A DNA stretch of 64,000 bases, taken from NCBI RefSeq assembly GCF_030380815.1, contig NZ_JAUDUY010000002.1, positions 186,001-250,000 of the forward strand, read 5' to 3'. The position numbers and the translations under genes are program-made. Source of the DNA: Robiginitalea aurantiaca (GTDB taxonomy: Bacteria; Bacteroidota; Bacteroidia; Flavobacteriales; Flavobacteriaceae). This document shows positions 1 to 64,000 of the stretch, in pieces; position 1 is the first letter of the stretch; each line of letters starts with the position of its first letter. The notes beneath the pieces were generated by a model that made no database searches, was not told the origin of the DNA, and was given only the letters and a program-made list of their open reading frames with translations.

Positions 1-645
1 AGCGAAGGTGGTTTGATCGCCCCTATCGTAGCGGATGGTTCTGATGACATCGCTTTTATTGTAATGCTCGCGGGACCCGGTATTTCGGGCTTTGATATTT
101 TAATGCTCCAAAGCGAGCTGATCCGCAAGGCCAGCGGAGTAAGCGGTACGGAATTGCAAAAAGAACTGGACCTCACCCGGGGCGCCCTTGAACTCGTGCG
201 CAATACGGAGGATCCGACAGAACTTAGGCGAGTTTTAGATGCCTATCTCCTTGAGGAACTCCGGAAAAATCCGGATCAGGTACCTCCGGGAGTGGCTCTG
301 GAGGATGTGGTTCAGACCCAGGTTGATGCACTCTCCACGCCGTGGATGCAGTATTTCCTGAAATACGATCCGGCCCCGGCGCTTGAGCGCCTTAAATGCC
401 CAGTTTTAGCCCTGAATGGCGAAAATGACCTTCAGGTCCCTTCCAAAGTGAATCTGGAGTCCATTGAAAAGCACTTGAAACTAGGGGGAAATCCGGACTT
501 TACGGTAAAAGAACTGCCCGGGCTGAATCACCTGTTTCAAAATTCCGCTACAGGCTCCCCTGGTGAATACGCCGCCCTGGAGGAAACGTTTGCCGAAACG
601 GCCCTGCAGGAAATTTCAAACTGGATTTTGGCAAGGGTCCGATAG
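1..645 (+). CDS. Alpha/beta hydrolase, C-terminal part (5' end outside window)
   Basis: The open frame runs into the left edge: the first codons read S-E-G-G, which fits the end of a G-x-S-x-G nucleophile elbow (usually GHSEGG) of serine alpha/beta hydrolases, so the true start lies outside the window. The remaining 214 residues include 'CPVLALNGENDLQVP' near 127-141, the usual strand carrying the acid residue (GxxD), and 'LPGLNHLFQ' with the catalytic His. A helical lid lies between elbow and acid. The substrate cannot be told. Members with this SEGG elbow and lid are often annotated as alpha/beta hydrolases or prolyl/acyl esterases. The partial gene call is secure; the specific activity is unknown. 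Confidence 0.85.
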   Translation, partial: SEGGLIAPIVADGSDDIAFIVMLAGPGISGFDILMLQSELIRKASGVSGTELQKELDLTRGALELVRNTEDPTELRRVLDAYLLEELRKNPDQVPPGVALEDVVQTQVDALSTPWMQYFLKYDPAPALERLKCPVLALNGENDLQVPSKVNLESIEKHLKLGGNPDFTVKELPGLNHLFQNSATGSPGEYAALEETFAETALQEISNWILARVR

Positions 646-688
646 GCGCCTGGCCTGAAGAACAGATTTCAGCAACGGTAACAGCAGA

Positions 689-847
689 ATGAACCTGATT
701 ACAAAAATCATCCTTGGCCTCATCGCCCTCCATCTCCTCCTTGGATTTGGGTGGTTGATCTACAAACTCATGCCGGGTACCCCTTCGAAGGACGACACTC
801 CCGGAGGCGAAGGGTCTAAACTACCAGAGGAGGAGTCCAGTCCCTGA
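689..847 (+). CDS. Small single-pass membrane protein, 52 aa
   Basis: A short frame starting ATG and ending TGA, 43 bp after the hydrolase and in the same direction. The protein has an N-terminal hydrophobic segment (about residues 4-27, rich in L, I, G) followed by a charged tail (KDDTPGGEGSKLPEEESS), so a one-helix membrane protein with a soluble acidic tail is likely. I recognise no family. Support comes from the membrane-like composition and the co-directional position; no homology can be checked here. It could be a chance frame. Confidence 0.45.
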   Translation: MNLITKIILGLIALHLLLGFGWLIYKLMPGTPSKDDTPGGEGSKLPEEESSP

Positions 848-867
848 GTCGGATAGTGTCTCCTGAG

Positions 868-1029
868 CTATTTTCCCTTTTTCGGTAAGCGCTTGGCGTC
901 TTTGAGGCTTTTATGGATCATCCACTCCAATTGACCATTGACACTCCTGAACTCATCGTCGGCCCATTTTTCGACCTCTTTGAAGAGTTCAGGATCAATT
1001 CTCAATACAAAGGATTTACGCTTGCTCAC
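868..1029 (-). CDS. Arc-type ribbon-helix-helix DNA-binding protein, 53 aa
   Basis: A GTG-start frame of 53 codons beginning only 3 bp after the stop of the SPFH gene and in the same frame, so it is translationally linked to it. It begins with 'SKRKSFVLRIDPELFKEVEKWA', where the strand K-S-F-V-L-R-I-D and the following helix match the Arc/MetJ ribbon-helix-helix fold; the second helix is 'NGQLEWMIHKSLKDAK' and the tail is very basic (KRLPKKGK). Such proteins bind DNA as dimers and often control their own operon. In Bacteroidota a short Arc-like protein after an SPFH gene is a recurring pair. Its target is not known; the inverted repeat upstream of the SPFH gene is a candidate. Confidence 0.75.
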   Translation of the reverse strand: MSKRKSFVLRIDPELFKEVEKWADDEFRSVNGQLEWMIHKSLKDAKRLPKKGK

Positions 1030-1032
1030 AAA

Positions 1033-1887
1033 TCAACCGTTTAAGGTTCCGGCATTTACAATAGGTACGGCCTCCTTATCCCCGCAGAGGACGACCATCA
1101 GGTTACTGACCATGGATGCCCGTTTGTCGTCGTCAAAGTCGATAATATTATCCCGTGACAATTGTTCCAGGGCGTCCTCTACCATACCCACAGCGCCTTC
1201 CACAATTTTTTTCCGGGCCGCTACAATGGCTACTGCCTGTTGCCTTTTAAGCATGGAATTAGCGATTTCCGGCGCATAGGCCAAATATCCAATGCGCGCT
1301 TCAATCACCTTGATACCGGCGATCTGCAAACGTTCGGTTATTTCAACCTCAAGGGCTTCATTTACCTCGTCCATTCCAGACCTCAGGGTTAGTTCGGCCT
1401 GTTCATCGTCAAAATTATCATAGGGATACGACCCGGCCAGTTTGCGAACCGCCGCATCGGTCTGGACACGTACAAATTCTTCATAATTGTCGACATCAAA
1501 AGCAGATTTAAAGGTGTCCTCCACCTGCCACACCAGGATTACATTAATCAGGATTGGGTTTCCAATTTTGTCATTCACTTTAACGCGTTCACTGTCAAAA
1601 TTCCGGGCCCTGAGCGATATCCTTTGTCGTGTATAAAACGGGTTGGCCCAGAAAAAGCCGTTTTCCCGAACGGTACCTTTATAAGCCCCGAAAAGCACCA
1701 TGACCTTGGAGCTGTTCGGATTTACAGTAAAGAAACCCCGCATAAAAAGCAGTAGAAAAGGAGCCATCAGGAGAAATAACGGATTTCGAAAGAAAAGAAG
1801 CCCACCGATCATAAGGACCAGGAGGAGAAAAAGGACAAAAAGCATCGAATAGCCACTGGAGGGTGTTATGTGTTTTTCAGATTTCAT
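1033..1887 (-). CDS. SPFH/band-7 domain membrane protein
   Basis: 284 aa. Two hydrophobic segments lie at the N-terminus (about 14-34 and 38-52), followed by a prohibitin/SPFH domain (about 55-230) with the typical 'NPILINVILVWQVEDTFKSAFDVDNYEEFVRVQTDAAVRKLA' type region (about 110-150) and 'LQIAGIKVIEARIGYLAYAPEIA' ahead of the coiled-coil 'MLKRQQAVAIVAARKKIVEGAVG'. SPFH proteins oligomerise at the inner membrane as scaffolds of membrane microdomains, often with proteases; no NfeD or protease partner is adjacent here. The ATG at 1887 is preceded by an A+T-rich region with inverted repeats. It is followed without a gap by the ribbon-helix-helix gene, with which it forms a two-gene operon. Confidence 0.9.
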   Translation of the reverse strand: MKSEKHITPSSGYSMLFVLFLLLVLMIGGLLFFRNPLFLLMAPFLLLFMRGFFTVNPNSSKVMVLFGAYKGTVRENGFFWANPFYTRQRISLRARNFDSERVKVNDKIGNPILINVILVWQVEDTFKSAFDVDNYEEFVRVQTDAAVRKLAGSYPYDNFDDEQAELTLRSGMDEVNEALEVEITERLQIAGIKVIEARIGYLAYAPEIANSMLKRQQAVAIVAARKKIVEGAVGMVEDALEQLSRDNIIDFDDDKRASMVSNLMVVLCGDKEAVPIVNAGTLNG

Positions 1888-1913
1888 AATAATATTATTT
1901 TGATATCACAATA

Positions 1914-1932
1914 ATACTATATTTTTTAGTAT
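1914..1932. promoter_or_regulatory. Inverted repeat upstream of SPFH/RHH operon
   Basis: ATACTA (1914-1919) and TAGTAT (1927-1932) form a 6-bp inverted repeat with a 7-bp A+T spacer, 27-45 bp upstream of the SPFH start codon. It overlaps the place where the promoter must lie; a loose -7 match TATTATTG on the minus strand is next to it. Because the operon encodes an Arc-type regulator, autoregulation at this repeat is a reasonable guess, not a demonstrated site. Confidence 0.35.
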
Positions 1933-1991
1933 AAACCAAATTTTGCCTGGTACAGGTTTTAAGGAAATGTCTTGTTTAAGTATCTTTCCAG

Positions 1992-2450
1992 ATGATCCAA
2001 AGGCTAGAGAATAAAAATCCTGAGGTCGCGGCCTTGATCCGTCAGGTATTTCAGGCTTCTTATGCCGTGGAAGCTGAACTGCTGGGCGCTTTGGATTTCC
2101 CACCCCTTAGGCGGCCTCTTTCGGATTTTATAGAAATTGGCAATGTATTTTTTGGCTTTTTTGAACATGGGGAATTAGCCGGTGTGATTGAGATAATTCC
2201 AGATACGGCGGTTACCCATATCCAAAGTTTGGTTGTACACCCTGCAAATTTCAGGAAAGGAATTGGAAGTGCCCTGCTCACTTATGTCCTTAAGCGCTGC
2301 AATAGTCCGGTATTCACAGTAGAAACAGGGGCAGAAAACGGGCCTGCCACCACCCTGTACCGAAAGTTCGATTTTCGCGAAATCCTTCAGTACGATACAG
2401 ACCATGGGGTACGCAAGGTTCGTTTTGAGAAACGAAGGGCTTCAGAATAA
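1992..2450 (+). CDS. GNAT family N-acetyltransferase
   Basis: 152 aa. The acetyl-CoA binding motif A is visible as 'IQSLVVHPANFRKGIGSALLTYVL' (about residues 76-99), including R-K-G-I-G-S for the pyrophosphate loop, followed by the usual 'TVETGAENGPATTLYRKFDFRE' where the last helix and strand (YxxxGF-like) close the fold. It would transfer an acetyl group from acetyl-CoA to an amine; the substrate cannot be deduced. It is divergent from the SPFH operon, and a -7-like TATCTTTC lies immediately before the ATG, so its message may have almost no leader. Confidence 0.88.
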   Translation: MIQRLENKNPEVAALIRQVFQASYAVEAELLGALDFPPLRRPLSDFIEIGNVFFGFFEHGELAGVIEIIPDTAVTHIQSLVVHPANFRKGIGSALLTYVLKRCNSPVFTVETGAENGPATTLYRKFDFREILQYDTDHGVRKVRFEKRRASE

Positions 2451-2902
2451 AAACCAGAGCCACGGTTTTAAATACACCGGGAAAGTGTGTAGAATAGATC
2501 CCCAGACTTGAGCACGCTTTTATTTGGCACAGTCATGGATCGAGGGATAAATCAAAAGAATTACCACAATTATATCTTCCAACTTCAGACCGGCATTCTT
2601 CGTAATTCGGCTATTACAGGAAGCAGATACGTGTTTCTTTTCGTGTCATAACATATTGCCTGTCTCTCATAAGGCTTCACCAATAGCTCCAGTTACTTTC
2701 AATCGTCACCAACCTGCTTCCTGCCCTTGCAGATTTTGGAGAATCTCCTTTAAAATACCTCGGGTAAAGGGACGAAAAACCGACTTCCCTTTCCTTCGCC
2801 CTTCCAGAATTCTCCAGTGAATGGGCATATAATTTTAGCCTCCTATGTGATCCCATTTATGTTTGCTCAAAAGTGGATGTTATTCACTTTATTGCCCTTG
2901 CC
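2451..2902. other. Gene-free stretch between two convergent genes
   Basis: About 450 bp lying between the ends of the GNAT gene and the lipoprotein gene. All six frames are broken by stops and I find no RNA gene, strong hairpin or repeat in it. It may be a decayed gene, but nothing recognisable remains. Confidence 0.6.
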
Positions 2903-3475
2903 CTATTCCCGATTTTTGTAAAGCTCAATGGCCTTTAAATACGCGATTCCTCCTGCGGCAGTTTGGTCGTAGAGAAACCCATTCAATTCGGGATGGTTTT
3001 CGGCAATCCAGTTGACAAGTCCATCTCTGTTCTTTAAAAACTTCTCAACGTTGAAAACCTCGTATTCAATGCGTTCAACTCTGGCTATTTTTTCATTGTC
3101 AAATCGGATAATTTCATTCCAGACCATCGGTTCTCCCTGAAGAAAGAAGATTCGCTTGTCAAGCTTTGAAATTCTCGCCCGGACAGAACCGTTATCGCGT
3201 TCAATTTCAAGAACATTGTATGTCGGCTCAAAGACGGAATCCCATTCCAGCCATTCCAAATATTCTTTCCTGGAAAAATCCTCTTCATAGTTGTCCTGGC
3301 TTTCTCTTATCACAATGCGATCACCCAACAATGCTGCCATTTTAGAACCCTCAGAACTGTCGAGAAACGCATAGTATTCTCTGGCCATTGAGAGGGTATC
3401 AATTTCCTTTTCAGAAGATTTGCACGAGACCATTGCCAGTATTACGGATAAACCTAAAATTAAGATGTGCTTCAT
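2903..3475 (-). CDS. Predicted lipoprotein of unknown function
   Basis: 190 aa with a lipoprotein signal: MKHILILGLSVILAMVSC, lipobox M-V-S-C with Cys18, and K-S-S-E after it. The mature part (about 30-190) alternates helix and strand: an N-terminal helical segment 'LSMAREYYAFLDSSEGSKMAALLGDRIVIRE', then strands around 'VLEIERDNGSVRARISKLDKRIFFLQG' and 'NEIIRFDNEKIARVERIEYE'. That order resembles an NTF2/SnoaL-like cone fold, but this is an impression only. It would be an envelope-anchored protein. It lies downstream of katG but beyond katG's terminator, so it is probably a separate unit. Confidence 0.8.
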   Translation of the reverse strand: MKHILILGLSVILAMVSCKSSEKEIDTLSMAREYYAFLDSSEGSKMAALLGDRIVIRESQDNYEEDFSRKEYLEWLEWDSVFEPTYNVLEIERDNGSVRARISKLDKRIFFLQGEPMVWNEIIRFDNEKIARVERIEYEVFNVEKFLKNRDGLVNWIAENHPELNGFLYDQTAAGGIAYLKAIELYKNRE

Positions 3476-3606
3476 TCGTATTTCATTTTGCGAAATGTAC
3501 TGCTACTGATGCAGCCAAAGGTATGCTTTATCCAAATTTCGAACCACAGCAAAAAGCTCACTCAAACGGCTGTCCGCATACAACTCCATTTCGCGATATA
3601 TGGAAT

Positions 3607-3634
3607 AAAAAAGGCGATCTGTTCCCAGATCGCC
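3607..3634 (-). terminator. Rho-independent terminator of katG
   Basis: GGCGATCTG (3613-3621) pairs perfectly with CAGATCGCC (3626-3634) around a 4-nt loop, and read on the minus strand the stem is followed by six T (3607-3612). It sits 43 bp after the katG stop. Confidence 0.85.
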
Positions 3635-3677
3635 CTTTATTGATTTAAAACGGGTATCGCATTCCCGCGAGCACTGT

Positions 3678-5939
<2,262 letters not shown>

Positions 5940-5960
5940 TTATTTATTTCGTAAGTTTCT

Positions 5961-6003
5961 CAAAGTAACGATAATCCTGGCTTATAAAGATGACCTGAGT
6001 CAT
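5961..6003 (-). promoter_or_regulatory. Crp/Fnr-type site and -7 element upstream of katG
   Basis: ATGACCTGAGTCAT (5990-6003) is a palindrome of the TGAY-N4-RTCA type. On the minus strand the -7-like TTACTTTG occupies 5968-5961, its centre 32 bp from the palindrome centre, and katG begins at 5927. The same arrangement recurs at 23590, 26861, 30479 and 36057. Confidence 0.6.
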
Positions 6004-6102
6004 TTGTAATACTTATATAAAAATAAACTCCACTTATGACCTAAGCCCATCCTGATTCGCCTGGTCCCTAAACTGGGAAATGGCCACCTAAAGCCACCTG
6101 GG

Positions 6103-6132
6103 TTCGGGTAACAGGATTCGGACGTATATTTG
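6103..6132 (+). promoter_or_regulatory. Promoter of the amine oxidase gene
   Basis: TATATTTG (6125-6132) matches the Bacteroidota -7 consensus TAnnTTTG exactly; TTCG (6103-6106) stands in for the -33 TTTG with an 18-bp gap. The predicted start point is about 35 bp before the ATG at 6175. Confidence 0.55.
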
Positions 6133-6174
6133 AAAGGCTATAAAATCTAAACCTTATACACTATCCCGGTATTC

Positions 6175-7251
6175 ATGGTAAACAATTCATCGGATATTGT
6201 GATTATCGGAGCTGGGCTTACGGGACTGACCCTGGCTTACCTGCTCCGAAGCACAAACCTCAGCGTGCAAATACTGGAAGCCAGGGAACGCCCCGGGGGG
6301 CGGATCCTCACCCAGACTACGCCTTCAGGCGCTACCATAGAAATGGGGGCGACATGGCTGGGTCGAAAACACTCCAGTCTTTCCTCCCTGCTGCGTAAAC
6401 TGAATATTGACATTTTTGAACAAGTCCTCGGGGACCGGGCTATCTATGAACCGATTTCCAGCAGCCCGGCCCAATTGGTCGTTTTGCCGGAGAATTCAGA
6501 CCCGAGTTTCCGAATAAAGGGCGGGACCTCAAAGCTGATTGAAGCATTGTTGGAATCCATCCCAAATAGCCGTATTTCCTATAATCAGGTTGTTCAGAAT
6601 ATAGGGGATGTTGGGGATGGCATTGAGGTAAAATCGGATACAGGTGTTTTCAGGAGCAAAATCGCAGTCTCTACCCTCCCACCCTATCTACTGCATAAAA
6701 CGATATCCATTACTCCGCCCTTTGATCCAGAGCTTATTGAACTCATGGAACAGACCCATACATGGATGGGGGAATCCATTAAATTCGGGCTGGAATACAA
6801 AGAACCTTTCTGGAGGGATGTAAGTACCAGCGGAACGGTCTTTAGCAATGTTGGCCCGGTGACCGAGCTGTATGACCACTCTAACTATGACGACGACCGC
6901 TATGCCCTCAAGGGATTCCTAAACGGTAACTTTTATTCCCTTTCCAAAGATGAACGACGCCTTCGCGTACTGGCCCAATTGCGTAAGTATTACGGAAAGG
7001 CAGTGGATTCTTTTATCAATTATTCCGAAAAGGTTTGGGCGAATGAATCCCATACCTTTGTACCTTATGAGAGGTCTGTTTTTCCTCATCAGAATAACGG
7101 GAACGAGCAATTTCAGAATGCACAGATGAAGGGTAAATTGATTCTGGCGGGGGCGGAGACCTCCGGTTCATTTCCAGGATATATGGACGGAGCCGTCCAG
7201 AGTGCGCGACGGGCATATACCTATATCGTAAATCGAATTGTTGAACGCTGA
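6175..7251 (+). CDS. Flavin-containing amine oxidase
   Basis: 358 aa. The N-terminus carries the dinucleotide-binding Rossmann motif 'IVIIGAGLTGLTLAYLL' and the following 'QILEARERPGGRILTQ' (E and GGR typical of the amine oxidase/protoporphyrinogen oxidase group); the C-terminus has the FAD-closing 'LILAGAETSGSFPGYMDGAVQSARRA'. It is shorter than classical monoamine oxidases (about 450 aa) but both FAD-binding ends are present. No signal peptide is seen. It would oxidise an amine and release peroxide; its place next to katG, on the other strand, may be coincidental. Substrate unknown. Confidence 0.88.
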   Translation: MVNNSSDIVIIGAGLTGLTLAYLLRSTNLSVQILEARERPGGRILTQTTPSGATIEMGATWLGRKHSSLSSLLRKLNIDIFEQVLGDRAIYEPISSSPAQLVVLPENSDPSFRIKGGTSKLIEALLESIPNSRISYNQVVQNIGDVGDGIEVKSDTGVFRSKIAVSTLPPYLLHKTISITPPFDPELIELMEQTHTWMGESIKFGLEYKEPFWRDVSTSGTVFSNVGPVTELYDHSNYDDDRYALKGFLNGNFYSLSKDERRLRVLAQLRKYYGKAVDSFINYSEKVWANESHTFVPYERSVFPHQNNGNEQFQNAQMKGKLILAGAETSGSFPGYMDGAVQSARRAYTYIVNRIVER

Positions 7252-7279
7252 TTTGTATTGATAATACAGCCTGTAAAAA

Positions 7280-8152
7280 ATGAATCTCCAGATGCGATCC
7301 AAGGTTGCTGAGTTTGTAGTTTTTTTCCTAGTCCTCTCGAGTCCTGGCCTCGCCCAGCAGAATCGGGTGTCCCAGCAGAGAATACCCCAACAAGAACTGG
7401 AGGATGATAGGGAACCCTACAAAATACTTCACGCCGAACCCCTTTATATCGACCTCATCCGCGACCTGGGGGCGCGGAAGGGCGAAAAGGAATGGAACAT
7501 AGGCCTTGGACTCAAGGATAATTTGCGCTATGATTCCTATGAGGCGCTTATAGAGTACGAGTGGGCTCCCGTCAACAGATTGGGGCTGGAAGTGGAACTC
7601 CCCTTTACCTTTTACTCGCCTGCCGAAGGCGCCGCCCGCGATTCGGTACCTTCAAACCAGTTGGATGCCTTGCAGGTGGCGATGCAATGGACTTTTCTGG
7701 TAAAGCCGGAAATTGCAACATCAATGGCATTGGGGTATCTCAATGAATTCCAGTTATCCCCTTTCGATTCCTTCGGTAATCCCCTTTTTAAGGGCAATGC
7801 TTATAATCCCTTTCTGGTAGTTGCCAAAAGGTGGGGAAGGCATTTTCACTCTTTAATCTACACCGGTCCTATTTTCGAGCAGGACTATCGCTCCGGAACC
7901 CTTGAAACATCCTATGAAATCAATACCAGTTTCCACTATATGGTGCCTGGAACAATTAATTTTATTGGGGTGGAATTCAATAAGGAAATCGAGCACGGGG
8001 ATTTTGATATGACCATTCGTCCCCAGATGCGCCTCGATATTTCCGAAACCCTGCTCGTAGGGATCGTAGCGGGTATTCCGATAGCCCGCGAAAATGAGCG
8101 CTTCAGTGCCTTTATGCGATTGATCTACGAGCCCATTCACAAAAAAGACTAA
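7280..8152 (+). CDS. Secreted [19 protein letters not shown]-type protein, probably outer membrane
   Basis: 290 aa with a signal peptide (about 1-25, cut after ...GLAQ). The mature protein starts with a conserved-looking block '[20 protein letters not shown]' that I know as the hallmark of a family common in Bacteroidota without a proven function. The rest alternates aromatic and polar residues in short strands separated by turns (for example '[21 protein letters not shown]', '[18 protein letters not shown]', '[24 protein letters not shown]'), as in small outer-membrane beta-barrels. It lies 11 bp ahead of the next secreted protein gene, so both are likely one operon. Confidence 0.8.
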
Positions 8153-8163
8153 ATTCCCAACAT

Positions 8164-9804
8164 ATGAAAACGACCCTCCGTCCAACCCTCTTCATTTTAC
8201 TAGCCCTTGGTTCTTTTATTATACACGGCCAGCAGGCATCAGGCCAATCCGATTACCAGGCGCTGGTTTCACTTTTTGACCAATGGCGGGAATTCGAGAC
8301 CCCTCCCCTCCTCGATGGGGCACCGGACTATACGGCCGCAGGCCGGAAAGCGCGATGGCCGAAATTCAAGGCGCTCCAGTCACAATTGCACTCTATTGAC
8401 ACCACGGGGTGGTCAACACCTCAAAAAGTAGACTGGACTATTGTATGGGCTGAGATGAACGGATACGACTTCAATCAAAGGGTTTTACAGTCCTGGGTCC
8501 GCGACCCCGCCTTTTATAAATCCGTCTGGATGGCGCGCAGTGATGTCCCTGCGCATGAAGGCCCTACGCATCACCGGACTACGGAAATGTGGACGTACCA
8601 GTTTCCCCTGTCATCCCCTGAGCGGGACAGGTTTCTGGAAGACCTCAGGGTGATCCCCGTTTTGAATAACCAGGCTCGGTCCAACCTGACCGGAAATGCC
8701 AGGGAATTGTGGATGGCCGGGATCCGGGATATTCATCAGCAGGGCGAAGACCTCAGGAAGATACTGGAATACCCGGGTATTGAGGAAGACCGGGAAGTTA
8801 CCGGTGCTATTGAAGGGGCCATTGAATCCACTGAGAGCTTTGTCCAATGGCTGACCTCGGAAGGTGCGACCAAAACCGGACCTTCAGGTATCGGAAAGGA
8901 AAACTATACCTGGTACCTTCAAAATGTACATCTGGTCCCCTTGACCTGGGAAGATGAAGTTATGCTCCTTAAAAGGGAACTCGCTCGGGCGTGGACCGCT
9001 TTAAAACTGGTAGAACACCGCAACAGGGACCTGCCCCAACTCTCAGATGCCGATTCCCCGGAGGCCTACGATGCCATGGCAGACCGCGCCGCCAAAAGCC
9101 TTATCGATTTTCTGACCTCACAGGACATTGTAACGGTTAAACCTTATTTTGACCCGGCCCTAAGGGAACACCTCGGGGAATTTGTCCCGAAGGAGAAGCG
9201 AAATTTTTTCGTCATAGGGGAGCACTATGATCCCCGACCCCTCTATTCCCATTTTTATCATTGGTTTGAACTCGCGCGGATGGATACCGAACCAAACCCC
9301 TCACCAATCCGAAAAGGGCCCCTGCTCTATAATATTTTCGATTCACGGAATGAAGGGACGGCTACGGCGGTAGAAGAAATGTTTATGCAGGCCGGCTTGT
9401 ATGAAGACAGTCCGAGAAGCCGCGAGATTGTCTACATCATGATTGCACAACGCGCTGCCCGGGGCCTGGGCTCACTATACGCCCATGCCAATGAGATGAC
9501 CATGGAGGAAGCCGGGGGGATCCACTCCGAATACACCCCAAGGGGTTGGATGAAAACCGAAAAGGAACTTTTGCTCTTTGAACAGCATTTGTATATGCGC
9601 CAACCGGGCTATGGAAGCAGTTATATTACCGGGAAGTATTTGCTGGAGGAGGCCATGATGGAATACGCGCGTTTACAGGAGGGAACGACTACCCCTTTCC
9701 GGATTAAAGATTTCCTGGACCGCCTCAACGCCATAGGAAATATCCCTGTTTCCCTGGGGAAATGGGAATTGACCGGTATACCCCCTGATTTCGCCACGCA
9801 TTAA
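8164..9804 (+). CDS. Secreted DUF885-like protein
   Basis: 546 aa with a signal peptide (about 1-27). The body is helical. The C-terminal third has blocks typical of DUF885 relatives: '[18 protein letters not shown]' (about 397-414), '[27 protein letters not shown]' and '[26 protein letters not shown]'. DUF885 proteins resemble M32-type metallopeptidases, but I see no HExxH zinc motif here, so an enzymatic role is unproven. The protein is probably periplasmic. It follows the putative outer-membrane protein by 11 bp, suggesting joint expression. Confidence 0.72.
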
Positions 9805-9939
9805 CACCACCCTACGGATACCGTTTTTGCACTTTGAAACCCTCTTTGCCTCAAAATGCGTTCGGCTCCTGTGGACTTGCGTATTGAAATCGCCGGATCA
9901 CCCCTTCTGGTGGACCCCTAATGAGGCGTGTCCGGCTAA

Positions 9940-9961
9940 GGTGTAAGGGATTTATTACACC
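9940..9961. promoter_or_regulatory. Operator-like inverted repeat upstream of RND efflux operon
   Basis: GGTGTAA (9940-9946) and TTACACC (9955-9961) are perfect 7-bp arms separated by 8 bp. A -7-like TTACTTTA lies at 9982-9989, about 35 bp from the repeat centre, and the adaptor gene starts at 10014. Placement upstream of the -7 suggests an activator or operator site; no regulator gene is adjacent. Confidence 0.45.
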
Positions 9962-10013
9962 GATCAGTAACTTAAATTTTCTTACTTTAACAAAAATTTT
10001 GCAATTGAGGGAA

Positions 10014-11204
10014 ATGGATCGGATTCTTAATATTAGACCTAGCTTTTTAGTCCAGGGTATAAGTGCTTTGGTTTTTTTTACCTTAAGCACGTCCTGCAAG
10101 CAAAAAGAACCACAAGGAGCCCAGAGCGCCCGGGATATTACCGTGTTTGAGGCGAAACAACAGGACGTGCCCATTTACGATGAACTGGTGGGCCAGATAT
10201 ATGGGCAGAAGGATATCCCAATCCGGGCTAGGGTAGATGGCTACCTTCAGAAAATTTCCTTTGAAGAGGGGTCTCGCGTCAAAAAAGGACAACTTTTATA
10301 TTCCATAGACCCGGATCCATACCTCGCAGAAGTAGCCGCCAAAGAAAGTCTTTTGGCCGAAGCCCGAACCCTGATGGTCAATGCAAAAAACGAGCTGGAT
10401 CGGTACATCCCGCTGGCAGAAATGAACGCGGTCAGCCAGAGTGACCTGGACGGGGCACAGGCCGCCTATGACGCATCCCGTGCAAATGTGGATGCCGCCA
10501 GGGCCAATTTGAAACAATCCCAGATTCAATTGGGCTATTGCTCCATCAAAGCGCCTATCGATGGGCTCATTGGGGCCACTGAGGCCCGGGAAGGTGAGTA
10601 TGTGGGCCGCAACCCGAACCCGGTTATCCTCAATACCCTGTCCAGAATTGATACCATCCGAGTCCAGTTCTCGATTTCTGAAGCCAAGTACCTTGAACTC
10701 GCACGCGCATACAGTAAAGGCAAGTCGGACGAAGAAGTCACCAGGGATGTTCAGGAAGGTCGGCTGGAACCCAATATCGAACTCATCCTTGCCGATGGGT
10801 CACATTTTGAGGAAAAAGGGTCAATAGATTTTGTAAACAGTCAGATAAATTCCTCAACAGGGTCTTTGTTAATCCAGGCCAGTTTTCCAAATAGCTCCAG
10901 AATACTCAGGCCCGGTTTATATGCCAAGGTACGACTGCAGATGAGTGTGGCTGAAGGAGCCATTGTTATTCCACAGCGCTGCCTTACGGAACTCCAGGGG
11001 CAGTATTCTGTCATGGTGGCTGACCCGAATAACACCATTGAATCCAGAGCGGTCCAAATCGGTCGTAAAATTGGAGATATGGTCATTATTGAAGATGGGG
11101 TTCAGGCCGGCGACAAAGTAGTCATAGATGCACTCCAGAAAGTACAGGCAGGGATGAAGGTGAACCCCGTGCCTACAGAATTCGAAAGCAAAACCACTTT
11201 GTAG
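10014..11204 (+). CDS. RND efflux periplasmic adaptor lipoprotein (AcrA/MexA family)
   Basis: 396 aa from the chosen ATG at 10014. An upstream in-frame start at 9921 would bury the lipoprotein signal; with 10014 the leader is MDRILN...LSTSC with lipobox L-S-T-S-C. The membrane fusion protein domains follow: a lipoyl half-motif 'IPIRARVDGYLQKISFEEGSRVKKGQLLYSID', a coiled-coil hairpin (about 105-170), the second half 'APIDGLIGATEAREGEYVG', then barrel and membrane-proximal domains to the end. It bridges the inner-membrane pump and the outer-membrane channel. The pump gene begins 2 bp after its stop. Confidence 0.93.
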   Translation: MDRILNIRPSFLVQGISALVFFTLSTSCKQKEPQGAQSARDITVFEAKQQDVPIYDELVGQIYGQKDIPIRARVDGYLQKISFEEGSRVKKGQLLYSIDPDPYLAEVAAKESLLAEARTLMVNAKNELDRYIPLAEMNAVSQSDLDGAQAAYDASRANVDAARANLKQSQIQLGYCSIKAPIDGLIGATEAREGEYVGRNPNPVILNTLSRIDTIRVQFSISEAKYLELARAYSKGKSDEEVTRDVQEGRLEPNIELILADGSHFEEKGSIDFVNSQINSSTGSLLIQASFPNSSRILRPGLYAKVRLQMSVAEGAIVIPQRCLTELQGQYSVMVADPNNTIESRAVQIGRKIGDMVIIEDGVQAGDKVVIDALQKVQAGMKVNPVPTEFESKTTL

Positions 11205-11206
11205 GT

Positions 11207-14200
11207 ATGGCAGAAGGAGGCGGAAATTTCTTTGTAAGGAGGCCTATTGTGGCTATGGTAATCGCCATAGTAATCGTAATTGTAGGTGGCGTTTCCGTCA
11301 TTGGCCTGGCCATAGAGCAATACCCGAGTCTAACCCCACCCGTGGTAGAAGTACGGGGCACCTATGTCGGGGCAAATGCCCTGAATGTAGAAGAATCGGT
11401 TGCCACACCTATTGAACAGGAGATGAATGGGGTGGACAACATGATCTACATGAAGTCCACAAATGCCAATGATGGCACAATGACCATCCAGGTTTCCTTT
11501 GATGTGGGTACGGATCCGGATATGAATACGGTTCTGGCGCAGAACAGGGTCTCGGCGGCAACCTCCAAATTGCCTTCAGCGGTTACCCAGTATGGGGTGA
11601 CAACAAAGAAGTCCATGCCCAACCAGTTGATGCTGGTAACGCTGACATCCCTGAACCCCAATCACAACAATCAGGAATTCCTCGGAAATTATGCCCTGAT
11701 CAATATCAAGGACCGGCTTGCGCGGATTCCAGGTCTTGGGAGGGTAGATGTCCTCGGGGCTTCCAATTACTCCATGCGTATTTGGATTAAACCGGACAGG
11801 CTATCCACACTGGGGATTACCGTACCCGAGATCGTCGCAGCGATCAATGCCCAAAACGTGATCGTGCCCGGTGGGAAATTCGGAGCAGAGCCGGCACCTG
11901 CCGGAACTGAATTCACCTACACGGTGCGGTTACCGGAACGGTTTAATTCTCCTGAGGCCTTTGAAGAAATTGTCGTACGCACACAGGATGACGGATCCCA
12001 GGTTAAAATCGGCGATATTGCCCGGGTTGGCCTGGGAGTGGAAACCTACAGCATGATCCCCCGTTTAGGTGTTAACCTGGAGGGAAGGGACTCGATTCCA
12101 AAATCTGCGGCCATCATTGGCCTGTATCAGGCTCCGGGTTCAAATGCCGTAGAGCTCGCCCAGAATGTGATTTCGGAGATGGAGGAAATCAAATTCGGTT
12201 TTCCCGACGGCATGTCATACGATGTATCCCTGGATTCAACACTGCCGATTACGGCCGGATTGCGGGATATTGTCATCACGCTTGTCATTGCCCTTATCCT
12301 GGTTATCCTTGTGGTTTTTATTTTCATCCAGGATTGGCGTGCCACCCTTATCCCTACCCTGGCGATACCCGTTTCACTTATCGGCGCCTTTATTTTCTTC
12401 CCCATGTTGGGGTTCACCATTAATGTCCTCTCTTTATTAGGACTTGTCCTGGCCATTGGTATTGTGGTGGACGACGCTATTGTGGTTGTGGAGGCCGTAC
12501 AGGTCAACATTGACAAGGGGATGAACGCCAAAGAAGCCACCATTGAGGCGATGAAAAAGGTGACAGCCCCCATTTTGGCGACAACCCTCGTTTTAGTGGC
12601 CGTATTTATCCCTGTAGCGGGTATGGCTGGCATTACCGGCATCCTGTATAAGCAATTCGCCATCACCATTGTCGTAAGTGTTTTAGTGTCCTCTGTGAAT
12701 GCACTAACGCTGAGCCCCGCTCTTTGCGCGCTCCTGCTTAAGAAACCAGAACCCTACAAAGGATTGCTCGGAAAGTTCTTCGGGTCGTTCAACCGGTGGA
12801 TCGGCAAAACTACGGACAGCTATATGTCCTTCACCACGGCCATTACCGGAAAATTAAAAAGGGGTGTGATATTTATTCTGATCCTGACTTTGGGTGCAGG
12901 GGTCTTCGGCATGTTGGTGCCCGGAGGGTTTATCCCTGAAGAAGACATGGGCTATTTTTACGTAAACGTCCAGCTCCCCAACGCGGCATCCCTTCAGAGA
13001 TCAGACGCTATTAGTGCTCAAATCGAAGCGCGCCTCCTGCAGTATCCCGAAGTTGAATACGTAACCAATGCAACGGGGTATAGCCTTTTATCAGGGGCTA
13101 TGGCGACCAATAACGGCTTTATGTTCGTAACTCTTAAGGATTGGGGCGAGCGCGAAGCCACCGCCAAGGAGGTCATCAACCGGGTGAATTATGAACTGGC
13201 CACTACCATTGCCGGGGCACAGGCCTTCGCCTTCGGACCTCCGGCAATACCTGGATTGGGTAACGGATCGGGCTTTAGTATAATGGTTCAGGATAAGGGG
13301 GGGAATACACCAGAATACCTTTCTCAGAATGCCTATAAATTTATCGCCGCTGCCAATCAGCGGGAGGAGATCGGGAGTGCATTCACTACATTTCAGAGCA
13401 ATGTACCCCAGCGCTATATGGATATCGATAAGGAAAAAGCCCTGAAGCTGGGACTTTCCCTGAACGACGTTTATCAAACGATCGGTGCGTTTATGGGAGG
13501 GGCCTATGTCAATGACTTCACTCGATTTGGCCGTCTGTACAAAACCTATATTCAGGCCGAGAGCGAATACCGAGTGAACGAAGCTCAGATCGAAAATTTC
13601 TTTATCAAAAACAATGTGGGCGATATGGTTCCACTGTCGACCGTTGCCACCATACGTCCCGTTAGCGGCCCGGACTACACCTCTCGTTTTAACCTGTTTC
13701 GCGCGGTTGAAGTTACCGGAGCCCCGGCCCCGGGATATACCTCAGCCCAGGCCATGGCTGCATTGAAAGAGGTCGCTGCGGAAACGTTGCCGGATGACAT
13801 GACCACTTCATGGAATGCGATGTCTTTTCAGGAAGACAAGGCTTCGGGTTCCCTGGGGGTAATCCTCGCATTTTCCCTCCTTTTTGTTTTCCTCATCCTC
13901 GCAGCCCAGTACGAAAGTTGGAGTCTGCCTTTTGCGATCTTGCTCGGAACCCCTTTTGCCATTTTCGGCGCCCTGTTCTTCCTTTGGATCGCCAGGCAAT
14001 TCAGCGTGAGCTTTGAGAACAATATTTTTGCTCAGGTATCCTTTGTGATGCTTATCGGAATGGCTGCCAAGAATGCTATTTTAATTGTGGAGTTTGCCAA
14101 TGAGGAATTCAAAAATGGCGCCTCCCTGTTCGATGCCGCAATCGCGGCTGCAAAATCGAGGTTCCGGCCGATTTTGATGACGGCTTTTTCATTTATCCTT

Positions 14201-14401
14201 GGGGTATTCCCACTGGTTATCGCCTCCGGAACAGGCGCAGAAGCGCGGAAGGTAATGGGTATGGCATTACTGGGAGGGATGAGCATTGCGACCTTATTAG
14301 GGGTGTTTTTCTATCCGATGCTCTTCCTGCTTATCGGAAAAATTGCCGGATACGAAAAGAAGCGGGATGCTGAACTTGCAAAAACCACTGAACTACAATG
14401 A
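11207..14401 (+). CDS. RND efflux pump inner-membrane transporter (HAE1/AcrB family)
   Basis: 1064 aa, full length for AcrB-type pumps. It has the N-terminal 'FFVRRPIVAMVIAIVIVIVGG' first helix, two large periplasmic loops, and the TM4 proton relay with paired acids in 'LLGLVLAIGIVVDDAIVVVEAVQ' (the two Asp), as well as the C-terminal 'MLIGMAAKNAILIVEFANEE' repeat with its Lys. It exports hydrophobic compounds or drugs using the proton gradient. The stop overlaps the next start (ATGA), giving translational coupling with the outer-membrane factor. The substrate range is unknown. Confidence 0.96.
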   Translation: MAEGGGNFFVRRPIVAMVIAIVIVIVGGVSVIGLAIEQYPSLTPPVVEVRGTYVGANALNVEESVATPIEQEMNGVDNMIYMKSTNANDGTMTIQVSFDVGTDPDMNTVLAQNRVSAATSKLPSAVTQYGVTTKKSMPNQLMLVTLTSLNPNHNNQEFLGNYALINIKDRLARIPGLGRVDVLGASNYSMRIWIKPDRLSTLGITVPEIVAAINAQNVIVPGGKFGAEPAPAGTEFTYTVRLPERFNSPEAFEEIVVRTQDDGSQVKIGDIARVGLGVETYSMIPRLGVNLEGRDSIPKSAAIIGLYQAPGSNAVELAQNVISEMEEIKFGFPDGMSYDVSLDSTLPITAGLRDIVITLVIALILVILVVFIFIQDWRATLIPTLAIPVSLIGAFIFFPMLGFTINVLSLLGLVLAIGIVVDDAIVVVEAVQVNIDKGMNAKEATIEAMKKVTAPILATTLVLVAVFIPVAGMAGITGILYKQFAITIVVSVLVSSVNALTLSPALCALLLKKPEPYKGLLGKFFGSFNRWIGKTTDSYMSFTTAITGKLKRGVIFILILTLGAGVFGMLVPGGFIPEEDMGYFYVNVQLPNAASLQRSDAISAQIEARLLQYPEVEYVTNATGYSLLSGAMATNNGFMFVTLKDWGEREATAKEVINRVNYELATTIAGAQAFAFGPPAIPGLGNGSGFSIMVQDKGGNTPEYLSQNAYKFIAAANQREEIGSAFTTFQSNVPQRYMDIDKEKALKLGLSLNDVYQTIGAFMGGAYVNDFTRFGRLYKTYIQAESEYRVNEAQIENFFIKNNVGDMVPLSTVATIRPVSGPDYTSRFNLFRAVEVTGAPAPGYTSAQAMAALKEVAAETLPDDMTTSWNAMSFQEDKASGSLGVILAFSLLFVFLILAAQYESWSLPFAILLGTPFAIFGALFFLWIARQFSVSFENNIFAQVSFVMLIGMAAKNAILIVEFANEEFKNGASLFDAAIAAAKSRFRPILMTAFSFILGVFPLVIASGTGAEARKVMGMALLGGMSIATLLGVFFYPMLFLLIGKIAGYEKKRDAELAKTTELQ

Positions 14402-15864
14402 AACGCCTCCTCCTGATAGCGCTGGTTGCGATGCTCTTACAAAATTGTAAGATTGGCAAGAATTACCAGGGGACCGAACTTGTCCAGCCGGAGCAGTACG
14501 CCCAGCAGACTCCGGGAATGCAAGTAAAATACGACAGCATTAACACCGATACCCTGGAACTGAGTACGGCAGACCTCAAATGGTGGGAACTCTATGATGA
14601 TCCGGTCCTCGACAGCCTGATCCTGGTGGCCATGGAAAATAACCGGGATGCCCTTATTGCGGCGGAAAGTGTCTTACAGGGTCGCTTTGCCCTGAAAAAT
14701 CAGAATGCAGAAATGCTCCCCAAGTTCGATATTAACGGACAAGTGCAGAGGGGAAACTTCCTGCTCAATCAGGTCGGGGATCCACAAAACCTGATCCTGG
14801 GGGCTGCCTCCGCGAATTGGGAACTGGACCTTTGGGGTAAACTCAGGCGGCTGTCCGAAGCAGCCCGGGCGGACCTCGTGGCCTCGGAATACGGTTACAG
14901 GGGTGTGATGATATCCCTGATCAGCGAGGTAGCTACCACTTATTTCTCCCTTCTCCGGGCAAAATCCCAATATGAAATATCGGTTCGGAATGCGACTTCC
15001 CGCGACAGCATGCTCCAGCTGATCCAGGCCAGGTATGACAAAGGGATCGTCCCCATACTCGATGTGAATCAGGCAACAATACAATACACAATCGCAGCCG
15101 GGGCTGTCCCCCAATACGAGCTCCAGATTGTCCAACTTCAAAATACACTGAGCATACTTCTGGGGCGAAACCCGGGTGAAGTGGGTACTGGAAAGGCCCT
15201 GAATACCCAAAATTTCGATATTGACCTGCCCCTGGCCAGACCGGTCGACCTGCTCGCGAGAAGGCCCGATGTGATCTCGGCAGAATATCAACTGATCGCC
15301 CAGAATGCCCTTGTTGGGGCAGCTAAAGGCAACCGGCTCCCCTCCCTTAGTGTAGGAGCCCTGGTCGGAATTACGGCAGACAGTTTTGGGAGCCTTAGCT
15401 TTCAGAATCCACTCTGGACCTTGACCGGACAGCTGGCGGGCCCGCTTTTTTATTGGGGGCAGCTCAAAAGACAGGTCGATATTGAAGATAGCCGAAGTTT
15501 TCAGGCGCTATATGCGTATCAAAACACCGTTTTCTTTGCCCTGAAAGAGGTTGAGGATATCCTGACGGAAATCAGAACCACCAAAGCTGAAATCGAGATT
15601 GCCGAACAACGCAGGACTGCCGCTCTGCAGGCTCAAACGCTCTCCCGGGAACGCTACAATATGGGGGTGACGAGTTACCTTGAGTTTTTGGAACAACAAC
15701 GACAGGCCTTTGATGCGGAACTCTTATTGGAAGGGCTTCGGGCTAATTTGCTTTCGTCCTATGTACGGCTGTATAAGGCCCTTGGTGGTGGATGGTTGAC
15801 AGAAGCAGAGGAGCAGCAGGCAAAGGAAGCGCCTGAAGAGAATGGATCAGAGCCAAAGCAATAA
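14398..15864 (+). CDS. RND efflux outer-membrane factor, NodT/OprM lipoprotein
   Basis: 488 aa. The leader MKRLLLIALVAMLLQNC ends in a lipobox-like Q-N-C (Cys17), as in OprM/NodT channels. Two repeated outer-membrane efflux domains follow (about 60-250 and 265-460); the conserved 'WWELYDDPVLDSLI' and 'RRPDVISAEYQLIAQNA' blocks are clear. It forms the trimeric outer-membrane tunnel of the pump encoded immediately before it; the 4-bp ATGA overlap confirms the operon. Confidence 0.95.
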   Translation: MKRLLLIALVAMLLQNCKIGKNYQGTELVQPEQYAQQTPGMQVKYDSINTDTLELSTADLKWWELYDDPVLDSLILVAMENNRDALIAAESVLQGRFALKNQNAEMLPKFDINGQVQRGNFLLNQVGDPQNLILGAASANWELDLWGKLRRLSEAARADLVASEYGYRGVMISLISEVATTYFSLLRAKSQYEISVRNATSRDSMLQLIQARYDKGIVPILDVNQATIQYTIAAGAVPQYELQIVQLQNTLSILLGRNPGEVGTGKALNTQNFDIDLPLARPVDLLARRPDVISAEYQLIAQNALVGAAKGNRLPSLSVGALVGITADSFGSLSFQNPLWTLTGQLAGPLFYWGQLKRQVDIEDSRSFQALYAYQNTVFFALKEVEDILTEIRTTKAEIEIAEQRRTAALQAQTLSRERYNMGVTSYLEFLEQQRQAFDAELLLEGLRANLLSSYVRLYKALGGGWLTEAEEQQAKEAPEENGSEPKQ

Positions 15865-15910
15865 AATTTGAGGGAAGAAAACCCAGCATAAACACTTCGC
15901 CAATTTTGTC

Positions 15911-17017
15911 ATGAAACGAGCACGTCCTTTTGTATTCTCCGGCCTTGTGCTCATGATGGCCGTCAGTGGATTCGGTCAGGATGCACCTTTGAGAATTGGA
16001 ATTGCAGGACTTTCCCACACCCATGTCCACCAAATTTTCAATAGTGCGAAAGCAGGTGAAATCGAAATCGCAGGCATAGCCGAAGCGAATGCAGACTTAG
16101 CCAGAAGGTACACCGAACAATACGAATTCCCCGAGGAGAAGGTTTACACCACCCTGGATGAGCTCATCTCAAGTCAGAACCCGGAGGCCATTGCGGCATT
16201 TGGGACAATATATGATCACCTGAGCATCGTGGAGGCCTGTGCCCCCCTGGGGATACATGTGATGGTTGAAAAACCACTGGCGGTTTCCATGGAACACGCC
16301 CGGAAAATTGCAACCCTGGCGCGCCGGCATCGGATACAGGTCCTGACCAATTATGAGACCACGTGGTATCCTACAACTCACAAGGCTTTTGAAATGGTAC
16401 GGGAATCCGTTGTCGGACCCGTCCGCAAAGTGGTCATCCGGGACGGGCACAGGGGCCCGGCAAAAATTGGTGTGGATCCCGAATTCCTGGAATGGCTCAT
16501 CGACCCGGTGCAAAACGGCGGGGGTGCGCTAATGGATTTCGGGTGTTATGGGGCTAACCTGATGACGCGATTGATGGACGGAGAAAGACCTGTGGCGGTT
16601 ACGGCAATCACCCAGCAATTACAACCTGAAAACAACCCTGAGGTTGAGGATGAGGCCCTGATACTCCTGGAATACGAATCCGCCAATGCCGTCATACACG
16701 CCTCCTGGAATTGGCCCATCGGTCGAAAAGATATGGAGATTTACGGCCTGCAGGGCGCTGTTTATGCCGATAATCGTACCCAATTGCGTCTCCGGATAGC
16801 CAAAGGTTATGATGGTTTTGAGGAAAAAGAATTTGAATTGGAAGATCGGGAAACCCCTTTTAACGACCCTTTTTTGTATTTTAAAGCGGTGTTACGCAAA
16901 GCCCATTCCCCTGGGCCGTACGACCTGTCTTCCCTCGATAACAATATGATTGTTATGGAGATCCTGGAGGCGGCAAAACAAAGTGCCAAAACGGGGAAAC
17001 GGATTGTGCTTCAATAG
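15911..17017 (+). CDS. Secreted Gfo/Idh/MocA family oxidoreductase
   Basis: 368 aa. A signal peptide (about 1-23, ending VSGFGQ) precedes the NAD(P)-binding Rossmann start 'LRIGIAGLSHTHV'; the family's catalytic E-K-P is in 'HVMVEKPLAVSMEHA', and 'GGGALMDFGCYGANLMTRLM' is typical of the C-terminal substrate domain. Such enzymes oxidise or reduce sugars and inositols. An exported form is unusual because NAD is not normally found in the periplasm; there is no twin-arginine motif, so the cofactor would have to be held or acquired outside. It begins 46 bp after the efflux operon and is followed at 33 bp by a serine hydrolase. Confidence 0.88.
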   Translation: MKRARPFVFSGLVLMMAVSGFGQDAPLRIGIAGLSHTHVHQIFNSAKAGEIEIAGIAEANADLARRYTEQYEFPEEKVYTTLDELISSQNPEAIAAFGTIYDHLSIVEACAPLGIHVMVEKPLAVSMEHARKIATLARRHRIQVLTNYETTWYPTTHKAFEMVRESVVGPVRKVVIRDGHRGPAKIGVDPEFLEWLIDPVQNGGGALMDFGCYGANLMTRLMDGERPVAVTAITQQLQPENNPEVEDEALILLEYESANAVIHASWNWPIGRKDMEIYGLQGAVYADNRTQLRLRIAKGYDGFEEKEFELEDRETPFNDPFLYFKAVLRKAHSPGPYDLSSLDNNMIVMEILEAAKQSAKTGKRIVLQ

Positions 17018-17050
17018 CCTTTAACCCTTGTCATTTTAACAAACGCCCTC

Positions 17051-18508
17051 ATGAAAATGCGAAGAAAATACTTTTATATCCTCTGCTGCCTCCTCTTCAG
17101 CTCGGCTAACCTGCCCGCACAAAATGAAACAGCTTCCTACGAAGAAGCCCTGAAGCTAATTGAAGTCTGGCTGGATGCCCAAAAGGACTTTGAAGACATT
17201 CCCGGAATCTCCGCGAGTATCGTAGAAGATCAGAAACTCCTGTGGAGTGGCGCAGTCGGATCTGCAAATCCCGAATCAAATGCACCCTTTACAGAGGCTA
17301 CCCTATGCAGTATATGTTCCATCTCCAAACTCTTTACCTCCGTCGCCATTATGAAGCTTTACGATGATGGCAAATTGCGCCTTGACGATCGCCTGGCGGA
17401 TTTGCTGCCCGCATATGATCTGAAACAGCAATTCCCCGATAGCGGCCCCATTACGGTCCGCACCCTGCTTACCCATTCCTCCGGACTTCCGCGTGAAGCG
17501 GGATATCCGTATTGGACCGGGCCCGACTTTCCGTTCCCGTCTACGGAAGAAATCGACGCCAGGCTATCAGAACAGGAATCGCTCTATCCGGCATCAACCT
17601 ATTTCCAATACAGCAATCTGGCGCTCACCCTCCTGGGTGAAATAGTCACAGAGATATCGGGTATTCCCTATGAAACCTTTGTCCAACAAAACATACTTAC
17701 TCCCCTAAATCTTTCGGACACCCGGCCCGAAATGCCGGAGTCGCTTTACGGATCGGAACTCGCAATAGGCTATAGCGCTTTAAACCGGGGGGGGGAGCGT
17801 GAAAAAGTGGCCTTTTTTCAAGCCAATGGGATCACCCCGGCAGCTGGATTTACCTCAAATGTCACCGATCTCGGGCGATTCGCCTCCTGGCAATTCCGGC
17901 TCAGAGAAAGTAAGACTGCGGAAATCCTGAAGCCTGCTACCCTGAAGTATATGCAGTCCGTCCACTGGACCAATCCAAATTGGAAAACAACCTGGGGGTT
18001 GGGTTTCCGGGTATATAAGGGTCCCAATGGGACGACCTGGGCGGGCCACGGAGGAAGCTGTCCGGGCTATCGGTCCTCCTTTGAGATGGATCTTAAAAAC
18101 AAGAGGGGGTACTCTGTGATGATCAATTCCAGCGGTACGAACCCTATGAAATACGTCATGGGAATGCATGCCATCCTTACTAAAATGACCAAAAAAGGAT
18201 CGGAAACAGAAACGGCCCCGGATGCGTCAAAGAAAGACCTCTCGGAATATCTCGGGTATTACAATCCCATGCCATGGTCCAGTGAGGAATATATCGGCAG
18301 CTGGGATGGCGATTTGGTCATCCTCAACCTCCCGTCAGACAAACCTGCGGATGCCATGACCAAATTCAGGTATATTGAAGGAGATACCTTCCGCCGTGTT
18401 CGTGGAGATGGAACCCTTGGAGAAACACTCGTATTTGAGCGGGATGAAACCGGAAAAATTACCCGATACAGCCAACACGGCAATTATACGTTGCGAATAA
18501 ACCGGTAA
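17051..18508 (+). CDS. Secreted serine hydrolase, class C beta-lactamase family
   Basis: 485 aa with signal peptide (about 1-24, ending LPAQ). The nucleophile motif S-x-x-K is 'SISK' at 90-93, the Y-x-N motif is 'YSN' in 'YFQYSNLALTLLGEI', and the third motif is 'GHGGSCPGYRSS' (H-G-G). A short C-terminal lipocalin-like domain (about 395-485) follows the catalytic domain, as in many penicillin-binding-protein-like esterases and D-aminopeptidases. The function is likely hydrolysis of a small ester, peptide or peptidoglycan fragment in the periplasm; resistance is not implied. Confidence 0.88.
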   Translation: MKMRRKYFYILCCLLFSSANLPAQNETASYEEALKLIEVWLDAQKDFEDIPGISASIVEDQKLLWSGAVGSANPESNAPFTEATLCSICSISKLFTSVAIMKLYDDGKLRLDDRLADLLPAYDLKQQFPDSGPITVRTLLTHSSGLPREAGYPYWTGPDFPFPSTEEIDARLSEQESLYPASTYFQYSNLALTLLGEIVTEISGIPYETFVQQNILTPLNLSDTRPEMPESLYGSELAIGYSALNRGGEREKVAFFQANGITPAAGFTSNVTDLGRFASWQFRLRESKTAEILKPATLKYMQSVHWTNPNWKTTWGLGFRVYKGPNGTTWAGHGGSCPGYRSSFEMDLKNKRGYSVMINSSGTNPMKYVMGMHAILTKMTKKGSETETAPDASKKDLSEYLGYYNPMPWSSEEYIGSWDGDLVILNLPSDKPADAMTKFRYIEGDTFRRVRGDGTLGETLVFERDETGKITRYSQHGNYTLRINR

Positions 18509-18603
18509 TTTGACCTCATCTGCCTTACCTTCCCCCGGAAAGTAGCGATAGACTCCAGCATAGACCCATAAATTATTGTGCCTTAACCCCTAAGAAGTAA
18601 CCT

Positions 18604-20178
18604 GTGAAGAAAATAACCGCCAAACTACTTTTCGCACTTTCCATCTTTGTGCTATTCCTGATCTGTGCATCCTGTAAGCAGGAGACTGAAGCCCTCCCAA
18701 AGGACATTCCCACACTTCGGGTTGCCCAGGGTTATGAAGTAGAAACTTTCGAGGCGGATACCAGGGCCGCCCAAATAGCCTCTATCAAATCAAAGCTTCA
18801 CACGCTTTTTGAAACCTATGCCGAGGAGAAGAATATCCCTGGTATCGCTTACGGGATTGTTGTGGATGATCAGCTCGTGGTGGATTCCGCCCTTGGTTAT
18901 AGCAACCTGGAGCAGAAAATCCCTGCCAGCACCTCCTCCCAATTCCGGATCGCCTCGATGACCAAGAGTTTTACGGCTATGGCGATTATGACTTTGGTAG
19001 AAGCGGGAAAAATCTCCCTTGAAGACCCGGCTTACCTTTATGTACCCCAGATGGCGTCCATGGAGTATCCGACGTCAGATGCCACACATATCACTATTGA
19101 AAACCTGCTAACCATGACCGCTGGGTTCCCCGAAGACAATCCCTGGGGGGATCGGCAGTTAGATGAAACTTCTGAGATGCTCAGGGACCTGATCAAAGGG
19201 AATCCAAGTTTTTCCAATCCGCCATCCATCGATTTCGAATATAGCAATACGGGCTATGCCATCCTGGGTATGATCATATCCGAAGTTTCGGGAATGCCCT
19301 ACCAACAGTATATAAAAACCCGGATTTTGGAACCCCTGGAAATGAGGGAAACCTATTGGGAATATCAGGAAGTCCCGGGGGATCTGCTGGTGATCGGATA
19401 CAACCCGGACAGCCTGACTGTGGCCCCAATGCTGCACGATGGAAGTTATGGGGCCATGGGAGGTTTGATCACCTCTATTAAAGACTTCAGTAAATATGTG
19501 AGTTACCACCTTTCGGCCTGGCCACCAAGAAATTCTGAAGAAACAGGTCCGGTCAGGCGCAGTTCCCTGAGAAAAATGCAACAGCCCCAATATTCCCGTC
19601 TCAATGCGACGTCAAGGGATTGGAATGACAGTCTGTGCCCTGCGATAAGCGGTTACGGTTACGGACTCGGCAGTATGGAAAACTGTAAGGGAACCCGGAG
19701 GATTTCCCATGGGGGTGCCTTACCCGGATTTGGGAGTAATTATGTTTTCTATCCGGACCTGGGGATTGGGGTGATGGCCTTCTGCAATGTTACCTACACC
19801 ACCCCCTGGCCCTATGTCGAAATTCTTAAATTGCTCTTTGAGGAACTCGATCTGGAACCCAGACAACGCAATGCACCGCAAATCCTGAAGATGCGGCAGG
19901 AACAACTCGTCGAGTGGTTTAAAACCCCGGATAAGGCCCTGGGCTCCCGGATCTTTGCCGAAAACTTCTATCTGGATATGAGCCGGGAAAACCGGCTTGC
20001 GGAATTCGGCTCTTTACTGGAAAAAGCCGGAGCCATACAGGGATGGGGGGAAATGAGGCCTGTAAACCAACTAAGGGGATCTTTCCAGCTCTATGGCGCC
20101 AGGGACACGCTGAATGCCTTTTTTACCCTCAGTCCGGAACCAGACCCAAAAATTCAGGCAGTTTATCTTTGGAAATAG
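18604..20178 (+). CDS. Serine hydrolase lipoprotein, class C beta-lactamase family
   Basis: 524 aa starting with GTG. The leader ends in the lipobox I-C-A-S-C (Cys24). The catalytic motifs are 'SMTK' (118-121), 'YSN' in 'FEYSNTGYAILG' and 'SHGGALPGFGSNY'. It is related in design to the preceding gene but clearly divergent, so the pair is not a recent duplication. The C-terminal region (about 415-524) is a separate domain of unknown role. It is probably a membrane-anchored periplasmic hydrolase. Confidence 0.87.
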   Translation: MKKITAKLLFALSIFVLFLICASCKQETEALPKDIPTLRVAQGYEVETFEADTRAAQIASIKSKLHTLFETYAEEKNIPGIAYGIVVDDQLVVDSALGYSNLEQKIPASTSSQFRIASMTKSFTAMAIMTLVEAGKISLEDPAYLYVPQMASMEYPTSDATHITIENLLTMTAGFPEDNPWGDRQLDETSEMLRDLIKGNPSFSNPPSIDFEYSNTGYAILGMIISEVSGMPYQQYIKTRILEPLEMRETYWEYQEVPGDLLVIGYNPDSLTVAPMLHDGSYGAMGGLITSIKDFSKYVSYHLSAWPPRNSEETGPVRRSSLRKMQQPQYSRLNATSRDWNDSLCPAISGYGYGLGSMENCKGTRRISHGGALPGFGSNYVFYPDLGIGVMAFCNVTYTTPWPYVEILKLLFEELDLEPRQRNAPQILKMRQEQLVEWFKTPDKALGSRIFAENFYLDMSRENRLAEFGSLLEKAGAIQGWGEMRPVNQLRGSFQLYGARDTLNAFFTLSPEPDPKIQAVYLWK

Positions 20179-20305
20179 CTTAGGAATTCCCGGAATTTCA
20201 AAACGTTCAACGAATATCGCAACCTTTTAACGCAGCGCTCACTAACTGGCATATACCTTGCGGATGAAGCTTTAAGAACCGTTATCGGTACTTAAAGTCA
20301 TACAT

Positions 20306-20953
20306 ATGCGTCAGCCAAAAGCTTCCGGAGTCCCTGTTCTCGTTTTAATAACGCTGTTACTCCTGCTGGGGTCCACCGCCGTTCACGCCCAAAAGAAGGG
20401 GTATTCCGATGGGTACCTCATTACACTCAAAGGAGATACCCTCAGAGGCTATATCAAAGACCGGAGTCCGGAGCCCTTTGAAGGGTTGTACACCAAAGTC
20501 CGGTTTAAAAAGAAAGGGCGCAAGAAAAGGTACAGGCCGGATCAAATCCGGGGATACGGCTATGACCAGTTCCATTTTGAATCTGTGGCGCTGCTGGAAG
20601 ATGCCGCATTTTTCCGGTTTAATTACAAAACAGATCCGAAGCAAGAGCCCGTGTTTTTAAAGGTTGTGAGGCGAAATCCGGATCTGATCTTATACGAATG
20701 GGAATACACGGATGAGGATAACTTCCATATCGATAGCTTCCCCCTGTTTTACAGGCCTGGAAAGGATCAGTGGGCAAGGGCCACCCAGGGTATTTTTGGT
20801 TTGAAGCGCAAAAAACTCATTCCCTTTTTTCTCGACTGCCCCGAACTGGCACTGGGCATTCAGAACAAAACCATTAAAACCGTTCATGCCATACTGGAGG
20901 TTTGGGAAATTCATTGCGGGAATTCAGGCAGTGGTAAAACCCGAATACCTTAA
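20306..20953 (+). CDS. Secreted protein of unknown function
   Basis: 215 aa with a signal peptide (about 1-29, ending AVHAQ). The mature start 'GYLITLKGDTLRGYIKDRSPEPFEG' is a phrase I know from many Bacteroidota secreted proteins that lack an assigned function. Basic stretches (KVRFKKKGRKKRYRPDQIRGYGYD) lie at about 68-92. No catalytic motif is seen. The last residues (after about 200) are low in conservation-like features and the coding end overlaps nothing. It converges with the LysR gene. Confidence 0.72.
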   Translation: MRQPKASGVPVLVLITLLLLLGSTAVHAQKKGYSDGYLITLKGDTLRGYIKDRSPEPFEGLYTKVRFKKKGRKKRYRPDQIRGYGYDQFHFESVALLEDAAFFRFNYKTDPKQEPVFLKVVRRNPDLILYEWEYTDEDNFHIDSFPLFYRPGKDQWARATQGIFGLKRKKLIPFFLDCPELALGIQNKTIKTVHAILEVWEIHCGNSGSGKTRIP

Positions 20954-20966
20954 CCCTGAGGCTACC

Positions 20967-21893
20967 TTAATTGTATTTTTCAAACCAGTCAAAGCGATCC
21001 CGGATAATTTCATTTTTCTGAGCCTCAATATAATCCAAAAATGCCTGGGCAGTCGGTGACAGTTTCTTGGACTTTTGCCAAATCAGATTCCAGTGTGTGA
21101 TGATGGGCAGGCCTCGCATCGGGATGATTTCCAGATCCTTATTCCCCAATTCGTTTTTTAATCCGATCAGCGGCATTATTGAATATCCCAGGCCAGCCAC
21201 CAGTGCCTGTTTTAAAGCTTCATTGCTGGTAAGTTCCAGTTTTTTTGAATTTTGGATGTCCTTAGAAGCCAGAAAAGTCTCCATGGCGTTTCGGGTTGCC
21301 GAACCCTGCTCCCGGAGAATTAACGGCTCCTCGCGCAGGATGCGGGCTGCAGAGTAGCTTTTTGGCCGGCTCCGTGAGGTCCCCCCCACCAGGAATAGTT
21401 TGTTTTGCATCAATTCCACACGGTTAATTTTCAAGTGATCCGGTAAAACAGATACCATTGCAAAGTCGATGGCATTTTGCTCCAGACTCCGAATTACCTT
21501 AGCCTTGTTGGTTACATCCATCACCAGGTCAACCCCGGGATTTGCATCCATAAAATCGGTCAGGAAATACGGCATGACATATTTGGCCGTTGAAACCGTG
21601 GATATCGTCAACCGACCCGCAATATTACCTTCAAAGGCATGTGTTTTGTAGTTGATCGCCTGGACCTGGTGGATAATCTGCTCTGCGGCAGCTGCAATCT
21701 CTTTTCCGAAATCTGTCACATAAAGCTTCCTCCCGACAACCTCTGTCAGTGGAATGGAAAACTGATCCTGAAAGTTTTTTAACTGAATAGAGACCGCTGG
21801 CTGGGTTAAATGTAATTCTTCAGCCGCCTTTGTAATACTTTGATTTTGAGCTATTTTATAGAATATATTTAGCTGGTTAAGGGTGTAATTCAT
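20967..21893 (-). CDS. LysR-type regulator divergent from the sbtA operon
   Basis: 308 aa. The N-terminal winged helix-turn-helix is clear ('FYKIAQNQSITKAAEELHLTQPAVSIQLKNFQ', about residues 11-42), followed by the linker helix and a periplasmic-binding-protein-like effector domain (about 90-300). LysR proteins of the CbbR/CmpR branch control carbon fixation and bicarbonate uptake, and this gene is divergent from a bicarbonate transporter operon, so a role in sensing carbon status is likely. The 85-bp intergenic region holds a perfect 11-bp inverted repeat that is a good candidate for its binding site. Confidence 0.9.
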   Translation of the reverse strand: MNYTLNQLNIFYKIAQNQSITKAAEELHLTQPAVSIQLKNFQDQFSIPLTEVVGRKLYVTDFGKEIAAAAEQIIHQVQAINYKTHAFEGNIAGRLTISTVSTAKYVMPYFLTDFMDANPGVDLVMDVTNKAKVIRSLEQNAIDFAMVSVLPDHLKINRVELMQNKLFLVGGTSRSRPKSYSAARILREEPLILREQGSATRNAMETFLASKDIQNSKKLELTSNEALKQALVAGLGYSIMPLIGLKNELGNKDLEIIPMRGLPIITHWNLIWQKSKKLSPTAQAFLDYIEAQKNEIIRDRFDWFEKYN

Positions 21894-21904
21894 AAATAAT
21901 ATTA

Positions 21905-21947
21905 ATGTTTTTCATCATAAATATAAATAAAAATGTATGAAAAACAT
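21905..21947. promoter_or_regulatory. 11-bp inverted repeat, probable LysR operator
   Basis: ATGTTTTTCAT (21905-21915) and its perfect reverse complement ATGAAAAACAT (21937-21947) are separated by 21 A+T-rich bases in the region between the lysR gene and the 91-aa gene. LysR tetramers commonly contact two such half-regions. A partial -7-like CAACTTTG follows for the rightward operon. Confidence 0.65.
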
Positions 21948-21978
21948 ATTGCAACTTTGTGCCGTTAAACAGACGTAA

Positions 21979-22254
21979 ATGGCATATTCATACAACTATA
22001 AACACGCCAGCGATTTCAAAACGGAACATCGCAATACAGAAGATGAGATGGCATCCACGACCAGCCCGGTCCTTAGCCGCACCAAACTGGAAATAATTGC
22101 AGGATCAGTCCTTATGGGGGTCCTGCTTCTGGGATCCTGGAGTCTCGACAATCTTTTTATGACCGAACTCCTGGCAGTTACATTCGTATGGGGGATCATC
22201 AGCCTGATCCGGCTTAAATCACAACCTGACAATACTAGCTATGAAAAACGATAA
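21979..22254 (+). CDS. Small membrane protein preceding sbtA
   Basis: 91 aa. A polar N-terminal 35 residues is followed by two hydrophobic segments (about 36-53 and 58-75), so a two-helix membrane protein. No family is recognised. It is the first gene after the LysR operator and overlaps the next gene by 14 bp if that starts at 22241. Its fixed place before sbtA suggests a part in bicarbonate uptake or its control, which is inference only. Confidence 0.7.
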   Translation: MAYSYNYKHASDFKTEHRNTEDEMASTTSPVLSRTKLEIIAGSVLMGVLLLGSWSLDNLFMTELLAVTFVWGIISLIRLKSQPDNTSYEKR

Positions 22255-22558
22255 ATACACCGCAATGCAAGAGACGATCACCGACCAAAAAGTGCAATTA
22301 GTCAAAGGGAGCTTTACCCCTATGGAAGCAACAGACGTTGTACTGTCTCTTCTGGATGAGAAGATCAACTTCCACAAATTGCAGCGTCTGCGCTGGTGCG
22401 AAGGCCATTTTGGAGCAGACACCTCCTATGCGGACCAACGCATTGCAGAGCTCGAAGCAGAAAAAATCATGGCGCGTAAATTCATACGCCAGGCCAGGGA
22501 GATGGGTAAATGCCTCTCCATTAAAGGCACCCTGGAAATTACCATAGATAAAGAGTAA
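22241..22558 (+). CDS. Small helical protein upstream of sbtA
   Basis: 105 aa, or 97 aa if translation begins at the second ATG (22265), which leaves no overlap with the previous gene. It has no signal peptide or membrane segment. The central 'FTPMEATDVVLSLLDEKINFHKLQRLRWCEGHFGADTSYADQRIAELEAEK' region (about 27-77) is predicted helical and charged. It is not a PII-like SbtB by sequence, which is the usual soluble partner of SbtA, but it occupies a comparable place. Function unknown; I recall similar proteins in other flavobacteria. Confidence 0.72.
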   Translation: MKNDKYTAMQETITDQKVQLVKGSFTPMEATDVVLSLLDEKINFHKLQRLRWCEGHFGADTSYADQRIAELEAEKIMARKFIRQAREMGKCLSIKGTLEITIDKE

Positions 22559-22597
22559 GCCCACCTTTACTTAAACCCTTACGCGAAGACTTTCCGT

Positions 22598-23563
22598 ATG
22601 GATTTACATCTGCTCGTCGACAACCTGACGAACCCTGCCCTGCTGTTCTTTTTTCTGGGAATCATTGCGGTCCAGCTCAAAAGCGATCTGGAAATCCCGC
22701 CAAATTCCTCTAAGTTCATCTCCTTATACCTCTTGTTCTCAATCGGTTTTAAGGGGGGGCAGGAATTAGCGCACAGCCCTTATGACCCCGAAATAATCTG
22801 GTCCTTACTTTTCGGAATCTTTTTGGCCGTTTTTGTACCTATCTATACCTATTTCATACTGCGACGGCGTTTTAATGTAGCCAATTCAGGAGCTATAGCC
22901 GCTGCCTATGGTTCGGTCAGTGCGGTCACTTTTGTCACGGCCATATCTTTTCTGGAAATTGAACAGATCAGTTACGGGGGACATATGGTAGCTGTTATGG
23001 CCCTTATGGAAGCGCCTTCTATTGTAGTAGGTGTCTTGCTCGTCGCCATTTTCGACAAAAAGAACGGTTTTGCGCTGCCGCTTCCCAAAGTTTTCCGGCA
23101 TTCCGTAACCAATGGGAGCGTTCTGCTCATCCTTGGGAGCCTGGTGATTGGCTTCCTTGCTAGTGACCACCAGGCAGAGGGGATTAAGCCTTTTACGACC
23201 GATATTTTCAAAGGTTTCCTGGCTGTTTTTCTGCTCGACATGGGGATCACCAGTGGTGCGAAGCTCTCCGCCCTGGTGAAAAAAGGATGGTTCGCCCTTG
23301 TGTTTGCCATCCTGATCCCCCTGATCAACGGGTGCATTACCGCTGTGGTCACTGCTTCGTTTATAACAGAACCCGGAAATCGATTCCTGTTTGCGATCCT
23401 GGCTGCCAGTGCCTCTTACATCGCCGTCCCAGCCGCCATGCGACTGGCGGTCCCCAAGGCGAACCCGAGCCTCTACCTTCCAATGGCTCTGGCCCTGACA
23501 TTCCCCTTCAATATCACCCTGGGAATGCCTATTTACCTGTATCTGATTCAGACCTTTAGTTAA
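22598..23563 (+). CDS. sbtA: Sodium-dependent bicarbonate transporter SbtA
   Basis: 321 aa with about ten hydrophobic segments in two inverted halves. Family landmarks: 'NPALLFFFLGIIAVQLKSDLEIP', 'YLLFSIGFKGGQEL' and 'AAAYGSVSAVTFVTA' in the first half, and 'GITSGAKLS' and 'AILAASASYIAVPAAMRLAVPKANPSLYLP' in the second. SbtA imports bicarbonate with sodium; in heterotrophic marine flavobacteria it probably feeds anaplerotic carboxylation. It ends a three-gene unit divergent from a LysR regulator. The length is close to bacterial SbtA homologues. Confidence 0.92.
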   Translation: MDLHLLVDNLTNPALLFFFLGIIAVQLKSDLEIPPNSSKFISLYLLFSIGFKGGQELAHSPYDPEIIWSLLFGIFLAVFVPIYTYFILRRRFNVANSGAIAAAYGSVSAVTFVTAISFLEIEQISYGGHMVAVMALMEAPSIVVGVLLVAIFDKKNGFALPLPKVFRHSVTNGSVLLILGSLVIGFLASDHQAEGIKPFTTDIFKGFLAVFLLDMGITSGAKLSALVKKGWFALVFAILIPLINGCITAVVTASFITEPGNRFLFAILAASASYIAVPAAMRLAVPKANPSLYLPMALALTFPFNITLGMPIYLYLIQTFS

Positions 23564-23589
23564 GGAATTCTTAATAAAAGAAGGCAAAT

Positions 23590-23633
23590 ATGACGAATAT
23601 CATATTTTAAAAGGTTAAATGGAGGTAAATTGT
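23590..23633 (+). promoter_or_regulatory. Crp/Fnr-type site and -7 element upstream of tonB-like gene
   Basis: ATGACGAATATCAT (23590-23603), extendable to ATATGA...TCATAT, followed by the -7-like TAAATTGT (23626-23633) with 33 bp between centres. The downstream gene starts at 23671. Confidence 0.55.
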
Positions 23634-23670
23634 TAATATAATTAGTATTAACAGCCAAAATTTAACAGCC

Positions 23671-24393
23671 ATGAAAGTTAAAAAGAATCCTAAAGCCGAT
23701 CTGAATCGTAATAGCGGGCTCTATTTTGTGATGGGCCTGGCTATCGTGCTCTTTGTGACTTGGAGAGCACTTGAGTACAAAACCTTTGACAGTGTTCAGG
23801 AAGAAATTGTCATGTTGGTAGACGCGGAATCTCTCGATGAGGATGTCCCTCAAACAGAAATGATTCGTACGACCCCTCCCCCTCCCCCTCCTGCTGCCCC
23901 CGAAGTCATCGAGGTCATTGAGGATACTGAAGAAGTGGAGGAAACCATTATAGAAAGTACAGAGATAAGTCAGGATACTGAAATTGCGAGCGTTAATCTG
24001 GATGCTTCCGATATTGATGTCGAAGAAGAAGAGGAAGATATCGAGGTACCCTTTGCAGTAATTGAAGAAATCCCTGTATTCCCCGGATGTGAAGGCCTTA
24101 CAACCGCCGATCAGCGGGAGTGTTTTAACAAAAAAATGCAGGAACACGTCCAGAAGAATTTCATGTATCCCGAAACAGCTGAGGAACTTGGAATTGAAGG
24201 CAGGGTATTTGTACAATTTGTCATCGACCGCGATGGCAAGATTACCAAAATTAGAAGCCGCGGTCCAGACCCTTCCCTGGAAAAAGAAGCACAGCGTATT
24301 ATAGCCGCTTTGCCACAAATGATTCCAGGAAGACAACGAAACAGAAATGTGAGCGTACCCTATAGCATCCCAATTAATTTTAAATTGATGTAA
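23671..24393 (+). CDS. TonB family energy transducer
   Basis: 240 aa. An N-terminal membrane anchor (about 18-36) follows a basic start; the periplasmic stretch has a proline run (T-T-P-P-P-P-P-P-A-A-P, about 68-78), an acidic linker, and the C-terminal TonB domain (about 150-240) with 'VQKNFMYPETAEELGIEGRVFVQFVIDRDGKI' and 'AALPQMIPGRQRNRNVSVPYSIPINF'. It would pass proton-motive energy to an outer-membrane transporter or act in envelope function; no receptor or ExbBD genes are adjacent. It is followed at 24 bp by cardiolipin synthase and preceded by a Crp/Fnr-like site. Confidence 0.92.
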   Translation: MKVKKNPKADLNRNSGLYFVMGLAIVLFVTWRALEYKTFDSVQEEIVMLVDAESLDEDVPQTEMIRTTPPPPPPAAPEVIEVIEDTEEVEETIIESTEISQDTEIASVNLDASDIDVEEEEEDIEVPFAVIEEIPVFPGCEGLTTADQRECFNKKMQEHVQKNFMYPETAEELGIEGRVFVQFVIDRDGKITKIRSRGPDPSLEKEAQRIIAALPQMIPGRQRNRNVSVPYSIPINFKLM

Positions 24394-24417
24394 CTTGTCG
24401 GTAAAACCCGATACCAC

Positions 24418-25818
24418 GTGTGGACTGTAATAGGAATCGCACTTTATATACTTATCGCAATAGCGATAGTTATTAGCCTCCTACTGAATGGAATCCGACC
24501 CTCGAAGACATTGGCTTGGCTGTTAGCCATCTTCACCATCCCAGTAGGAGGCATTCTGTTGTATTTAATGCTGGGCCGCAACAAGCGAAAACAGCAGCGA
24601 TACTCCAGAAAACCCAGGGCACCTGAAATTACTCCTGCCGTCCCTGCCCAGGACACAGCCCCCCTGTCCAAACGCGAGGGCCAAATTTCGAAACTTATAG
24701 CTGGCAATACGGGCTTCCCCCTTACTACCGATAATGAGGTAGAACTCCTGAAAGACGGCGAAAAAACCTTCAAACGGATTTTCGAAGCCCTCAGGGAAGC
24801 GCGGGAAACCATACACGTTCAATACTACATCTTTGAGGAAGGGGAACTTGCCGATCGCCTTCTGGACCTCTTTGTTCAGAAAGAAGCCGAAGGGGTTGAA
24901 GTCCGACTCATCTACGACAGCATTGGCAGTCTGTCACTCAGCCGTGGATACCTCCAAAAATTAAGGGAGGCCGGTATTGAGGTTTACAACTTTTTACCGT
25001 ACCGCTTCGGGCGCTTCCTCACTTCCCTTAATTATCGAAACCATAGGAAAATTATTGTTGTAGACGGGGAAACGGCGTTTACGGGGGGCATAAATATTTC
25101 GGACAAATACCTCAAAGGAGACGAAAACCTGGGGATTTGGCACGATATGCACCTGATGATCCGCGGAAGTGCTGCACATCACCTCAACACAGTATTTATC
25201 AATGACTGGGAACTGGTAAGCGGAAACCAGCTTGAAATAAAGCCCCCTGAAATGTCCCAATTCCCTGGGAACGTCCGGATGCAAATTCTGGCCAGCGGGC
25301 CCAACGATGACTTTTCCCTAATGGAAAAACTGTATTTTACCCTAATAAACAGTGCGCGAAAATACGTCTATATCACCAATCCGTATATCATCCCCAACCA
25401 CGCCCTGATGACCGCCCTTCACACGGCCGCCCTCAGCGGTGTGGACGTAAGGTTGCTTTTATCCTCAAAATCAGATAGTATCGTGGTGAATCTTTGTGTT
25501 CGCTCTTATTTTCAACGGTTCCTGCGGTCCGGTATTCGTATTTTTCTATATCCTGAAGGTTTTCTTCACAGTAAAATAATCACCGTGGATGACCGGGTGT
25601 GCACGATAGGCACTGCGAATGTGGATGACCGAAGTTTTCAGCACAACTACGAGGTCAATGCCGTGGTCTTCGAAAAAACGACGGCGGTAGAACTCCGGGA
25701 ATACTTCGAAAGGGATAGTGAAAAAAGCATCGAACTGAACTTTGAAGATTTTAGCACCAGACCCCTGACACATCGATTGGCGGAAGGTGCAGCAAGGGTT
25801 ATAAGCCCCCTGCTTTAA
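24418..25818 (+). CDS. cls: Cardiolipin synthase (phospholipase D family)
   Basis: 466 aa starting with GTG. Two N-terminal hydrophobic segments (about 3-23 and 30-51) precede two HKD phospholipase D motifs: 'HRKIIVVDGETAFTGGINI' (about 214-232) and 'HSKIITVDDRVCTIGTANVDDRSF' (about 382-405). This is the standard layout of bacterial Cls, which joins two phosphatidylglycerols to cardiolipin at the inner membrane. It follows the TonB-like gene in the same direction and probably shares its promoter, linking membrane lipid change to the putative stress regulon. It converges with the lipoprotein gene 6 bp away. Confidence 0.95.
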   Translation: MWTVIGIALYILIAIAIVISLLLNGIRPSKTLAWLLAIFTIPVGGILLYLMLGRNKRKQQRYSRKPRAPEITPAVPAQDTAPLSKREGQISKLIAGNTGFPLTTDNEVELLKDGEKTFKRIFEALREARETIHVQYYIFEEGELADRLLDLFVQKEAEGVEVRLIYDSIGSLSLSRGYLQKLREAGIEVYNFLPYRFGRFLTSLNYRNHRKIIVVDGETAFTGGINISDKYLKGDENLGIWHDMHLMIRGSAAHHLNTVFINDWELVSGNQLEIKPPEMSQFPGNVRMQILASGPNDDFSLMEKLYFTLINSARKYVYITNPYIIPNHALMTALHTAALSGVDVRLLLSSKSDSIVVNLCVRSYFQRFLRSGIRIFLYPEGFLHSKIITVDDRVCTIGTANVDDRSFQHNYEVNAVVFEKTTAVELREYFERDSEKSIELNFEDFSTRPLTHRLAEGAARVISPLL

Positions 25819-25824
25819 GGATTG

Positions 25825-26490
25825 CTAAAAGGATTCATGCCCGATGATGAGCTGCTGATCTTCCAGTCTCTGAATCAGCCAGTCCGCATAGTTGTCAATA
25901 ACGCCCGCTGAATTGCGTCGTTTGGGAAGTCTGACATCTGAGCGCCATATCAATTCCCGTTCCTTTCCGGTGCATATGCAGTAAAGCGAGGTTTCTGCAG
26001 TGTAGTGTTTTTGATTCGCGTCCTTGTCCTCATCGTAATAGATTCCCTGATGAATCAGGTAATCTTCACTGAAGCGTTCATAAGATCTGCCCATTTCGGC
26101 CAGTTGTGAACTCAGCTGTGAGCGCGTATCCGAATCGATGCGCTTGGAAAACAAAATCGCATCGAAATCCTTATCGAGCAGTTGCTGCTCCACCTTATCC
26201 AATTCCGCTTCAGTACGTTCAGATGCCGTAAAGGCCACATCGAAAAGATCCACACTTCGCATAGCCTCAACACCCCGCTCTGCAAAGGCATCTTTTAAGT
26301 GGCTTTCCAGACGCAGCCGTGTCCCGTAATCCGAGACCATCCCAACCACAAGGACTTTATTTGCGTGGAAGAGGACTGTTTCGGGATTTTTATATTGCGA
26401 TTCTTCTCTCAGAGATCCGCAGGAAAACAACAGCAGGACCCCTATATAAGCGTATATCAGACCAGAATGCTTTTTTATGGCAATGTTCAT
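25825..26490 (-). CDS. Predicted lipoprotein of unknown function
   Basis: 221 aa from ATG 26490. A longer frame upstream overlaps the neighbouring gene and hides the signal, so it is rejected. The leader MNIAIKKHSG...LLLFSC has lipobox L-F-S-C. The mature protein includes a Rossmann-like opening 'NKVLVVGMVSDYGTRLRLESHLKDAFAERGVEAMRS', then 'DFDAILFSKRIDSDTRSQ', and a C-terminal stretch ending 'VIDNYADWLIQRLEDQQLI'. The early part resembles periplasmic nucleotide- or metal-free sugar/solute binding lipoproteins only loosely. Function unknown. It is the second gene of a pair with the 95-aa gene. Confidence 0.75.
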   Translation of the reverse strand: MNIAIKKHSGLIYAYIGVLLLFSCGSLREESQYKNPETVLFHANKVLVVGMVSDYGTRLRLESHLKDAFAERGVEAMRSVDLFDVAFTASERTEAELDKVEQQLLDKDFDAILFSKRIDSDTRSQLSSQLAEMGRSYERFSEDYLIHQGIYYDEDKDANQKHYTAETSLYCICTGKERELIWRSDVRLPKRRNSAGVIDNYADWLIQRLEDQQLIIGHESF

Positions 26491-26521
26491 GAGGTTGTTT
26501 TTACGCGCCTGCCAAACGCCA

Positions 26522-26809
26522 TTATAAAATACTCTCCAGAAATTCATAAAGCCCAGATTTCCACAGGTTGCATTTTTTTTCGAAAACTTCGAGTTCCCCT
26601 TTACTGCCCGAATCCAGCCGGCGCAGTTCCTCCTCGAGTTCTCCCGCCTGATCAGCGTATTCCATGAGGCGTTCATACAGGTTGGGCCTCTGTTTCTGAT
26701 ATACAGGGGCCTTTACAAGGAAATAGAGGAACTGCAGATCCCGCTCCATGGCAAGGAGTCGGTCCCGGTTGCCCTCGGATTCCAGAGGTGATGCGCCTTT
26801 TGTATTCAT
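26522..26809 (-). CDS. Small cytoplasmic helical protein, 95 aa
   Basis: No signal or membrane segment. The sequence is almost entirely helical and charged ('RDRLLAMERDLQFLYFLVKAPVYQKQ', 'ERLMEYADQAGELEEELRRLDSG'), with no motif I recognise. A Crp/Fnr-like palindrome and -7-like element lie just upstream (26831-26874), and it precedes the lipoprotein gene by 31 bp, so both are probably transcribed together. Function unknown. Confidence 0.65.
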   Translation of the reverse strand: MNTKGASPLESEGNRDRLLAMERDLQFLYFLVKAPVYQKQRPNLYERLMEYADQAGELEEELRRLDSGSKGELEVFEKKCNLWKSGLYEFLESIL

Positions 26810-26830
26810 GTTAAAAGCGTATTTATGTGT

Positions 26831-26874
26831 TTAAGTTACGATTTTTCAACTGCTCTGGATATGACTATCATCAG
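26831..26874 (-). promoter_or_regulatory. Crp/Fnr-type site and -7 element upstream of the 95-aa gene
   Basis: ATGACTATCATCAG (26861-26874) is one base from the symmetric ATGAC-N4-RTCAT form. On the minus strand the -7-like TAACTTAA (26838-26831) has its centre 33 bp away; the gene starts at 26809. The site is nine bases past the 3' end of the upstream hydrolase gene. Confidence 0.5.
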
Positions 26875-26882
26875 CAAAAAAA

Positions 26883-28250
26883 TCAGTCGAGTTCAACAGT
26901 TTCCATGATCCCGGGAATGCGCACCTTCCACCCTTTGTCATCCGCTAATTTTACACGCAACGCATCCTGAGCCGTAGGCTCTCCATGCACCAGAAAAATA
27001 TGTTCAGGTGCCTGGGTGATATCCGAAACCCAATCCAGTAATTCTCCCTGGTCTGCATGGGCAGATAAACTGTCCAATTGGATCACATTGGCTGCCACAG
27101 GTATATATTTCCCGAAAATTTTGAGTTCGTGCGCCCCTTCGAGTAAGTTTCTGCCCCTGGTTCCTTCTGCCTGATATCCCACAAGTAGAATTCGTGTTGT
27201 TGCCCGATCCAGTAATTGGCTCAGATAGGTCAGAACCCTCCCTCCGGAGAGCATCCCACTTCCCGCTACCACAACCTTGGGCCTAGGATCATCAATTGCC
27301 TTCCAGGTATCCCTGTATTCTGTAATCACTTCTATTTGTCGCCGCATCTGCCTGTAGTCTTCCATGGGTAACTTATGCCAGTGCGGAAATCGTGCAAAAA
27401 GATCGAGAACATTCTCTCCCATAGGGCTATCGACGTAAATGGGGAGCGGAGGAATCCTGTTGGTGCGAACCAGTTTCCAGAGGAGGTACATCACAGTTTG
27501 CAGGCGCTCTACCGCAAAACTCGGGATGATGCAAACCCCTCTTTCATGGATTGTGGCGTTGATGTGTTCCTCCAGACTTGAGGAGATGTCTATATCCGGA
27601 TGGTTCTTGTTGCCATAGGTACTTTCCAATAGAAGGATATCTGCCTGGCCTGGTTTTTCCGGGGGGGCGAGAAGGGGATCGCGGGGCCTGCCAATATCTC
27701 CGGAACAAACTATACGCTTTCCGGCAAGCTGTATTTCAATAAAACTCGCACCAAGGATGTGACCATTGAAGCGAAAGCGAAATTTCAGATCTTCCCCGGC
27801 CGTTTTCCAATGGTCTTTGGGTACGGGAGTAAAGAGCGCCAAAGTGGCTTTAACATCCTCAGGGGTGTACAGGGGCATAGGGACTTCATGACGGCTATAG
27901 CCCTCTGCCCTTGCGCGTTCGGCCTCTTCCATATGGATTTTGGCGCTGTCCTCAAGGACAATCCGGGCAATTTCCAGACTTGGTGAAGTGCCGCAAATCG
28001 GTCCTTTAAACCCATCCCTTACCAAACGCGGAAGCATCCCTACATGATCCAGGTGTCCGTGGGTTATCAGGACACGATGGATTTCAGAGGGCGGCCTTGG
28101 CCAGGGTTCCCAGTTGCGCTTTCTTTTTTCCTTTAGACCCTGAAACATCCCGCAATCCACAAGGATACAGTCCGAAGGCGTCTCAATCAGGAATTTAGAC
28201 CCCGTAACGCAGCCAGCAGCTCCCCAGAAATGTATTTTCAGATCATTCAT
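26883..28250 (-). CDS. Beta-CASP metallo-beta-lactamase (RNA-specificity domain) hydrolase
   Basis: 455 aa. I start it at 28250, where the ATG overlaps the stop of the preceding gene (ATGA); the longer frame has no family sequence at its beginning. The metal-binding H-x-H-x-D-H is 'HGHLDH' at 64-69; beta-CASP landmarks follow ('YVDSPMGENV', 'VVVAGSGMLSGGRVLTYL'), and the end has 'SLSAHADQGELLDWV' and 'FLVHGEPTAQDALRVKL', the RNA-specificity (RMMBL) domain. Such enzymes cut or trim RNA, or are of unknown substrate. It is the last gene of the usp operon. Confidence 0.9.
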   Translation of the reverse strand: MNDLKIHFWGAAGCVTGSKFLIETPSDCILVDCGMFQGLKEKRKRNWEPWPRPPSEIHRVLITHGHLDHVGMLPRLVRDGFKGPICGTSPSLEIARIVLEDSAKIHMEEAERARAEGYSRHEVPMPLYTPEDVKATLALFTPVPKDHWKTAGEDLKFRFRFNGHILGASFIEIQLAGKRIVCSGDIGRPRDPLLAPPEKPGQADILLLESTYGNKNHPDIDISSSLEEHINATIHERGVCIIPSFAVERLQTVMYLLWKLVRTNRIPPLPIYVDSPMGENVLDLFARFPHWHKLPMEDYRQMRRQIEVITEYRDTWKAIDDPRPKVVVAGSGMLSGGRVLTYLSQLLDRATTRILLVGYQAEGTRGRNLLEGAHELKIFGKYIPVAANVIQLDSLSAHADQGELLDWVSDITQAPEHIFLVHGEPTAQDALRVKLADDKGWKVRIPGIMETVELD

Positions 28251-29098
28251 AGGCCGGAATTTGTGTTGCACAGTTGTCGGAACTCTGTCAGGATTCGTTT
28301 TTGGCGCGATTTTGAGATCCCAATCTGATCCAACAGGTACGGTGCTTTCAGGACTTCCCTGCAAAGTACCAGTCCCCGTTCCAGGAGTAATTGCTTTTCC
28401 TTGCCGCTTAAAAGGGGGCTCACTGTAATCGGGTATAAGCCCGAGCGATCAATACGCCGCTTAAGGCTGTTTTTTGTGGGGTAATTCCAACTCAAAAGAT
28501 AGAGGCCCACACAGGTCCCGTATTTCTGCGCATCCCTGGTAAACCTCGTATTGGTGACCACCCAACCCGGTTTAAGTTTCGAATGACTCCCCTTTTCGGC
28601 CCGTTCACGGCGAATAATATCCTCAAACCTTGAGTGAATATACAACGGCACCTTAACGTCGCATTTCTTTCCCCGGTCTGAATGAAATTTACACTCGATA
28701 AGACGGGTTCCCTCCCCGTTTGTGGCCACCACGTCAATTTCATGAGACACGCATTTGCCGCGGTAGCCCCGGTTGGTCTCGGTCCTGTAACCCGAGTGGC
28801 TGAGCACTGCGCTTATAAAGCGTTCAAAAGGAAATCCTGTCGGGCCGAGTTCGTAAATGGCCTTCTTCAATTTGTAACGGGAAGCACAGGACTCGCGGTA
28901 ATCCCTCAGCAGGGCAAAGGCCCGTTTGTAGATCTCATGGGTAGGCATGCCCTCATAGGCTTCCCGGGTTACCGTTTCGACAATCGTATCGACCACCTCT
29001 GGAGGTGCTCCGCTATGTACGAGCGATTTCCTGAGTTTTCGGGGCGAAAAGCGCACCGCTTCCCCCGATGATTTGACGATTTTTGGGTTCCGGGTCAT
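28247..29098 (-). CDS. ATP-cone fused to Mrr-type nuclease domain
   Basis: 283 aa. Residues 6-88 resemble the ATP-cone nucleotide-binding domain of ribonucleotide reductases and NrdR ('IVKSSGEAVRFSPRKLRKSL', 'YRESCASRYKLKKAIYELGPTG'). The middle has a PD-(D/E)xK nuclease core: D122 in 'HEIDVVATNG' and E135-C-K137 in 'TRLIECKFH'. The C-terminal part (about 245-275) is compatible with a helix-hairpin-helix. The sense is a nuclease gated by ATP or dATP, but this is not shown. It overlaps the RNA hydrolase gene by 4 bp and follows the release-factor-like gene at 25 bp. Confidence 0.8.
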   Translation of the reverse strand: MTRNPKIVKSSGEAVRFSPRKLRKSLVHSGAPPEVVDTIVETVTREAYEGMPTHEIYKRAFALLRDYRESCASRYKLKKAIYELGPTGFPFERFISAVLSHSGYRTETNRGYRGKCVSHEIDVVATNGEGTRLIECKFHSDRGKKCDVKVPLYIHSRFEDIIRRERAEKGSHSKLKPGWVVTNTRFTRDAQKYGTCVGLYLLSWNYPTKNSLKRRIDRSGLYPITVSPLLSGKEKQLLLERGLVLCREVLKAPYLLDQIGISKSRQKRILTEFRQLCNTNSGL

Positions 29099-29123
29099 AG
29101 ATCAGTGCCCTTATCATTCCATG

Positions 29124-29528
29124 TTAGGACTCAAAATATCCGAGGATAAGAGCTTTAACCTGATTTGGGGTCATGCTATCTGCTGTCAGGACATCGCGTA
29201 CCTTCATTCCGATATCCGGATGGGCTTCATCCAGGCGTTTTTTAAAGTCTGCTTTGGTGCCCGCCGGCCCATATAATACAATCGCTTCTGCATCTTTTAA
29301 TTCACGGGCAAGCGTGTCGTAATACTCCCGGAGCTGGTGATTTTCCCGCTCCGTATACCGGCTGTCGTGTACGACCTGTTGAGGACCCCATCGGGTCTTG
29401 GACCGGGACCCCCCCTTGGGGTTAAAGAATTCAAGATCTGAAGCCAGGTTTTTCATCTCAGTCTTGCCCTCGGAAACGGAAACCACGTGGGCCTCCTTTT
29501 TATCCATCCATACGCCTATCTGTTTCAT
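29124..29528 (-). CDS. Release-factor-domain-like (baeRF/host-attachment family) small protein
   Basis: 134 aa. The opening 'MKQIGVWMDKKEAHVVSVSEG' and the later 'DAEAIVLYGPAGTKADFKKRLDEAHPDI' resemble domains of archaeal/eukaryotic-type release factor eRF1 found in bacterial baeRF and host-attachment proteins (L7Ae-like fold: strand, GP-x-x-K, helix). The missing GGQ motif means it is not a release factor by itself. In Bacteroidota such genes often lie beside usp and RNA-hydrolase genes, as here, where it is the second gene after usp. Function unknown; a ribosome- or translation-linked stress role is plausible. Confidence 0.6.
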   Translation of the reverse strand: MKQIGVWMDKKEAHVVSVSEGKTEMKNLASDLEFFNPKGGSRSKTRWGPQQVVHDSRYTERENHQLREYYDTLARELKDAEAIVLYGPAGTKADFKKRLDEAHPDIGMKVRDVLTADSMTPNQVKALILGYFES

Positions 29529-29570
29529 CGATATAATTTTTTGAAGTTATTTTTGGTATAAATCAGTTAC

Positions 29571-30434
29571 TCATGTCTGTGGCACCCCTGATGGCGGGAT
29601 AACCATAAAAGGGATTCGGGTATAAAACCCAATCTGGTCAATCAATGGGGTAACCAGGAGGTTTTCCAGGAACGTGTGCTCATTTCGAACTAGAATCAAT
29701 AATTGAACAGGGGTTTGCTCTGCAAACCGGTTAATGGCCCCAACGATATCCCCTTCTCCCGTTTCGTGCATTTCCCATGTATAGGAAGTCAGAAGCTCGG
29801 TGAGCTGTGCCTTGCCCCGCTCTCGTTCAGGTTTGGCATCTGCCTGTGTATACGCGTGTAACACATGCAGAAATACCCCGGGTTTCCGCAAAAGAAATTT
29901 TAAGGCCTCCAGGGGCAACTTTTCGTAATCCGGTTTAAAATCGGTTGGAAACAAGAGGTGTTCCATAGAGCTTACTTCGGCTCCCTCCGGGACGACGAGC
30001 ACCGGACAACTCGCTTTGTGTAAAACCTGAACGGCATGGGTGCCGAAGAGGACCTCGCGAGCCCCCGTGGCTCCCTGTGTGCCCATCACAATCAAATCCA
30101 GTACTTCTTTTTTGCCCATTTCATTGAGTTCCTCCGCAAGTGAATTAAAGGCCGCATGGGTCATAAACTCATGTTTTTTATCCGCATACTGAAGCAGCAT
30201 TTTTTTATGTTTCTCCAGCTTTTTAAGCACGCGCTCCTGGTAGAAATCGCCAAGGCCGATCTGACCAGGGCTGTGCAGCAAATACTCCGCCCTGTAGAAT
30301 GCGGGGGTATAGGTATGTGTGAGGTAGAAGGTGCACTCCTCCCCGGCAAATAATTCCATAGCAAAACGCGTCGCCTTTAGGGCGTTTTCAGAAAAATCAG
30401 TTGGAATGGCAATTCGAAACCCCATAGTAGTCAT
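29571..30434 (-). CDS. Universal stress protein, tandem UspA domains
   Basis: 287 aa. The first UspA domain (about 1-150) carries the ATP-binding signature 'GTQGATGAREVLFGTHAVQVLHKASCPVLVVP' (G-x2-G-x9-G-T/S pattern); the second (about 155-280) is degenerate and lacks the full G-x2-G-x9-G signature. Such proteins bind ATP and are induced by starvation and stress. A start at ATG 30434 or at ATG 30425 (MGFRIAIPTDFS) fits equally. It is the first gene of an operon with the baeRF-like, ATP-cone nuclease and beta-CASP genes, and its promoter faces that of thioredoxin across a single Crp/Fnr-like site. Confidence 0.92.
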   Translation of the reverse strand: MTTMGFRIAIPTDFSENALKATRFAMELFAGEECTFYLTHTYTPAFYRAEYLLHSPGQIGLGDFYQERVLKKLEKHKKMLLQYADKKHEFMTHAAFNSLAEELNEMGKKEVLDLIVMGTQGATGAREVLFGTHAVQVLHKASCPVLVVPEGAEVSSMEHLLFPTDFKPDYEKLPLEALKFLLRKPGVFLHVLHAYTQADAKPERERGKAQLTELLTSYTWEMHETGEGDIVGAINRFAEQTPVQLLILVRNEHTFLENLLVTPLIDQIGFYTRIPFMVIPPSGVPQT

Positions 30435-30448
30435 TTTAGTTATCGTCC

Positions 30449-30523
30449 TAAATTTACAAAAAGCATCGGGGCACCTATATGACTTACATCATTGTTTAAG
30501 CTCTTTGGGAATGTCTACTTTTA
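30449..30523. promoter_or_regulatory. Divergent usp/trx promoter pair around one Crp/Fnr-type site
   Basis: The palindrome ATGACTTACATCAT (30479-30492) lies between TAAATTTA (30449-30456, for usp on the minus strand) and TACTTTTA (30516-30523, for trx on the plus strand). The distances from the palindrome centre to the two -7 centres are 33 and 34 bp, almost symmetric, so one activator could drive both operons. Confidence 0.65.
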
Positions 30524-30541
30524 TACTGATATTAAAGTATT

Positions 30542-30847
30542 ATGAAAGGTTCTTTCAACAAAATCATTCAATCCGAGACACCGGTACTTATCGATTTCTA
30601 TGCAGACTGGTGCGCACCCTGCAAAATGCTGACTCCCATCCTGAAGGATGTAAAGCAGGAATTGGGGGATCGCATCAAAATTGTGAAGATCGATGTGGAC
30701 AGCAATTCAAATATCGCAGGGCGGTATCAGATTCGGGGCGTACCAACCATGATTCTGTTCAAAAGGGGGGAAATACGATGGAGAAAATCCGGGGTTTTGC
30801 CTAAAGATGCATTGCTTCAGGAACTGCGACCCCTGCTCGAATCCTGA
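30542..30847 (+). CDS. trxA: Thioredoxin
   Basis: 101 aa, the usual size. The active site W-C-A-P-C-K is in 'FYADWCAPCKMLTPIL' and the cis-proline loop in 'RGVPTMILFKRGE'. No signal peptide, so cytoplasmic. It begins 50 bp after a Crp/Fnr-like site and heads an apparent operon of HlyD-like lipoprotein, ABC permease and ATPase (40, -1 and 9 bp spacing). This context, and its divergence from usp, suggest a stress-induced thioredoxin rather than the housekeeping copy. Confidence 0.97.
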   Translation: MKGSFNKIIQSETPVLIDFYADWCAPCKMLTPILKDVKQELGDRIKIVKIDVDSNSNIAGRYQIRGVPTMILFKRGEIRWRKSGVLPKDALLQELRPLLES

Positions 30848-30887
30848 TTACCCGTACAGATTACGCTTTTTTTAAGTTGATAATCCT

Positions 30888-32006
30888 ATGAAATCAACAC
30901 AACTGAGGTTCGTATCGCCATCCGCAAAAGGGCTTACACTTTTGTTATTCCTGCTCTGTCTCACCATATCCTGCGGGCCTGACCAGGAGTCCATCCTGCC
31001 GGAAAAACAAAACATTACCTCATCGGTCTATGCCTCGGTAACTATCTGGCCGGACAGCATGTACCGAGTCTACGCTTCGGTAAGTGGTATTTTGGAACAA
31101 AACCTCGTCGAAGAAGGAAATTTGATCAGTACAGGGGCTCCCCTACTCCATATCACCGATGCCACACCCCGATTGACTTCGGAAAATGCGCGCTTGCAAA
31201 TGGAGCTGGCAGAACAATACTACACCGGGGCTTCCACCCCCTTAAAGGACCTGGAGGTGCGTATTCAAACCGCGGAACTCACCTTTCGGGACGATTCGGT
31301 CAATTTCAGGCGACAGGAAAAACTGTGGTCCCAAAATATCGGGTCCCTCTCTACCTATGAAAACCGCAAATTGGCCTACGAACGTTCCCGAAACCAGCTA
31401 CAGCAATTGCGCAGTGAATACAACAGGCTTCAAAAAGAACTGAAAACTCAGATGATCCAGGCGCAGAACACCTACAGGTCCAGTTTGGTGAGTGCGGCGG
31501 ACTATACGGTACGCAGTACCATAGACGGTAAAGTGTACGCCCTTTACAAAGAGGCGGGGGAGGGAGTCCTCCCGAATGAACCCCTGGCACTCATTGGCAG
31601 CCCGGATGTTTTCCTGGCCGAACTCCTTGTGGATGAAGTTGACATTGTGCAAATCAAAACCGGGCAGCTGGCCCTTATTAGTCTGGATGCGTACCCCAGC
31701 ACCATTTTTGAAACCCGCATAGTTAAGATTTATCCCCAGAAGGATGAACGCTCACAGACCTTTAAGGTGGAAGCCCAGTTTGAAAGTGCCCCGGAAATCC
31801 TGTATCCCGGCCTTTCCGGGGAGGCCAATATTGTCATCGGACAAAGGAAGGGAGCGCTTACCATACCCAAAAGCTTTTTAATTGGAGAGGACAGCGTGCG
31901 CACTACCCGGGGAATACGCAAAGTGGTTACTGGCCTCGAAACCCTGGATCGCATTGAAATTATAGAGGGAATTGACGTCTCTACGGAACTCTTAAGACCC
32001 CGGTAA
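30888..32006 (+). CDS. HlyD/MacA-type periplasmic adaptor lipoprotein
   Basis: 372 aa. Lipoprotein leader ends 'CLTISC' (lipobox T-I-S-C). A lipoyl half-motif 'VYASVSGILEQNLVEEGNLISTGAPLLHI' is followed by a coiled-coil hairpin (about 95-190), the second half 'VRSTIDGKVYALYKEAGEGVLPNEPLALIG' and the barrel domain. Such adaptors link inner-membrane ABC pumps to the outer membrane. It precedes the FtsX/MacB-like permease by a 1-bp TAATG overlap, so the three genes 31-34 kb form an export or lipoprotein-trafficking system of the MacAB kind. Confidence 0.9.
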   Translation: MKSTQLRFVSPSAKGLTLLLFLLCLTISCGPDQESILPEKQNITSSVYASVTIWPDSMYRVYASVSGILEQNLVEEGNLISTGAPLLHITDATPRLTSENARLQMELAEQYYTGASTPLKDLEVRIQTAELTFRDDSVNFRRQEKLWSQNIGSLSTYENRKLAYERSRNQLQQLRSEYNRLQKELKTQMIQAQNTYRSSLVSAADYTVRSTIDGKVYALYKEAGEGVLPNEPLALIGSPDVFLAELLVDEVDIVQIKTGQLALISLDAYPSTIFETRIVKIYPQKDERSQTFKVEAQFESAPEILYPGLSGEANIVIGQRKGALTIPKSFLIGEDSVRTTRGIRKVVTGLETLDRIEIIEGIDVSTELLRPR

Positions 32007-33268
32007 TGAAGCAATGGCCGCTCATCCTGAGTATTGCACGGACGCATCTGCTGACCAAGATGAAATCCACTGTGACCGCAGCCCTGGGGGTTACCTTTGG
32101 AATTGGGGCATACATCACTCTGGTCAGTTTTATGACGGGACTCAATACCATGCTGGACGATTTGATCCTCAATCAAACCCCGCATATCCATTTGTATAAC
32201 GAGGTACAGCCCAGCGAGGTACAGCCGGTAAACCAGTATGCCCTTTTTGGTGATGACCTTTTGCAGATTCGCTCGGTTAAACCCAAAAAAGGACAACTGA
32301 AAATACACAATGCCCAGCCCATCCTGAAAAACCTCAAATCCAGCAAGGGCGTGGTCGGGGCCACCCCTCAGTTACGGGCACAAATCTTTTACCTGTCAGG
32401 CGCCCAAAACCTGGGGGGCGTTTTGGTAGGAATGGATATTCTAGAGGAGGAGCGGATTTCAAACCTCGGGGATTATATCATAGCCGGGAGCCCCAGTGCC
32501 CTTTCGAATTCCGACAACGGGATCATCCTGGGCATTGGTCTTTTAGAGAAAATGTCATTGCGGATGGGGGACCGTGTTCAGGTAAGCACCCCGGAAGGCA
32601 CTGTATTCCCTCTGCGGATTGTAGGGATTTATCAAAGTGGCCTGGCCGATATCGACAATACACAGAGCCTTGTCAATCTTGAGACTGCCCAACGCATTAT
32701 GGGGGAAGCCTCCAACTATATTACCGACATTCACATCAAACTTTCCGATATCCGCCAGGCCCCCGCAATGGCCAGGCAGCTGCAGGCCCAGTACAAGGTT
32801 AAAGCGCGGGATATTCAGGATGCCAACGCCCAGTTTGAAACCGGAACCACCATTCGTAATCTGATCACCTATGCCGTATCCATTACCCTGCTGATTGTCG
32901 CAGGATTTGGGATCTATAACATCCTCAATATGCTGATCTATGAAAAAATGAATGATATCGCCATCCTTAAAGCTACCGGTTTTTCCGGGTTGGACGTACA
33001 GAATATTTTTATGAGCCAGGCACTTTTAATCGGGCTGATCGGCGGGTTATCAGGTCTGATTCTGGGCTTTGGCCTCAGCCATCTGATCGATTCCCTGCCC
33101 TTTGAAACCGAAGCTTTGCCCACGATCGATACTTTTCCGGTGAATCACAATCCCTTGTATTACGTGATCGGGATTACCTTTGCCCTGCTTTCGACCTTTG
33201 TTGCGGGATACCTGCCTTCAGCGAAGGCTAAAAAAATCGATCCCGTACAGATCATTCGCGGAAATTAA
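32006..33268 (+). CDS. ABC transporter permease, MacB/LolE-FtsX family
   Basis: 420 aa. One N-terminal membrane segment (about 20-40) is followed by a large periplasmic region (about 45-280) and three C-terminal membrane segments (about 285-310, 335-360, 385-410), the topology of the MacB/LolCE group. The ending 'GYLPSAKAKKIDPVQIIRGN' is typical of this family. It works with the ATPase encoded 9 bp downstream and the adaptor overlapping upstream. Substrate unknown. Confidence 0.92.
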   Translation: MKQWPLILSIARTHLLTKMKSTVTAALGVTFGIGAYITLVSFMTGLNTMLDDLILNQTPHIHLYNEVQPSEVQPVNQYALFGDDLLQIRSVKPKKGQLKIHNAQPILKNLKSSKGVVGATPQLRAQIFYLSGAQNLGGVLVGMDILEEERISNLGDYIIAGSPSALSNSDNGIILGIGLLEKMSLRMGDRVQVSTPEGTVFPLRIVGIYQSGLADIDNTQSLVNLETAQRIMGEASNYITDIHIKLSDIRQAPAMARQLQAQYKVKARDIQDANAQFETGTTIRNLITYAVSITLLIVAGFGIYNILNMLIYEKMNDIAILKATGFSGLDVQNIFMSQALLIGLIGGLSGLILGFGLSHLIDSLPFETEALPTIDTFPVNHNPLYYVIGITFALLSTFVAGYLPSAKAKKIDPVQIIRGN

Positions 33269-33277
33269 AACCAGGTT

Positions 33278-33958
33278 ATGAGCGCAGTTCTGGAGGCCAG
33301 AAATATCGACAAATTCTTTCGGAAGCCCGTGGAATACCACGTGCTGAAAGATATTAGTTTTGTGCTTCCCGAGGGGCAGTTTACCAGTATCATAGGCAAA
33401 TCGGGGTCGGGAAAATCTACCCTGCTCTATATTCTCTCCACCATGGATACGGACTATGAAGGATCCCTTTACCTTAAGGGTGATCTCATTACAGGAAGTT
33501 CCTATAAGCATCTCGCCAGTCTCAGAAATGAGTATATCGGTTTCGTCTTTCAGTTCCATTACCTCTTGCTGGAATTTACAGTTTTGGATAACGTTATGTT
33601 GCCCGCTTTGAAACTCGGCGTAAAATCGGTCGAAGAAATTCGTTACGACGCCATGGAAAAACTGCGGATGCTCCATATCGATAAACTGGCCCTAAAAAGG
33701 GCGTCCCGGATTTCAGGGGGTGAAAAACAGCGGGTAGCTATTGCGCGTGCACTGATCAATAATCCCGCTATCCTAATGGGGGACGAGCCCACAGGAAATC
33801 TGGACAGTTATAATTCGGAAAATGTATTTCAGATTTTTAAACAGCTTAGGGAAGAAGAAGGCCTTTCCCTTTTGGTCGTAACCCATGACCAGGATTTTGC
33901 CCACAGAACTGACCGCATTCTGGAAATGGAAGACGGCCGGATTATCAACGGGAATTAA
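33278..33958 (+). CDS. ABC transporter ATP-binding protein, MacB/LolD type
   Basis: 226 aa. Walker A is 'GKSGSGKST' (about 38-46), the signature is 'RISGGEKQR', Walker B 'AILMGDEPTGNLD' and the His switch 'LLVVTHDQ'. It energises the preceding permease. It ends the trx-led operon and converges with the cbpM gene 10 bp away. Confidence 0.95.
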   Translation: MSAVLEARNIDKFFRKPVEYHVLKDISFVLPEGQFTSIIGKSGSGKSTLLYILSTMDTDYEGSLYLKGDLITGSSYKHLASLRNEYIGFVFQFHYLLLEFTVLDNVMLPALKLGVKSVEEIRYDAMEKLRMLHIDKLALKRASRISGGEKQRVAIARALINNPAILMGDEPTGNLDSYNSENVFQIFKQLREEEGLSLLVVTHDQDFAHRTDRILEMEDGRIINGN

Positions 33959-33968
33959 GTCCTGTGGA

Positions 33969-34259
33969 TTACTCCCATCGATTGAGGCGACGACGCAATT
34001 CAAGCACCTCTTCCTGAAGCACCTCCATCCTGTTGAGCAGGTGGTCAACTGCCAGGAGTCCCTGCGGACTGATCTCCAAATCCCTGTGAAGTCGTACGAG
34101 TCTTTCCAACCTGCGAAGGTCCCTTTTTGGGATCACACGTTCGGATTCCACCTCCCGAATATCGATGAGTTCTATTTCGTGAAGTGAAACCAAAAAAGAC
34201 TCTTCCAGGGCGTGACCCTTGCAAAAATCCGTGATGCGTATATATTTTTTCACATTCAT
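33969..34259 (-). CDS. cbpM: Chaperone modulator CbpM
   Basis: 96 aa from ATG 34259 (an upstream in-frame start adds 11 residues with no family character and would run back into the DnaJ gene). The opening 'KYIRITDFCKGHALEESFLVSLHEIELI' is typical of CbpM/MerR-like HTH proteins that bind the J-domain of CbpA and modulate it; the rest is a helical coiled coil ('HLLNRMEVLQEEVLELRRRLNR'). It follows the DnaJ-like gene by 4 bp, which supports the assignment. Confidence 0.88.
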   Translation of the reverse strand: MNVKKYIRITDFCKGHALEESFLVSLHEIELIDIREVESERVIPKRDLRRLERLVRLHRDLEISPQGLLAVDHLLNRMEVLQEEVLELRRRLNRWE

Positions 34260-34263
34260 AAAG

Positions 34264-35160
34264 TTAGAGATTTGTGGCCTTAAGCGATTCAAAAAGCCGT
34301 TTCTGTTCCTCTGTGAGGTGCCTGGGCAGGGTGACCTCGTAGGTAATAAACAAGTTCCCGAACTCCCCTTCCTTTTTATATTTTGGGAATCCCTTGCCCG
34401 TGAGCTTCACCCGGGTATTGTTCTGGCTAAGCGGCTTTACTTTTAACTTAGCCTTGCCATCGAAGGTGTCCACCGTAAGATCGCCCCCAAGAACGGCTGT
34501 GGTTAGCGGCACAGCAACCGATTTGTACAGATTGGATCCGTCCCTCCGAAATCCGGTTGTATTCCGAATCTCAAAAGTAAGGTAGAGATCTCCTTTGGGG
34601 CCTCCGTTGATCCCGGGGCCTCCATATCCCTTTATCCGAATCGTTTGTCCATCTTCTATCCCGGCGGGAATCGTTATCCGGATATTCCGATCGCCGACCG
34701 TAAGGGTTCGTTTATGGGTTTTAAATGCATCTCTGAGATCGAGTTGAAGGTTGGCATTGTAGTCCTGCCCTTTGAACCCTCTTCCCCTGCCCTGTCCGCT
34801 TCGGCCGGAGGTGAACCCTCCAAACATCGATTCAAAGAAATCAGAAAAGTCCCCTTCCTGCCCGGTGGAATAGGTGTACTGACCGGCATCCCCTGAAGGG
34901 CCCCTGGATTTCCTGGCCTTTTCGAATTCTTCGGCGTGCATCCAGTCTTTCCCATACTGGTCGTATTTTTTCCGCTTCTCCGGGTCGCTGAGGACTTCGT
35001 GCGCCTCATTGGCCTGTTTGAATTTCAGTTCTGCATTCGAATCGTTCGGGTTCAGGTCCGGGTGGTACTTCCGGGCCATCTTCCGGTAGGCAGCCTTTAT
35101 TTCCTTGGCCGTTGCAGTGGAAGGTATTCCCAGTACGTTGTAGTAATCGATAAAATCCAT
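34264..35160 (-). CDS. cbpA: Curved DNA-binding/DnaJ-type co-chaperone CbpA
   Basis: 298 aa. The J-domain (about 4-70) has the Hsp70-activating H-P-D at 33-35; there is a Gly/Phe-rich linker (about 75-130), then the C-terminal substrate-binding domains (about 135-290) and no zinc-finger cysteines, so it is the type II DnaJ/CbpA form. It would assist DnaK in folding during stress. It lies between the TauE-like gene (67 bp) and cbpM (4 bp), all in one direction. Confidence 0.95.
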   Translation of the reverse strand: MDFIDYYNVLGIPSTATAKEIKAAYRKMARKYHPDLNPNDSNAELKFKQANEAHEVLSDPEKRKKYDQYGKDWMHAEEFEKARKSRGPSGDAGQYTYSTGQEGDFSDFFESMFGGFTSGRSGQGRGRGFKGQDYNANLQLDLRDAFKTHKRTLTVGDRNIRITIPAGIEDGQTIRIKGYGGPGINGGPKGDLYLTFEIRNTTGFRRDGSNLYKSVAVPLTTAVLGGDLTVDTFDGKAKLKVKPLSQNNTRVKLTGKGFPKYKKEGEFGNLFITYEVTLPRHLTEEQKRLFESLKATNL

Positions 35161-35227
35161 AAATGCGTATCGCAGTTAGTTTTAAAAAGTCTGAATCGGG
35201 GCTGTCTGCCACCTGCTGTTCCCAGTT

Positions 35228-36010
35228 TCAACTTCCCAGTGCAACCTCCCCTGCTGACCCACCGGGGTCTATTTGAAGGCCGAACAGATGGACTACCAAG
35301 GTTATCAAACCAATGAACAACAATAAAAGTAGTACGTTTTGCTGAAACTTCTTCTGGGAAATCTTCTCAAGGATGCGCTTTCCTGCATAGGTGCCCACTA
35401 GGCTGACAACAATCAGGATAGGGATCAGGTATAGATCGTGCTGGTGTACATACCCGTTATAAAAATAGACCACGGACCGGCTGAGGTCTATGCCCAGGTC
35501 AATGGTAGCAGAAGTGGCTATAAAAATGTCTTTTTTAAGTCTGAAGGCAGCCATGGTAGCGCCACGGATAGCACCTCCGGTACCCAGCAAACCGGCCATC
35601 AGGCCTGAAACCACTCCCCCGGTTATGGCGTTTTTTTTGGTTGCCCGGATCCTGAGGGTCTTATGGACCAGGAACAACACACTAAAAGCAATCAGGAAAA
35701 TCCCCAGTGAAAGCCCAAGATACCTGGGATTCGCAAACCTGCTCAGAACCCCCCCGAGAACCACGAAGACCACGGCGGGTATCCCCAGATACAATAGCAA
35801 ATGCCTGTCGATACCCTTTCTGAAGAACCCGATCTTGGTCACGTTGCTGGACAGATGAAAAAGGGCCGTAACCCCTAACACGCTCTGGAAATCCATAAAA
35901 TAGCTGGCGACGGGAACAAAATAAACCGAGGATCCGAATCCTCCAACGGTCCCCAATATCTCCGCAACCAAAGCCAGGATGATAAACCATGGCAGGTACC
36001 GCATTAACAT
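35228..36010 (-). CDS. TauE/SafE family membrane permease
   Basis: 260 aa with about eight membrane segments. The family landmarks are two repeated glycine-rich halves: 'ILALVAEILGTVGGFGSSVYFVPVAS' near the start and 'AITGGVVSGLMAGLLGTGGAIRGA' in the middle. TauE/SafE proteins export or import sulfur-containing acids such as sulfite or sulfoacetate, and many have other substrates. It begins an apparent operon with cbpA and cbpM and is preceded by a Crp/Fnr-like site; its role in that operon is unknown. Confidence 0.9.
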   Translation of the reverse strand: MLMRYLPWFIILALVAEILGTVGGFGSSVYFVPVASYFMDFQSVLGVTALFHLSSNVTKIGFFRKGIDRHLLLYLGIPAVVFVVLGGVLSRFANPRYLGLSLGIFLIAFSVLFLVHKTLRIRATKKNAITGGVVSGLMAGLLGTGGAIRGATMAAFRLKKDIFIATSATIDLGIDLSRSVVYFYNGYVHQHDLYLIPILIVVSLVGTYAGKRILEKISQKKFQQNVLLLLLFIGLITLVVHLFGLQIDPGGSAGEVALGS

Positions 36011-36026
36011 GCTTTTTTCTTTGATT

Positions 36027-36070
36027 TAAAGGTACCTCCACCCGTATTAATGCCAACTGATTTTGGTCAG
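36027..36070 (-). promoter_or_regulatory. Crp/Fnr-type site and -7 element upstream of tauE/cbpA/cbpM
   Basis: CTGATTTTGGTCAG (36057-36070) is a palindrome fitting TGAY-N4-RTCA. On the minus strand TACCTTTA (36034-36027) has its centre exactly 33 bp away. The permease gene starts at 36010. Confidence 0.5.
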
Positions 36071-36115
36071 CTAGCTACAGGATCCGGCCCGGGATTTAAA
36101 TTTTCTTCCCTGAGG

Positions 36116-36148
36116 TTTGTACCAGTACGAAAAAGGGGGTTATATTTG
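36116..36148 (+). promoter_or_regulatory. Consensus promoter of tRNA-Leu
   Basis: TTTG (36116-36119), a 21-bp gap and TATATTTG (36141-36148), a full match to the Bacteroidota -33/-7 consensus. The tRNA begins 14 bp later. Confidence 0.75.
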
Positions 36149-36161
36149 TCCCGCTAATTAC

Positions 36162-36244
36162 GGCCACGTGGCGGAATTGGTAGACGCGCTACCTTGAGGG
36201 GGTAGTGTCCTACGGACGTGCTGGTTCGACTCCAGTCGTGGTCA
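36162..36244 (+). tRNA. tRNA-Leu (anticodon GAG)
   Basis: An 83-nt class II tRNA folds cleanly: acceptor GGCCACG/CGTGGTC (with one G-T pair), anticodon stem CTACC/GGTAG around the loop TTGAGGG (GAG), a long variable arm GTCC-TAC-GGAC typical of leucine tRNAs, and the T-arm CTGG-TTCGACT-CCAG. CCA is not encoded. It reads CUC (and CUU) codons and stands alone with its own promoter and terminator. Confidence 0.95.
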
Positions 36245-36257
36245 CTTAAAGTGTAAA

Positions 36258-36287
36258 CCCTGCTCTGAAGAGCGGGGTTTTCTTTTT
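36258..36287 (+). terminator. Terminator after tRNA-Leu
   Basis: CCCTGCTC (36258-36265) pairs with GAGCGGGG (36270-36277) with one T-G pair and a 4-nt loop, followed by TTTTCTTTTT (36278-36287). Confidence 0.85.
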
Positions 36288-36538
36288 CAGAACCGCCCCA
36301 GACACTTTCGGCCCCACGTTATGATGCATCGCAGTAATGTACCGCCACCGCCGGCGAAGCGTTCGCATTACCAGAGCGCCGCTGTTAAGTCCCCGCATTT
36401 ACACCTCGCCCTGAGTACCTGGGACGGTAAGAGAACTTTTGTGAAACAATGCCCCCCGATCCGAAGAATCTTAAGTTTTGAACCGGGCCGCATTTCAAAC
36501 TGAATCCGTACATTTAGCTTTAATTTTTCACAATAGAA

Positions 36539-37789
36539 ATGTCTAAAAATGTAGTCGTCATCGGCGGAGGGATAATGGGTCTGAATACGGCCTATTATCT
36601 TCACAAAGCCGGGCATCAGGTCGTAGTTCTGGATAAATCCGAGATGAACGGGGGGGCCTCCTATGTGAACGCCGGTTATTTGACCCCAAGTCATATTATA
36701 CCGCTTGCCGCCCCGGGTGTAATGGCCAAAGGACTGAAATGGATGTTTAACAGCAGCAGTCCTTTTTACCTCAAACCCCGGCTGGATTCGGATTTTCTTA
36801 AATGGGCATGGTACTTTCACAGAGCTTCCACACCCAAAAATGTGGCCAAGGCCATTCCTGTAATCGCCGAGATCAATGTTTTGAGCAAAGCGCTCTATGA
36901 AGAAATCCACCAAAGTGGGGACCTGGGGGATTTTCAACTGGAAAAAAAGGGCTTGCTCATGCTTTTCAAGTCCGAGCAGATGGGGCGTGAGGAACTGGAG
37001 GTTATGAAACGTGCCCTTGACCTGGGCCTGGAGGCCCGGGAACTATCCCTGGAGGAGCTGGGTAAAATGCAACCGGGATTGAATCGGGAAATACAGGGAG
37101 CCATCCACTATCAGTGCGATGCCCACACGACCCCAAACCAGATCATGGAAAGGTTTAAGTCGTTTCTACCCAATGCCGGGGTAGAAATCCACACCAAGAC
37201 GGAGGTAACCGCTTTCAGGTCCAGTGGAGCCATTTTAAAGGGAGTGGAAACCTCTAAAGGATACTTCAAGGCAGATGAGGTCGTACTGGCCTCAGGGGCA
37301 TGGAGCCCGTTACTGGGCAAACAACTTGGAATCAGACTGCCTCTGCAGGCAGGTAAAGGTTATCGGATCGATCTTTCCAGACCTACCCCTGTGCGCATCC
37401 CGGCAGTCCTGATGGAGGCCAAGGTGGCCATTACCCCAATGGATGGGTTTACCCGGCTGGCCGGGACTATGGAACTCTCAGGGATCAACAACGACATACG
37501 GAAGAACCGCGTAGAGGCCATAGCCCGCCTGACAGAGCAATACTATGACGAACTGCGTGTGGAGCCCAAAGAATTACAGGCTGCCGCATGTGGTCTCAGA
37601 CCCGTGACTCCGGATGGACTTCCCTATATCGGGCGGGTTCAGGCCTGGAAGAACCTGAGTCTGGCGACCGGGCACGCTATGATGGGGTGGAGCCTCGGCC
37701 CTGTTACAGGAAAACTCATTACAGAACTCATCTCGGGATCCCAACCTTCAATGTCCCTGGATCCTTTTCAGCCGGAGCGCAAATTTTAA
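36539..37789 (+). CDS. FAD-dependent amino-acid oxidoreductase, DadA-like
   Basis: 416 aa. The N-terminus is a FAD Rossmann motif 'NVVVIGGGIMGLNTAYYLHKAGHQVVVLDKS'; then the DAO-type 'GGASYVNAGYLTPSH' and the C-terminal 'AACGLRPVTPDGLPYIGRVQAWKNLSLATGHAMMGWSLGPVTGKLI', where 'PVTPDGLPYIG' and 'GHAMMGWSLGPVTGKL' are hallmarks of D-amino-acid dehydrogenases. It would oxidise a D-amino acid or imino acid with electrons passed to the respiratory chain. It is a single gene between tRNA-Leu and the carotenoid cluster. Confidence 0.9.
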   Translation: MSKNVVVIGGGIMGLNTAYYLHKAGHQVVVLDKSEMNGGASYVNAGYLTPSHIIPLAAPGVMAKGLKWMFNSSSPFYLKPRLDSDFLKWAWYFHRASTPKNVAKAIPVIAEINVLSKALYEEIHQSGDLGDFQLEKKGLLMLFKSEQMGREELEVMKRALDLGLEARELSLEELGKMQPGLNREIQGAIHYQCDAHTTPNQIMERFKSFLPNAGVEIHTKTEVTAFRSSGAILKGVETSKGYFKADEVVLASGAWSPLLGKQLGIRLPLQAGKGYRIDLSRPTPVRIPAVLMEAKVAITPMDGFTRLAGTMELSGINNDIRKNRVEAIARLTEQYYDELRVEPKELQAAACGLRPVTPDGLPYIGRVQAWKNLSLATGHAMMGWSLGPVTGKLITELISGSQPSMSLDPFQPERKF

Positions 37790-37900
37790 CTGAACTTCAA
37801 ATTCGGACGAATCCCGTATTCTCTGAATACAGGTCCTGTGTTTTACAGTGAATTAAGGATGTATGGATAATTTTAACGATTCCTAAAGGCCGGGTCTTTA

Positions 37901-37917
37901 TATTTTTGATACTTTTG
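37901..37917 (+). promoter_or_regulatory. Tandem -7 elements ahead of the carotenoid cluster
   Basis: TATTTTTG (37901-37908) and TACTTTTG (37910-37917) are both exact TAnnTTTG matches, 22-38 bp before the regulator's ATG at 37939. No convincing -33 element is seen for either, so activator dependence is possible. Confidence 0.5.
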
Positions 37918-37938
37918 TTTAAGTTTTAAAATGAAAAG

Positions 37939-38838
37939 ATGAACAGTGTTAAAAAATCCTTCGGCATTCGGGATTTGGAAAATTTGACCGGAATTAAGGC
38001 GCACACCATAAGGATTTGGGAAAAGCGATACGGGCTCCTGAAACCGGAACGCACCCAGACAAATATTCGAACCTACAGCCTGCAAAGTCTTCAAAAATTA
38101 CTCAACGTCACCCTGCTCTACAACAACGGGTATAAGATTTCTAAAATTGCAGATCTTCCGGAAGGCCAGATTTCTCAGCAGGTGCGTGAGATTGTCGCCC
38201 AGAACAGCGTCAAGAGTCATGCGATCAATGCGTTCAAGCTTTCGATGATAAACTTTGACCAGTCCCTCTTCCAGAAAACATACTCGGGCCTCTTGGCAGA
38301 AAGGTCTTTTCGCGAAATATTCTGGGAAGTTTTTATGCCCCTGTTACACGAGCTCGGTTTGCTTTGGCAGTCCGATACCATAGGTCCTGCTCACGAACAT
38401 TTCATCACCCACCTGATTAAACAAAAAATCAATACCAGTACTGAAAAACTCCAGTCTCTGGAACCTTCAAATACGGACAAGGTGTTTGTTTTGTTCCTTC
38501 CGGAAAACGAGATTCACGAAATAGGCTTGTTGTTTGTGAATTATGAATTGGTTCTGAGAGGCTATAAAACCATATACCTCGGACAAACCATCCCTTTGGA
38601 AAGTTTGGTGGATTTAAAGAATTATTACGAGGATCCGATTTTTGTTTCTTACTTTACCGTTATTCCCACTAAAGATGATCTCGGTCAGTACTTCGAGGAT
38701 TTCAGGGAAAAATTACATTCTGAAATTAAAAGTCAGCTCTGGGTGCTTGGGAGACAAACGGAACACGCTTCGGCGGATAACCTGCCTGAAAATATTTCGG
38801 TCTACCACTCCATTGAACAAATGTTGAAACAGCTTTGA
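37939..38838 (+). CDS. MerR-family, cobalamin-binding light-responsive regulator (CarH/LitR-like)
   Basis: 299 aa. Residues 8-75 are a MerR winged HTH ('FGIRDLENLTGIKAHTIRIWEKRYG'). The middle four-helix region holds the W-x9-E-H motif of the CarH photoreceptor (W143, E153-H154), and the B12 domain keeps the lower-ligand His193 with H-x-x-G (H-E-I-G) although the preceding D is E. CarH-type repressors bind adenosylcobalamin and DNA in the dark and release in light. It leads the carotenoid cluster, and the crtI start is only 26 bp after its stop, so the regulator and pathway are probably co-transcribed. Confidence 0.88.
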   Translation: MNSVKKSFGIRDLENLTGIKAHTIRIWEKRYGLLKPERTQTNIRTYSLQSLQKLLNVTLLYNNGYKISKIADLPEGQISQQVREIVAQNSVKSHAINAFKLSMINFDQSLFQKTYSGLLAERSFREIFWEVFMPLLHELGLLWQSDTIGPAHEHFITHLIKQKINTSTEKLQSLEPSNTDKVFVLFLPENEIHEIGLLFVNYELVLRGYKTIYLGQTIPLESLVDLKNYYEDPIFVSYFTVIPTKDDLGQYFEDFREKLHSEIKSQLWVLGRQTEHASADNLPENISVYHSIEQMLKQL

Positions 38839-38864
38839 TTCCTTCTGGGGAGCCCGTTAAAACT

Positions 38865-40328
38865 ATGCGTAAAAAGATTGCCATAATCGGATCTGGGTTT
38901 GCGGGCCTGTCCGCTTCCTGTTACCTGGCCAGGGCCGGATACGAGGTCACGGTTTACGAAAAAAATGAACAATTGGGGGGAAGGGCCTCTCAATTGATCC
39001 GGGATGGATTTACTTTCGACATGGGGCCCAGTTGGTACTGGATGCCTGATATTTTTGAGAAGTTCTTCAACGATTTTGGTAAAAGCAGTTCAGACTACTA
39101 CCAACTGGAGAAACTCAGCCCGGCCTACCAAATCATCTTTGAAGATGATGTCGTAACCATTGGGGACTCAATGGAACAGATTTGTCAGGAATTCGAGCGC
39201 ATAGAAGCAGGGAGTTCCAAACCCCTTAAAAAGTTTATTGCCAAGGCAGCCGATAATTACGACATAGCCATCAATAAGATGGTTTACAAACCTGGAAAAT
39301 CTCCCCTGGAGCTTGTGTCTGCCGATACCATCAAACGTGTGGGGCAATTTTTCAGCACCATCAGCAAGGATGTTCGAAAAGAATTTAAAAATCCAAAATT
39401 AGTTTCCATACTGGAGTTTCCCGTTTTGTTCCTGGGGGCAAAACCCTCCAAAACGCCCTCCTTTTACAGCTTTATGAATTATGCTGACTTTGGCCTGGGG
39501 ACCTGGCACCCAAAAGGTGGCATGTACGAGGTTGTTAAGGCGATGACCGACCTGGCAGCATCGCTTGGCGTGACCTTTCGAACAAACGCAGCCGTGGAAG
39601 AAATACTCCTATCCGGGGGCGCAGCTACAGGAATTCAAATTGGGGGTGAGGCCATAACGGCGGACATTGTCCTTAGCGGGGCGGATTACCACCACACCGA
39701 AAGCCTGCTTCCCAATTCGGACAGGCAATATTCGGAGTCGTACTGGAATACACGAACTTTTGCACCTTCTTCCCTTCTTTTTTACGTCGGGTTTGACAAA
39801 AAAATCAAAGGAGTACGGCATCATAACCTCTTCTTTGATACCGACTTTGACAAACATGCCAGGGCCATCTACGACACACCTGAATGGCCGGAAGACCCCT
39901 TGTTCTACGCTAATTTTCCTTCGGTAACAGACCCCGGAATGGCACCTGAAGGCAAGGAAGCCGGATTTTTTCTCATGCCACTCGCGCCGGGTATTGAAGA
40001 TACGCAGGCATTGCGAGATTCATATTTTGAAGTACTTTTAAACCGTCTGGAGAAAAGAACCGGACAAACAGTTCGAAATAGTATTATATTTAAAGAGGAT
40101 TTTTGTGTTAATGATTTTGTCAGTCGATATAACTCCTTTAAAGGAAATGCATACGGCATGGCAAACACCTTATTGCAGACCGCCTTTCTGAGGCCCGGTC
40201 TGGAGAGTAAGAAAGTTAAGAATTTGTTCTTCACAGGACAATTAACCGTGCCCGGGCCGGGTGTTCCCCCATCCCTGATTTCCGGTAAATTGGTCTCTGA
40301 GCTGATCGACCAACAAAACAAAGCCTGA
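38865..40328 (+). CDS. crtI: Phytoene desaturase CrtI
   Basis: 487 aa from ATG 38865 (an earlier TTG adds ten residues ahead of the FAD motif and is rejected). FAD motif 'KIAIIGSGFAGLSASCYLARAGYEVTVYEKNEQLGGRA' and the CrtI C-terminal signature 'NLFFTGQLTVPGPGVPPSLISGKLVSELI' are present. CrtI desaturates phytoene stepwise to lycopene. It is followed by crtB 2 bp downstream. Confidence 0.95.
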   Translation: MRKKIAIIGSGFAGLSASCYLARAGYEVTVYEKNEQLGGRASQLIRDGFTFDMGPSWYWMPDIFEKFFNDFGKSSSDYYQLEKLSPAYQIIFEDDVVTIGDSMEQICQEFERIEAGSSKPLKKFIAKAADNYDIAINKMVYKPGKSPLELVSADTIKRVGQFFSTISKDVRKEFKNPKLVSILEFPVLFLGAKPSKTPSFYSFMNYADFGLGTWHPKGGMYEVVKAMTDLAASLGVTFRTNAAVEEILLSGGAATGIQIGGEAITADIVLSGADYHHTESLLPNSDRQYSESYWNTRTFAPSSLLFYVGFDKKIKGVRHHNLFFDTDFDKHARAIYDTPEWPEDPLFYANFPSVTDPGMAPEGKEAGFFLMPLAPGIEDTQALRDSYFEVLLNRLEKRTGQTVRNSIIFKEDFCVNDFVSRYNSFKGNAYGMANTLLQTAFLRPGLESKKVKNLFFTGQLTVPGPGVPPSLISGKLVSELIDQQNKA

Positions 40329-40330
40329 GT

Positions 40331-41170
40331 ATGAAAGCTCTTTTTGATTCGGTGTCTGATTCGTGCAGCCAGCTGGTGACCAACCGCTACAGTACGTCAT
40401 TCTCACTGGCGACCAAAATGCTCTCCAACAGCATTCGCCAGGACATTTACAATATTTATGGTTTTGTGCGATTTGCTGACGAGATCGTCGATTCATTCCA
40501 CGACTTCGACAAAGAGGTGCTCTTGAACGGTTTTGAGGCCGACCTTGAGTACGCCCTCTCCCATGGCATTAGCCTGAACCCTATTCTCAATTCATTTCAA
40601 CACACCTATCACAAATACGGCATTCCTCATCATTTGGTCGCATCCTTTATGAAAAGTATGCGGATGGACCTTCACAAAAAGGAATACAAAACCGAGGATG
40701 AGTACCGGGAATATATTTACGGTTCCGCGGATGTCGTCGGTTTGATGTGCCTCTGTGTTTTCGTCAAAGGCGACCGGGACCGATATGAGGAACTCAAAGA
40801 GTCTGCGATGGCCCTGGGCTCAGCCTTTCAAAAAGTGAATTTCCTCAGGGACCTGAAAGCTGATTTTGATGGCCTGGAGCGGACGTACTTTCCAAACACC
40901 AATCTCCTGGAGCTGGACGAAGTCTCTAAAGCCGCAATTGTAGCCGAAATCGAAGCGGATTTTGCCAAAGGGTATGAGGGAATCCTCAAACTCCCCGGAG
41001 AATCTAAATTCGGGGTGTATATGGCTTATCGATACTATTCTAAATTGCTTAATAAATTGCGAAGGCTACCTTCCCTGGAAATAAAAAATTCAAGGGTTCG
41101 GGTACCGAATTATCAAAAAGTGGGCTTACTTGCCCGTTCATATGTCAGATATCGTTTAAATTTGGTATAA
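40331..41170 (+). CDS. crtB: Phytoene synthase CrtB
   Basis: 279 aa. The two Asp-rich motifs are 'FVRFADEIVDSFHDFD' (D-E-I-V-D) and 'FQKVNFLRDLKADFDGLERTYFP' (N-x-L-R-D-x3-D), which bind Mg-diphosphates. It condenses two GGPP to phytoene, the first committed carotenoid step. It is tightly packed between crtI and crtZ (2 and 3 bp). Confidence 0.96.
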   Translation: MKALFDSVSDSCSQLVTNRYSTSFSLATKMLSNSIRQDIYNIYGFVRFADEIVDSFHDFDKEVLLNGFEADLEYALSHGISLNPILNSFQHTYHKYGIPHHLVASFMKSMRMDLHKKEYKTEDEYREYIYGSADVVGLMCLCVFVKGDRDRYEELKESAMALGSAFQKVNFLRDLKADFDGLERTYFPNTNLLELDEVSKAAIVAEIEADFAKGYEGILKLPGESKFGVYMAYRYYSKLLNKLRRLPSLEIKNSRVRVPNYQKVGLLARSYVRYRLNLV

Positions 41171-41173
41171 GTT

Positions 41174-41623
41174 ATGCAAGTACTACTCTGGATCGGAATA
41201 TTTATCGGCACCTTCTGCTTTATGGAATTTATGGCGTGGTTTACCCATAAGTACATCATGCATGGTTTCCTTTGGTCCCTGCACCGGGATCATCACCACA
41301 AAGACCACGATTCCTGGTTTGAACGGAACGATGCCTTTTTTATTTTTTATGCCGTAGTCAGCATGTCATTTTTAATGACCGCGGCCAATACTTCGTTCTG
41401 GCAGGGCTACCCTATTGGATTTGGTATTCTGGCTTATGGAATCGCCTACTTTATGGTGCATGATATTTTTATCCACCAGCGATTCAAACTCTTCAGGAAT
41501 GCCAATAACTGGTATGCCAGAGGTATCCGAAGAGCCCATAAGATCCATCACAAGCACCTCGGAAAAGAAGAGGGGGAATGTTTTGGAATGCTCTTTGTCC
41601 CCTTCAAATACTTTAAGAAATAA
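41174..41623 (+). CDS. crtZ: Beta-carotene 3-hydroxylase CrtZ
   Basis: 149 aa with about four membrane segments. The di-iron ligand histidines appear in four clusters: 'WFTHKYIMHG', 'LHRDHHHKDHD', 'HDIFIHQR' and 'RRAHKIHHKHLGKEEGECFG'. CrtZ adds the 3-hydroxyl on beta-ionone rings, giving zeaxanthin or, on monocyclic substrates, saproxanthin/myxol-type products. It is the third pathway gene of the operon. Confidence 0.95.
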   Translation: MQVLLWIGIFIGTFCFMEFMAWFTHKYIMHGFLWSLHRDHHHKDHDSWFERNDAFFIFYAVVSMSFLMTAANTSFWQGYPIGFGILAYGIAYFMVHDIFIHQRFKLFRNANNWYARGIRRAHKIHHKHLGKEEGECFGMLFVPFKYFKK

Positions 41624-43717
<2,094 letters not shown>

Positions 43718-43743
<26 letters not shown>

Positions 43744-44452
43744 GCATATCCCGAAAGGTCTCTAAATTTGGAATATCGCCCCAGCTTCCCAGAACCCGGT
43801 AAGGCTGAAACCTAGCGAAAAGCTCTTCCTTGTACCATCCGAGTTCCCGCGTTCTGCGGATGACCTTCTGATGTGCCTCTGTTCCATAGGCATAGGCTTT
43901 CATCGCCTCCTCATCGGTCCACAAGCTAAAAGTGGCCATGTCGACAAAAGGGGTTTCCCCGATACCCTTGGCATAAATCAGCCCACTCTTTCCCTTTAGC
44001 GGGTGCTGGGAAGCCGGAACGTGTTTCCAGAATGAACGAAGGTATTTTCTGCGAATCGTAGCCCGGGTGATTACAGCCAAAGGAGCGTTTTCCACCCGGG
44101 GTTTACCGTCTGTCTCAAATGGATTTATGCCATTCCAGCGCCCCATAGATCGCAAGGGACGCATATAGAGGGTGAGGTATTCCTCCGAATTGAGCCTGTA
44201 GCGTTGAAACTGCGTGTGGGTATTGAAAAATGCCTCCGCTGCCAGGGTTCCGTCCCAGACCTGCAGCAGACCGTAAACAGACCAGTCAGGCTTTGTTGAA
44301 AATCCCTCGGCCCCGGTTCCAAGCAATTTGAAAAAGCGCAAACCCCTGACCTCTTTAAGCCTGCCCGGGGCTCGCCCCATTTGGGAAAGGGCCCAAAATT
44401 TCCTGCGCCATCCCTTGAATCGAAACAAGGTCAAGGTCGTAATTGGAGGCAT
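43718..44452 (-). CDS. CrtA-like (spheroidene monooxygenase family) carotenoid oxygenase
   Basis: 244 aa, soluble. 'LKEVRGLRFFKLLGTGAEGFS', 'WSVYGLLQVWDGTLAAEAFF' and 'ITRATIRRKYLRSFWKHVPASQHPL' match the CrtA family, haem proteins that put oxygen at C-2 of the psi end in purple bacteria. Next to CruF and a CrtD-like enzyme, a role at C-2' of the acyclic end is likely; 2'-hydroxylation would turn a saproxanthin-type end into a myxol-type end. It is on the opposite strand, 2 bp after a TlpA-like gene, so its expression is separate from the main crt operon. Confidence 0.78.
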
Positions 44453-44454
44453 GC

Positions 44455-45027
44455 CTAATCATTCTGGGGGTTTTCCAATAGGGTATCGAGTAATGCCCGA
44501 ACCTTTGACGTATTCCAGTCAGCCATTCCGGACTGGTCTATAACGATATATCCCTGCTGATCTATAAGATAGGACCGCGGGGGTTCCACGGAGGGTAAAG
44601 GGCTATCGCTTTCTGCGAAGAGATAGGTCACCGGAAATGTAAATCCGTATTCCTGCATAAAAGCTTCTACCGGTGGCTTCTCCTCGTTGGTGACAATATA
44701 GAAGTCCACCCGGTCTCCGTAGTCCTCGTAAAGCCCTTGTATCGATTTGAGTTCGGGGAGGCTGGGCAAACGCCAGGATGCCCAGAAATCGATCAGGATC
44801 ACTTTACCCCTGGAACGTTCAAAATTAAAAAACTCCCAATTGGGGTCTTTAAGCGTCCAGTTGTAGAAAGAGAGTGTTTGGCGCTTAGAAGAGTCCACAA
44901 TATGGGGACTGAAGGAGAACAATTGCATAAGCCCCACCTTTGAATAGTGTCCGAGGGGAGTCACAAAAAAAGACACTACAAAGAGAATCAGTACGATATT
45001 AAGAAGCGTCTTTTTACGGAGTTTCAT
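44455..45027 (-). CDS. TlpA/thioredoxin-like protein lacking the redox cysteines
   Basis: 190 aa with an N-terminal membrane anchor (about 9-26). The thioredoxin-like fold is clear: 'GKVILIDFWASW', 'LPELKSIQGLYEDYGDRVDFYIVTNEE', 'FPVTYLF' and 'PPRSYLIDQQGYIV' (cis-Pro region). Where TlpA-family members have W-C-x-x-C, here the sequence is W85-R-L-P-S89, so both catalytic cysteines are replaced. It cannot do normal thiol exchange; a binding or scaffold role is possible. It is immediately upstream of the crtA-like gene (2 bp), suggesting cotranslation. Confidence 0.82.
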   Translation of the reverse strand: MKLRKKTLLNIVLILFVVSFFVTPLGHYSKVGLMQLFSFSPHIVDSSKRQTLSFYNWTLKDPNWEFFNFERSRGKVILIDFWASWRLPSLPELKSIQGLYEDYGDRVDFYIVTNEEKPPVEAFMQEYGFTFPVTYLFAESDSPLPSVEPPRSYLIDQQGYIVIDQSGMADWNTSKVRALLDTLLENPQND

Positions 45028-45045
45028 GTCTGGGTCAGGAACTAT

Positions 45046-45070
45046 AAAAAACCCTGCTCAAGGCAGGGTT
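45046..45070 (-). terminator. Terminator after aconitase
   Basis: AACCCTGC (45050-45057) and GCAGGGTT (45063-45070) pair perfectly around a 5-nt loop. On the minus strand the stem is followed by T residues (45046-45051). It stands between the aconitase stop and the TlpA-like start, with only 18 bp to spare before that start. Confidence 0.85.
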
Positions 45071-45083
45071 CTTCTGATATGAA

Positions 45084-47357
45084 TTATGAAGCGCTTTGCT
45101 TTTTGATCAGGTTAAGGGCCGAGCCCTCGTGGAACCATTGAATCTGAGCCTGATTATAGGTGTGGTTGGCCACGACATTGTCCCGACTCCCATCGGCATG
45201 AACCACTTCAATAGTCAGGGGTTTGCCAGGAGCAAAGGACTCGATGTCCACAAAATTAAAAGTGTCATCCTCCTGAATCAGGTCGTAATCCCCCTCATTA
45301 TTAAACGTAAGGGCCAGCATTCCCTGTTTCTTCAGGTTAGTCTCGTGAATCCTGGCAAAAGACTTAACCAGGACAGCAGCAACACCCAGGTGTCTGGGCT
45401 GCATGGCCGCATGTTCCCTGGAAGAGCCCTCTCCGTAATTATGGTCCCCTACAACTATGGTTTTAATGCCCGCTGCCTTGTAGGCCCGTTGTGTATCCGG
45501 TACGCCCCCGTATTCACCTGTCAATTGATTCTTGACAAAATTCGTTTTCATATTAAAGGCATTGACCGCGCCGATAAGCGTATTATTGGAAATATTATCG
45601 AGGTGACCCCTGAATCGAAGCCAGGGTCCTGCCATAGATATATGATCTGTTGTACACTTTCCGAAAGCTTTGATCAATAGCTTCATCCCCTGCAGGGACT
45701 CAGGCTTGATGGGCTCAAATGGATCGAGCAACTGAAGGCGCTCCGAATCGGATGCCACGACAACCTCTACACTGCTGCCATCTTCGTTCGGTGGGATATA
45801 CCCCGCATCCTCTACCGCAAAGCCTTCCGGAGGCAATTCGTATCCCCTGGGTTCATCCAGGCGGACTTCCTCCCCATCCTCATTGATAAGGGTATCGGTT
45901 AGTGGGTTAAAATCCAGACGTCCTGCGATGGCAATAGCAGTGACCAATTCAGGGGATCCCACAAAGGCCAGCGTATTCGGATTCCCATCCGCGCGTTTCG
46001 CAAAATTCCGGTTAAATGAATGTACGATTGTGTTTCTAGGGCCATTCGCGGCCTTGTCTCCATAGCGATCCCACATCCCGATACAGGGACCACATGCATT
46101 GGCGAAAACCGTTGCCCCAATATTATTGAAGGTATCGATAAAGCCATCGCGTTCGATGGTATACCGGACCTGTTCGGAACCCGGGGTAATGGTGAAATCG
46201 GCTTTTGTCTTCAGCTTTTTATCCGCTACTTGTTTGGCAAGGGATGCCGCTCTGGAGATATCTTCGTAAGAGGAATTTGTACAGGAACCGATAAGGCCTA
46301 CTTCTACCCGCAGGGGCCAGTCGTTCTCCTTCGCAACCTCAGACATTTTTGAGATAGGCGTTGAAAGGTCCGGAGTAAATGGCCCGTTCAGGTGGGGTTC
46401 CAGGGTATTCAAATCAATTTCAATCACCTGGTCAAAATAGGACTCCGGGTCTGCGTATACTTCCGGGTCCGCAGTCAGGTATGAGGCCACTGCGTTGGCG
46501 GCATCTGCAACATCAGCCCGACCCGTGGCTCTCAGATACCGGTCCATTGAAGCGTCATATCCGAAAGTAGAAGTCGTCGCTCCAACTTCTGCCCCCATAT
46601 TGCATATAGTGCCTTTCCCTGTACAGGACATGGAAGTAGCACCCTCTCCAAAATATTCAATAATCGCTCCGGTTCCCCCTTTGACCGTAAGGATATCGGC
46701 CACTTTGAGAATCACATCCTTCGGAGCAGTCCATCCACTCAAGGCCCCGGTAAGCTTTACCCCGATCAATTTCGGGAATTTCAGTTCCCAGGCCATCCCG
46801 GCCATGACATCAACTGCATCCGCTCCGCCCACACCTATGGCGACCATTCCAAGTCCCCCGGCGTTAACCGTATGGGAATCTGTACCAATCATCATTCCGC
46901 CCGGAAAGGCATAATTTTCGAGCACTACCTGATGGATGATTCCCGCACCTGGCTTCCAAAAGCCAATACCGTATTTGTTGGAGACAGATTCGAGGAAGTC
47001 GAAAACCTCGTTACTGGTCTCATTAGCCCGCTTTAAATCGGCAGTTGCGCCCACCTTTGCCTGAATGAGGTGATCGCAATGCACAGTCGTAGGTACCGCC
47101 ACCTGAGGCTTACCGGCATGCATAAACTGCAGCAATGCCATTTGTGCCGTAGCATCCTGACAGGCCACCCGATCCGGTGCAAAATCGACATAGTCCTTTC
47201 CCCTCTGAAAAACGCGGTCAGGCGTACCATCCCAAAGATGAGAATAAAGGATTTTCTCTGAAAGAGTTAAGGGTTTTCCAGTCAATTCCCGCGCTTTATC
47301 CACACGTGCCGGGAATCGGGAGTAAACCTCTTTGATCATCTCAATATCGAATGCCAT
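45084..47357 (-). CDS. acn: Aconitate hydratase (mitochondrial-type)
   Basis: 757 aa. The three Fe-S cluster cysteines are in '[14 protein letters not shown]' (one) and '[10 protein letters not shown]' (two). The C-terminal swivel domain contains '[26 protein letters not shown]'. It interconverts citrate and isocitrate in the TCA cycle. The opening '[25 protein letters not shown]' and the length of 757 put it with the mitochondrial-type group rather than AcnA (about 890) or AcnB (about 865). A promoter (TACTTTTG) and a terminator bracket it, so it is a single-gene unit. Confidence 0.97.
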
Positions 47358-47389
47358 TGTCTTTGGGATTTCTGGGTTTGTATCGCTAT

Positions 47390-47420
47390 CAAAAGTACTA
47401 AAATGAAAGGGTATATAAAA
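47390..47420 (-). promoter_or_regulatory. Promoter of aconitase
   Basis: On the minus strand TACTTTTG (47397-47390) matches TAnnTTTG exactly, with TTTT (47420-47417) at the -33 position 19 bp upstream. The gene starts at 47357. Confidence 0.6.
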
Positions 47421-47599
47421 CTATTCACAGTGCGATTCATCTGATTTGGGAATTTGACAAATCCACAAGTTTTACAATGGACTTTTAATAAGTTTCTATA
47501 GGGGAAATTAACAGCTTTGTAAGGAAAGCACCCTCATTTTAGCACCTGATAATCTTATAATTCCAGGAGCCCGGGCAAATTGCCGTACAACCTTTGGGA

Positions 47600-48553
47600 T
47601 CAGAGGATTTTCTCAATAATCGCCTCATCCGTAATCCCTTCGGCCTCGGCCTTGTAATTTCTGAGGATCCGGTGCCTCAGGATTCCGGGGGCAACCGCCT
47701 TAACATCCGCAATGTCCGGGGAAAATCGGCCATCGACTGCGGCATGGGCTTTGGCCGCAAGCACCAGGTTTTGAGAAGCTCTTGGTCCCGCGCCCCAATC
47801 GAGGTACTGGTTGACCAGGTCAGAGGCACCAGCCTGTCCGGGCCTTGTTTTCTGTGCGAGTTCCACAGCGTAGCGAACCACGTTATCCGGCACGGGTATT
47901 CTGCGGATCAGATGCTGAACCTGCAGGATTTCCTCTGCGGTAAACAAGGTGGAAAGCTCAACTTTCCGGTCGTCTGTGGTGTTTTTGACAACCTGTATTT
48001 CTTCCTCCAGCGTTGGGTACTCCAAACGAATGGCGAACATAAAGCGATCGAGCTGGGCTTCGGGCAACGGATAGGTTCCCTCCTGTTCAATCGGGTTTTG
48101 GGTAGCCAGAACAAAATAGGGCTCCTGAAGTTTGTATTGCTTTCCGGTAATGGTCACGGCGCGCTCCTGCATAGCCTCCAGCAGAGCGGCCTGCGTTTTC
48201 GGAGGCGTACGGTTGATCTCATCGGCCAGGATAATATTCGCAAAAACGGGACCCTTCACAAAAACGAATTTTCGATCCTGATTCAGCACTTCACTTCCAA
48301 GGATATCGCTTGGCATCAGGTCGGGCGTAAACTGAATCCGTTTAAAATCCAGGCCCAGGGTTTTGGCAATCGTATTGACCATTAGGGTCTTTGCCAGGCC
48401 GGGGACTCCGATTAAAAGGGAATGGCCTCCGGTGTAAATAGACCAGAGGATTTGGTCCACTACCTCATGCTGTCCCACGATGACTTTCCCGATTTCTTCT
48501 TTTAGGGCCTTATGCTTTTCAACCAGGCGACCTACTGCTTCAACATCCGACAT
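47600..48553 (-). CDS. MoxR family AAA ATPase
   Basis: 317 aa. Walker A 'GVPGLAKT', Walker B '[24 protein letters not shown]' and sensor regions '[25 protein letters not shown]' are typical. MoxR ATPases act as chaperones in the assembly of metal or envelope complexes, usually next to a DUF58 gene; here the usual downstream DUF58 gene is absent, because the next bases (47358-47599) are intergenic and then aconitase. It starts 1 bp after the SurA-like gene stop, so it belongs to that operon. Confidence 0.93.
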
Positions 48554-48554
48554 A

Positions 48555-50006
48555 TTAATCCTTTAACCAGTTATTGGTAAATGAGCACTCCCGGTACTCT
48601 GAATCCAGACTGATATAGGTTTCGTCGATGCGCTCGGACATCCAATCCCGGATGGCGCGGAATTGTTTATCGCGAAGGGCCAGCTCCTGGATTTTCATAT
48701 AGTCCCTGGCAAAATCCGCCTGGTGCTCATCATAGCGGTTGGTCACCATCAGAATCTTGTAACTCGGGGGACCCCCGCGCGGATCGGGTTCCAGTGTCGG
48801 ATTCGAAATTTCATTGTCTTTCAGGTTGCGCACCTGATTGTAGAGTTTTGGATCCATCTTGGTCAGTTCAAAACGCGATCCGAAATCGGCCGGGTTCCGT
48901 AAAACCCCACCATCGAATTTGGTCTCTTTCTCGTCCGAAAAATTCAAAGCGGCTTCGGCAAAGGTGTACTTGCCCTCCATGATATGCGTCCGAATGCTGT
49001 CCAGGTCTTTGCGGGCATCATCCAGGGCCTTCTGCGGAACTTCCGGCTGAATCAGTATATGCCGCAGGTCCAGCTCCTGTCCCCGGATTTTCTCGATAAA
49101 AATGATATGATATCCAAAAGGGGACTCAAATGGTTCCGAGATTTCTCCTTCCCTAAGGCTGAACGCGACATCTTTGAATTCCTTTACAAACGGTGTCTGA
49201 CGCGTCATGGAGTAAAATCCGCCCTTAGATTTTGAGCCGGGATCCTGTGAGTAGAGGATCGCTTTAACCCTGAAGCTGGCCCCGTTATCAACCACGTCTG
49301 CCCTGATTTCATTGAGCAGGTCGACAACTTTTTGTTTTTCTATTTCAGGGATTTCAGGCTTTTTGACAATCTGTGCGATTTCGAGCTCTGCACCAAAGAC
49401 GGGTCTTTCGTCTTCGGGAATTTTATTAAAGAACTGCCGGACTTCTTCCGGAGTCACCTCGATTTCCCCAACGATATCCTGCTGCATGCGCTGGGAAAGC
49501 ATCTGCAGCTTATTGATTTTGAAAAGCTCCTCGCGCAAGTCCTCAACGGTTTCCTGGTTGTAGAACTCCAAAACCTTTTCCATAGATCCGAGCCGCTGAA
49601 CAAACTCCTGGATATACTGTTCACTGGTGCTGTTCACCTCGTCATCCGCTACCAAAATACTATCCTGTACGGCCTGGTGGGCGTAGAGCCTGTCTTCCAT
49701 AAGCTTTCCCAGGAGGCTGCACTGATCCACATCTTCCTCGGTGGCACCCTGGTTTCTCAAATCGATCAGCGTTTTCTCCACATCAGAATCCAGGATAACA
49801 TAGTCTCCTACCACAGCTGCAATCCCATCCAGCTTTACGCGTTGACGCGGTGGGGCATCAGCAGCCTTTTCAGTATATGACCCCTGTATGATTTCCTCCG
49901 GGGGTTCAACCTGTGTATCGGGTATGGAATCCAGGACCTGGGCCATACCCGCAGACATTCCAAATGTCAGAAACCCGATTAGTAAAGCAAGATTAATTCG
50001 TTTCAT
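48555..50006 (-). CDS. SurA-like periplasmic peptidyl-prolyl isomerase
   Basis: 483 aa from ATG 50006; the longer frame before it lacks a signal peptide, whereas this start gives [15 protein letters not shown]...MAQ. An N-terminal chaperone domain (about 40-190) is followed by two parvulin-type rotamase domains: '[51 protein letters not shown]' near 250-300 and a second '[28 protein letters not shown]' near 350-400. It helps outer-membrane proteins fold. Its start overlaps the end of the preceding lipoprotein gene by 14 bp. Confidence 0.93.
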
Positions 50007-50883
50007 AGATTTCAAATTCTTTCTCCCGAATGGCCTCATCCATAAGGTCGGTTTCAAGAGAGCGTAAATATTTCATTTTCCTTCTATTGAGCAGTACCTG
50101 CCGAAGGGTTGGCTCGATATAATTCAGGGGTGCCACTTCATTCGGTTCCAGAACATCCACAACCTTAGTCAAATATACCCCGGTTGAATCCTCCAGCTGA
50201 AAGAATTGTGATTTATTTAGGTACTCGGCCTCATTCTCATAGGTCAGCGGATTAATTTCTTCTACCACGCGGGCCACAGGAACCCAGAGCGAATCATTGA
50301 AATGGAGTTTTTTAAATTGTACGCCCACAGAATCCAGAAACTTCAAATCATTCCCTTCAAAACTCTTCAATCGCCTGGTGACTTCCTCTTTGTTTATGAA
50401 TTGCTGAGGGATTTCAATAAACCGGAGCTGCACGATTTTCTCCTGCAACCTGAAGTTATCTTTCTCTTTTTCGTAAAACGCCAGTAATTCTTCTTCCCCG
50501 ACCAGGGTATCAGCGATCTGGGCGACCAGGGCTTCTTTATAGGCCCGACTGTAGAGTTCGGCACGGTAGTCTGAAATCAACAATTCAAAATCGGCCAATT
50601 GCGCTTCCGGAAGATTGATGCGCGCTTTGGAAAGCAACAATTGACGGGTAGCCCATTCGTTGATTAAGTTATTGACAAAAGACACGCTGTCTTCCTCGCT
50701 TAACGAACCTACTAGTCTGGGTTGGATATCCTCCATGTAAAGGTAGGACTCACCGACCCGCGCAATAGGCGTTTCGCTGGGTTGCTCCCTGAATAACCCA
50801 TCGCAACCTGCAAAAACAAACAGGATAAGCAGCAATGGGAGTGCGGCCTTTTGACCACGGGCATTGAAATTGCGCAGAATCAT
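49993..50883 (-). CDS. SurA-N-like periplasmic lipoprotein chaperone
   Basis: 296 aa. The leader ends 'LFVFAGC' (lipobox F-A-G-C). The mature part (about 35-180) resembles the SurA N-terminal chaperone domain ('INEWATRQLLLSKARINLPEAQLADFELLISDYR'), and the rest is a poor or absent rotamase domain with no clear parvulin signature. It lies upstream of surA with 14-bp overlap, a coupled pair in which this protein probably provides a membrane-anchored chaperone activity. A leaderless promoter precedes its ATG. Confidence 0.82.
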   Translation of the reverse strand: MILRNFNARGQKAALPLLLILFVFAGCDGLFREQPSETPIARVGESYLYMEDIQPRLVGSLSEEDSVSFVNNLINEWATRQLLLSKARINLPEAQLADFELLISDYRAELYSRAYKEALVAQIADTLVGEEELLAFYEKEKDNFRLQEKIVQLRFIEIPQQFINKEEVTRRLKSFEGNDLKFLDSVGVQFKKLHFNDSLWVPVARVVEEINPLTYENEAEYLNKSQFFQLEDSTGVYLTKVVDVLEPNEVAPLNYIEPTLRQVLLNRRKMKYLRSLETDLMDEAIREKEFEIYETN

Positions 50884-50887
50884 TGGT

Positions 50888-50895
50888 CAAAAATA
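50888..50895 (-). promoter_or_regulatory. -7 element of a leaderless promoter for the PPIase operon
   Basis: On the minus strand TATTTTTG (50895-50888) matches TAnnTTTG exactly and is only 4 nt (ACCA) before the ATG at 50883, so the transcript should begin at or near the start codon. Confidence 0.55.
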
Positions 50896-50995
50896 ACAAT
50901 ATCGCCTTCCCCCACAAGCACGAGGGAGGTGCATTAACACATTTTTAGTACGGTGAATCCCTCAATTTTAATATCTTAGAAGAAACCTTTGTGCC

Positions 50996-51451
50996 GTGAC
51001 CTACACGACCAAAATCGACATTGAGCTTCCCAGGGAAAAGGTAGTGAACCTGCTCGAGGATACCACCAACTTTAAACATTGGCAACGTGGACTACAGTCC
51101 CTTCGTCCGATATCAGGCCTTTCCGGGGAAGAGGGCGCTCAGGTTGAATTGGAATACCTCATGGGGAAACGGCAGCTGGTGATGATTGAAACGATTATCA
51201 AAAAGAATTTTCCAGAGCAATACCACCTGACTTATGACGCCAAGGGCGTGCACAATATCCAGAAAAACTACTTTGAAGAATTGGGAGAAGCCAAATGCCG
51301 CTGGACCTCTGAAACCGAATTTCAATTTTCAGGCTTGCCCATGAAACTTATGGGGTGGTTGATGCCAGGTATGTTTAAGAAGCAATCCCTGACCTATATG
51401 AAGGACTTTAAGGCATTTGCTGAAAAAGGAACGTCTGTTACTACATCATAA
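50996..51451 (+). CDS. SRPBCC-fold protein
   Basis: 151 aa starting GTG. The order of strands and the long C-terminal helix fit the START/polyketide-cyclase (SRPBCC) fold: 'YTTKIDIELPREKVVNLLEDTTNFKHWQRGLQSL' at the front, then strands with 'WTSETEFQFSGLPMKLMGWLMPGMFKKQSLTYMKDFKAFAEK'. Such proteins bind a hydrophobic ligand in a cavity; the ligand is unknown. A -7-like AACCTTTG is 4 nt before the GTG, suggesting a leaderless message. Confidence 0.85.
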   Translation: MTYTTKIDIELPREKVVNLLEDTTNFKHWQRGLQSLRPISGLSGEEGAQVELEYLMGKRQLVMIETIIKKNFPEQYHLTYDAKGVHNIQKNYFEELGEAKCRWTSETEFQFSGLPMKLMGWLMPGMFKKQSLTYMKDFKAFAEKGTSVTTS

Positions 51452-51459
51452 AGAAGACA

Positions 51460-51690
51460 TTGGGGAAAAAAATAAAACTTATTTGGGACTTCCGGGGCCC
51501 GCAAGCTGCCGAAACCGCTAGGCATTTTGAACACCACCTGAAAGAATCGCCACTCTTCTATCCGGAATTGCCCACAGGTGTTGAGCGACTCTCCGAGATG
51601 CACAGTTTCGCTTTTTTGGTCGTAGGGGAGACGGAAATGCCGGCATTTCGCGATGCCCTGAAACCGCACAGAGGAACACTAGTAGATTAA
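51460..51690 (+). CDS. Small protein of unknown function, 76 aa
   Basis: The only suitable start is TTG at 51460, 8 bp after the SRPBCC stop. The sequence 'KKIKLIWDFRGPQAAETARHFEHHLKESPLFYPELPTGVERLSEMHSFAFLVVGETEMPAFRDALKPHRG' is soluble and reads like a real folded protein. No family is named. It is probably cotranscribed with the SRPBCC gene. Confidence 0.6.
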   Translation: MGKKIKLIWDFRGPQAAETARHFEHHLKESPLFYPELPTGVERLSEMHSFAFLVVGETEMPAFRDALKPHRGTLVD

Positions 51691-51717
51691 ATAACCAACC
51701 GCTATAGCTTCGACCAC

Positions 51718-52887
51718 ATGAGTACACCCCGCTTAAAAGCACTGTTTTACGGCTTCTTCGCATGGGCTCCTGCCAGTGCAATGCTTTTGTTGTTTTCCGG
51801 ATGTCAGTCACCTGAGCACCGGGAAGATCCACTGCTCAGTATCCTCCGTTCGGAGAACCCGGACATTCAACGCGTAATGCAGGACCCTGAAAAATACGAG
51901 ATCCAGATACGTTATACCCGTATTAACCGGGAAGGTGATTCCGTAAGGTTTACGGATTACGATTACCGGGTTGCCCGAGACACCTATTTCTACCCGGCGA
52001 GCACGGTAAAATTTCCAATAGCGCTGGCTGCCCTTGAAAAATTAAATAGCCTGGATAGCCTGGAGCGAACAAACCGCTACTATATCGAAGGGGATAGCGT
52101 GGAGAATTCTTTCGCGGAGGATATTGATAAAATCTTTGCGGTAAGTGACAACCATGCGAGTAACCGTTTAATCGAGTTTCTGGGCCAGGATGAGATCAAT
52201 GCACGTATCAGCGACAAAAATGCAGGTCCTGTCCGGATAAGCCATAGACTGGGATATCACAGGGAGGATCGGACCACACAACCCCTGGTCATATACATGA
52301 ATGACAGTATCACGGTCCTTTCGGATCCAATCATCAGCAGTCCTCCCACTCCCCTTGACCTTAAAGGAATACGGAAAGGAACCGGCTTCTATGACGGGGA
52401 TTCCCTGATTGCAGAACCCTTTGATTTCAGTATGAAGAATTACCTGCCGGTCCAGACGCTGCACGGGCTGTTAAAGCGGGTTGTTTTCCCGGAAAACTTC
52501 CCGGAGGAGGAACGACTTAAGATCAATGCGGACCAGAGGGAATTTCTGCTGACTTCGATGAAGACCCTGCCCCGATTATCGGGCTATCCGGCAGACATAT
52601 ATCCGGACGGGTACTGTAAGTTTTTTATCTACGGAGATACAGAGGAGCCCATACCCGATGCCATAGAGATCTATAATAAGGTTGGATTTGCCTATGGAAC
52701 GCTGACAGACTGCGCGTATATTAAAGACACCGAAAAAGGAATTGAATTTATGCTTACCGCTACCATCCTGGTGAACGCCAATGGAATCTTCAACGATGAC
52801 CATTACGAATACGACCAGACGGGACTACCCTTCCTGGCGAGTTTAGGACGGGAAGTGTATAAATTCGAATCCGGGCAACTCAAATAG
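51718..52887 (+). CDS. Serine hydrolase lipoprotein, class A beta-lactamase-like
   Basis: 389 aa. The leader ends 'LLLFSGC' (lipobox F-S-G-C). S-x-x-K is 'STVK' (95-98) in 'YPASTVKFPIALAALEKL'; S-D-N is at 143-145 in 'AVSDNHASNRLIEFLG'. The third motif may be K-V-G in 'IYNKVGFAYGTLTDCAYI' instead of K-T-G, which weakens classical beta-lactamase action. It is longer than class A lactamases (about 290) because of inserted segments. A role in peptidoglycan or small-substrate hydrolysis at the membrane is possible. Confidence 0.85.
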   Translation: MSTPRLKALFYGFFAWAPASAMLLLFSGCQSPEHREDPLLSILRSENPDIQRVMQDPEKYEIQIRYTRINREGDSVRFTDYDYRVARDTYFYPASTVKFPIALAALEKLNSLDSLERTNRYYIEGDSVENSFAEDIDKIFAVSDNHASNRLIEFLGQDEINARISDKNAGPVRISHRLGYHREDRTTQPLVIYMNDSITVLSDPIISSPPTPLDLKGIRKGTGFYDGDSLIAEPFDFSMKNYLPVQTLHGLLKRVVFPENFPEEERLKINADQREFLLTSMKTLPRLSGYPADIYPDGYCKFFIYGDTEEPIPDAIEIYNKVGFAYGTLTDCAYIKDTEKGIEFMLTATILVNANGIFNDDHYEYDQTGLPFLASLGREVYKFESGQLK

Positions 52888-52937
52888 CTTCAGGAGTAAT
52901 GATGCCGGGGTTTGACCTCCGGATAGCCGTCGGAAGT

Positions 52938-54506
52938 TTATTTCGCCAAATGGACCGAACGGGTCTCGCGGATTACGGTAACCTTTACCTGGCCCGGGTA
53001 GGTCATATCCGTTTGAATCTTCTGAGAAATTTCAAACGAGAGCTGAGCCGCCTTTTCATCACTGACTTTTTCACTTTCCACCATCACCCTAAGCTCACGA
53101 CCCGCCTGAATGGCGTATGCCTTCTGTACACCTCCAAAACCAAAGGCAATCTCTTCCAAATCCTTAAGGCGCTGAATGTAGGAATCCAGGACCTGTCGTC
53201 TGGCACCCGGACGGGCACCGCTAATGGCGTCACAGACCTGTACTATCGGGGCAATCAGGGTGTTCATCTCGATCTCATCGTGGTGGGCCCCGATGGCGTT
53301 ACAAACATCTGGCTTCTCGCCGTATTTCTCCGCCCATTGCATACCCAGAATGGCATGAGGTGTTTCGAGTTCAGTTTCCGAATTCGGCACTTTTCCAATG
53401 TCGTGCAGCAACCCTGCCCGTTTTGCGAGTTTGGGATTCAGACCCAGTTCCGCGGCCATGATGCCACAGAGTTTAGCTACTTCCCTGGAGTGTTGCAATA
53501 AGTTCTGACCATAAGAAGACCGGTACTTCATGCGGCCTACCATCCGAATTAATTCCGAATGCAGACCGTGGATCCCAAGGTCGATTACAGTTCTTTTGCC
53601 AACTTCGAGAATTTCCTGCTCGATCTGTTTTTCAGTCTTGCGAACTATCTCCTCGATCCGCGCCGGATGGATTCTACCATCGGTTACCAGTTTATGAAGG
53701 GAGAGTCGGGCAACCTCTCTTCGGACGGAATCAAAACAAGACAGAATAATAGCCTCTGGAGTGTCGTCCACAATGATCTCTACCCCGGTAGCCGCTTCAA
53801 GGGCGCGAATGTTTCGGCCTTCACGCCCAATGATACGCCCTTTGACATCATCCGACTCCAGATTGAAGACAGACACGCAGTTCTCTACCGCTTCCTCTGT
53901 TCCAATCCGCTGAATGGTATTTACGATGATTTTTTTGGCTTCCTGCTGGGCGCTGAGTTTAGCCTCTTCCAGGGATTCCTGGAGGAATGCCATAGCATCG
54001 GAGCGGGCGGATTCCTTGAGGGATTCCAACAACTGTCCCCGAGCATCCTCGGCCGACAAACCGGAAATCACTTCCAGTTGCTCTATCTGGTTTTTATGGA
54101 GTTTTTCAACTTCTTCCTGCTTGCGCTCGTATATGGATTTCCTTTTTTCAAAATCCTGAAGTTTTGTTTCCAGCTGCGCATTGAGCTTTTTATTCCGCGC
54201 CAGCTCACTGCTTACCTGGGACTCTTTATCGCGGGTACGCTTTTCGGTTTCGGCAATTTTCTTGTCCTTATTGTTAATGACCTTCTCGTGTTCCGCCTTG
54301 AGTTCCAGAAATTTTTCCCGGGCCTGGTAAATCTTCTCTTTCTTTATACTTTCTCCTTCGGTCTTTGCATTTTTGAGAATTGATGCAGCCTCCTTCTTTG
54401 CCCCTTCAAGGGTTTTGGTCGCTTTACCCTTTTCGAGCAATTTTGCGATCAGAAATCCCACTACCAGTCCTATTCCCAGGGCTATAATACCTGTTGTAAT
54501 GTCCAT
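52938..54506 (-). CDS. rny: Ribonuclease Y
   Basis: 522 aa. An N-terminal membrane anchor (about 4-22) is followed by a long coiled coil (about 25-200), a KH domain with '[22 protein letters not shown]', and an HD domain with the metal pair in '[12 protein letters not shown]'. RNase Y is the membrane-bound endonuclease that starts decay of many mRNAs. It lies downstream of the 6S-like RNA and zapA in the same direction; a 100-bp gap separates it from the 6S 3' end, so it may have its own promoter. Confidence 0.97.
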
Positions 54507-54606
54507 AACTTAGCGTTTTAAAAGTGTTACAGGCAGCAGAACCCTTCTCCAAAAGGGTTGCGAAACACATTTACGATTTCCCCCGGATACTCTCAGGAAA
54601 AAACAT

Positions 54607-54771
54607 AAAAAAGCCCACATTGATGAAGTTTTGTACAAACTCCGATAAACAGGTTTAGGGCTACCAGATTGCTCAAGGATCCTTTCTCGAAGGCTTGCTT
54701 TTACAACCTAAACTCACCCTTTTTAAAAAAATTAGTGTTGAGTTTGTCAAAAAATAGTGACCAATGTGGGC
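54607..54771 (-). ncRNA. ssrS: 6S RNA (6S-Flavo type) candidate
   Basis: Between zapA and rny, read on the minus strand, is an RNA-like unit. Its ends are complementary (GCCCACATTG at 54771-54762 and CAATGTGGGC at 54622-54613, 10 bp), a second stem closes inside (ACAAACTC at 54747-54740 with GAGTTTGT at 54642-54635), and a third (GTTTAGG at 54713-54707 with CCTAAAC at 54659-54653) encloses an unpaired or bubble-like middle. A run of six T (54612-54607) ends it. This is the long hairpin with central bulge of 6S RNA, which binds RNA polymerase to repress promoters in stationary phase. A 6S gene beside zapA is also the arrangement in Escherichia coli. Confidence 0.75.
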
Positions 54772-54796
54772 AATATCATTTGGTATGTTAAAGAAC

Positions 54797-55093
54797 TTAG
54801 CGAACGCTCATTTTAGAAGCAACTAACTGGTCAAGCGCCTTTAAACGCTCCGTAACCTCCAGGGTGTCTTCTTTTCGTTCAATCCCGCCCTGCTCTATTT
54901 TAGATGCAAATTGTAAGGCACACATGGCCAACACATCCTGTTTATCGCGGACGGCGTAATTCTGTTCAAATTTTTTGGCCAACTGATCTATAGTCTTGGC
55001 GGCCTTGCGGAGCCCTTCCTCCTGAGAGGGATCAATGGTCAGCGGATAAATCCGATCCGCAATAGACAATTTGATCTTGAGCTTTTCCGTCAT
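54797..55093 (-). CDS. zapA: Cell division protein ZapA
   Basis: 98 aa. 'LKIKLSIADRIYPLTIDPSQEEGLRKAAKTIDQLAKKFEQNY' is the ZapA globular domain and the remainder is a coiled coil. ZapA binds FtsZ and promotes Z-ring bundling. It lies 13 bp after the coiled-coil gene, in an operon-like pair, and 25 bp before the 6S RNA candidate. Confidence 0.92.
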   Translation of the reverse strand: MTEKLKIKLSIADRIYPLTIDPSQEEGLRKAAKTIDQLAKKFEQNYAVRDKQDVLAMCALQFASKIEQGGIERKEDTLEVTERLKALDQLVASKMSVR

Positions 55094-55106
55094 TTTGAAC
55101 GCGCAT

Positions 55107-55397
55107 TCACTCTGAAAGCTGGACGATACACTGGTCCAATTCCCGGATTAATGCATTTATTTTGAGCTTCGCTTCTGTTTTATTTGTTTCACTGCCCAGC
55201 ACTGTATTTGCCATCTTCAGGGATTTGTACTTCTCCTCCCATGCTTCCACGGATCTTTGGGCATCCTCGTATTGGCTTTTTAGCCCTTCCATTTCCCTTT
55301 CGAGTACCAGTTTTTGCTGCTGCTCCAGCTCTAGCTTGTGCAGAAGCTTACTGATTTTATTCTCAAGAGAATCTACGACTTCGACCAATTCACTCAT
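55107..55397 (-). CDS. Small coiled-coil protein upstream of zapA
   Basis: 96 aa from ATG 55397 (an in-frame TTG two codons earlier is possible). Nearly the whole protein is a heptad-rich coiled coil ('MSELVEVVDSLENKISKLLHKLELEQQQKLVLEREMEGLK'). Position next to zapA and the coiled-coil nature recall ZapB-like division proteins, but this is an analogy. A consensus -7 (TATCTTTG) lies upstream. Confidence 0.75.
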   Translation of the reverse strand: MSELVEVVDSLENKISKLLHKLELEQQQKLVLEREMEGLKSQYEDAQRSVEAWEEKYKSLKMANTVLGSETNKTEAKLKINALIRELDQCIVQLSE

Positions 55398-55420
55398 TGG
55401 CAAGGAACAATGCTTTTACA

Positions 55421-55451
55421 CAAAGATAGCATTCCATGCGGGACTTCGCAA
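55421..55451 (-). promoter_or_regulatory. Promoter of the coiled-coil/zapA genes
   Basis: On the minus strand TATCTTTG (55428-55421) matches TAnnTTTG exactly; ATTG (TTG at 55451-55449) sits at about -33 with a 20-bp gap. The first gene starts at 55397. Confidence 0.6.
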
Positions 55452-55571
55452 TATTTTTTTCAAACCCACCAGGCCAGATGTTCTGCCTTAGAGGTATTCT
55501 GACCGTGCATGACATCACTCCTGTTTTTCATTTGCGCGTCGAATATGTAATTTCGCACCTCATTGGTGAAT

Positions 55572-57266
55572 ATGAAACAAAGTGTGCTTTTACTGCTGGG
55601 TTTGTTCCTCGGATCTTTGGGCTTTGGTCAATACGCGGGTTCGGAGCCGGATTTTCGTTCACCATTGGACATTCCACTAATCCTCTCCGGAACCTTTGGA
55701 GAACTGCGCTCAAATCACTTTCACGCAGGAATTGATATAAAGACGCAGCAGCGGGAAGGACTACCCGTTTTTTCAATTGAGGAGGGGACGGTCAGCCGGA
55801 TCAAAGTCAGCCACTGGGGTTATGGAAAAGTACTCTATATCGCACATCCGAATGGATATACCTCCGTTTACGCCCACCTCCAAAAATTCGGGCCGAGGAT
55901 CGAGAAATACGTAAAGGAGCTGCAATACAAAAAGCAACAATATCCCCTGGAGGTGTTTCCTGAATTTGGAACCCTGAAGGTTTCCAAAGGAGATACCATC
56001 GCCTTTTCCGGAAATACAGGCGGCTCTGCCGGGCCTCATTTGCATTTTGAAATCAGAAACAGCCTTGATGAAAAACCGACCAACCCTTTGCTATATGGTC
56101 TTGAAGTACGGGATGCCACCAATCCGGTCATTTCAGGATTATTTGCCTACCCCCTCTCAGCGGGCGCTCAGGTGAATCAGAAGGGAAAGCGGACCCAGCT
56201 CAAAATCAACAGGCAAGCGGATGGCACCTTGCTGGCAGAGCCTGTGGAAGGTTCCGGACGTATTGGGTTTGGGATAAAAACCTATGATCGTCAGGATATG
56301 GCCGCCAACAAGAATGGGGTGTACAGGGTCATCCAACGGGTAAATGGGAAGACGTATACCGACCTTGATTTTGAATCCTTTTCTTTTGGAGAAACCCGGT
56401 ATATCAACACCTTAATCGACTATCCGTATTACGCCCGATACCAGGATCGGATTCAAAAGTGCTTCCGGGAGGAAAGCAATAAACTCAGTATTTATAATAC
56501 CCTGTTCAACGAGGGCGCCATAGACGTGGTCCCAGGGCAGAGCTACCTTGTCGAAATGCAGATTTCCGACCTTGCTGGGAATCAGACGGTATTGAGAATT
56601 CCCTTAGAAGGGAAACAGCTCCCGATTTTGGAGACAGAAACGCCTGAAAAAACGGCCTATTTCGTTTATGCAGATAAACCGGCGAGTTTCAAACTCGAGG
56701 GGGCACAGGTCTATTTTCCGGCGGGCAGCTTTTACAAAGATGTATTTCTGAACCTGGAATCGGACTCTGCAGTAGTGCGGATTCATGAACCGTCCCTACC
56801 GATGCACCGCAACTTCACCCTTACTTTTGACGTTTCGCACCTGCCCAGTGAGGATAGGGGGCAGTATTTTATTGCCAGACTCGATGAAAGCGACCGTCCT
56901 CAACACCAAAAAACCTACAGGCGTGAAGATCAATTTACAGCCCGAAGCAGGAACCTGGGCAGGTATACCCTCGCCCGGGATACCGTGCCCCCGGTTATCC
57001 GGCCCAAAAATTTCAAAAAGAATCAATGGCTTACCAATTACCGTTATCTGAGCCTGAGGATTTCAGATGACCTTAGCGGGATCTCAAGTTATTCTGCCAC
57101 ACTAAATGGCCAGTGGATTCTAATGGAATACGAACCTAAGAAACAGACTCTTACCTATAATTTTGACGATCGCATTCTCAATGAACGACAGTGTGATTTA
57201 GAAGTTGAAGTTGTGGACAATGTGGGGAACAAAGAAATCTTTACCATCCAGTTTTTTAAACGCTGA
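55572..57266 (+). CDS. Secreted M23 family metallopeptidase
   Basis: 564 aa from ATG 55572 (a TTG three codons earlier also fits). Signal peptide about 1-20 (GFGQ). The peptidase domain is near the front: zinc ligands in 'HFHAGIDI' (H-x3-D) and 'HLHFEIRN' (H-x-H), with the typical 'GYTSVYAHLQKFG' between. The long C-terminal region (about 190-564) is made of beta-rich, Ig-like repeats. Such enzymes cut peptidoglycan cross-bridges or are inactive regulators of amidases; the full zinc site argues for activity. Confidence 0.92.
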   Translation: MKQSVLLLLGLFLGSLGFGQYAGSEPDFRSPLDIPLILSGTFGELRSNHFHAGIDIKTQQREGLPVFSIEEGTVSRIKVSHWGYGKVLYIAHPNGYTSVYAHLQKFGPRIEKYVKELQYKKQQYPLEVFPEFGTLKVSKGDTIAFSGNTGGSAGPHLHFEIRNSLDEKPTNPLLYGLEVRDATNPVISGLFAYPLSAGAQVNQKGKRTQLKINRQADGTLLAEPVEGSGRIGFGIKTYDRQDMAANKNGVYRVIQRVNGKTYTDLDFESFSFGETRYINTLIDYPYYARYQDRIQKCFREESNKLSIYNTLFNEGAIDVVPGQSYLVEMQISDLAGNQTVLRIPLEGKQLPILETETPEKTAYFVYADKPASFKLEGAQVYFPAGSFYKDVFLNLESDSAVVRIHEPSLPMHRNFTLTFDVSHLPSEDRGQYFIARLDESDRPQHQKTYRREDQFTARSRNLGRYTLARDTVPPVIRPKNFKKNQWLTNYRYLSLRISDDLSGISSYSATLNGQWILMEYEPKKQTLTYNFDDRILNERQCDLEVEVVDNVGNKEIFTIQFFKR

Positions 57267-57366
57267 TTCAGGCGCCGGGGTCAGGGTTCCGGGAAGTTTA
57301 TGAAGGCTGTCTACTGTGTTTTACCTATTTTTGCAACCCGTATAATTTGCGACCCGGAGACCCAAT

Positions 57367-58023
57367 ATGAAATCTGCATTTCGATTACCTTTTCTTTGTT
57401 TGCTTTTGCTTGTCTGGACAAATGCTCTTGCCCAAAAAAATATTTATCTCAGCAATCGATTTGATGACCTGAGTTCAGAGCACGAGGTTTTGGCGATTAT
57501 TCCATTCTTTACAAACCTCGAATTGGGTGAGGAAATCGAGGCGTCAGAAATTAACAGGCTTGAACAACAGGAGGGCTATGCCGTTCAGGAAGCTCTGGAA
57601 ACTTATTTTGGCCGGGGCAAAAAGAAGAAGAAGTTTTCTGTGCGTTTTCAAAACATCGAGGATACCAACGCCATGTTGGCTCAAAACGAGATTTCTTTCA
57701 AAAATATAGACCGGTATACCATTAAAGAGCTTTCAGAAATCCTTAAAGTCGATGGGATTATTAGCGGGAATATGGACGTCAACATCCTCCTATCCAATGG
57801 AGTCCCTACCGAAATAAGTTTTCTGGATTACATTCTCTTCGATGCCGACTACGGGCGGATCGGGATCAAGATAAGCGATGGGCGAACCGGAAAGTTGCTT
57901 TGGAAGTACGAACAGGAAATCAACCGAAAGTCCGGCAAGAACACTGAAGAACTCATCGATAAAATGATGAAAAAGGCAGCCCGGAAATTTCCATATGACA
58001 AGGAGAATCTCAACAAGGGCTAA
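57367..58023 (+). CDS. Secreted protein of unknown function
   Basis: 218 aa with a signal peptide (about 1-22, ALAQ). After a polar stretch, 'DDLSSEHEVLAIIPFFTNLELGEEIEASEINRLEQQEGYAVQEALETYFGRG' and 'TIKELSEILKVDGIISGNMDVNILL' alternate strand and helix as in the CsgG/GNA1162-like lipoprotein fold that handles outer-membrane assembly, but the resemblance is faint. A -7-like TATTTTTG (57326-57333) is about 35 bp before the ATG. It converges with iscS. Confidence 0.75.
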   Translation: MKSAFRLPFLCLLLLVWTNALAQKNIYLSNRFDDLSSEHEVLAIIPFFTNLELGEEIEASEINRLEQQEGYAVQEALETYFGRGKKKKKFSVRFQNIEDTNAMLAQNEISFKNIDRYTIKELSEILKVDGIISGNMDVNILLSNGVPTEISFLDYILFDADYGRIGIKISDGRTGKLLWKYEQEINRKSGKNTEELIDKMMKKAARKFPYDKENLNKG

Positions 58024-58027
58024 CCCC

Positions 58028-59176
58028 TTACGAATTCGCAAATTCTTCAAGGACCCCTACCGCGTAATCCACTTCTTCCAAAGTGTTGTAATGGGAGAAC
58101 GAAAACCTGAGTGATGGCAGGCTCAAGGCTTCTGCATCCAGGATTTCATTCAGCACATGAGATCCGGAATCACTTCCCGACTGGCACGCACTTCCCTTTG
58201 AGCACGCAATACCATTGAGGTCCAGGTGGAATAGCAAGAGCTGGCTTTTGGCCGGATCAACCGGGAGGCGTACATTGACAAGCGTATAAGTGCTTCGTTC
58301 CATATCCCCGGAAAGACCATTAAACTGAATTTCGGGAATGGCCTTTTTAAGCTCTTCGATAAAATGTGATTTGAGACCAGCCACATACTCCCGCTCTTCA
58401 TCCAGATGGGCATAGGCCGTCTCAAAAGCCTTGTGAAGGCCGACAATGTTGTGGTAGGGCTCGGTACCTGCCCGGAATCCCCTTTCCTGGGATCCTCCGA
58501 GGATAAGAGGTTTGAGTCCGCTGTTTTTCCTGACATAGGCGAAACCCACTCCCTTAGGACCGTGGAATTTGTGTGCCGCCGCGGTCAGGAAATCAATTGG
58601 GGTACGCGATAGGTCCCATGGAAAATGACCCACGGACTGTACTGTGTCCGAATGGAAAAGTGCACCGTACTCCCTGCAAAGAGAACCGACAGCCTCCAAG
58701 TCCAGCAGATTCCCGATTTCATTGTTTACGTGCATCAGGCTGACCAGCTTTCGGGAATCATCTTCCTGCAGCGCCCTTTCGAGTTCGGCAAGGTCAGGGT
58801 TTCCATCCGCGTCCAGGGGAAGGTATTTAAGCGTTATATCGTATTCTTCAGCCAGGGCTTCAGCCGTATGCAATACGGCGTGATGTTCAATTTTTGAGGT
58901 AATAAGCGTAGTTACACCCTGGTCGCGAACGGCGCATCGGAGAATCATATTGTCTGCCTCGGTTCCTCCCGAGGTGAAAATGATTTCTCCGGGTTGTGCA
59001 TTGAGCTGGGCGGCAATACTCTTTCGCGCCTTTTCAATCCCCGTCCTGGCCATCCTGCCAAACGCATGGGTAGATGATGGGTTTCCATAACAGCCGCAGA
59101 GCGCCTCGTGCATGCTTGCTATTACTTCCTCCCTCAGTGGGGTCGTGGCTGCGTTATCGAGATATACTTGTTTCAT
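58028..59176 (-). CDS. Cysteine desulfurase, IscS/NifS class I
   Basis: 382 aa from ATG 59176; a longer frame upstream adds 60 residues of no family character and would run into the gene on the other strand. The start 'KQVYLDNAATTPLREEV' is the typical opening, the PLP lysine is in 'AAAHKFHGPKG', and the mobile loop Cys in 'GIACSKGSACQSGSD'. It moves sulfur from cysteine to Fe-S and thiolation pathways. No iscU or related genes adjoin. Confidence 0.95.
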   Translation of the reverse strand: MKQVYLDNAATTPLREEVIASMHEALCGCYGNPSSTHAFGRMARTGIEKARKSIAAQLNAQPGEIIFTSGGTEADNMILRCAVRDQGVTTLITSKIEHHAVLHTAEALAEEYDITLKYLPLDADGNPDLAELERALQEDDSRKLVSLMHVNNEIGNLLDLEAVGSLCREYGALFHSDTVQSVGHFPWDLSRTPIDFLTAAAHKFHGPKGVGFAYVRKNSGLKPLILGGSQERGFRAGTEPYHNIVGLHKAFETAYAHLDEEREYVAGLKSHFIEELKKAIPEIQFNGLSGDMERSTYTLVNVRLPVDPAKSQLLLFHLDLNGIACSKGSACQSGSDSGSHVLNEILDAEALSLPSLRFSFSHYNTLEEVDYAVGVLEEFANS

Positions 59177-59266
59177 AAATCTGGTCAATGGAATCAAAAA
59201 TAACCGTTTCAGTGGAAAATCAACTAAAAACCGCAAAAGGATTAGCAGATAAACCGGTCTTTCTCT

Positions 59267-59274
59267 TAACTTTG
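59267..59274 (+). promoter_or_regulatory. -7 element of a leaderless promoter
   Basis: TAACTTTG matches TAnnTTTG exactly and lies 5 nt (GCCCC) before the GTG at 59280, so the mRNA should start at or next to the start codon. Confidence 0.5.
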
Positions 59275-59279
59275 GCCCC

Positions 59280-59786
59280 GTGAAAAAAGGTATTCTTATT
59301 CTGTTTTTTACCGGTCTGATGGGATGTTCCGATGGAGAACTGCAGATCGAAACCATTGACTTCGATCAGGTTCCACTAGCGTTTTGCGATGTGGCCAGCA
59401 CGAATACCCGCCTGTTTTTTAAACTCAATGAATTCGACGCGCTAATCCTGGACCTTGCCAACGGGCTGATCCGGAATGAAGCTTCAGCCGACACCCTCCG
59501 AAGCGCTATCCCCGGTGAATCACAAGTGCGGTACCGATTGTTCAACGGCGCGATCAGCTCCTCCTATTTTTGTGACGCCGTCCCCCCTGTGACCCCAACG
59601 GTTACGGAGGAAATACCGGCTCAGGCAGGGGAAGTCCTGGTCTTTACCACACGCAGTGAAAGCGATACGACACAATTTGAACACGTTATACGTTTGAAAG
59701 ATGTCTCTTTTGTTAACGAGGCGGGGGAACGGCTAACCAATATTGCCGTCGAGGAATTCGGCAGTTTTATTACCTTCCAGGATTAA
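59280..59786 (+). CDS. Predicted lipoprotein of unknown function
   Basis: 168 aa starting GTG. The leader MKKGILILFFTGLMGC has lipobox L-M-G-C. The mature protein carries Cys residues (FCDVAS, SYFCDAV), likely disulfide-bonded, and short strands; no family is recognised. It converges with the Smr gene with a 4-bp overlap and is divergent from cysteine desulfurase. Confidence 0.72.
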   Translation: MKKGILILFFTGLMGCSDGELQIETIDFDQVPLAFCDVASTNTRLFFKLNEFDALILDLANGLIRNEASADTLRSAIPGESQVRYRLFNGAISSSYFCDAVPPVTPTVTEEIPAQAGEVLVFTTRSESDTTQFEHVIRLKDVSFVNEAGERLTNIAVEEFGSFITFQD

Positions 59787-60334
59787 CGCATTCCAGCCTG
59801 GGTCACATAAACTTCAGTGGCGCCCATGCCATAGGATCTGGGGTCCGCATCCCGAACTTCCAGGCCTTCGTATCTTCTGAATAAGGTCTTCAACTCCTCC
59901 CTGAGTACCCCCTGACCCACACCGTGAATAAAAACGATACGCTGAATTTTTTTGCGCAGGGCAAATTCCAGTTGTCCCCTGGCAGCATCGAGCTGGAAAT
60001 CCAGGATATCAACGGGGTTTAAACCCTTGCTTGAGGGCACTAGTTTTTCGATATGCAGATCCACCTCCATCGGAGGCGCCTGCCGGGGTCTGCGCCCAGT
60101 TCTTTTGGGCCATGCAGGCCGGGTATCCGAATCTTTAAGGGCATTTCTGAAATCGATGTTTCCAAGTAAGGCCCCGTCATCTTCGGGCAATAGCACCACA
60201 CTCCCCTCAGCCACCTCAAGGACAAATCCGTCTGAGGTGCGCATTTGCAACCCTTGGGCTGTAACCGAAACTACAGTCCCGGATACCATTTCATCCAGCA
60301 TCTGGACCCGGTCCCCCGGTTTAAACCGACTCAT
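59783..60334 (-). CDS. Smr domain protein with N-terminal DUF2027-like region
   Basis: 183 aa. The N-terminus (about 1-55) is a small beta-barrel ('FKPGDRVQMLDEMVSGTVVSVTAQGLQMRTSDGFVLEVAEGSVVLL') and the C-terminus an Smr domain with 'MEVDLHIEKL' and 'IVFIHGVGQGVLREELKTLFRR' (H-G-x-G). Smr domains nick or bind DNA or RNA, as in MutS2. Members of this Bacteroidota family are of unknown role. It overlaps the previous gene (on the other strand) by 4 bp and the upstream membrane protein by 14 bp. Confidence 0.87.
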   Translation of the reverse strand: MSRFKPGDRVQMLDEMVSGTVVSVTAQGLQMRTSDGFVLEVAEGSVVLLPEDDGALLGNIDFRNALKDSDTRPAWPKRTGRRPRQAPPMEVDLHIEKLVPSSKGLNPVDILDFQLDAARGQLEFALRKKIQRIVFIHGVGQGVLREELKTLFRRYEGLEVRDADPRSYGMGATEVYVTQAGMR

Positions 60335-60521
60335 CGTGCTTTTTTTTGGTTAGGGACTCCAGAGATTCACCGGTTCTTTGGGACAATTTGTAAATCCCAG
60401 CCATTAGAAACGCAAAACCGGCGGCCAATGAAACCTCCGTGTAGTCCCAATAGGAGGAGGTAAACAAGAGAAATACCCCTATGATCACCATTGCGTAATT
60501 AAAACCACTTTTTGTTTTCAT
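60321..60521 (-). CDS. Small two-helix membrane protein, 66 aa
   Basis: Two hydrophobic segments (about 7-24 and 30-46) and a polar basic tail ending 'TKKKHDESV'. No family known. Its stop lies 14 bp inside the start of the Smr gene, so the two are translationally linked. A -7-like TATTTTTA lies 4 nt before the ATG. Confidence 0.65.
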   Translation of the reverse strand: MKTKSGFNYAMVIIGVFLLFTSSYWDYTEVSLAAGFAFLMAGIYKLSQRTGESLESLTKKKHDESV

Positions 60522-60525
60522 TGCC

Positions 60526-60533
60526 TAAAAATA
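60526..60533 (-). promoter_or_regulatory. -7-like element directly before the 66-aa gene
   Basis: On the minus strand TATTTTTA (60533-60526) is followed by GGCA and the ATG at 60521, another case of the 4-nt spacing seen at 50883 and 63815. Confidence 0.4.
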
Positions 60534-60570
60534 ATAGTATTTTTCGGGAAACGAACCGAGAAATCACCTT

Positions 60571-60876
60571 ATGAGACCCCTTCTTCTGATATGGATGTTG
60601 CAGGAGAAATTAATGCTCCCCTGCCTCAGTAAGCAGGTATTGGGTATCGATTGTCCGGGTTGCGGCCTGCAACGCTCGGTGGCCTTTCTCTTAAAAGGTG
60701 AATTTGCAGCTTCTTTTCTAATGTACCCGGCCCTCCTGCCCATGCTAACCCTTTTTGGTTTTTTGGCACTGAACCGGTTTGTGAACTTTCGCAAGGAGAA
60801 TACCATCATTGCGGTATTGGGTGGCCTTACAGTCTTTAGCATCCTTGCGAACTACATCATTAAATTACTCAACTAA
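60571..60876 (+). CDS. DUF2752 membrane protein
   Basis: 101 aa. The DUF2752 signature 'DCPGCGLQRSVAFLLKGEF' (Cys-x2-Cys) lies at about 28-46, followed by two membrane segments (about 47-66 and 75-94). Function unknown in the family. It is followed by two CCC-motif membrane proteins at 9 and 19 bp, a conserved kind of grouping in Bacteroidota. Confidence 0.88.
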   Translation: MRPLLLIWMLQEKLMLPCLSKQVLGIDCPGCGLQRSVAFLLKGEFAASFLMYPALLPMLTLFGFLALNRFVNFRKENTIIAVLGGLTVFSILANYIIKLLN

Positions 60877-60885
60877 ACTTATACT

Positions 60886-61212
60886 ATGGAACAACAAAAA
60901 TTACCAAATGTAACCCTGGCACTCGTTCTTTCTATCCTGTCACTGCTCTGTTGCTGCTTCATGGGTATCCCGGGTGCCATTATTGCTGCCATTGCCTTTT
61001 TCATTCTGCGTAATGATGAAAAGACCTATATGGCGAATCCGGAACTCTACTCCAACTACAGCCAGTTGAAGACTGCCAAGACCATAGCGATTATCGGCAT
61101 GGTCGTGGGGGTTCTTTATGCAGCCTATGTGGCCTATACAATTTCAGCAATGGGTGGTTTGGAAGCCTATATGGAAGAAGTGCAGCGCATAAGCGAGCAA
61201 TGGGCTCAATAA
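60886..61212 (+). CDS. CCC-motif membrane protein
   Basis: 108 aa with two to three hydrophobic segments. The 'SLLCCCFMGIPGAIIAAIAFFILRNDEKTYMANPELYSNY' region has the CCC motif and a conserved-looking polar turn. It is similar in plan to the next gene ('LCCGPFGAIFGIIGLNNASKAEALYREEPERYSGY'), so the two are diverged paralogues. Function unknown. Confidence 0.78.
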   Translation: MEQQKLPNVTLALVLSILSLLCCCFMGIPGAIIAAIAFFILRNDEKTYMANPELYSNYSQLKTAKTIAIIGMVVGVLYAAYVAYTISAMGGLEAYMEEVQRISEQWAQ

Positions 61213-61231
61213 TCCCTAAAAGCCAATTAAC

Positions 61232-61534
61232 ATGACACAGGAGCCCCTACCCGGAGCCAGTACCGCGCAAACCATGGGAATTCTCTGCCTTGTGGGAACT
61301 CTCTTGTGCTGCGGGCCGTTCGGAGCAATTTTTGGAATCATCGGGCTGAATAACGCAAGTAAGGCCGAAGCCCTTTATCGGGAAGAACCTGAGCGGTATT
61401 CCGGATATGAGAATATAAGGTCGGCCCGAATCCTTTCGTATATCGGAATTGGACTGTCCCTGTTGATGTTGATATTCTACATCCTCTTTGGCGGAGTGAT
61501 TCTCGCCCTTATCACTACTGGAAATATGAATTAA
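61232..61534 (+). CDS. CCC-motif membrane protein, paralogue
   Basis: 100 aa, related to the preceding gene: the same layout of a hydrophobic segment with L-C-C-G, an A-x-A/Y-R-E-E-P-E-R-Y-S-G-Y turn and a final hydrophobic segment. It ends the three-gene membrane cluster before a strong bidirectional terminator. Function unknown. Confidence 0.78.
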   Translation: MTQEPLPGASTAQTMGILCLVGTLLCCGPFGAIFGIIGLNNASKAEALYREEPERYSGYENIRSARILSYIGIGLSLLMLIFYILFGGVILALITTGNMN

Positions 61535-61554
61535 TAAAGGGGGATGTTACCGAA

Positions 61555-61588
61555 TAAAAAACCCGGCTACAAGCCGGGTTTTTTTTTG
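61555..61588. terminator. Bidirectional terminator between the CCC genes and recQ
   Basis: ACCCGGCT (61561-61568) pairs perfectly with AGCCGGGT (61572-61579) with a 3-nt loop; T residues follow (61579-61588) and A residues precede (61556-61561), so it can stop both the rightward CCC operon and the leftward recQ. Confidence 0.9.
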
Positions 61589-61613
61589 ATAATGACGGGA
61601 ATTGATAACTCAA

Positions 61614-63815
61614 TTAATTTGCCACTTCGCTGATAAATTTTAAGCGGTACATCCGCAATTCTTCATCCTCGTATTCCCCGTCAAACTCCTTAATGGCATC
61701 TTCAATATCATCCGTTTGGGATTCCAGAAAATACTCGTGAATTTCTTCCTGCTGATCCTCATCGAGGATGTCGTCTATATAATAACCGAGGTCGAGTTTT
61801 GTCCCGCTAAAGACGATCTGCTCCATTTCCCGCACCAGATCGGGTATTTCGAGTCCTTTGGCCGCAGCTATGTCATCGAGAGGCAATTTCCGGTCTACAT
61901 TCTGAATAATGTATAGTTTGAGTCCTGAATTTGCGCCGGTGCTTTTAACCACGAGGTCTTCAGGCCTGGTGATTTCATTTTCATCCACGTATTTGCGAAT
62001 CAAATCCAGGAAGGGTTTTCCATATTTCCTGGCTTTGCCCTCCCCTACACCATGAACATTAGTCAGTTCTTCTAGGTTGATCGGATATTTCAGGGCCATA
62101 TCCGACAATGAGGGATCCTGGAAAATTACATATGGGGGCACTTCCAGTTCATGCGCCTCCTTTTTGCGAAGGTCTTTGAGTAATTTCAGGAGTACCGGGT
62201 CAGAAGCCATATCCCGTGGCGCACTGCCGCCTCCACTCATATCTGCAGCGTCCTCATGATACACGTGATCCTTGGTCATCATAAATGAAGTGGGGGCTTC
62301 CAGAAAGTTACGCCCTGCCTCCGTAAGATGAAGGATGCCATATTGCTCGATTTCTTTATGCAGCAAGCCTGCGACAAGCACTTGCCTGATCAGCGCCATC
62401 CAGTAATGCTTGTCGTGCTCCTTTCCGATACCGTAAATCGGTTTATCATCGGTTTTATGTGATGCTGTAAGGGCGTTTGTCATGCCCATAAGGGTCAGAA
62501 CAATCTCCTTGGCTTTAAACTTCTCGTTTGTCCCATCCACAACGCGGAGCAACTTCAGCACACTTTCGCGCGCCTCCTCCTTCTCCTTGGGGTTTCGCGT
62601 ATTATCATCCATATCTGCGCCATCCCCGTTTACCTCATCAAAAGCTTCCCCGAAGTAATGAAGAATAAACTTCCGCCTCGACATGGAGGTTTCCGCATAA
62701 GCGACGATTTCCTGAAGAAGGGCATTTCCGATTTCCTGTTCCGCAACGGGTTTGCCCGCCATGAATTTTTCGAGTTTCTCAACGTCTTTATAGGAATAGA
62801 AGGCGAGGCAATGTCCTTCTCCCCCATCCCGTCCGGCCCGGCCCGTTTCCTGATAATAACTCTCGATACTCTTCGGGATGTCGTGATGGATCACATAGCG
62901 CACATCCGGCTTGTCAATTCCCATCCCAAAGGCGATGGTGGCTACCACGACGTCGACATCTTCCATCAGGAACATATCCTGGTATTTCGAACGGGTTTTG
63001 GCATCAAACCCCGCATGGTAGGGCACTGCAGAAATGCCGTTAACCTGGAGTACCTGTGAGAGTTCCTCAACTTTCTTTCGGCTCAAACAATAAATGATGC
63101 CCGACTTGCCGACATTTTTCTTGACAAAGCGGATGATATCCGCATCTACGTTCTTTGTTTTCAGCCGTACTTCGTAAAAGAGGTTCGGGCGATTAAAGGA
63201 AGCTTTAAACACACGGGCATCGGGAATTCCGAGGTTCTTCAGAATGTCCTCCTGTACTTTGGGGGTTGCGGTAGCCGTCAGCGCTATAATAGGGATGTCA
63301 TCTCCCAACCTGTCGATAATGGATCTGAGATTCCGGTATTCAGGCCTGAAGTCATGACCCCATTCCGAAATACAGTGCGCTTCGTCAATAGCGACAAAGG
63401 ACAGCTGCACCCCTTTCAGAAACTCTACGTATTCCGCTTTGGTCAGGGATTCAGGAGCCACGTAAAGCAACTTGGTAATCCCGGAAGTAATATCGTCTTT
63501 AACTTTTCGAACTTCATTTTTGGTCAGGGAGCTATTGAGTACGTGTGCAACCCCCTCGTGTTCCGAAACACCACGGATGGCATCCACCTGATTCTTCATC
63601 AGCGCAATTAATGGCGAGACCACGATGGCTGTGCCGGGCTCCATAAGAGCGGGAAGCTGATAACAAAGGGATTTGCCGCCACCTGTGGGCATAATCACAA
63701 AAGTATTTTTGTGATTCAACAGTGTTTTTATAACCTCCTCCTGGAGTCCCTTGAATTGTGAGAACCCAAAATACGTTTTCAGGGAATCCTTTAAATCGAT
63801 GTCTTTGTTAACCAT
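61614..63815 (-). CDS. recQ: ATP-dependent DNA helicase RecQ, without the zinc-binding cysteines
   Basis: 733 aa. The helicase core has Walker A 'PTGGGKSLCYQLPA', D-E-A-H in 'AIDEAHCISEWGHDFRPEY', and 'QETGRAGRDG'. In the RQC part (about 375-405) the usual Cys residues are replaced: S379 where 'CRR' is usual, and 'VNGDGADM' where most RecQs have a C-x2-C-x2-C cluster. HRDC region is near 600-670, and an extra acidic C-terminal tail follows. It acts in recombination and fork repair. A leaderless promoter sits 4 nt before the ATG. Confidence 0.96.
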   Translation of the reverse strand: MVNKDIDLKDSLKTYFGFSQFKGLQEEVIKTLLNHKNTFVIMPTGGGKSLCYQLPALMEPGTAIVVSPLIALMKNQVDAIRGVSEHEGVAHVLNSSLTKNEVRKVKDDITSGITKLLYVAPESLTKAEYVEFLKGVQLSFVAIDEAHCISEWGHDFRPEYRNLRSIIDRLGDDIPIIALTATATPKVQEDILKNLGIPDARVFKASFNRPNLFYEVRLKTKNVDADIIRFVKKNVGKSGIIYCLSRKKVEELSQVLQVNGISAVPYHAGFDAKTRSKYQDMFLMEDVDVVVATIAFGMGIDKPDVRYVIHHDIPKSIESYYQETGRAGRDGGEGHCLAFYSYKDVEKLEKFMAGKPVAEQEIGNALLQEIVAYAETSMSRRKFILHYFGEAFDEVNGDGADMDDNTRNPKEKEEARESVLKLLRVVDGTNEKFKAKEIVLTLMGMTNALTASHKTDDKPIYGIGKEHDKHYWMALIRQVLVAGLLHKEIEQYGILHLTEAGRNFLEAPTSFMMTKDHVYHEDAADMSGGGSAPRDMASDPVLLKLLKDLRKKEAHELEVPPYVIFQDPSLSDMALKYPINLEELTNVHGVGEGKARKYGKPFLDLIRKYVDENEITRPEDLVVKSTGANSGLKLYIIQNVDRKLPLDDIAAAKGLEIPDLVREMEQIVFSGTKLDLGYYIDDILDEDQQEEIHEYFLESQTDDIEDAIKEFDGEYEDEELRMYRLKFISEVAN

Positions 63816-63819
63816 GCCT

Positions 63820-63827
63820 CAAACGTG
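63820..63827 (-). promoter_or_regulatory. -7-like element directly before recQ
   Basis: On the minus strand CACGTTTG (63827-63820), close to TAnnTTTG, is followed after 4 nt (AGGC) by the ATG at 63815. Confidence 0.4.
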
Positions 63828-63952
63828 TTCTGCACAATCCCCAGGAAGCGTCTGGGGTATCTACCCCCGGGCGGATAAAGGGCATTTCGGGAGAATTTCG
63901 AAGCCCTGTTGGGAAAAGGGAAAAGATTGGAATTCTTTCGAATAAGTTTGTG

Positions 63953-63960
63953 TAATTTTG
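63953..63960 (+). promoter_or_regulatory. -7 element for a rightward gene beyond the window
   Basis: TAATTTTG matches TAnnTTTG exactly. It points to a gene starting near the right edge; an ATG at 63988 is followed by only four codons before the window ends, so nothing can be said of the product. Confidence 0.4.
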
Positions 63961-64000
63961 TTTCTTAAAGATAGCACATTCTTTTGGATGACCATCTTTT

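Follow-up and report, generated by a model that had tools for sequence, protein, structure and literature searches.

Several described systems that control genes at low oxygen resemble the one considered here. In FNR, the ligands are three N-terminal cysteines together with one cysteine of the beta-roll, the recognition helix has the form ExxSR and the site is TTGAT-N4-ATCAA. The genes for HemN, the cbb3 oxidase and hydrogenase are low-oxygen genes, and the first two are classic FNR targets. Control of cbb3 oxidase and of usp (universal stress protein) genes is a feature of the Anr and FixK2-type systems, and in mycobacteria the DosR dormancy regulon, in which Usp and CBS genes are plentiful, answers to low oxygen or NO through kinases; however, DosR is a NarL-type regulator with a different site, unlike the Crp/Fnr system described here. 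Low-oxygen control is likewise reported to be exerted by a Crp/Fnr protein in the Anr system of Pseudomonas, for which Anr boxes are described at hemN (PMC6588701), and in the FixLJ-FixK2 system of Bradyrhizobium. A similar gene set, viz. Usp, a CBS protein, cbb3 oxidase with a P-type ATPase and HemN, forms the NmpRSTU regulon of Myxococcus xanthus, but its regulator is an NtrC-like response regulator and not a Crp/Fnr protein, so that the two systems are alike in content and differ in regulator class (PMC11841059). For the Flavobacteriaceae, neither a low-oxygen activator with its operator nor the present regulon was found among the matches listed from the open-access literature, subscription journals lying outside its scope.

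The DNA analysed here (the window) is a stretch of 64,000 nucleotides from Robiginitalea aurantiaca, and we consider it likely that it holds part of a widespread FNR-like class II regulon of the Flavobacteriaceae, served probably by two regulators acting on one operator. The system is similar to E. coli FNR in its predicted hemN and respiration targets and in its class II spacing, but its site is ATGAY-N4-RTCAT, where FNR has TTGAT-N4-ATCAA, and its promoters carry a -7 element of the Bacteroidota type. The original prediction for this DNA proposed a class II Crp/Fnr-type regulon based on five palindromes and six -7 elements of the form TAnnTTTR, a reading that the present comparisons support. 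All five palindromes lie at the coordinates claimed; however, only those at 5990, 23590 and 30479 match ATGAY-N4-RTCAT exactly, that at 26861 having one mismatch and that at 36057-36070 (CTGAT-N4-GTCAG) two outer mismatches. Similarly, the -7 element is exact for usp, tauE and trx, but katG and the gene for a 95-residue protein match at 5/6 specified bases and tonB at 4/6.

The palindrome at 30479-30492 is common to the divergent usp (minus strand) and trx (plus strand) promoters. The usp composite site (palindrome core plus -7 element) spans 30449-30491 on the minus strand without mismatches, its -7 element TAAATTTA lying at 30449-30456; the trx element TACTTTTA (30516-30523, plus strand) lies one base further out. 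The offsets from the palindrome centre are thus 29 for usp and 30 for trx, in agreement with the near-symmetric sharing that had been proposed. Leftward, a universal stress protein gene (29571-30434, minus strand, PF00582) opens the unit, and rightward the thioredoxin gene trx (30542-30847, plus strand) is followed by genes for an HlyD-type fusion protein, a MacB/FtsX permease and an ABC ATPase (30888-33958, plus strand). The tauE/cbpA composite (36027-36069, minus strand, 0 mismatches), with core TGACCAAAATCAG, -7 element TACCTTTA and again an offset of 29, precedes a TauE/SafE family gene (35228-36010, minus strand) and, next after it, a DnaJ/CbpA-like gene (34264-35160). One mismatch is present in the composite at 26831-26873 (minus strand; palindrome 26861-26874), upstream of the 95-residue reading frame (26522-26809, minus strand, no Pfam match) and a lipoprotein gene, and two, both within the -7 element TAAATTGT, in that at 23591-23633 (plus strand; palindrome 23590-23603), upstream of a TonB_C protein gene and a PLD-type, cardiolipin-synthase-like gene (23671-25818, plus strand). 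The composite at 5960-6002 (minus strand, 1 mismatch; palindrome 5990-6003) stands before a katG-like peroxidase gene (3678-5927, minus strand, PF00141), and is considered below.

The window taken alone has 11 palindromes with at most one mismatch where 7.4 are expected, a number that chance can explain (14 of 100 shuffles reaching 11), but composites with the -7 element at fixed spacing and at most two mismatches exceed chance (8 vs 2.68 expected, 2 of 100 shuffles reaching 8). Two of these eight composites, at 43063 and 44037, are outside the site set of the original prediction, and another is the opposite side of the 23590 palindrome. In the whole genome the excess of the palindrome at N4 is clear: spacings of 1-14 together give 215 sites, of which 41 are at N4, leaving 174 for the other 13 spacings (13.4 each), so that N4 is about three times commoner. 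Of the 41 exact palindromes, 18 are between genes, 20 within ORFs and 3 in ORFs that are short or at an edge; the 30479 site was scored as intergenic even though the simple gene caller had placed a spurious ORF across the usp-trx gap. The proposed scan of sites inside genes against those upstream bore the prediction out. At the 18 promoter-type sites outside the window (including three from short or edge ORFs, L007, L014 and L032:10268), TAnnTTTR peaks at one offset only, 29 bp counted from the centre of the palindrome, and a match of at least 5/6 specified bases occurs there on 7/36 sides, compared with 1/34 sides of genic sites and a background of 1.3%; the genic set holds 17 of the 20 sites, a coding repeat in four copies (C11:382832-382947) having been entered once. 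Several exact intergenic palindromes, e.g. L024:12751 beside a ribosome-hibernation gene and both in L030, have no -7 element at the fixed distance, and one exact composite, in L052, is located within an ORF. With at most one mismatch, the composite has 61 matches in the genome vs 15 for the reversed pattern. Across 100 Flavobacteriaceae genera the composite is seen 1338 times and the reversed pattern 49 times. In 80 related fnr loci, the expected offset has 227 exact -7 elements, and none of the 44 other offsets tried has more than 11 (kinship ignored). The motif and its geometry are real, and the one fixed offset, judged by sequence, is that of a class II promoter, with an operator near -41.5 of the inferred starts.

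The conservation expected in relatives holds for most of these promoters. Among syntenic congeners, the exact composite is present before usp in 8/8, the tonB/cls site has equal spacing in 8/8 (its -7 element is always TAnnTT, the last two bases varying), the composite of the 95-residue protein/lipoprotein unit is found in 7/8 (at most two mismatches) and that of tauE/cbpA in 4/7 of those covered, with matching sites in G107, G106, G100 and G104. G103, whose island is non-syntenic, was not counted among these congeners, and the contig of G105 ends short of tauE. The exception is katG, which had been proposed as a shared-regulon promoter. Its palindrome is confined to R. aurantiaca and the nearest congener, G108 (2/10 genomes; 1/9 congeners), and at this position the sequence differs in the remaining eight congeners, four of which have a CTAT-N7-CCAT-like or closely similar element. 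We therefore reject katG as a conserved member of the regulon, and the peroxidase gene is a doubtful member.

Predicted targets beyond the window include hemN, the cbb3 oxidase, a NiFe hydrogenase and usp genes, identified by profile matches above the cut-off for hemN (TIGR00538), ccoS (TIGR00847), the hydrogenase small subunit (TIGR00391) and hypA (TIGR00100), together with a COX1 subunit and Usp. Sites precede hemN and ccoS, and a site no more than 150 bases from the start, with a spacing tolerance of +/-1 and a -7 element of at most one mismatch, is found for ccoS in 92/93 cases, usp in 80/81, the ccoI-like gene in 95/97 and fnr in 58/100. The original prediction had named oxidative stress among the functions of the window genes; this wider target list points to low oxygen instead.

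The candidate regulators are encoded elsewhere and, as had been stated, the window has no Crp/Fnr gene: the three PF13545 matches of the genome are all on other contigs. Two types have similar recognition helices, viz. an Fnr-like protein (GTATESCIR) with cNMP_binding and HTH_Crp domains, which place it in the Crp/Fnr superfamily, and a receiver-Crp fusion (GTATETVIR). The fnr-like gene lies within the cbb3 cluster, flanked on one side by the gene for a CcoI-like metal ATPase and on the other by a usp gene, with sites around it. The fusion consists of receiver, cNMP and HTH_Crp parts (HTH_Crp_2 was matched, the cNMP part being seen only by alignment to Fnr-like proteins) and is coded after a PAS/GAF histidine kinase gene. 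Its receiver residue D52 is invariant in 12/12 rows and the adjoining gene in R. aurantiaca has HisKA and HATPase_c domains, so that it has the conserved aspartate and kinase partner of a response regulator and is predicted to be phosphorylated. In FixLJ-FixK2 the kinase acts via a separate regulator, FixJ, whereas the present system has receiver and Crp body joined in one protein, with an Fnr-like protein that also appears to share the operator.

On this reading, ATGAY-N4-RTCAT would be bound by a dimeric activator from the Crp/Fnr superfamily. The palindrome, with its centre some 41 bp upstream of the inferred start, would take up the position of the -33 box, and the dimer would recruit RNA polymerase to the -7 element, acting by class II activation rather than repression. 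The dimer may be formed by the Fnr-like protein, in which four cysteines are presumed to serve for oxygen sensing, or by the response-regulator version, and both probably read one operator; it is proposed that the cbb3 oxidase, hemN, hydrogenase, usp, thioredoxin/export and membrane-lipid genes would therefore be switched on together at low oxygen or poor respiration. However, it is possible, if somewhat less than an even prospect, that the kinase-controlled fusion mainly runs the window usp, trx and tonB promoters and the Fnr-like protein cbb3 and hemN, with partial cross-talk through the shared operator. Such a division is suggested by the nearness of the fusion gene to the trx orthologue, the two being no more than 5 kb apart in at least 17 of the 42 genomes that have the fusion (compared by hand), and by the 108-kb contig carrying the fusion gene in R. 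aurantiaca (C50), which has 12 of the 61 composites with at most one mismatch, adjoining usp, mlaE, phosphatidyltransferase and SPFH genes, but the usp gene adjoining fnr has the same site in 80/81 loci.

For the Fnr-like protein, FNR (PDB 9qlt, 5cvr and 5e44, which we take to be Aliivibrio fischeri FNR) gives near full-length profile matches; the best-scoring solved chain is another Crp/Fnr protein, 2gau. In the alignment with 9qlt, the CxxC pair (C5, C8) and the beta-roll cysteine (C107) correspond to FNR cysteines; however, the third N-terminal position is N14, and an invariant cysteine is instead present at residue 54. The protein thus departs from the ligand set of FNR, and likewise from its helix and site, as ExxIR rather than ExxSR is found in 80/80 and 21/21 rows (one of the 80 fnr loci yielded no protein), together with the ATGAY site. 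The predicted structure (mean pLDDT 62.4) is too poor for cysteine distances. An FNR-like role is presumed for this protein even though it fails the standard ligand test. The missing cysteine, the general stress genes among the targets and an earlier guess that Flavobacteriales CRP/FNR homologues are carbon sensors (PMC8510549) would suit a different signal, such as NO, redox state, a nucleotide or nutrients, as for HcpR, DNR or CRP. We regard this as unlikely, as the targets include the low-oxygen genes named above, the four cysteines are invariant in this protein and 99 homologues, and in Flavobacterium psychrophilum cbb3 oxidase and haem synthesis are reported to be up under oxygen limitation (PMC9723704).

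The number of composite sites goes with the presence of the two regulators: the median is 1 in genomes with neither (21), 11 with the Fnr-like protein only (35), 14 with the fusion only (20) and 23.5 with both (22), in a table compiled by hand that ignores kinship. The Fnr cut-off was E<=1e-60, five weaker matches (G020, G043, G036, G051 and G075) not being counted, and G020 and G043, with partial matches, were set aside as ambiguous. The fusion was counted by an alignment search (42/100 genomes, all at least 422 bits), which superseded a too strict single-protein search (18/100). One genome, G048 (82% complete, 6% contaminated), has 29 sites and neither regulator was found in it. That the Fnr-like protein alone reads the sites, the fusion having other targets and its co-occurrence being incidental, would be in keeping with the location of fnr among sites in the cbb3 cluster and with hemN and cbb3 being classic FNR targets. 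It is nevertheless improbable, as each of the 20 fusion-only genera has 6 to 34 composites and the composite (at most one -7 mismatch) is present in 20/21 loci around fusion genes. Lastly, a reading of the palindromes as products of chance or as structural features with a coincidental -7 match, which their near-chance number in the window taken alone would allow, is statistically excluded by the held-out spacing test, the reversed-pattern controls and the congener footprints.

Returning to an operator shared by both regulators, we tentatively suggest that in the Flavobacteriaceae a presumed iron-sulphur cluster has its fourth ligand on a beta-strand and no longer at the N-terminus (C5, C8, C54, C107), and that this sensor and a phosphorylation-controlled Crp fusion act at the same class II promoters; if true, oxygen and kinase signals would therefore add up. 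How far the ligands of an oxygen-sensor cluster can move is a question to which the Fnr variant would provide a test. For this family, which is abundant in the sea, target genes can readily be predicted from the site and its spacing in those sampled genera, 77 of 100, that have one of the two regulators.

All five palindromes of the ATGAY-N4-RTCAT form, on which the original prediction of a shared Crp/Fnr-type regulon was based, were found in the window (G000:C22:186001-250000; genome 3.46 Mb) where they had been placed, three of them exact, one with one outer mismatch and one with two. The number of palindromes in the window alone is near chance, 11 matches with at most one mismatch vs. 7.4 expected (at least 11 in 14 of 100 shuffles), and the combination of palindrome and the -7 element TAnnTTTR is above chance (8 vs. 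2.68 expected; 2 of 100 shuffles reach 8). Genome-wide, the palindrome is present at 41 places, compared to a mean of 13.4 for each of the 13 non-N4 spacings (spacings 1-14 together give 215 matches). The reversed control yields 5 matches, but as this pattern includes stop-like triplets, the excess was judged by the spacing comparison. Based on a simple gene caller, with the site at 30479 corrected to intergenic, 20 of these 41 palindromes are within ORFs and 18 between genes (3 of these in the window), the remaining 3 being in ORFs that are doubtful or at an edge. Four are coding repeats (C11:382832-382947) of a HypB-like gene following hypA (L072:2745-3662) and count as false palindromes.

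The constant promoter geometry is borne out by a test set of 18 palindromes outside the window, for which TAnnTTTR peaks at a single offset, 29 bases when measured from the centre of the palindrome to the first T of the element. At this offset a -7 match (at least 5 of the 6 specified bases) is seen on 7 of 36 sides with a mean score of 3.06, compared to background values of 1.3% and 1.84. In a comparison set in advance as one that could refute the prediction, genic sites (17 sites, 34 sides) showed this match on 1 of 34 sides vs. the 7 of 36 for the promoter-type sites. Of the six window promoters for which this geometry was claimed, usp and tauE carry an exact -7 element at 29 and trx at 30, whereas those of katG and the 95-aa gene are one base off and that of tonB two. 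The -7 element frequently ends in A (TACTTTTA type) instead of G. An exact palindrome adjoining a ribosome hibernation (S30AE) gene (L024:12751) is accompanied by the -7-like sequence TAAATTTG, but with an offset of 21 instead of 29.

The composite pattern TGAY-N4-RTCA-N23-TAnnTTTR, with at most one mismatch, has 61 matches in the genome, 25 of them exact and 12 on one 108-kb contig (C50); the reversed pattern has 15. It is found in 91 of 100 Flavobacteriaceae genera (1338 matches vs. 49 reversed). In a set of 118 genomes from across the phylum, all 11 family members are positive with at least 5 matches each, while outside the family the counts are 11 each for two genomes from its order, 0-12 for sixteen from its class and 0-4 for the other 89. 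In 80 loci, which are related, encoding the Fnr-like protein of the cbb3 oxidase gene cluster, 227 exact -7 elements are at the expected offset and at most 11 at any of 44 others. Among 100 such loci, including these 80, the gene start has a site (at most one -7 mismatch, spacing within 1, no more than 150 bases away) in 92 of 93 cases for ccoS, 80 of 81 for usp, 95 of 97 for a ccoI-like gene and 58 of 100 for fnr itself.

Exact composite sites are located 9-56 bases upstream of hemN, ccoS-ccoN, a NiFe hydrogenase small subunit gene, three usp genes outside the window, and genes for a MlaE permease, a CDP-alcohol phosphatidyltransferase and a pyridoxamine-oxidase-like protein. Others precede genes whose products are exported or unknown; for seven of these proteins Pfam offers no family, or nothing beyond weak or repeat matches. 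One exact site (L052) is inside an ORF. Sites with one mismatch are upstream of hypA, a CBS protein gene, a DoxX-like gene and others, as well as a heavy-metal P-type ATPase gene, CcoI-like by position, whose product falls below the NCBIfam cut-offs for metal subfamilies. A LysR gene, a 105-aa gene and an Sbt_1 bicarbonate transporter gene in the window (20967-23563) form a possible carbon-uptake unit.

Conservation in relatives differs among the window promoters (chance expectation 0.24-0.67 matches per locus at up to 2 mismatches; a ninth congener, G103, is not syntenic). The usp site is exact in 8 of 8 syntenic congeners and the tonB site is kept in all 8, although one or two bases of its -7 element are changed; Pfam identified the usp and TonB genes in 7 of 8 each, the eighth being named from its translation. 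The 95-aa gene/lipoprotein unit, recognised by its location, the length of its ORFs and a single translation, retains its site in 7 of 8 but lacks it in G108. The tauE/cbpA site is conserved in 4 of 7 covered congeners, upstream of TauE genes in three and a DnaJ gene in one (all named by Pfam), but none was found in G108, G102 and G101. In contrast, katG could not be upheld as a conserved member, its palindrome being kept in 2 of 10 genomes, including our own. In four congeners a CTAT-N7-CCAT-like element, perhaps, at a guess, an OxyR-type site, replaces the palindrome upstream of katG (window 5928-6060). Variant TGAG-N4-RTCA composites occur in three congeners within the trx-ABC unit, before the gene in the HlyD position (L264:8398-8440, L265:8335-8377, L267:8585-8627).

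Of the three HTH_Crp_2 matches in the genome, two have similar recognition helices, viz. the Fnr-like protein (GTATESCIR), whose gene (L013:755-1444) is flanked by P-type ATPase and usp genes, and a receiver-cNMP-HTH fusion (GTATETVIR; L032:5797-10174), whose gene follows that of a PAS/GAF histidine kinase of 1101 aa, the kinase gene having an exact composite site in its promoter; the third differs (SSRVVISR). The Fnr-like protein shares 88% identity with a Robiginitalea marina homologue and 95% with one from an uncultured Bacteroidetes. With an Fnr cut-off of E<=1e-60 and two ambiguous genomes (3 sites) kept apart, the mean number of composite sites is 12.0 in 35 genomes with Fnr only (least 2), 15.8 in 20 with the fusion only (least 6) and 25.2 in 22 with both (least 9), while 21 genomes with neither, often small, have 47 in all, these counts being unadjusted for kinship or genome size. 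The G048 assembly, 82% complete, accounts for 29 of these 47. The fusion family is found in 42 of 100 genera; at a distance of up to 5 kb, its gene has fnr as a neighbour in 3 genomes and the window trx orthologue in at least 17 of 42 fusion-bearing genomes, and the window island is therefore often the home of the fusion elsewhere.

Residues C5, C8, C54 and C107 of the Fnr-like protein are invariant in 80 rows (our own and 79 others) and in 21 diverse rows (our own and 20 others); no further cysteine is invariant in these alignments, although two extra positions hold one in 9 and 14, respectively, of the diverse rows. The cysteines of the FNR type regulator 9qlt align with C5, C8 and C107, but its third N-terminal cysteine is Asn in the Fnr-like protein, and the Ala of its 'YAIR' is where the latter has C54. 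Due to the failure of two defining features, the protein was not classed as an FNR; the cysteine pattern suggests a putative cluster with one moved ligand.

In Flavobacterium psychrophilum, cbb3 oxidase and haem genes are upregulated under oxygen limitation, in a study whose main text does not contain the term 'Crp' (PMC9723704), and it has been speculated that CRP/FNR homologues of Flavobacteriales act as carbon sensors in the manner of MalR (PMC8510549). The NmpR regulon of Myxococcus xanthus is similar in gene content but has a different regulator class (PMC11841059). Among the results listed from the open-access literature, no description of this operator in Flavobacteriaceae was found. 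In Crp/Fnr systems, class II activation involves an operator that covers the -33 region and lies at a fixed distance from the -7 element. Promoters of the window type have this arrangement and are predicted to be subject to class II activation, in a system that, as judged from sequence, would work like FNR, Anr and FixK2.
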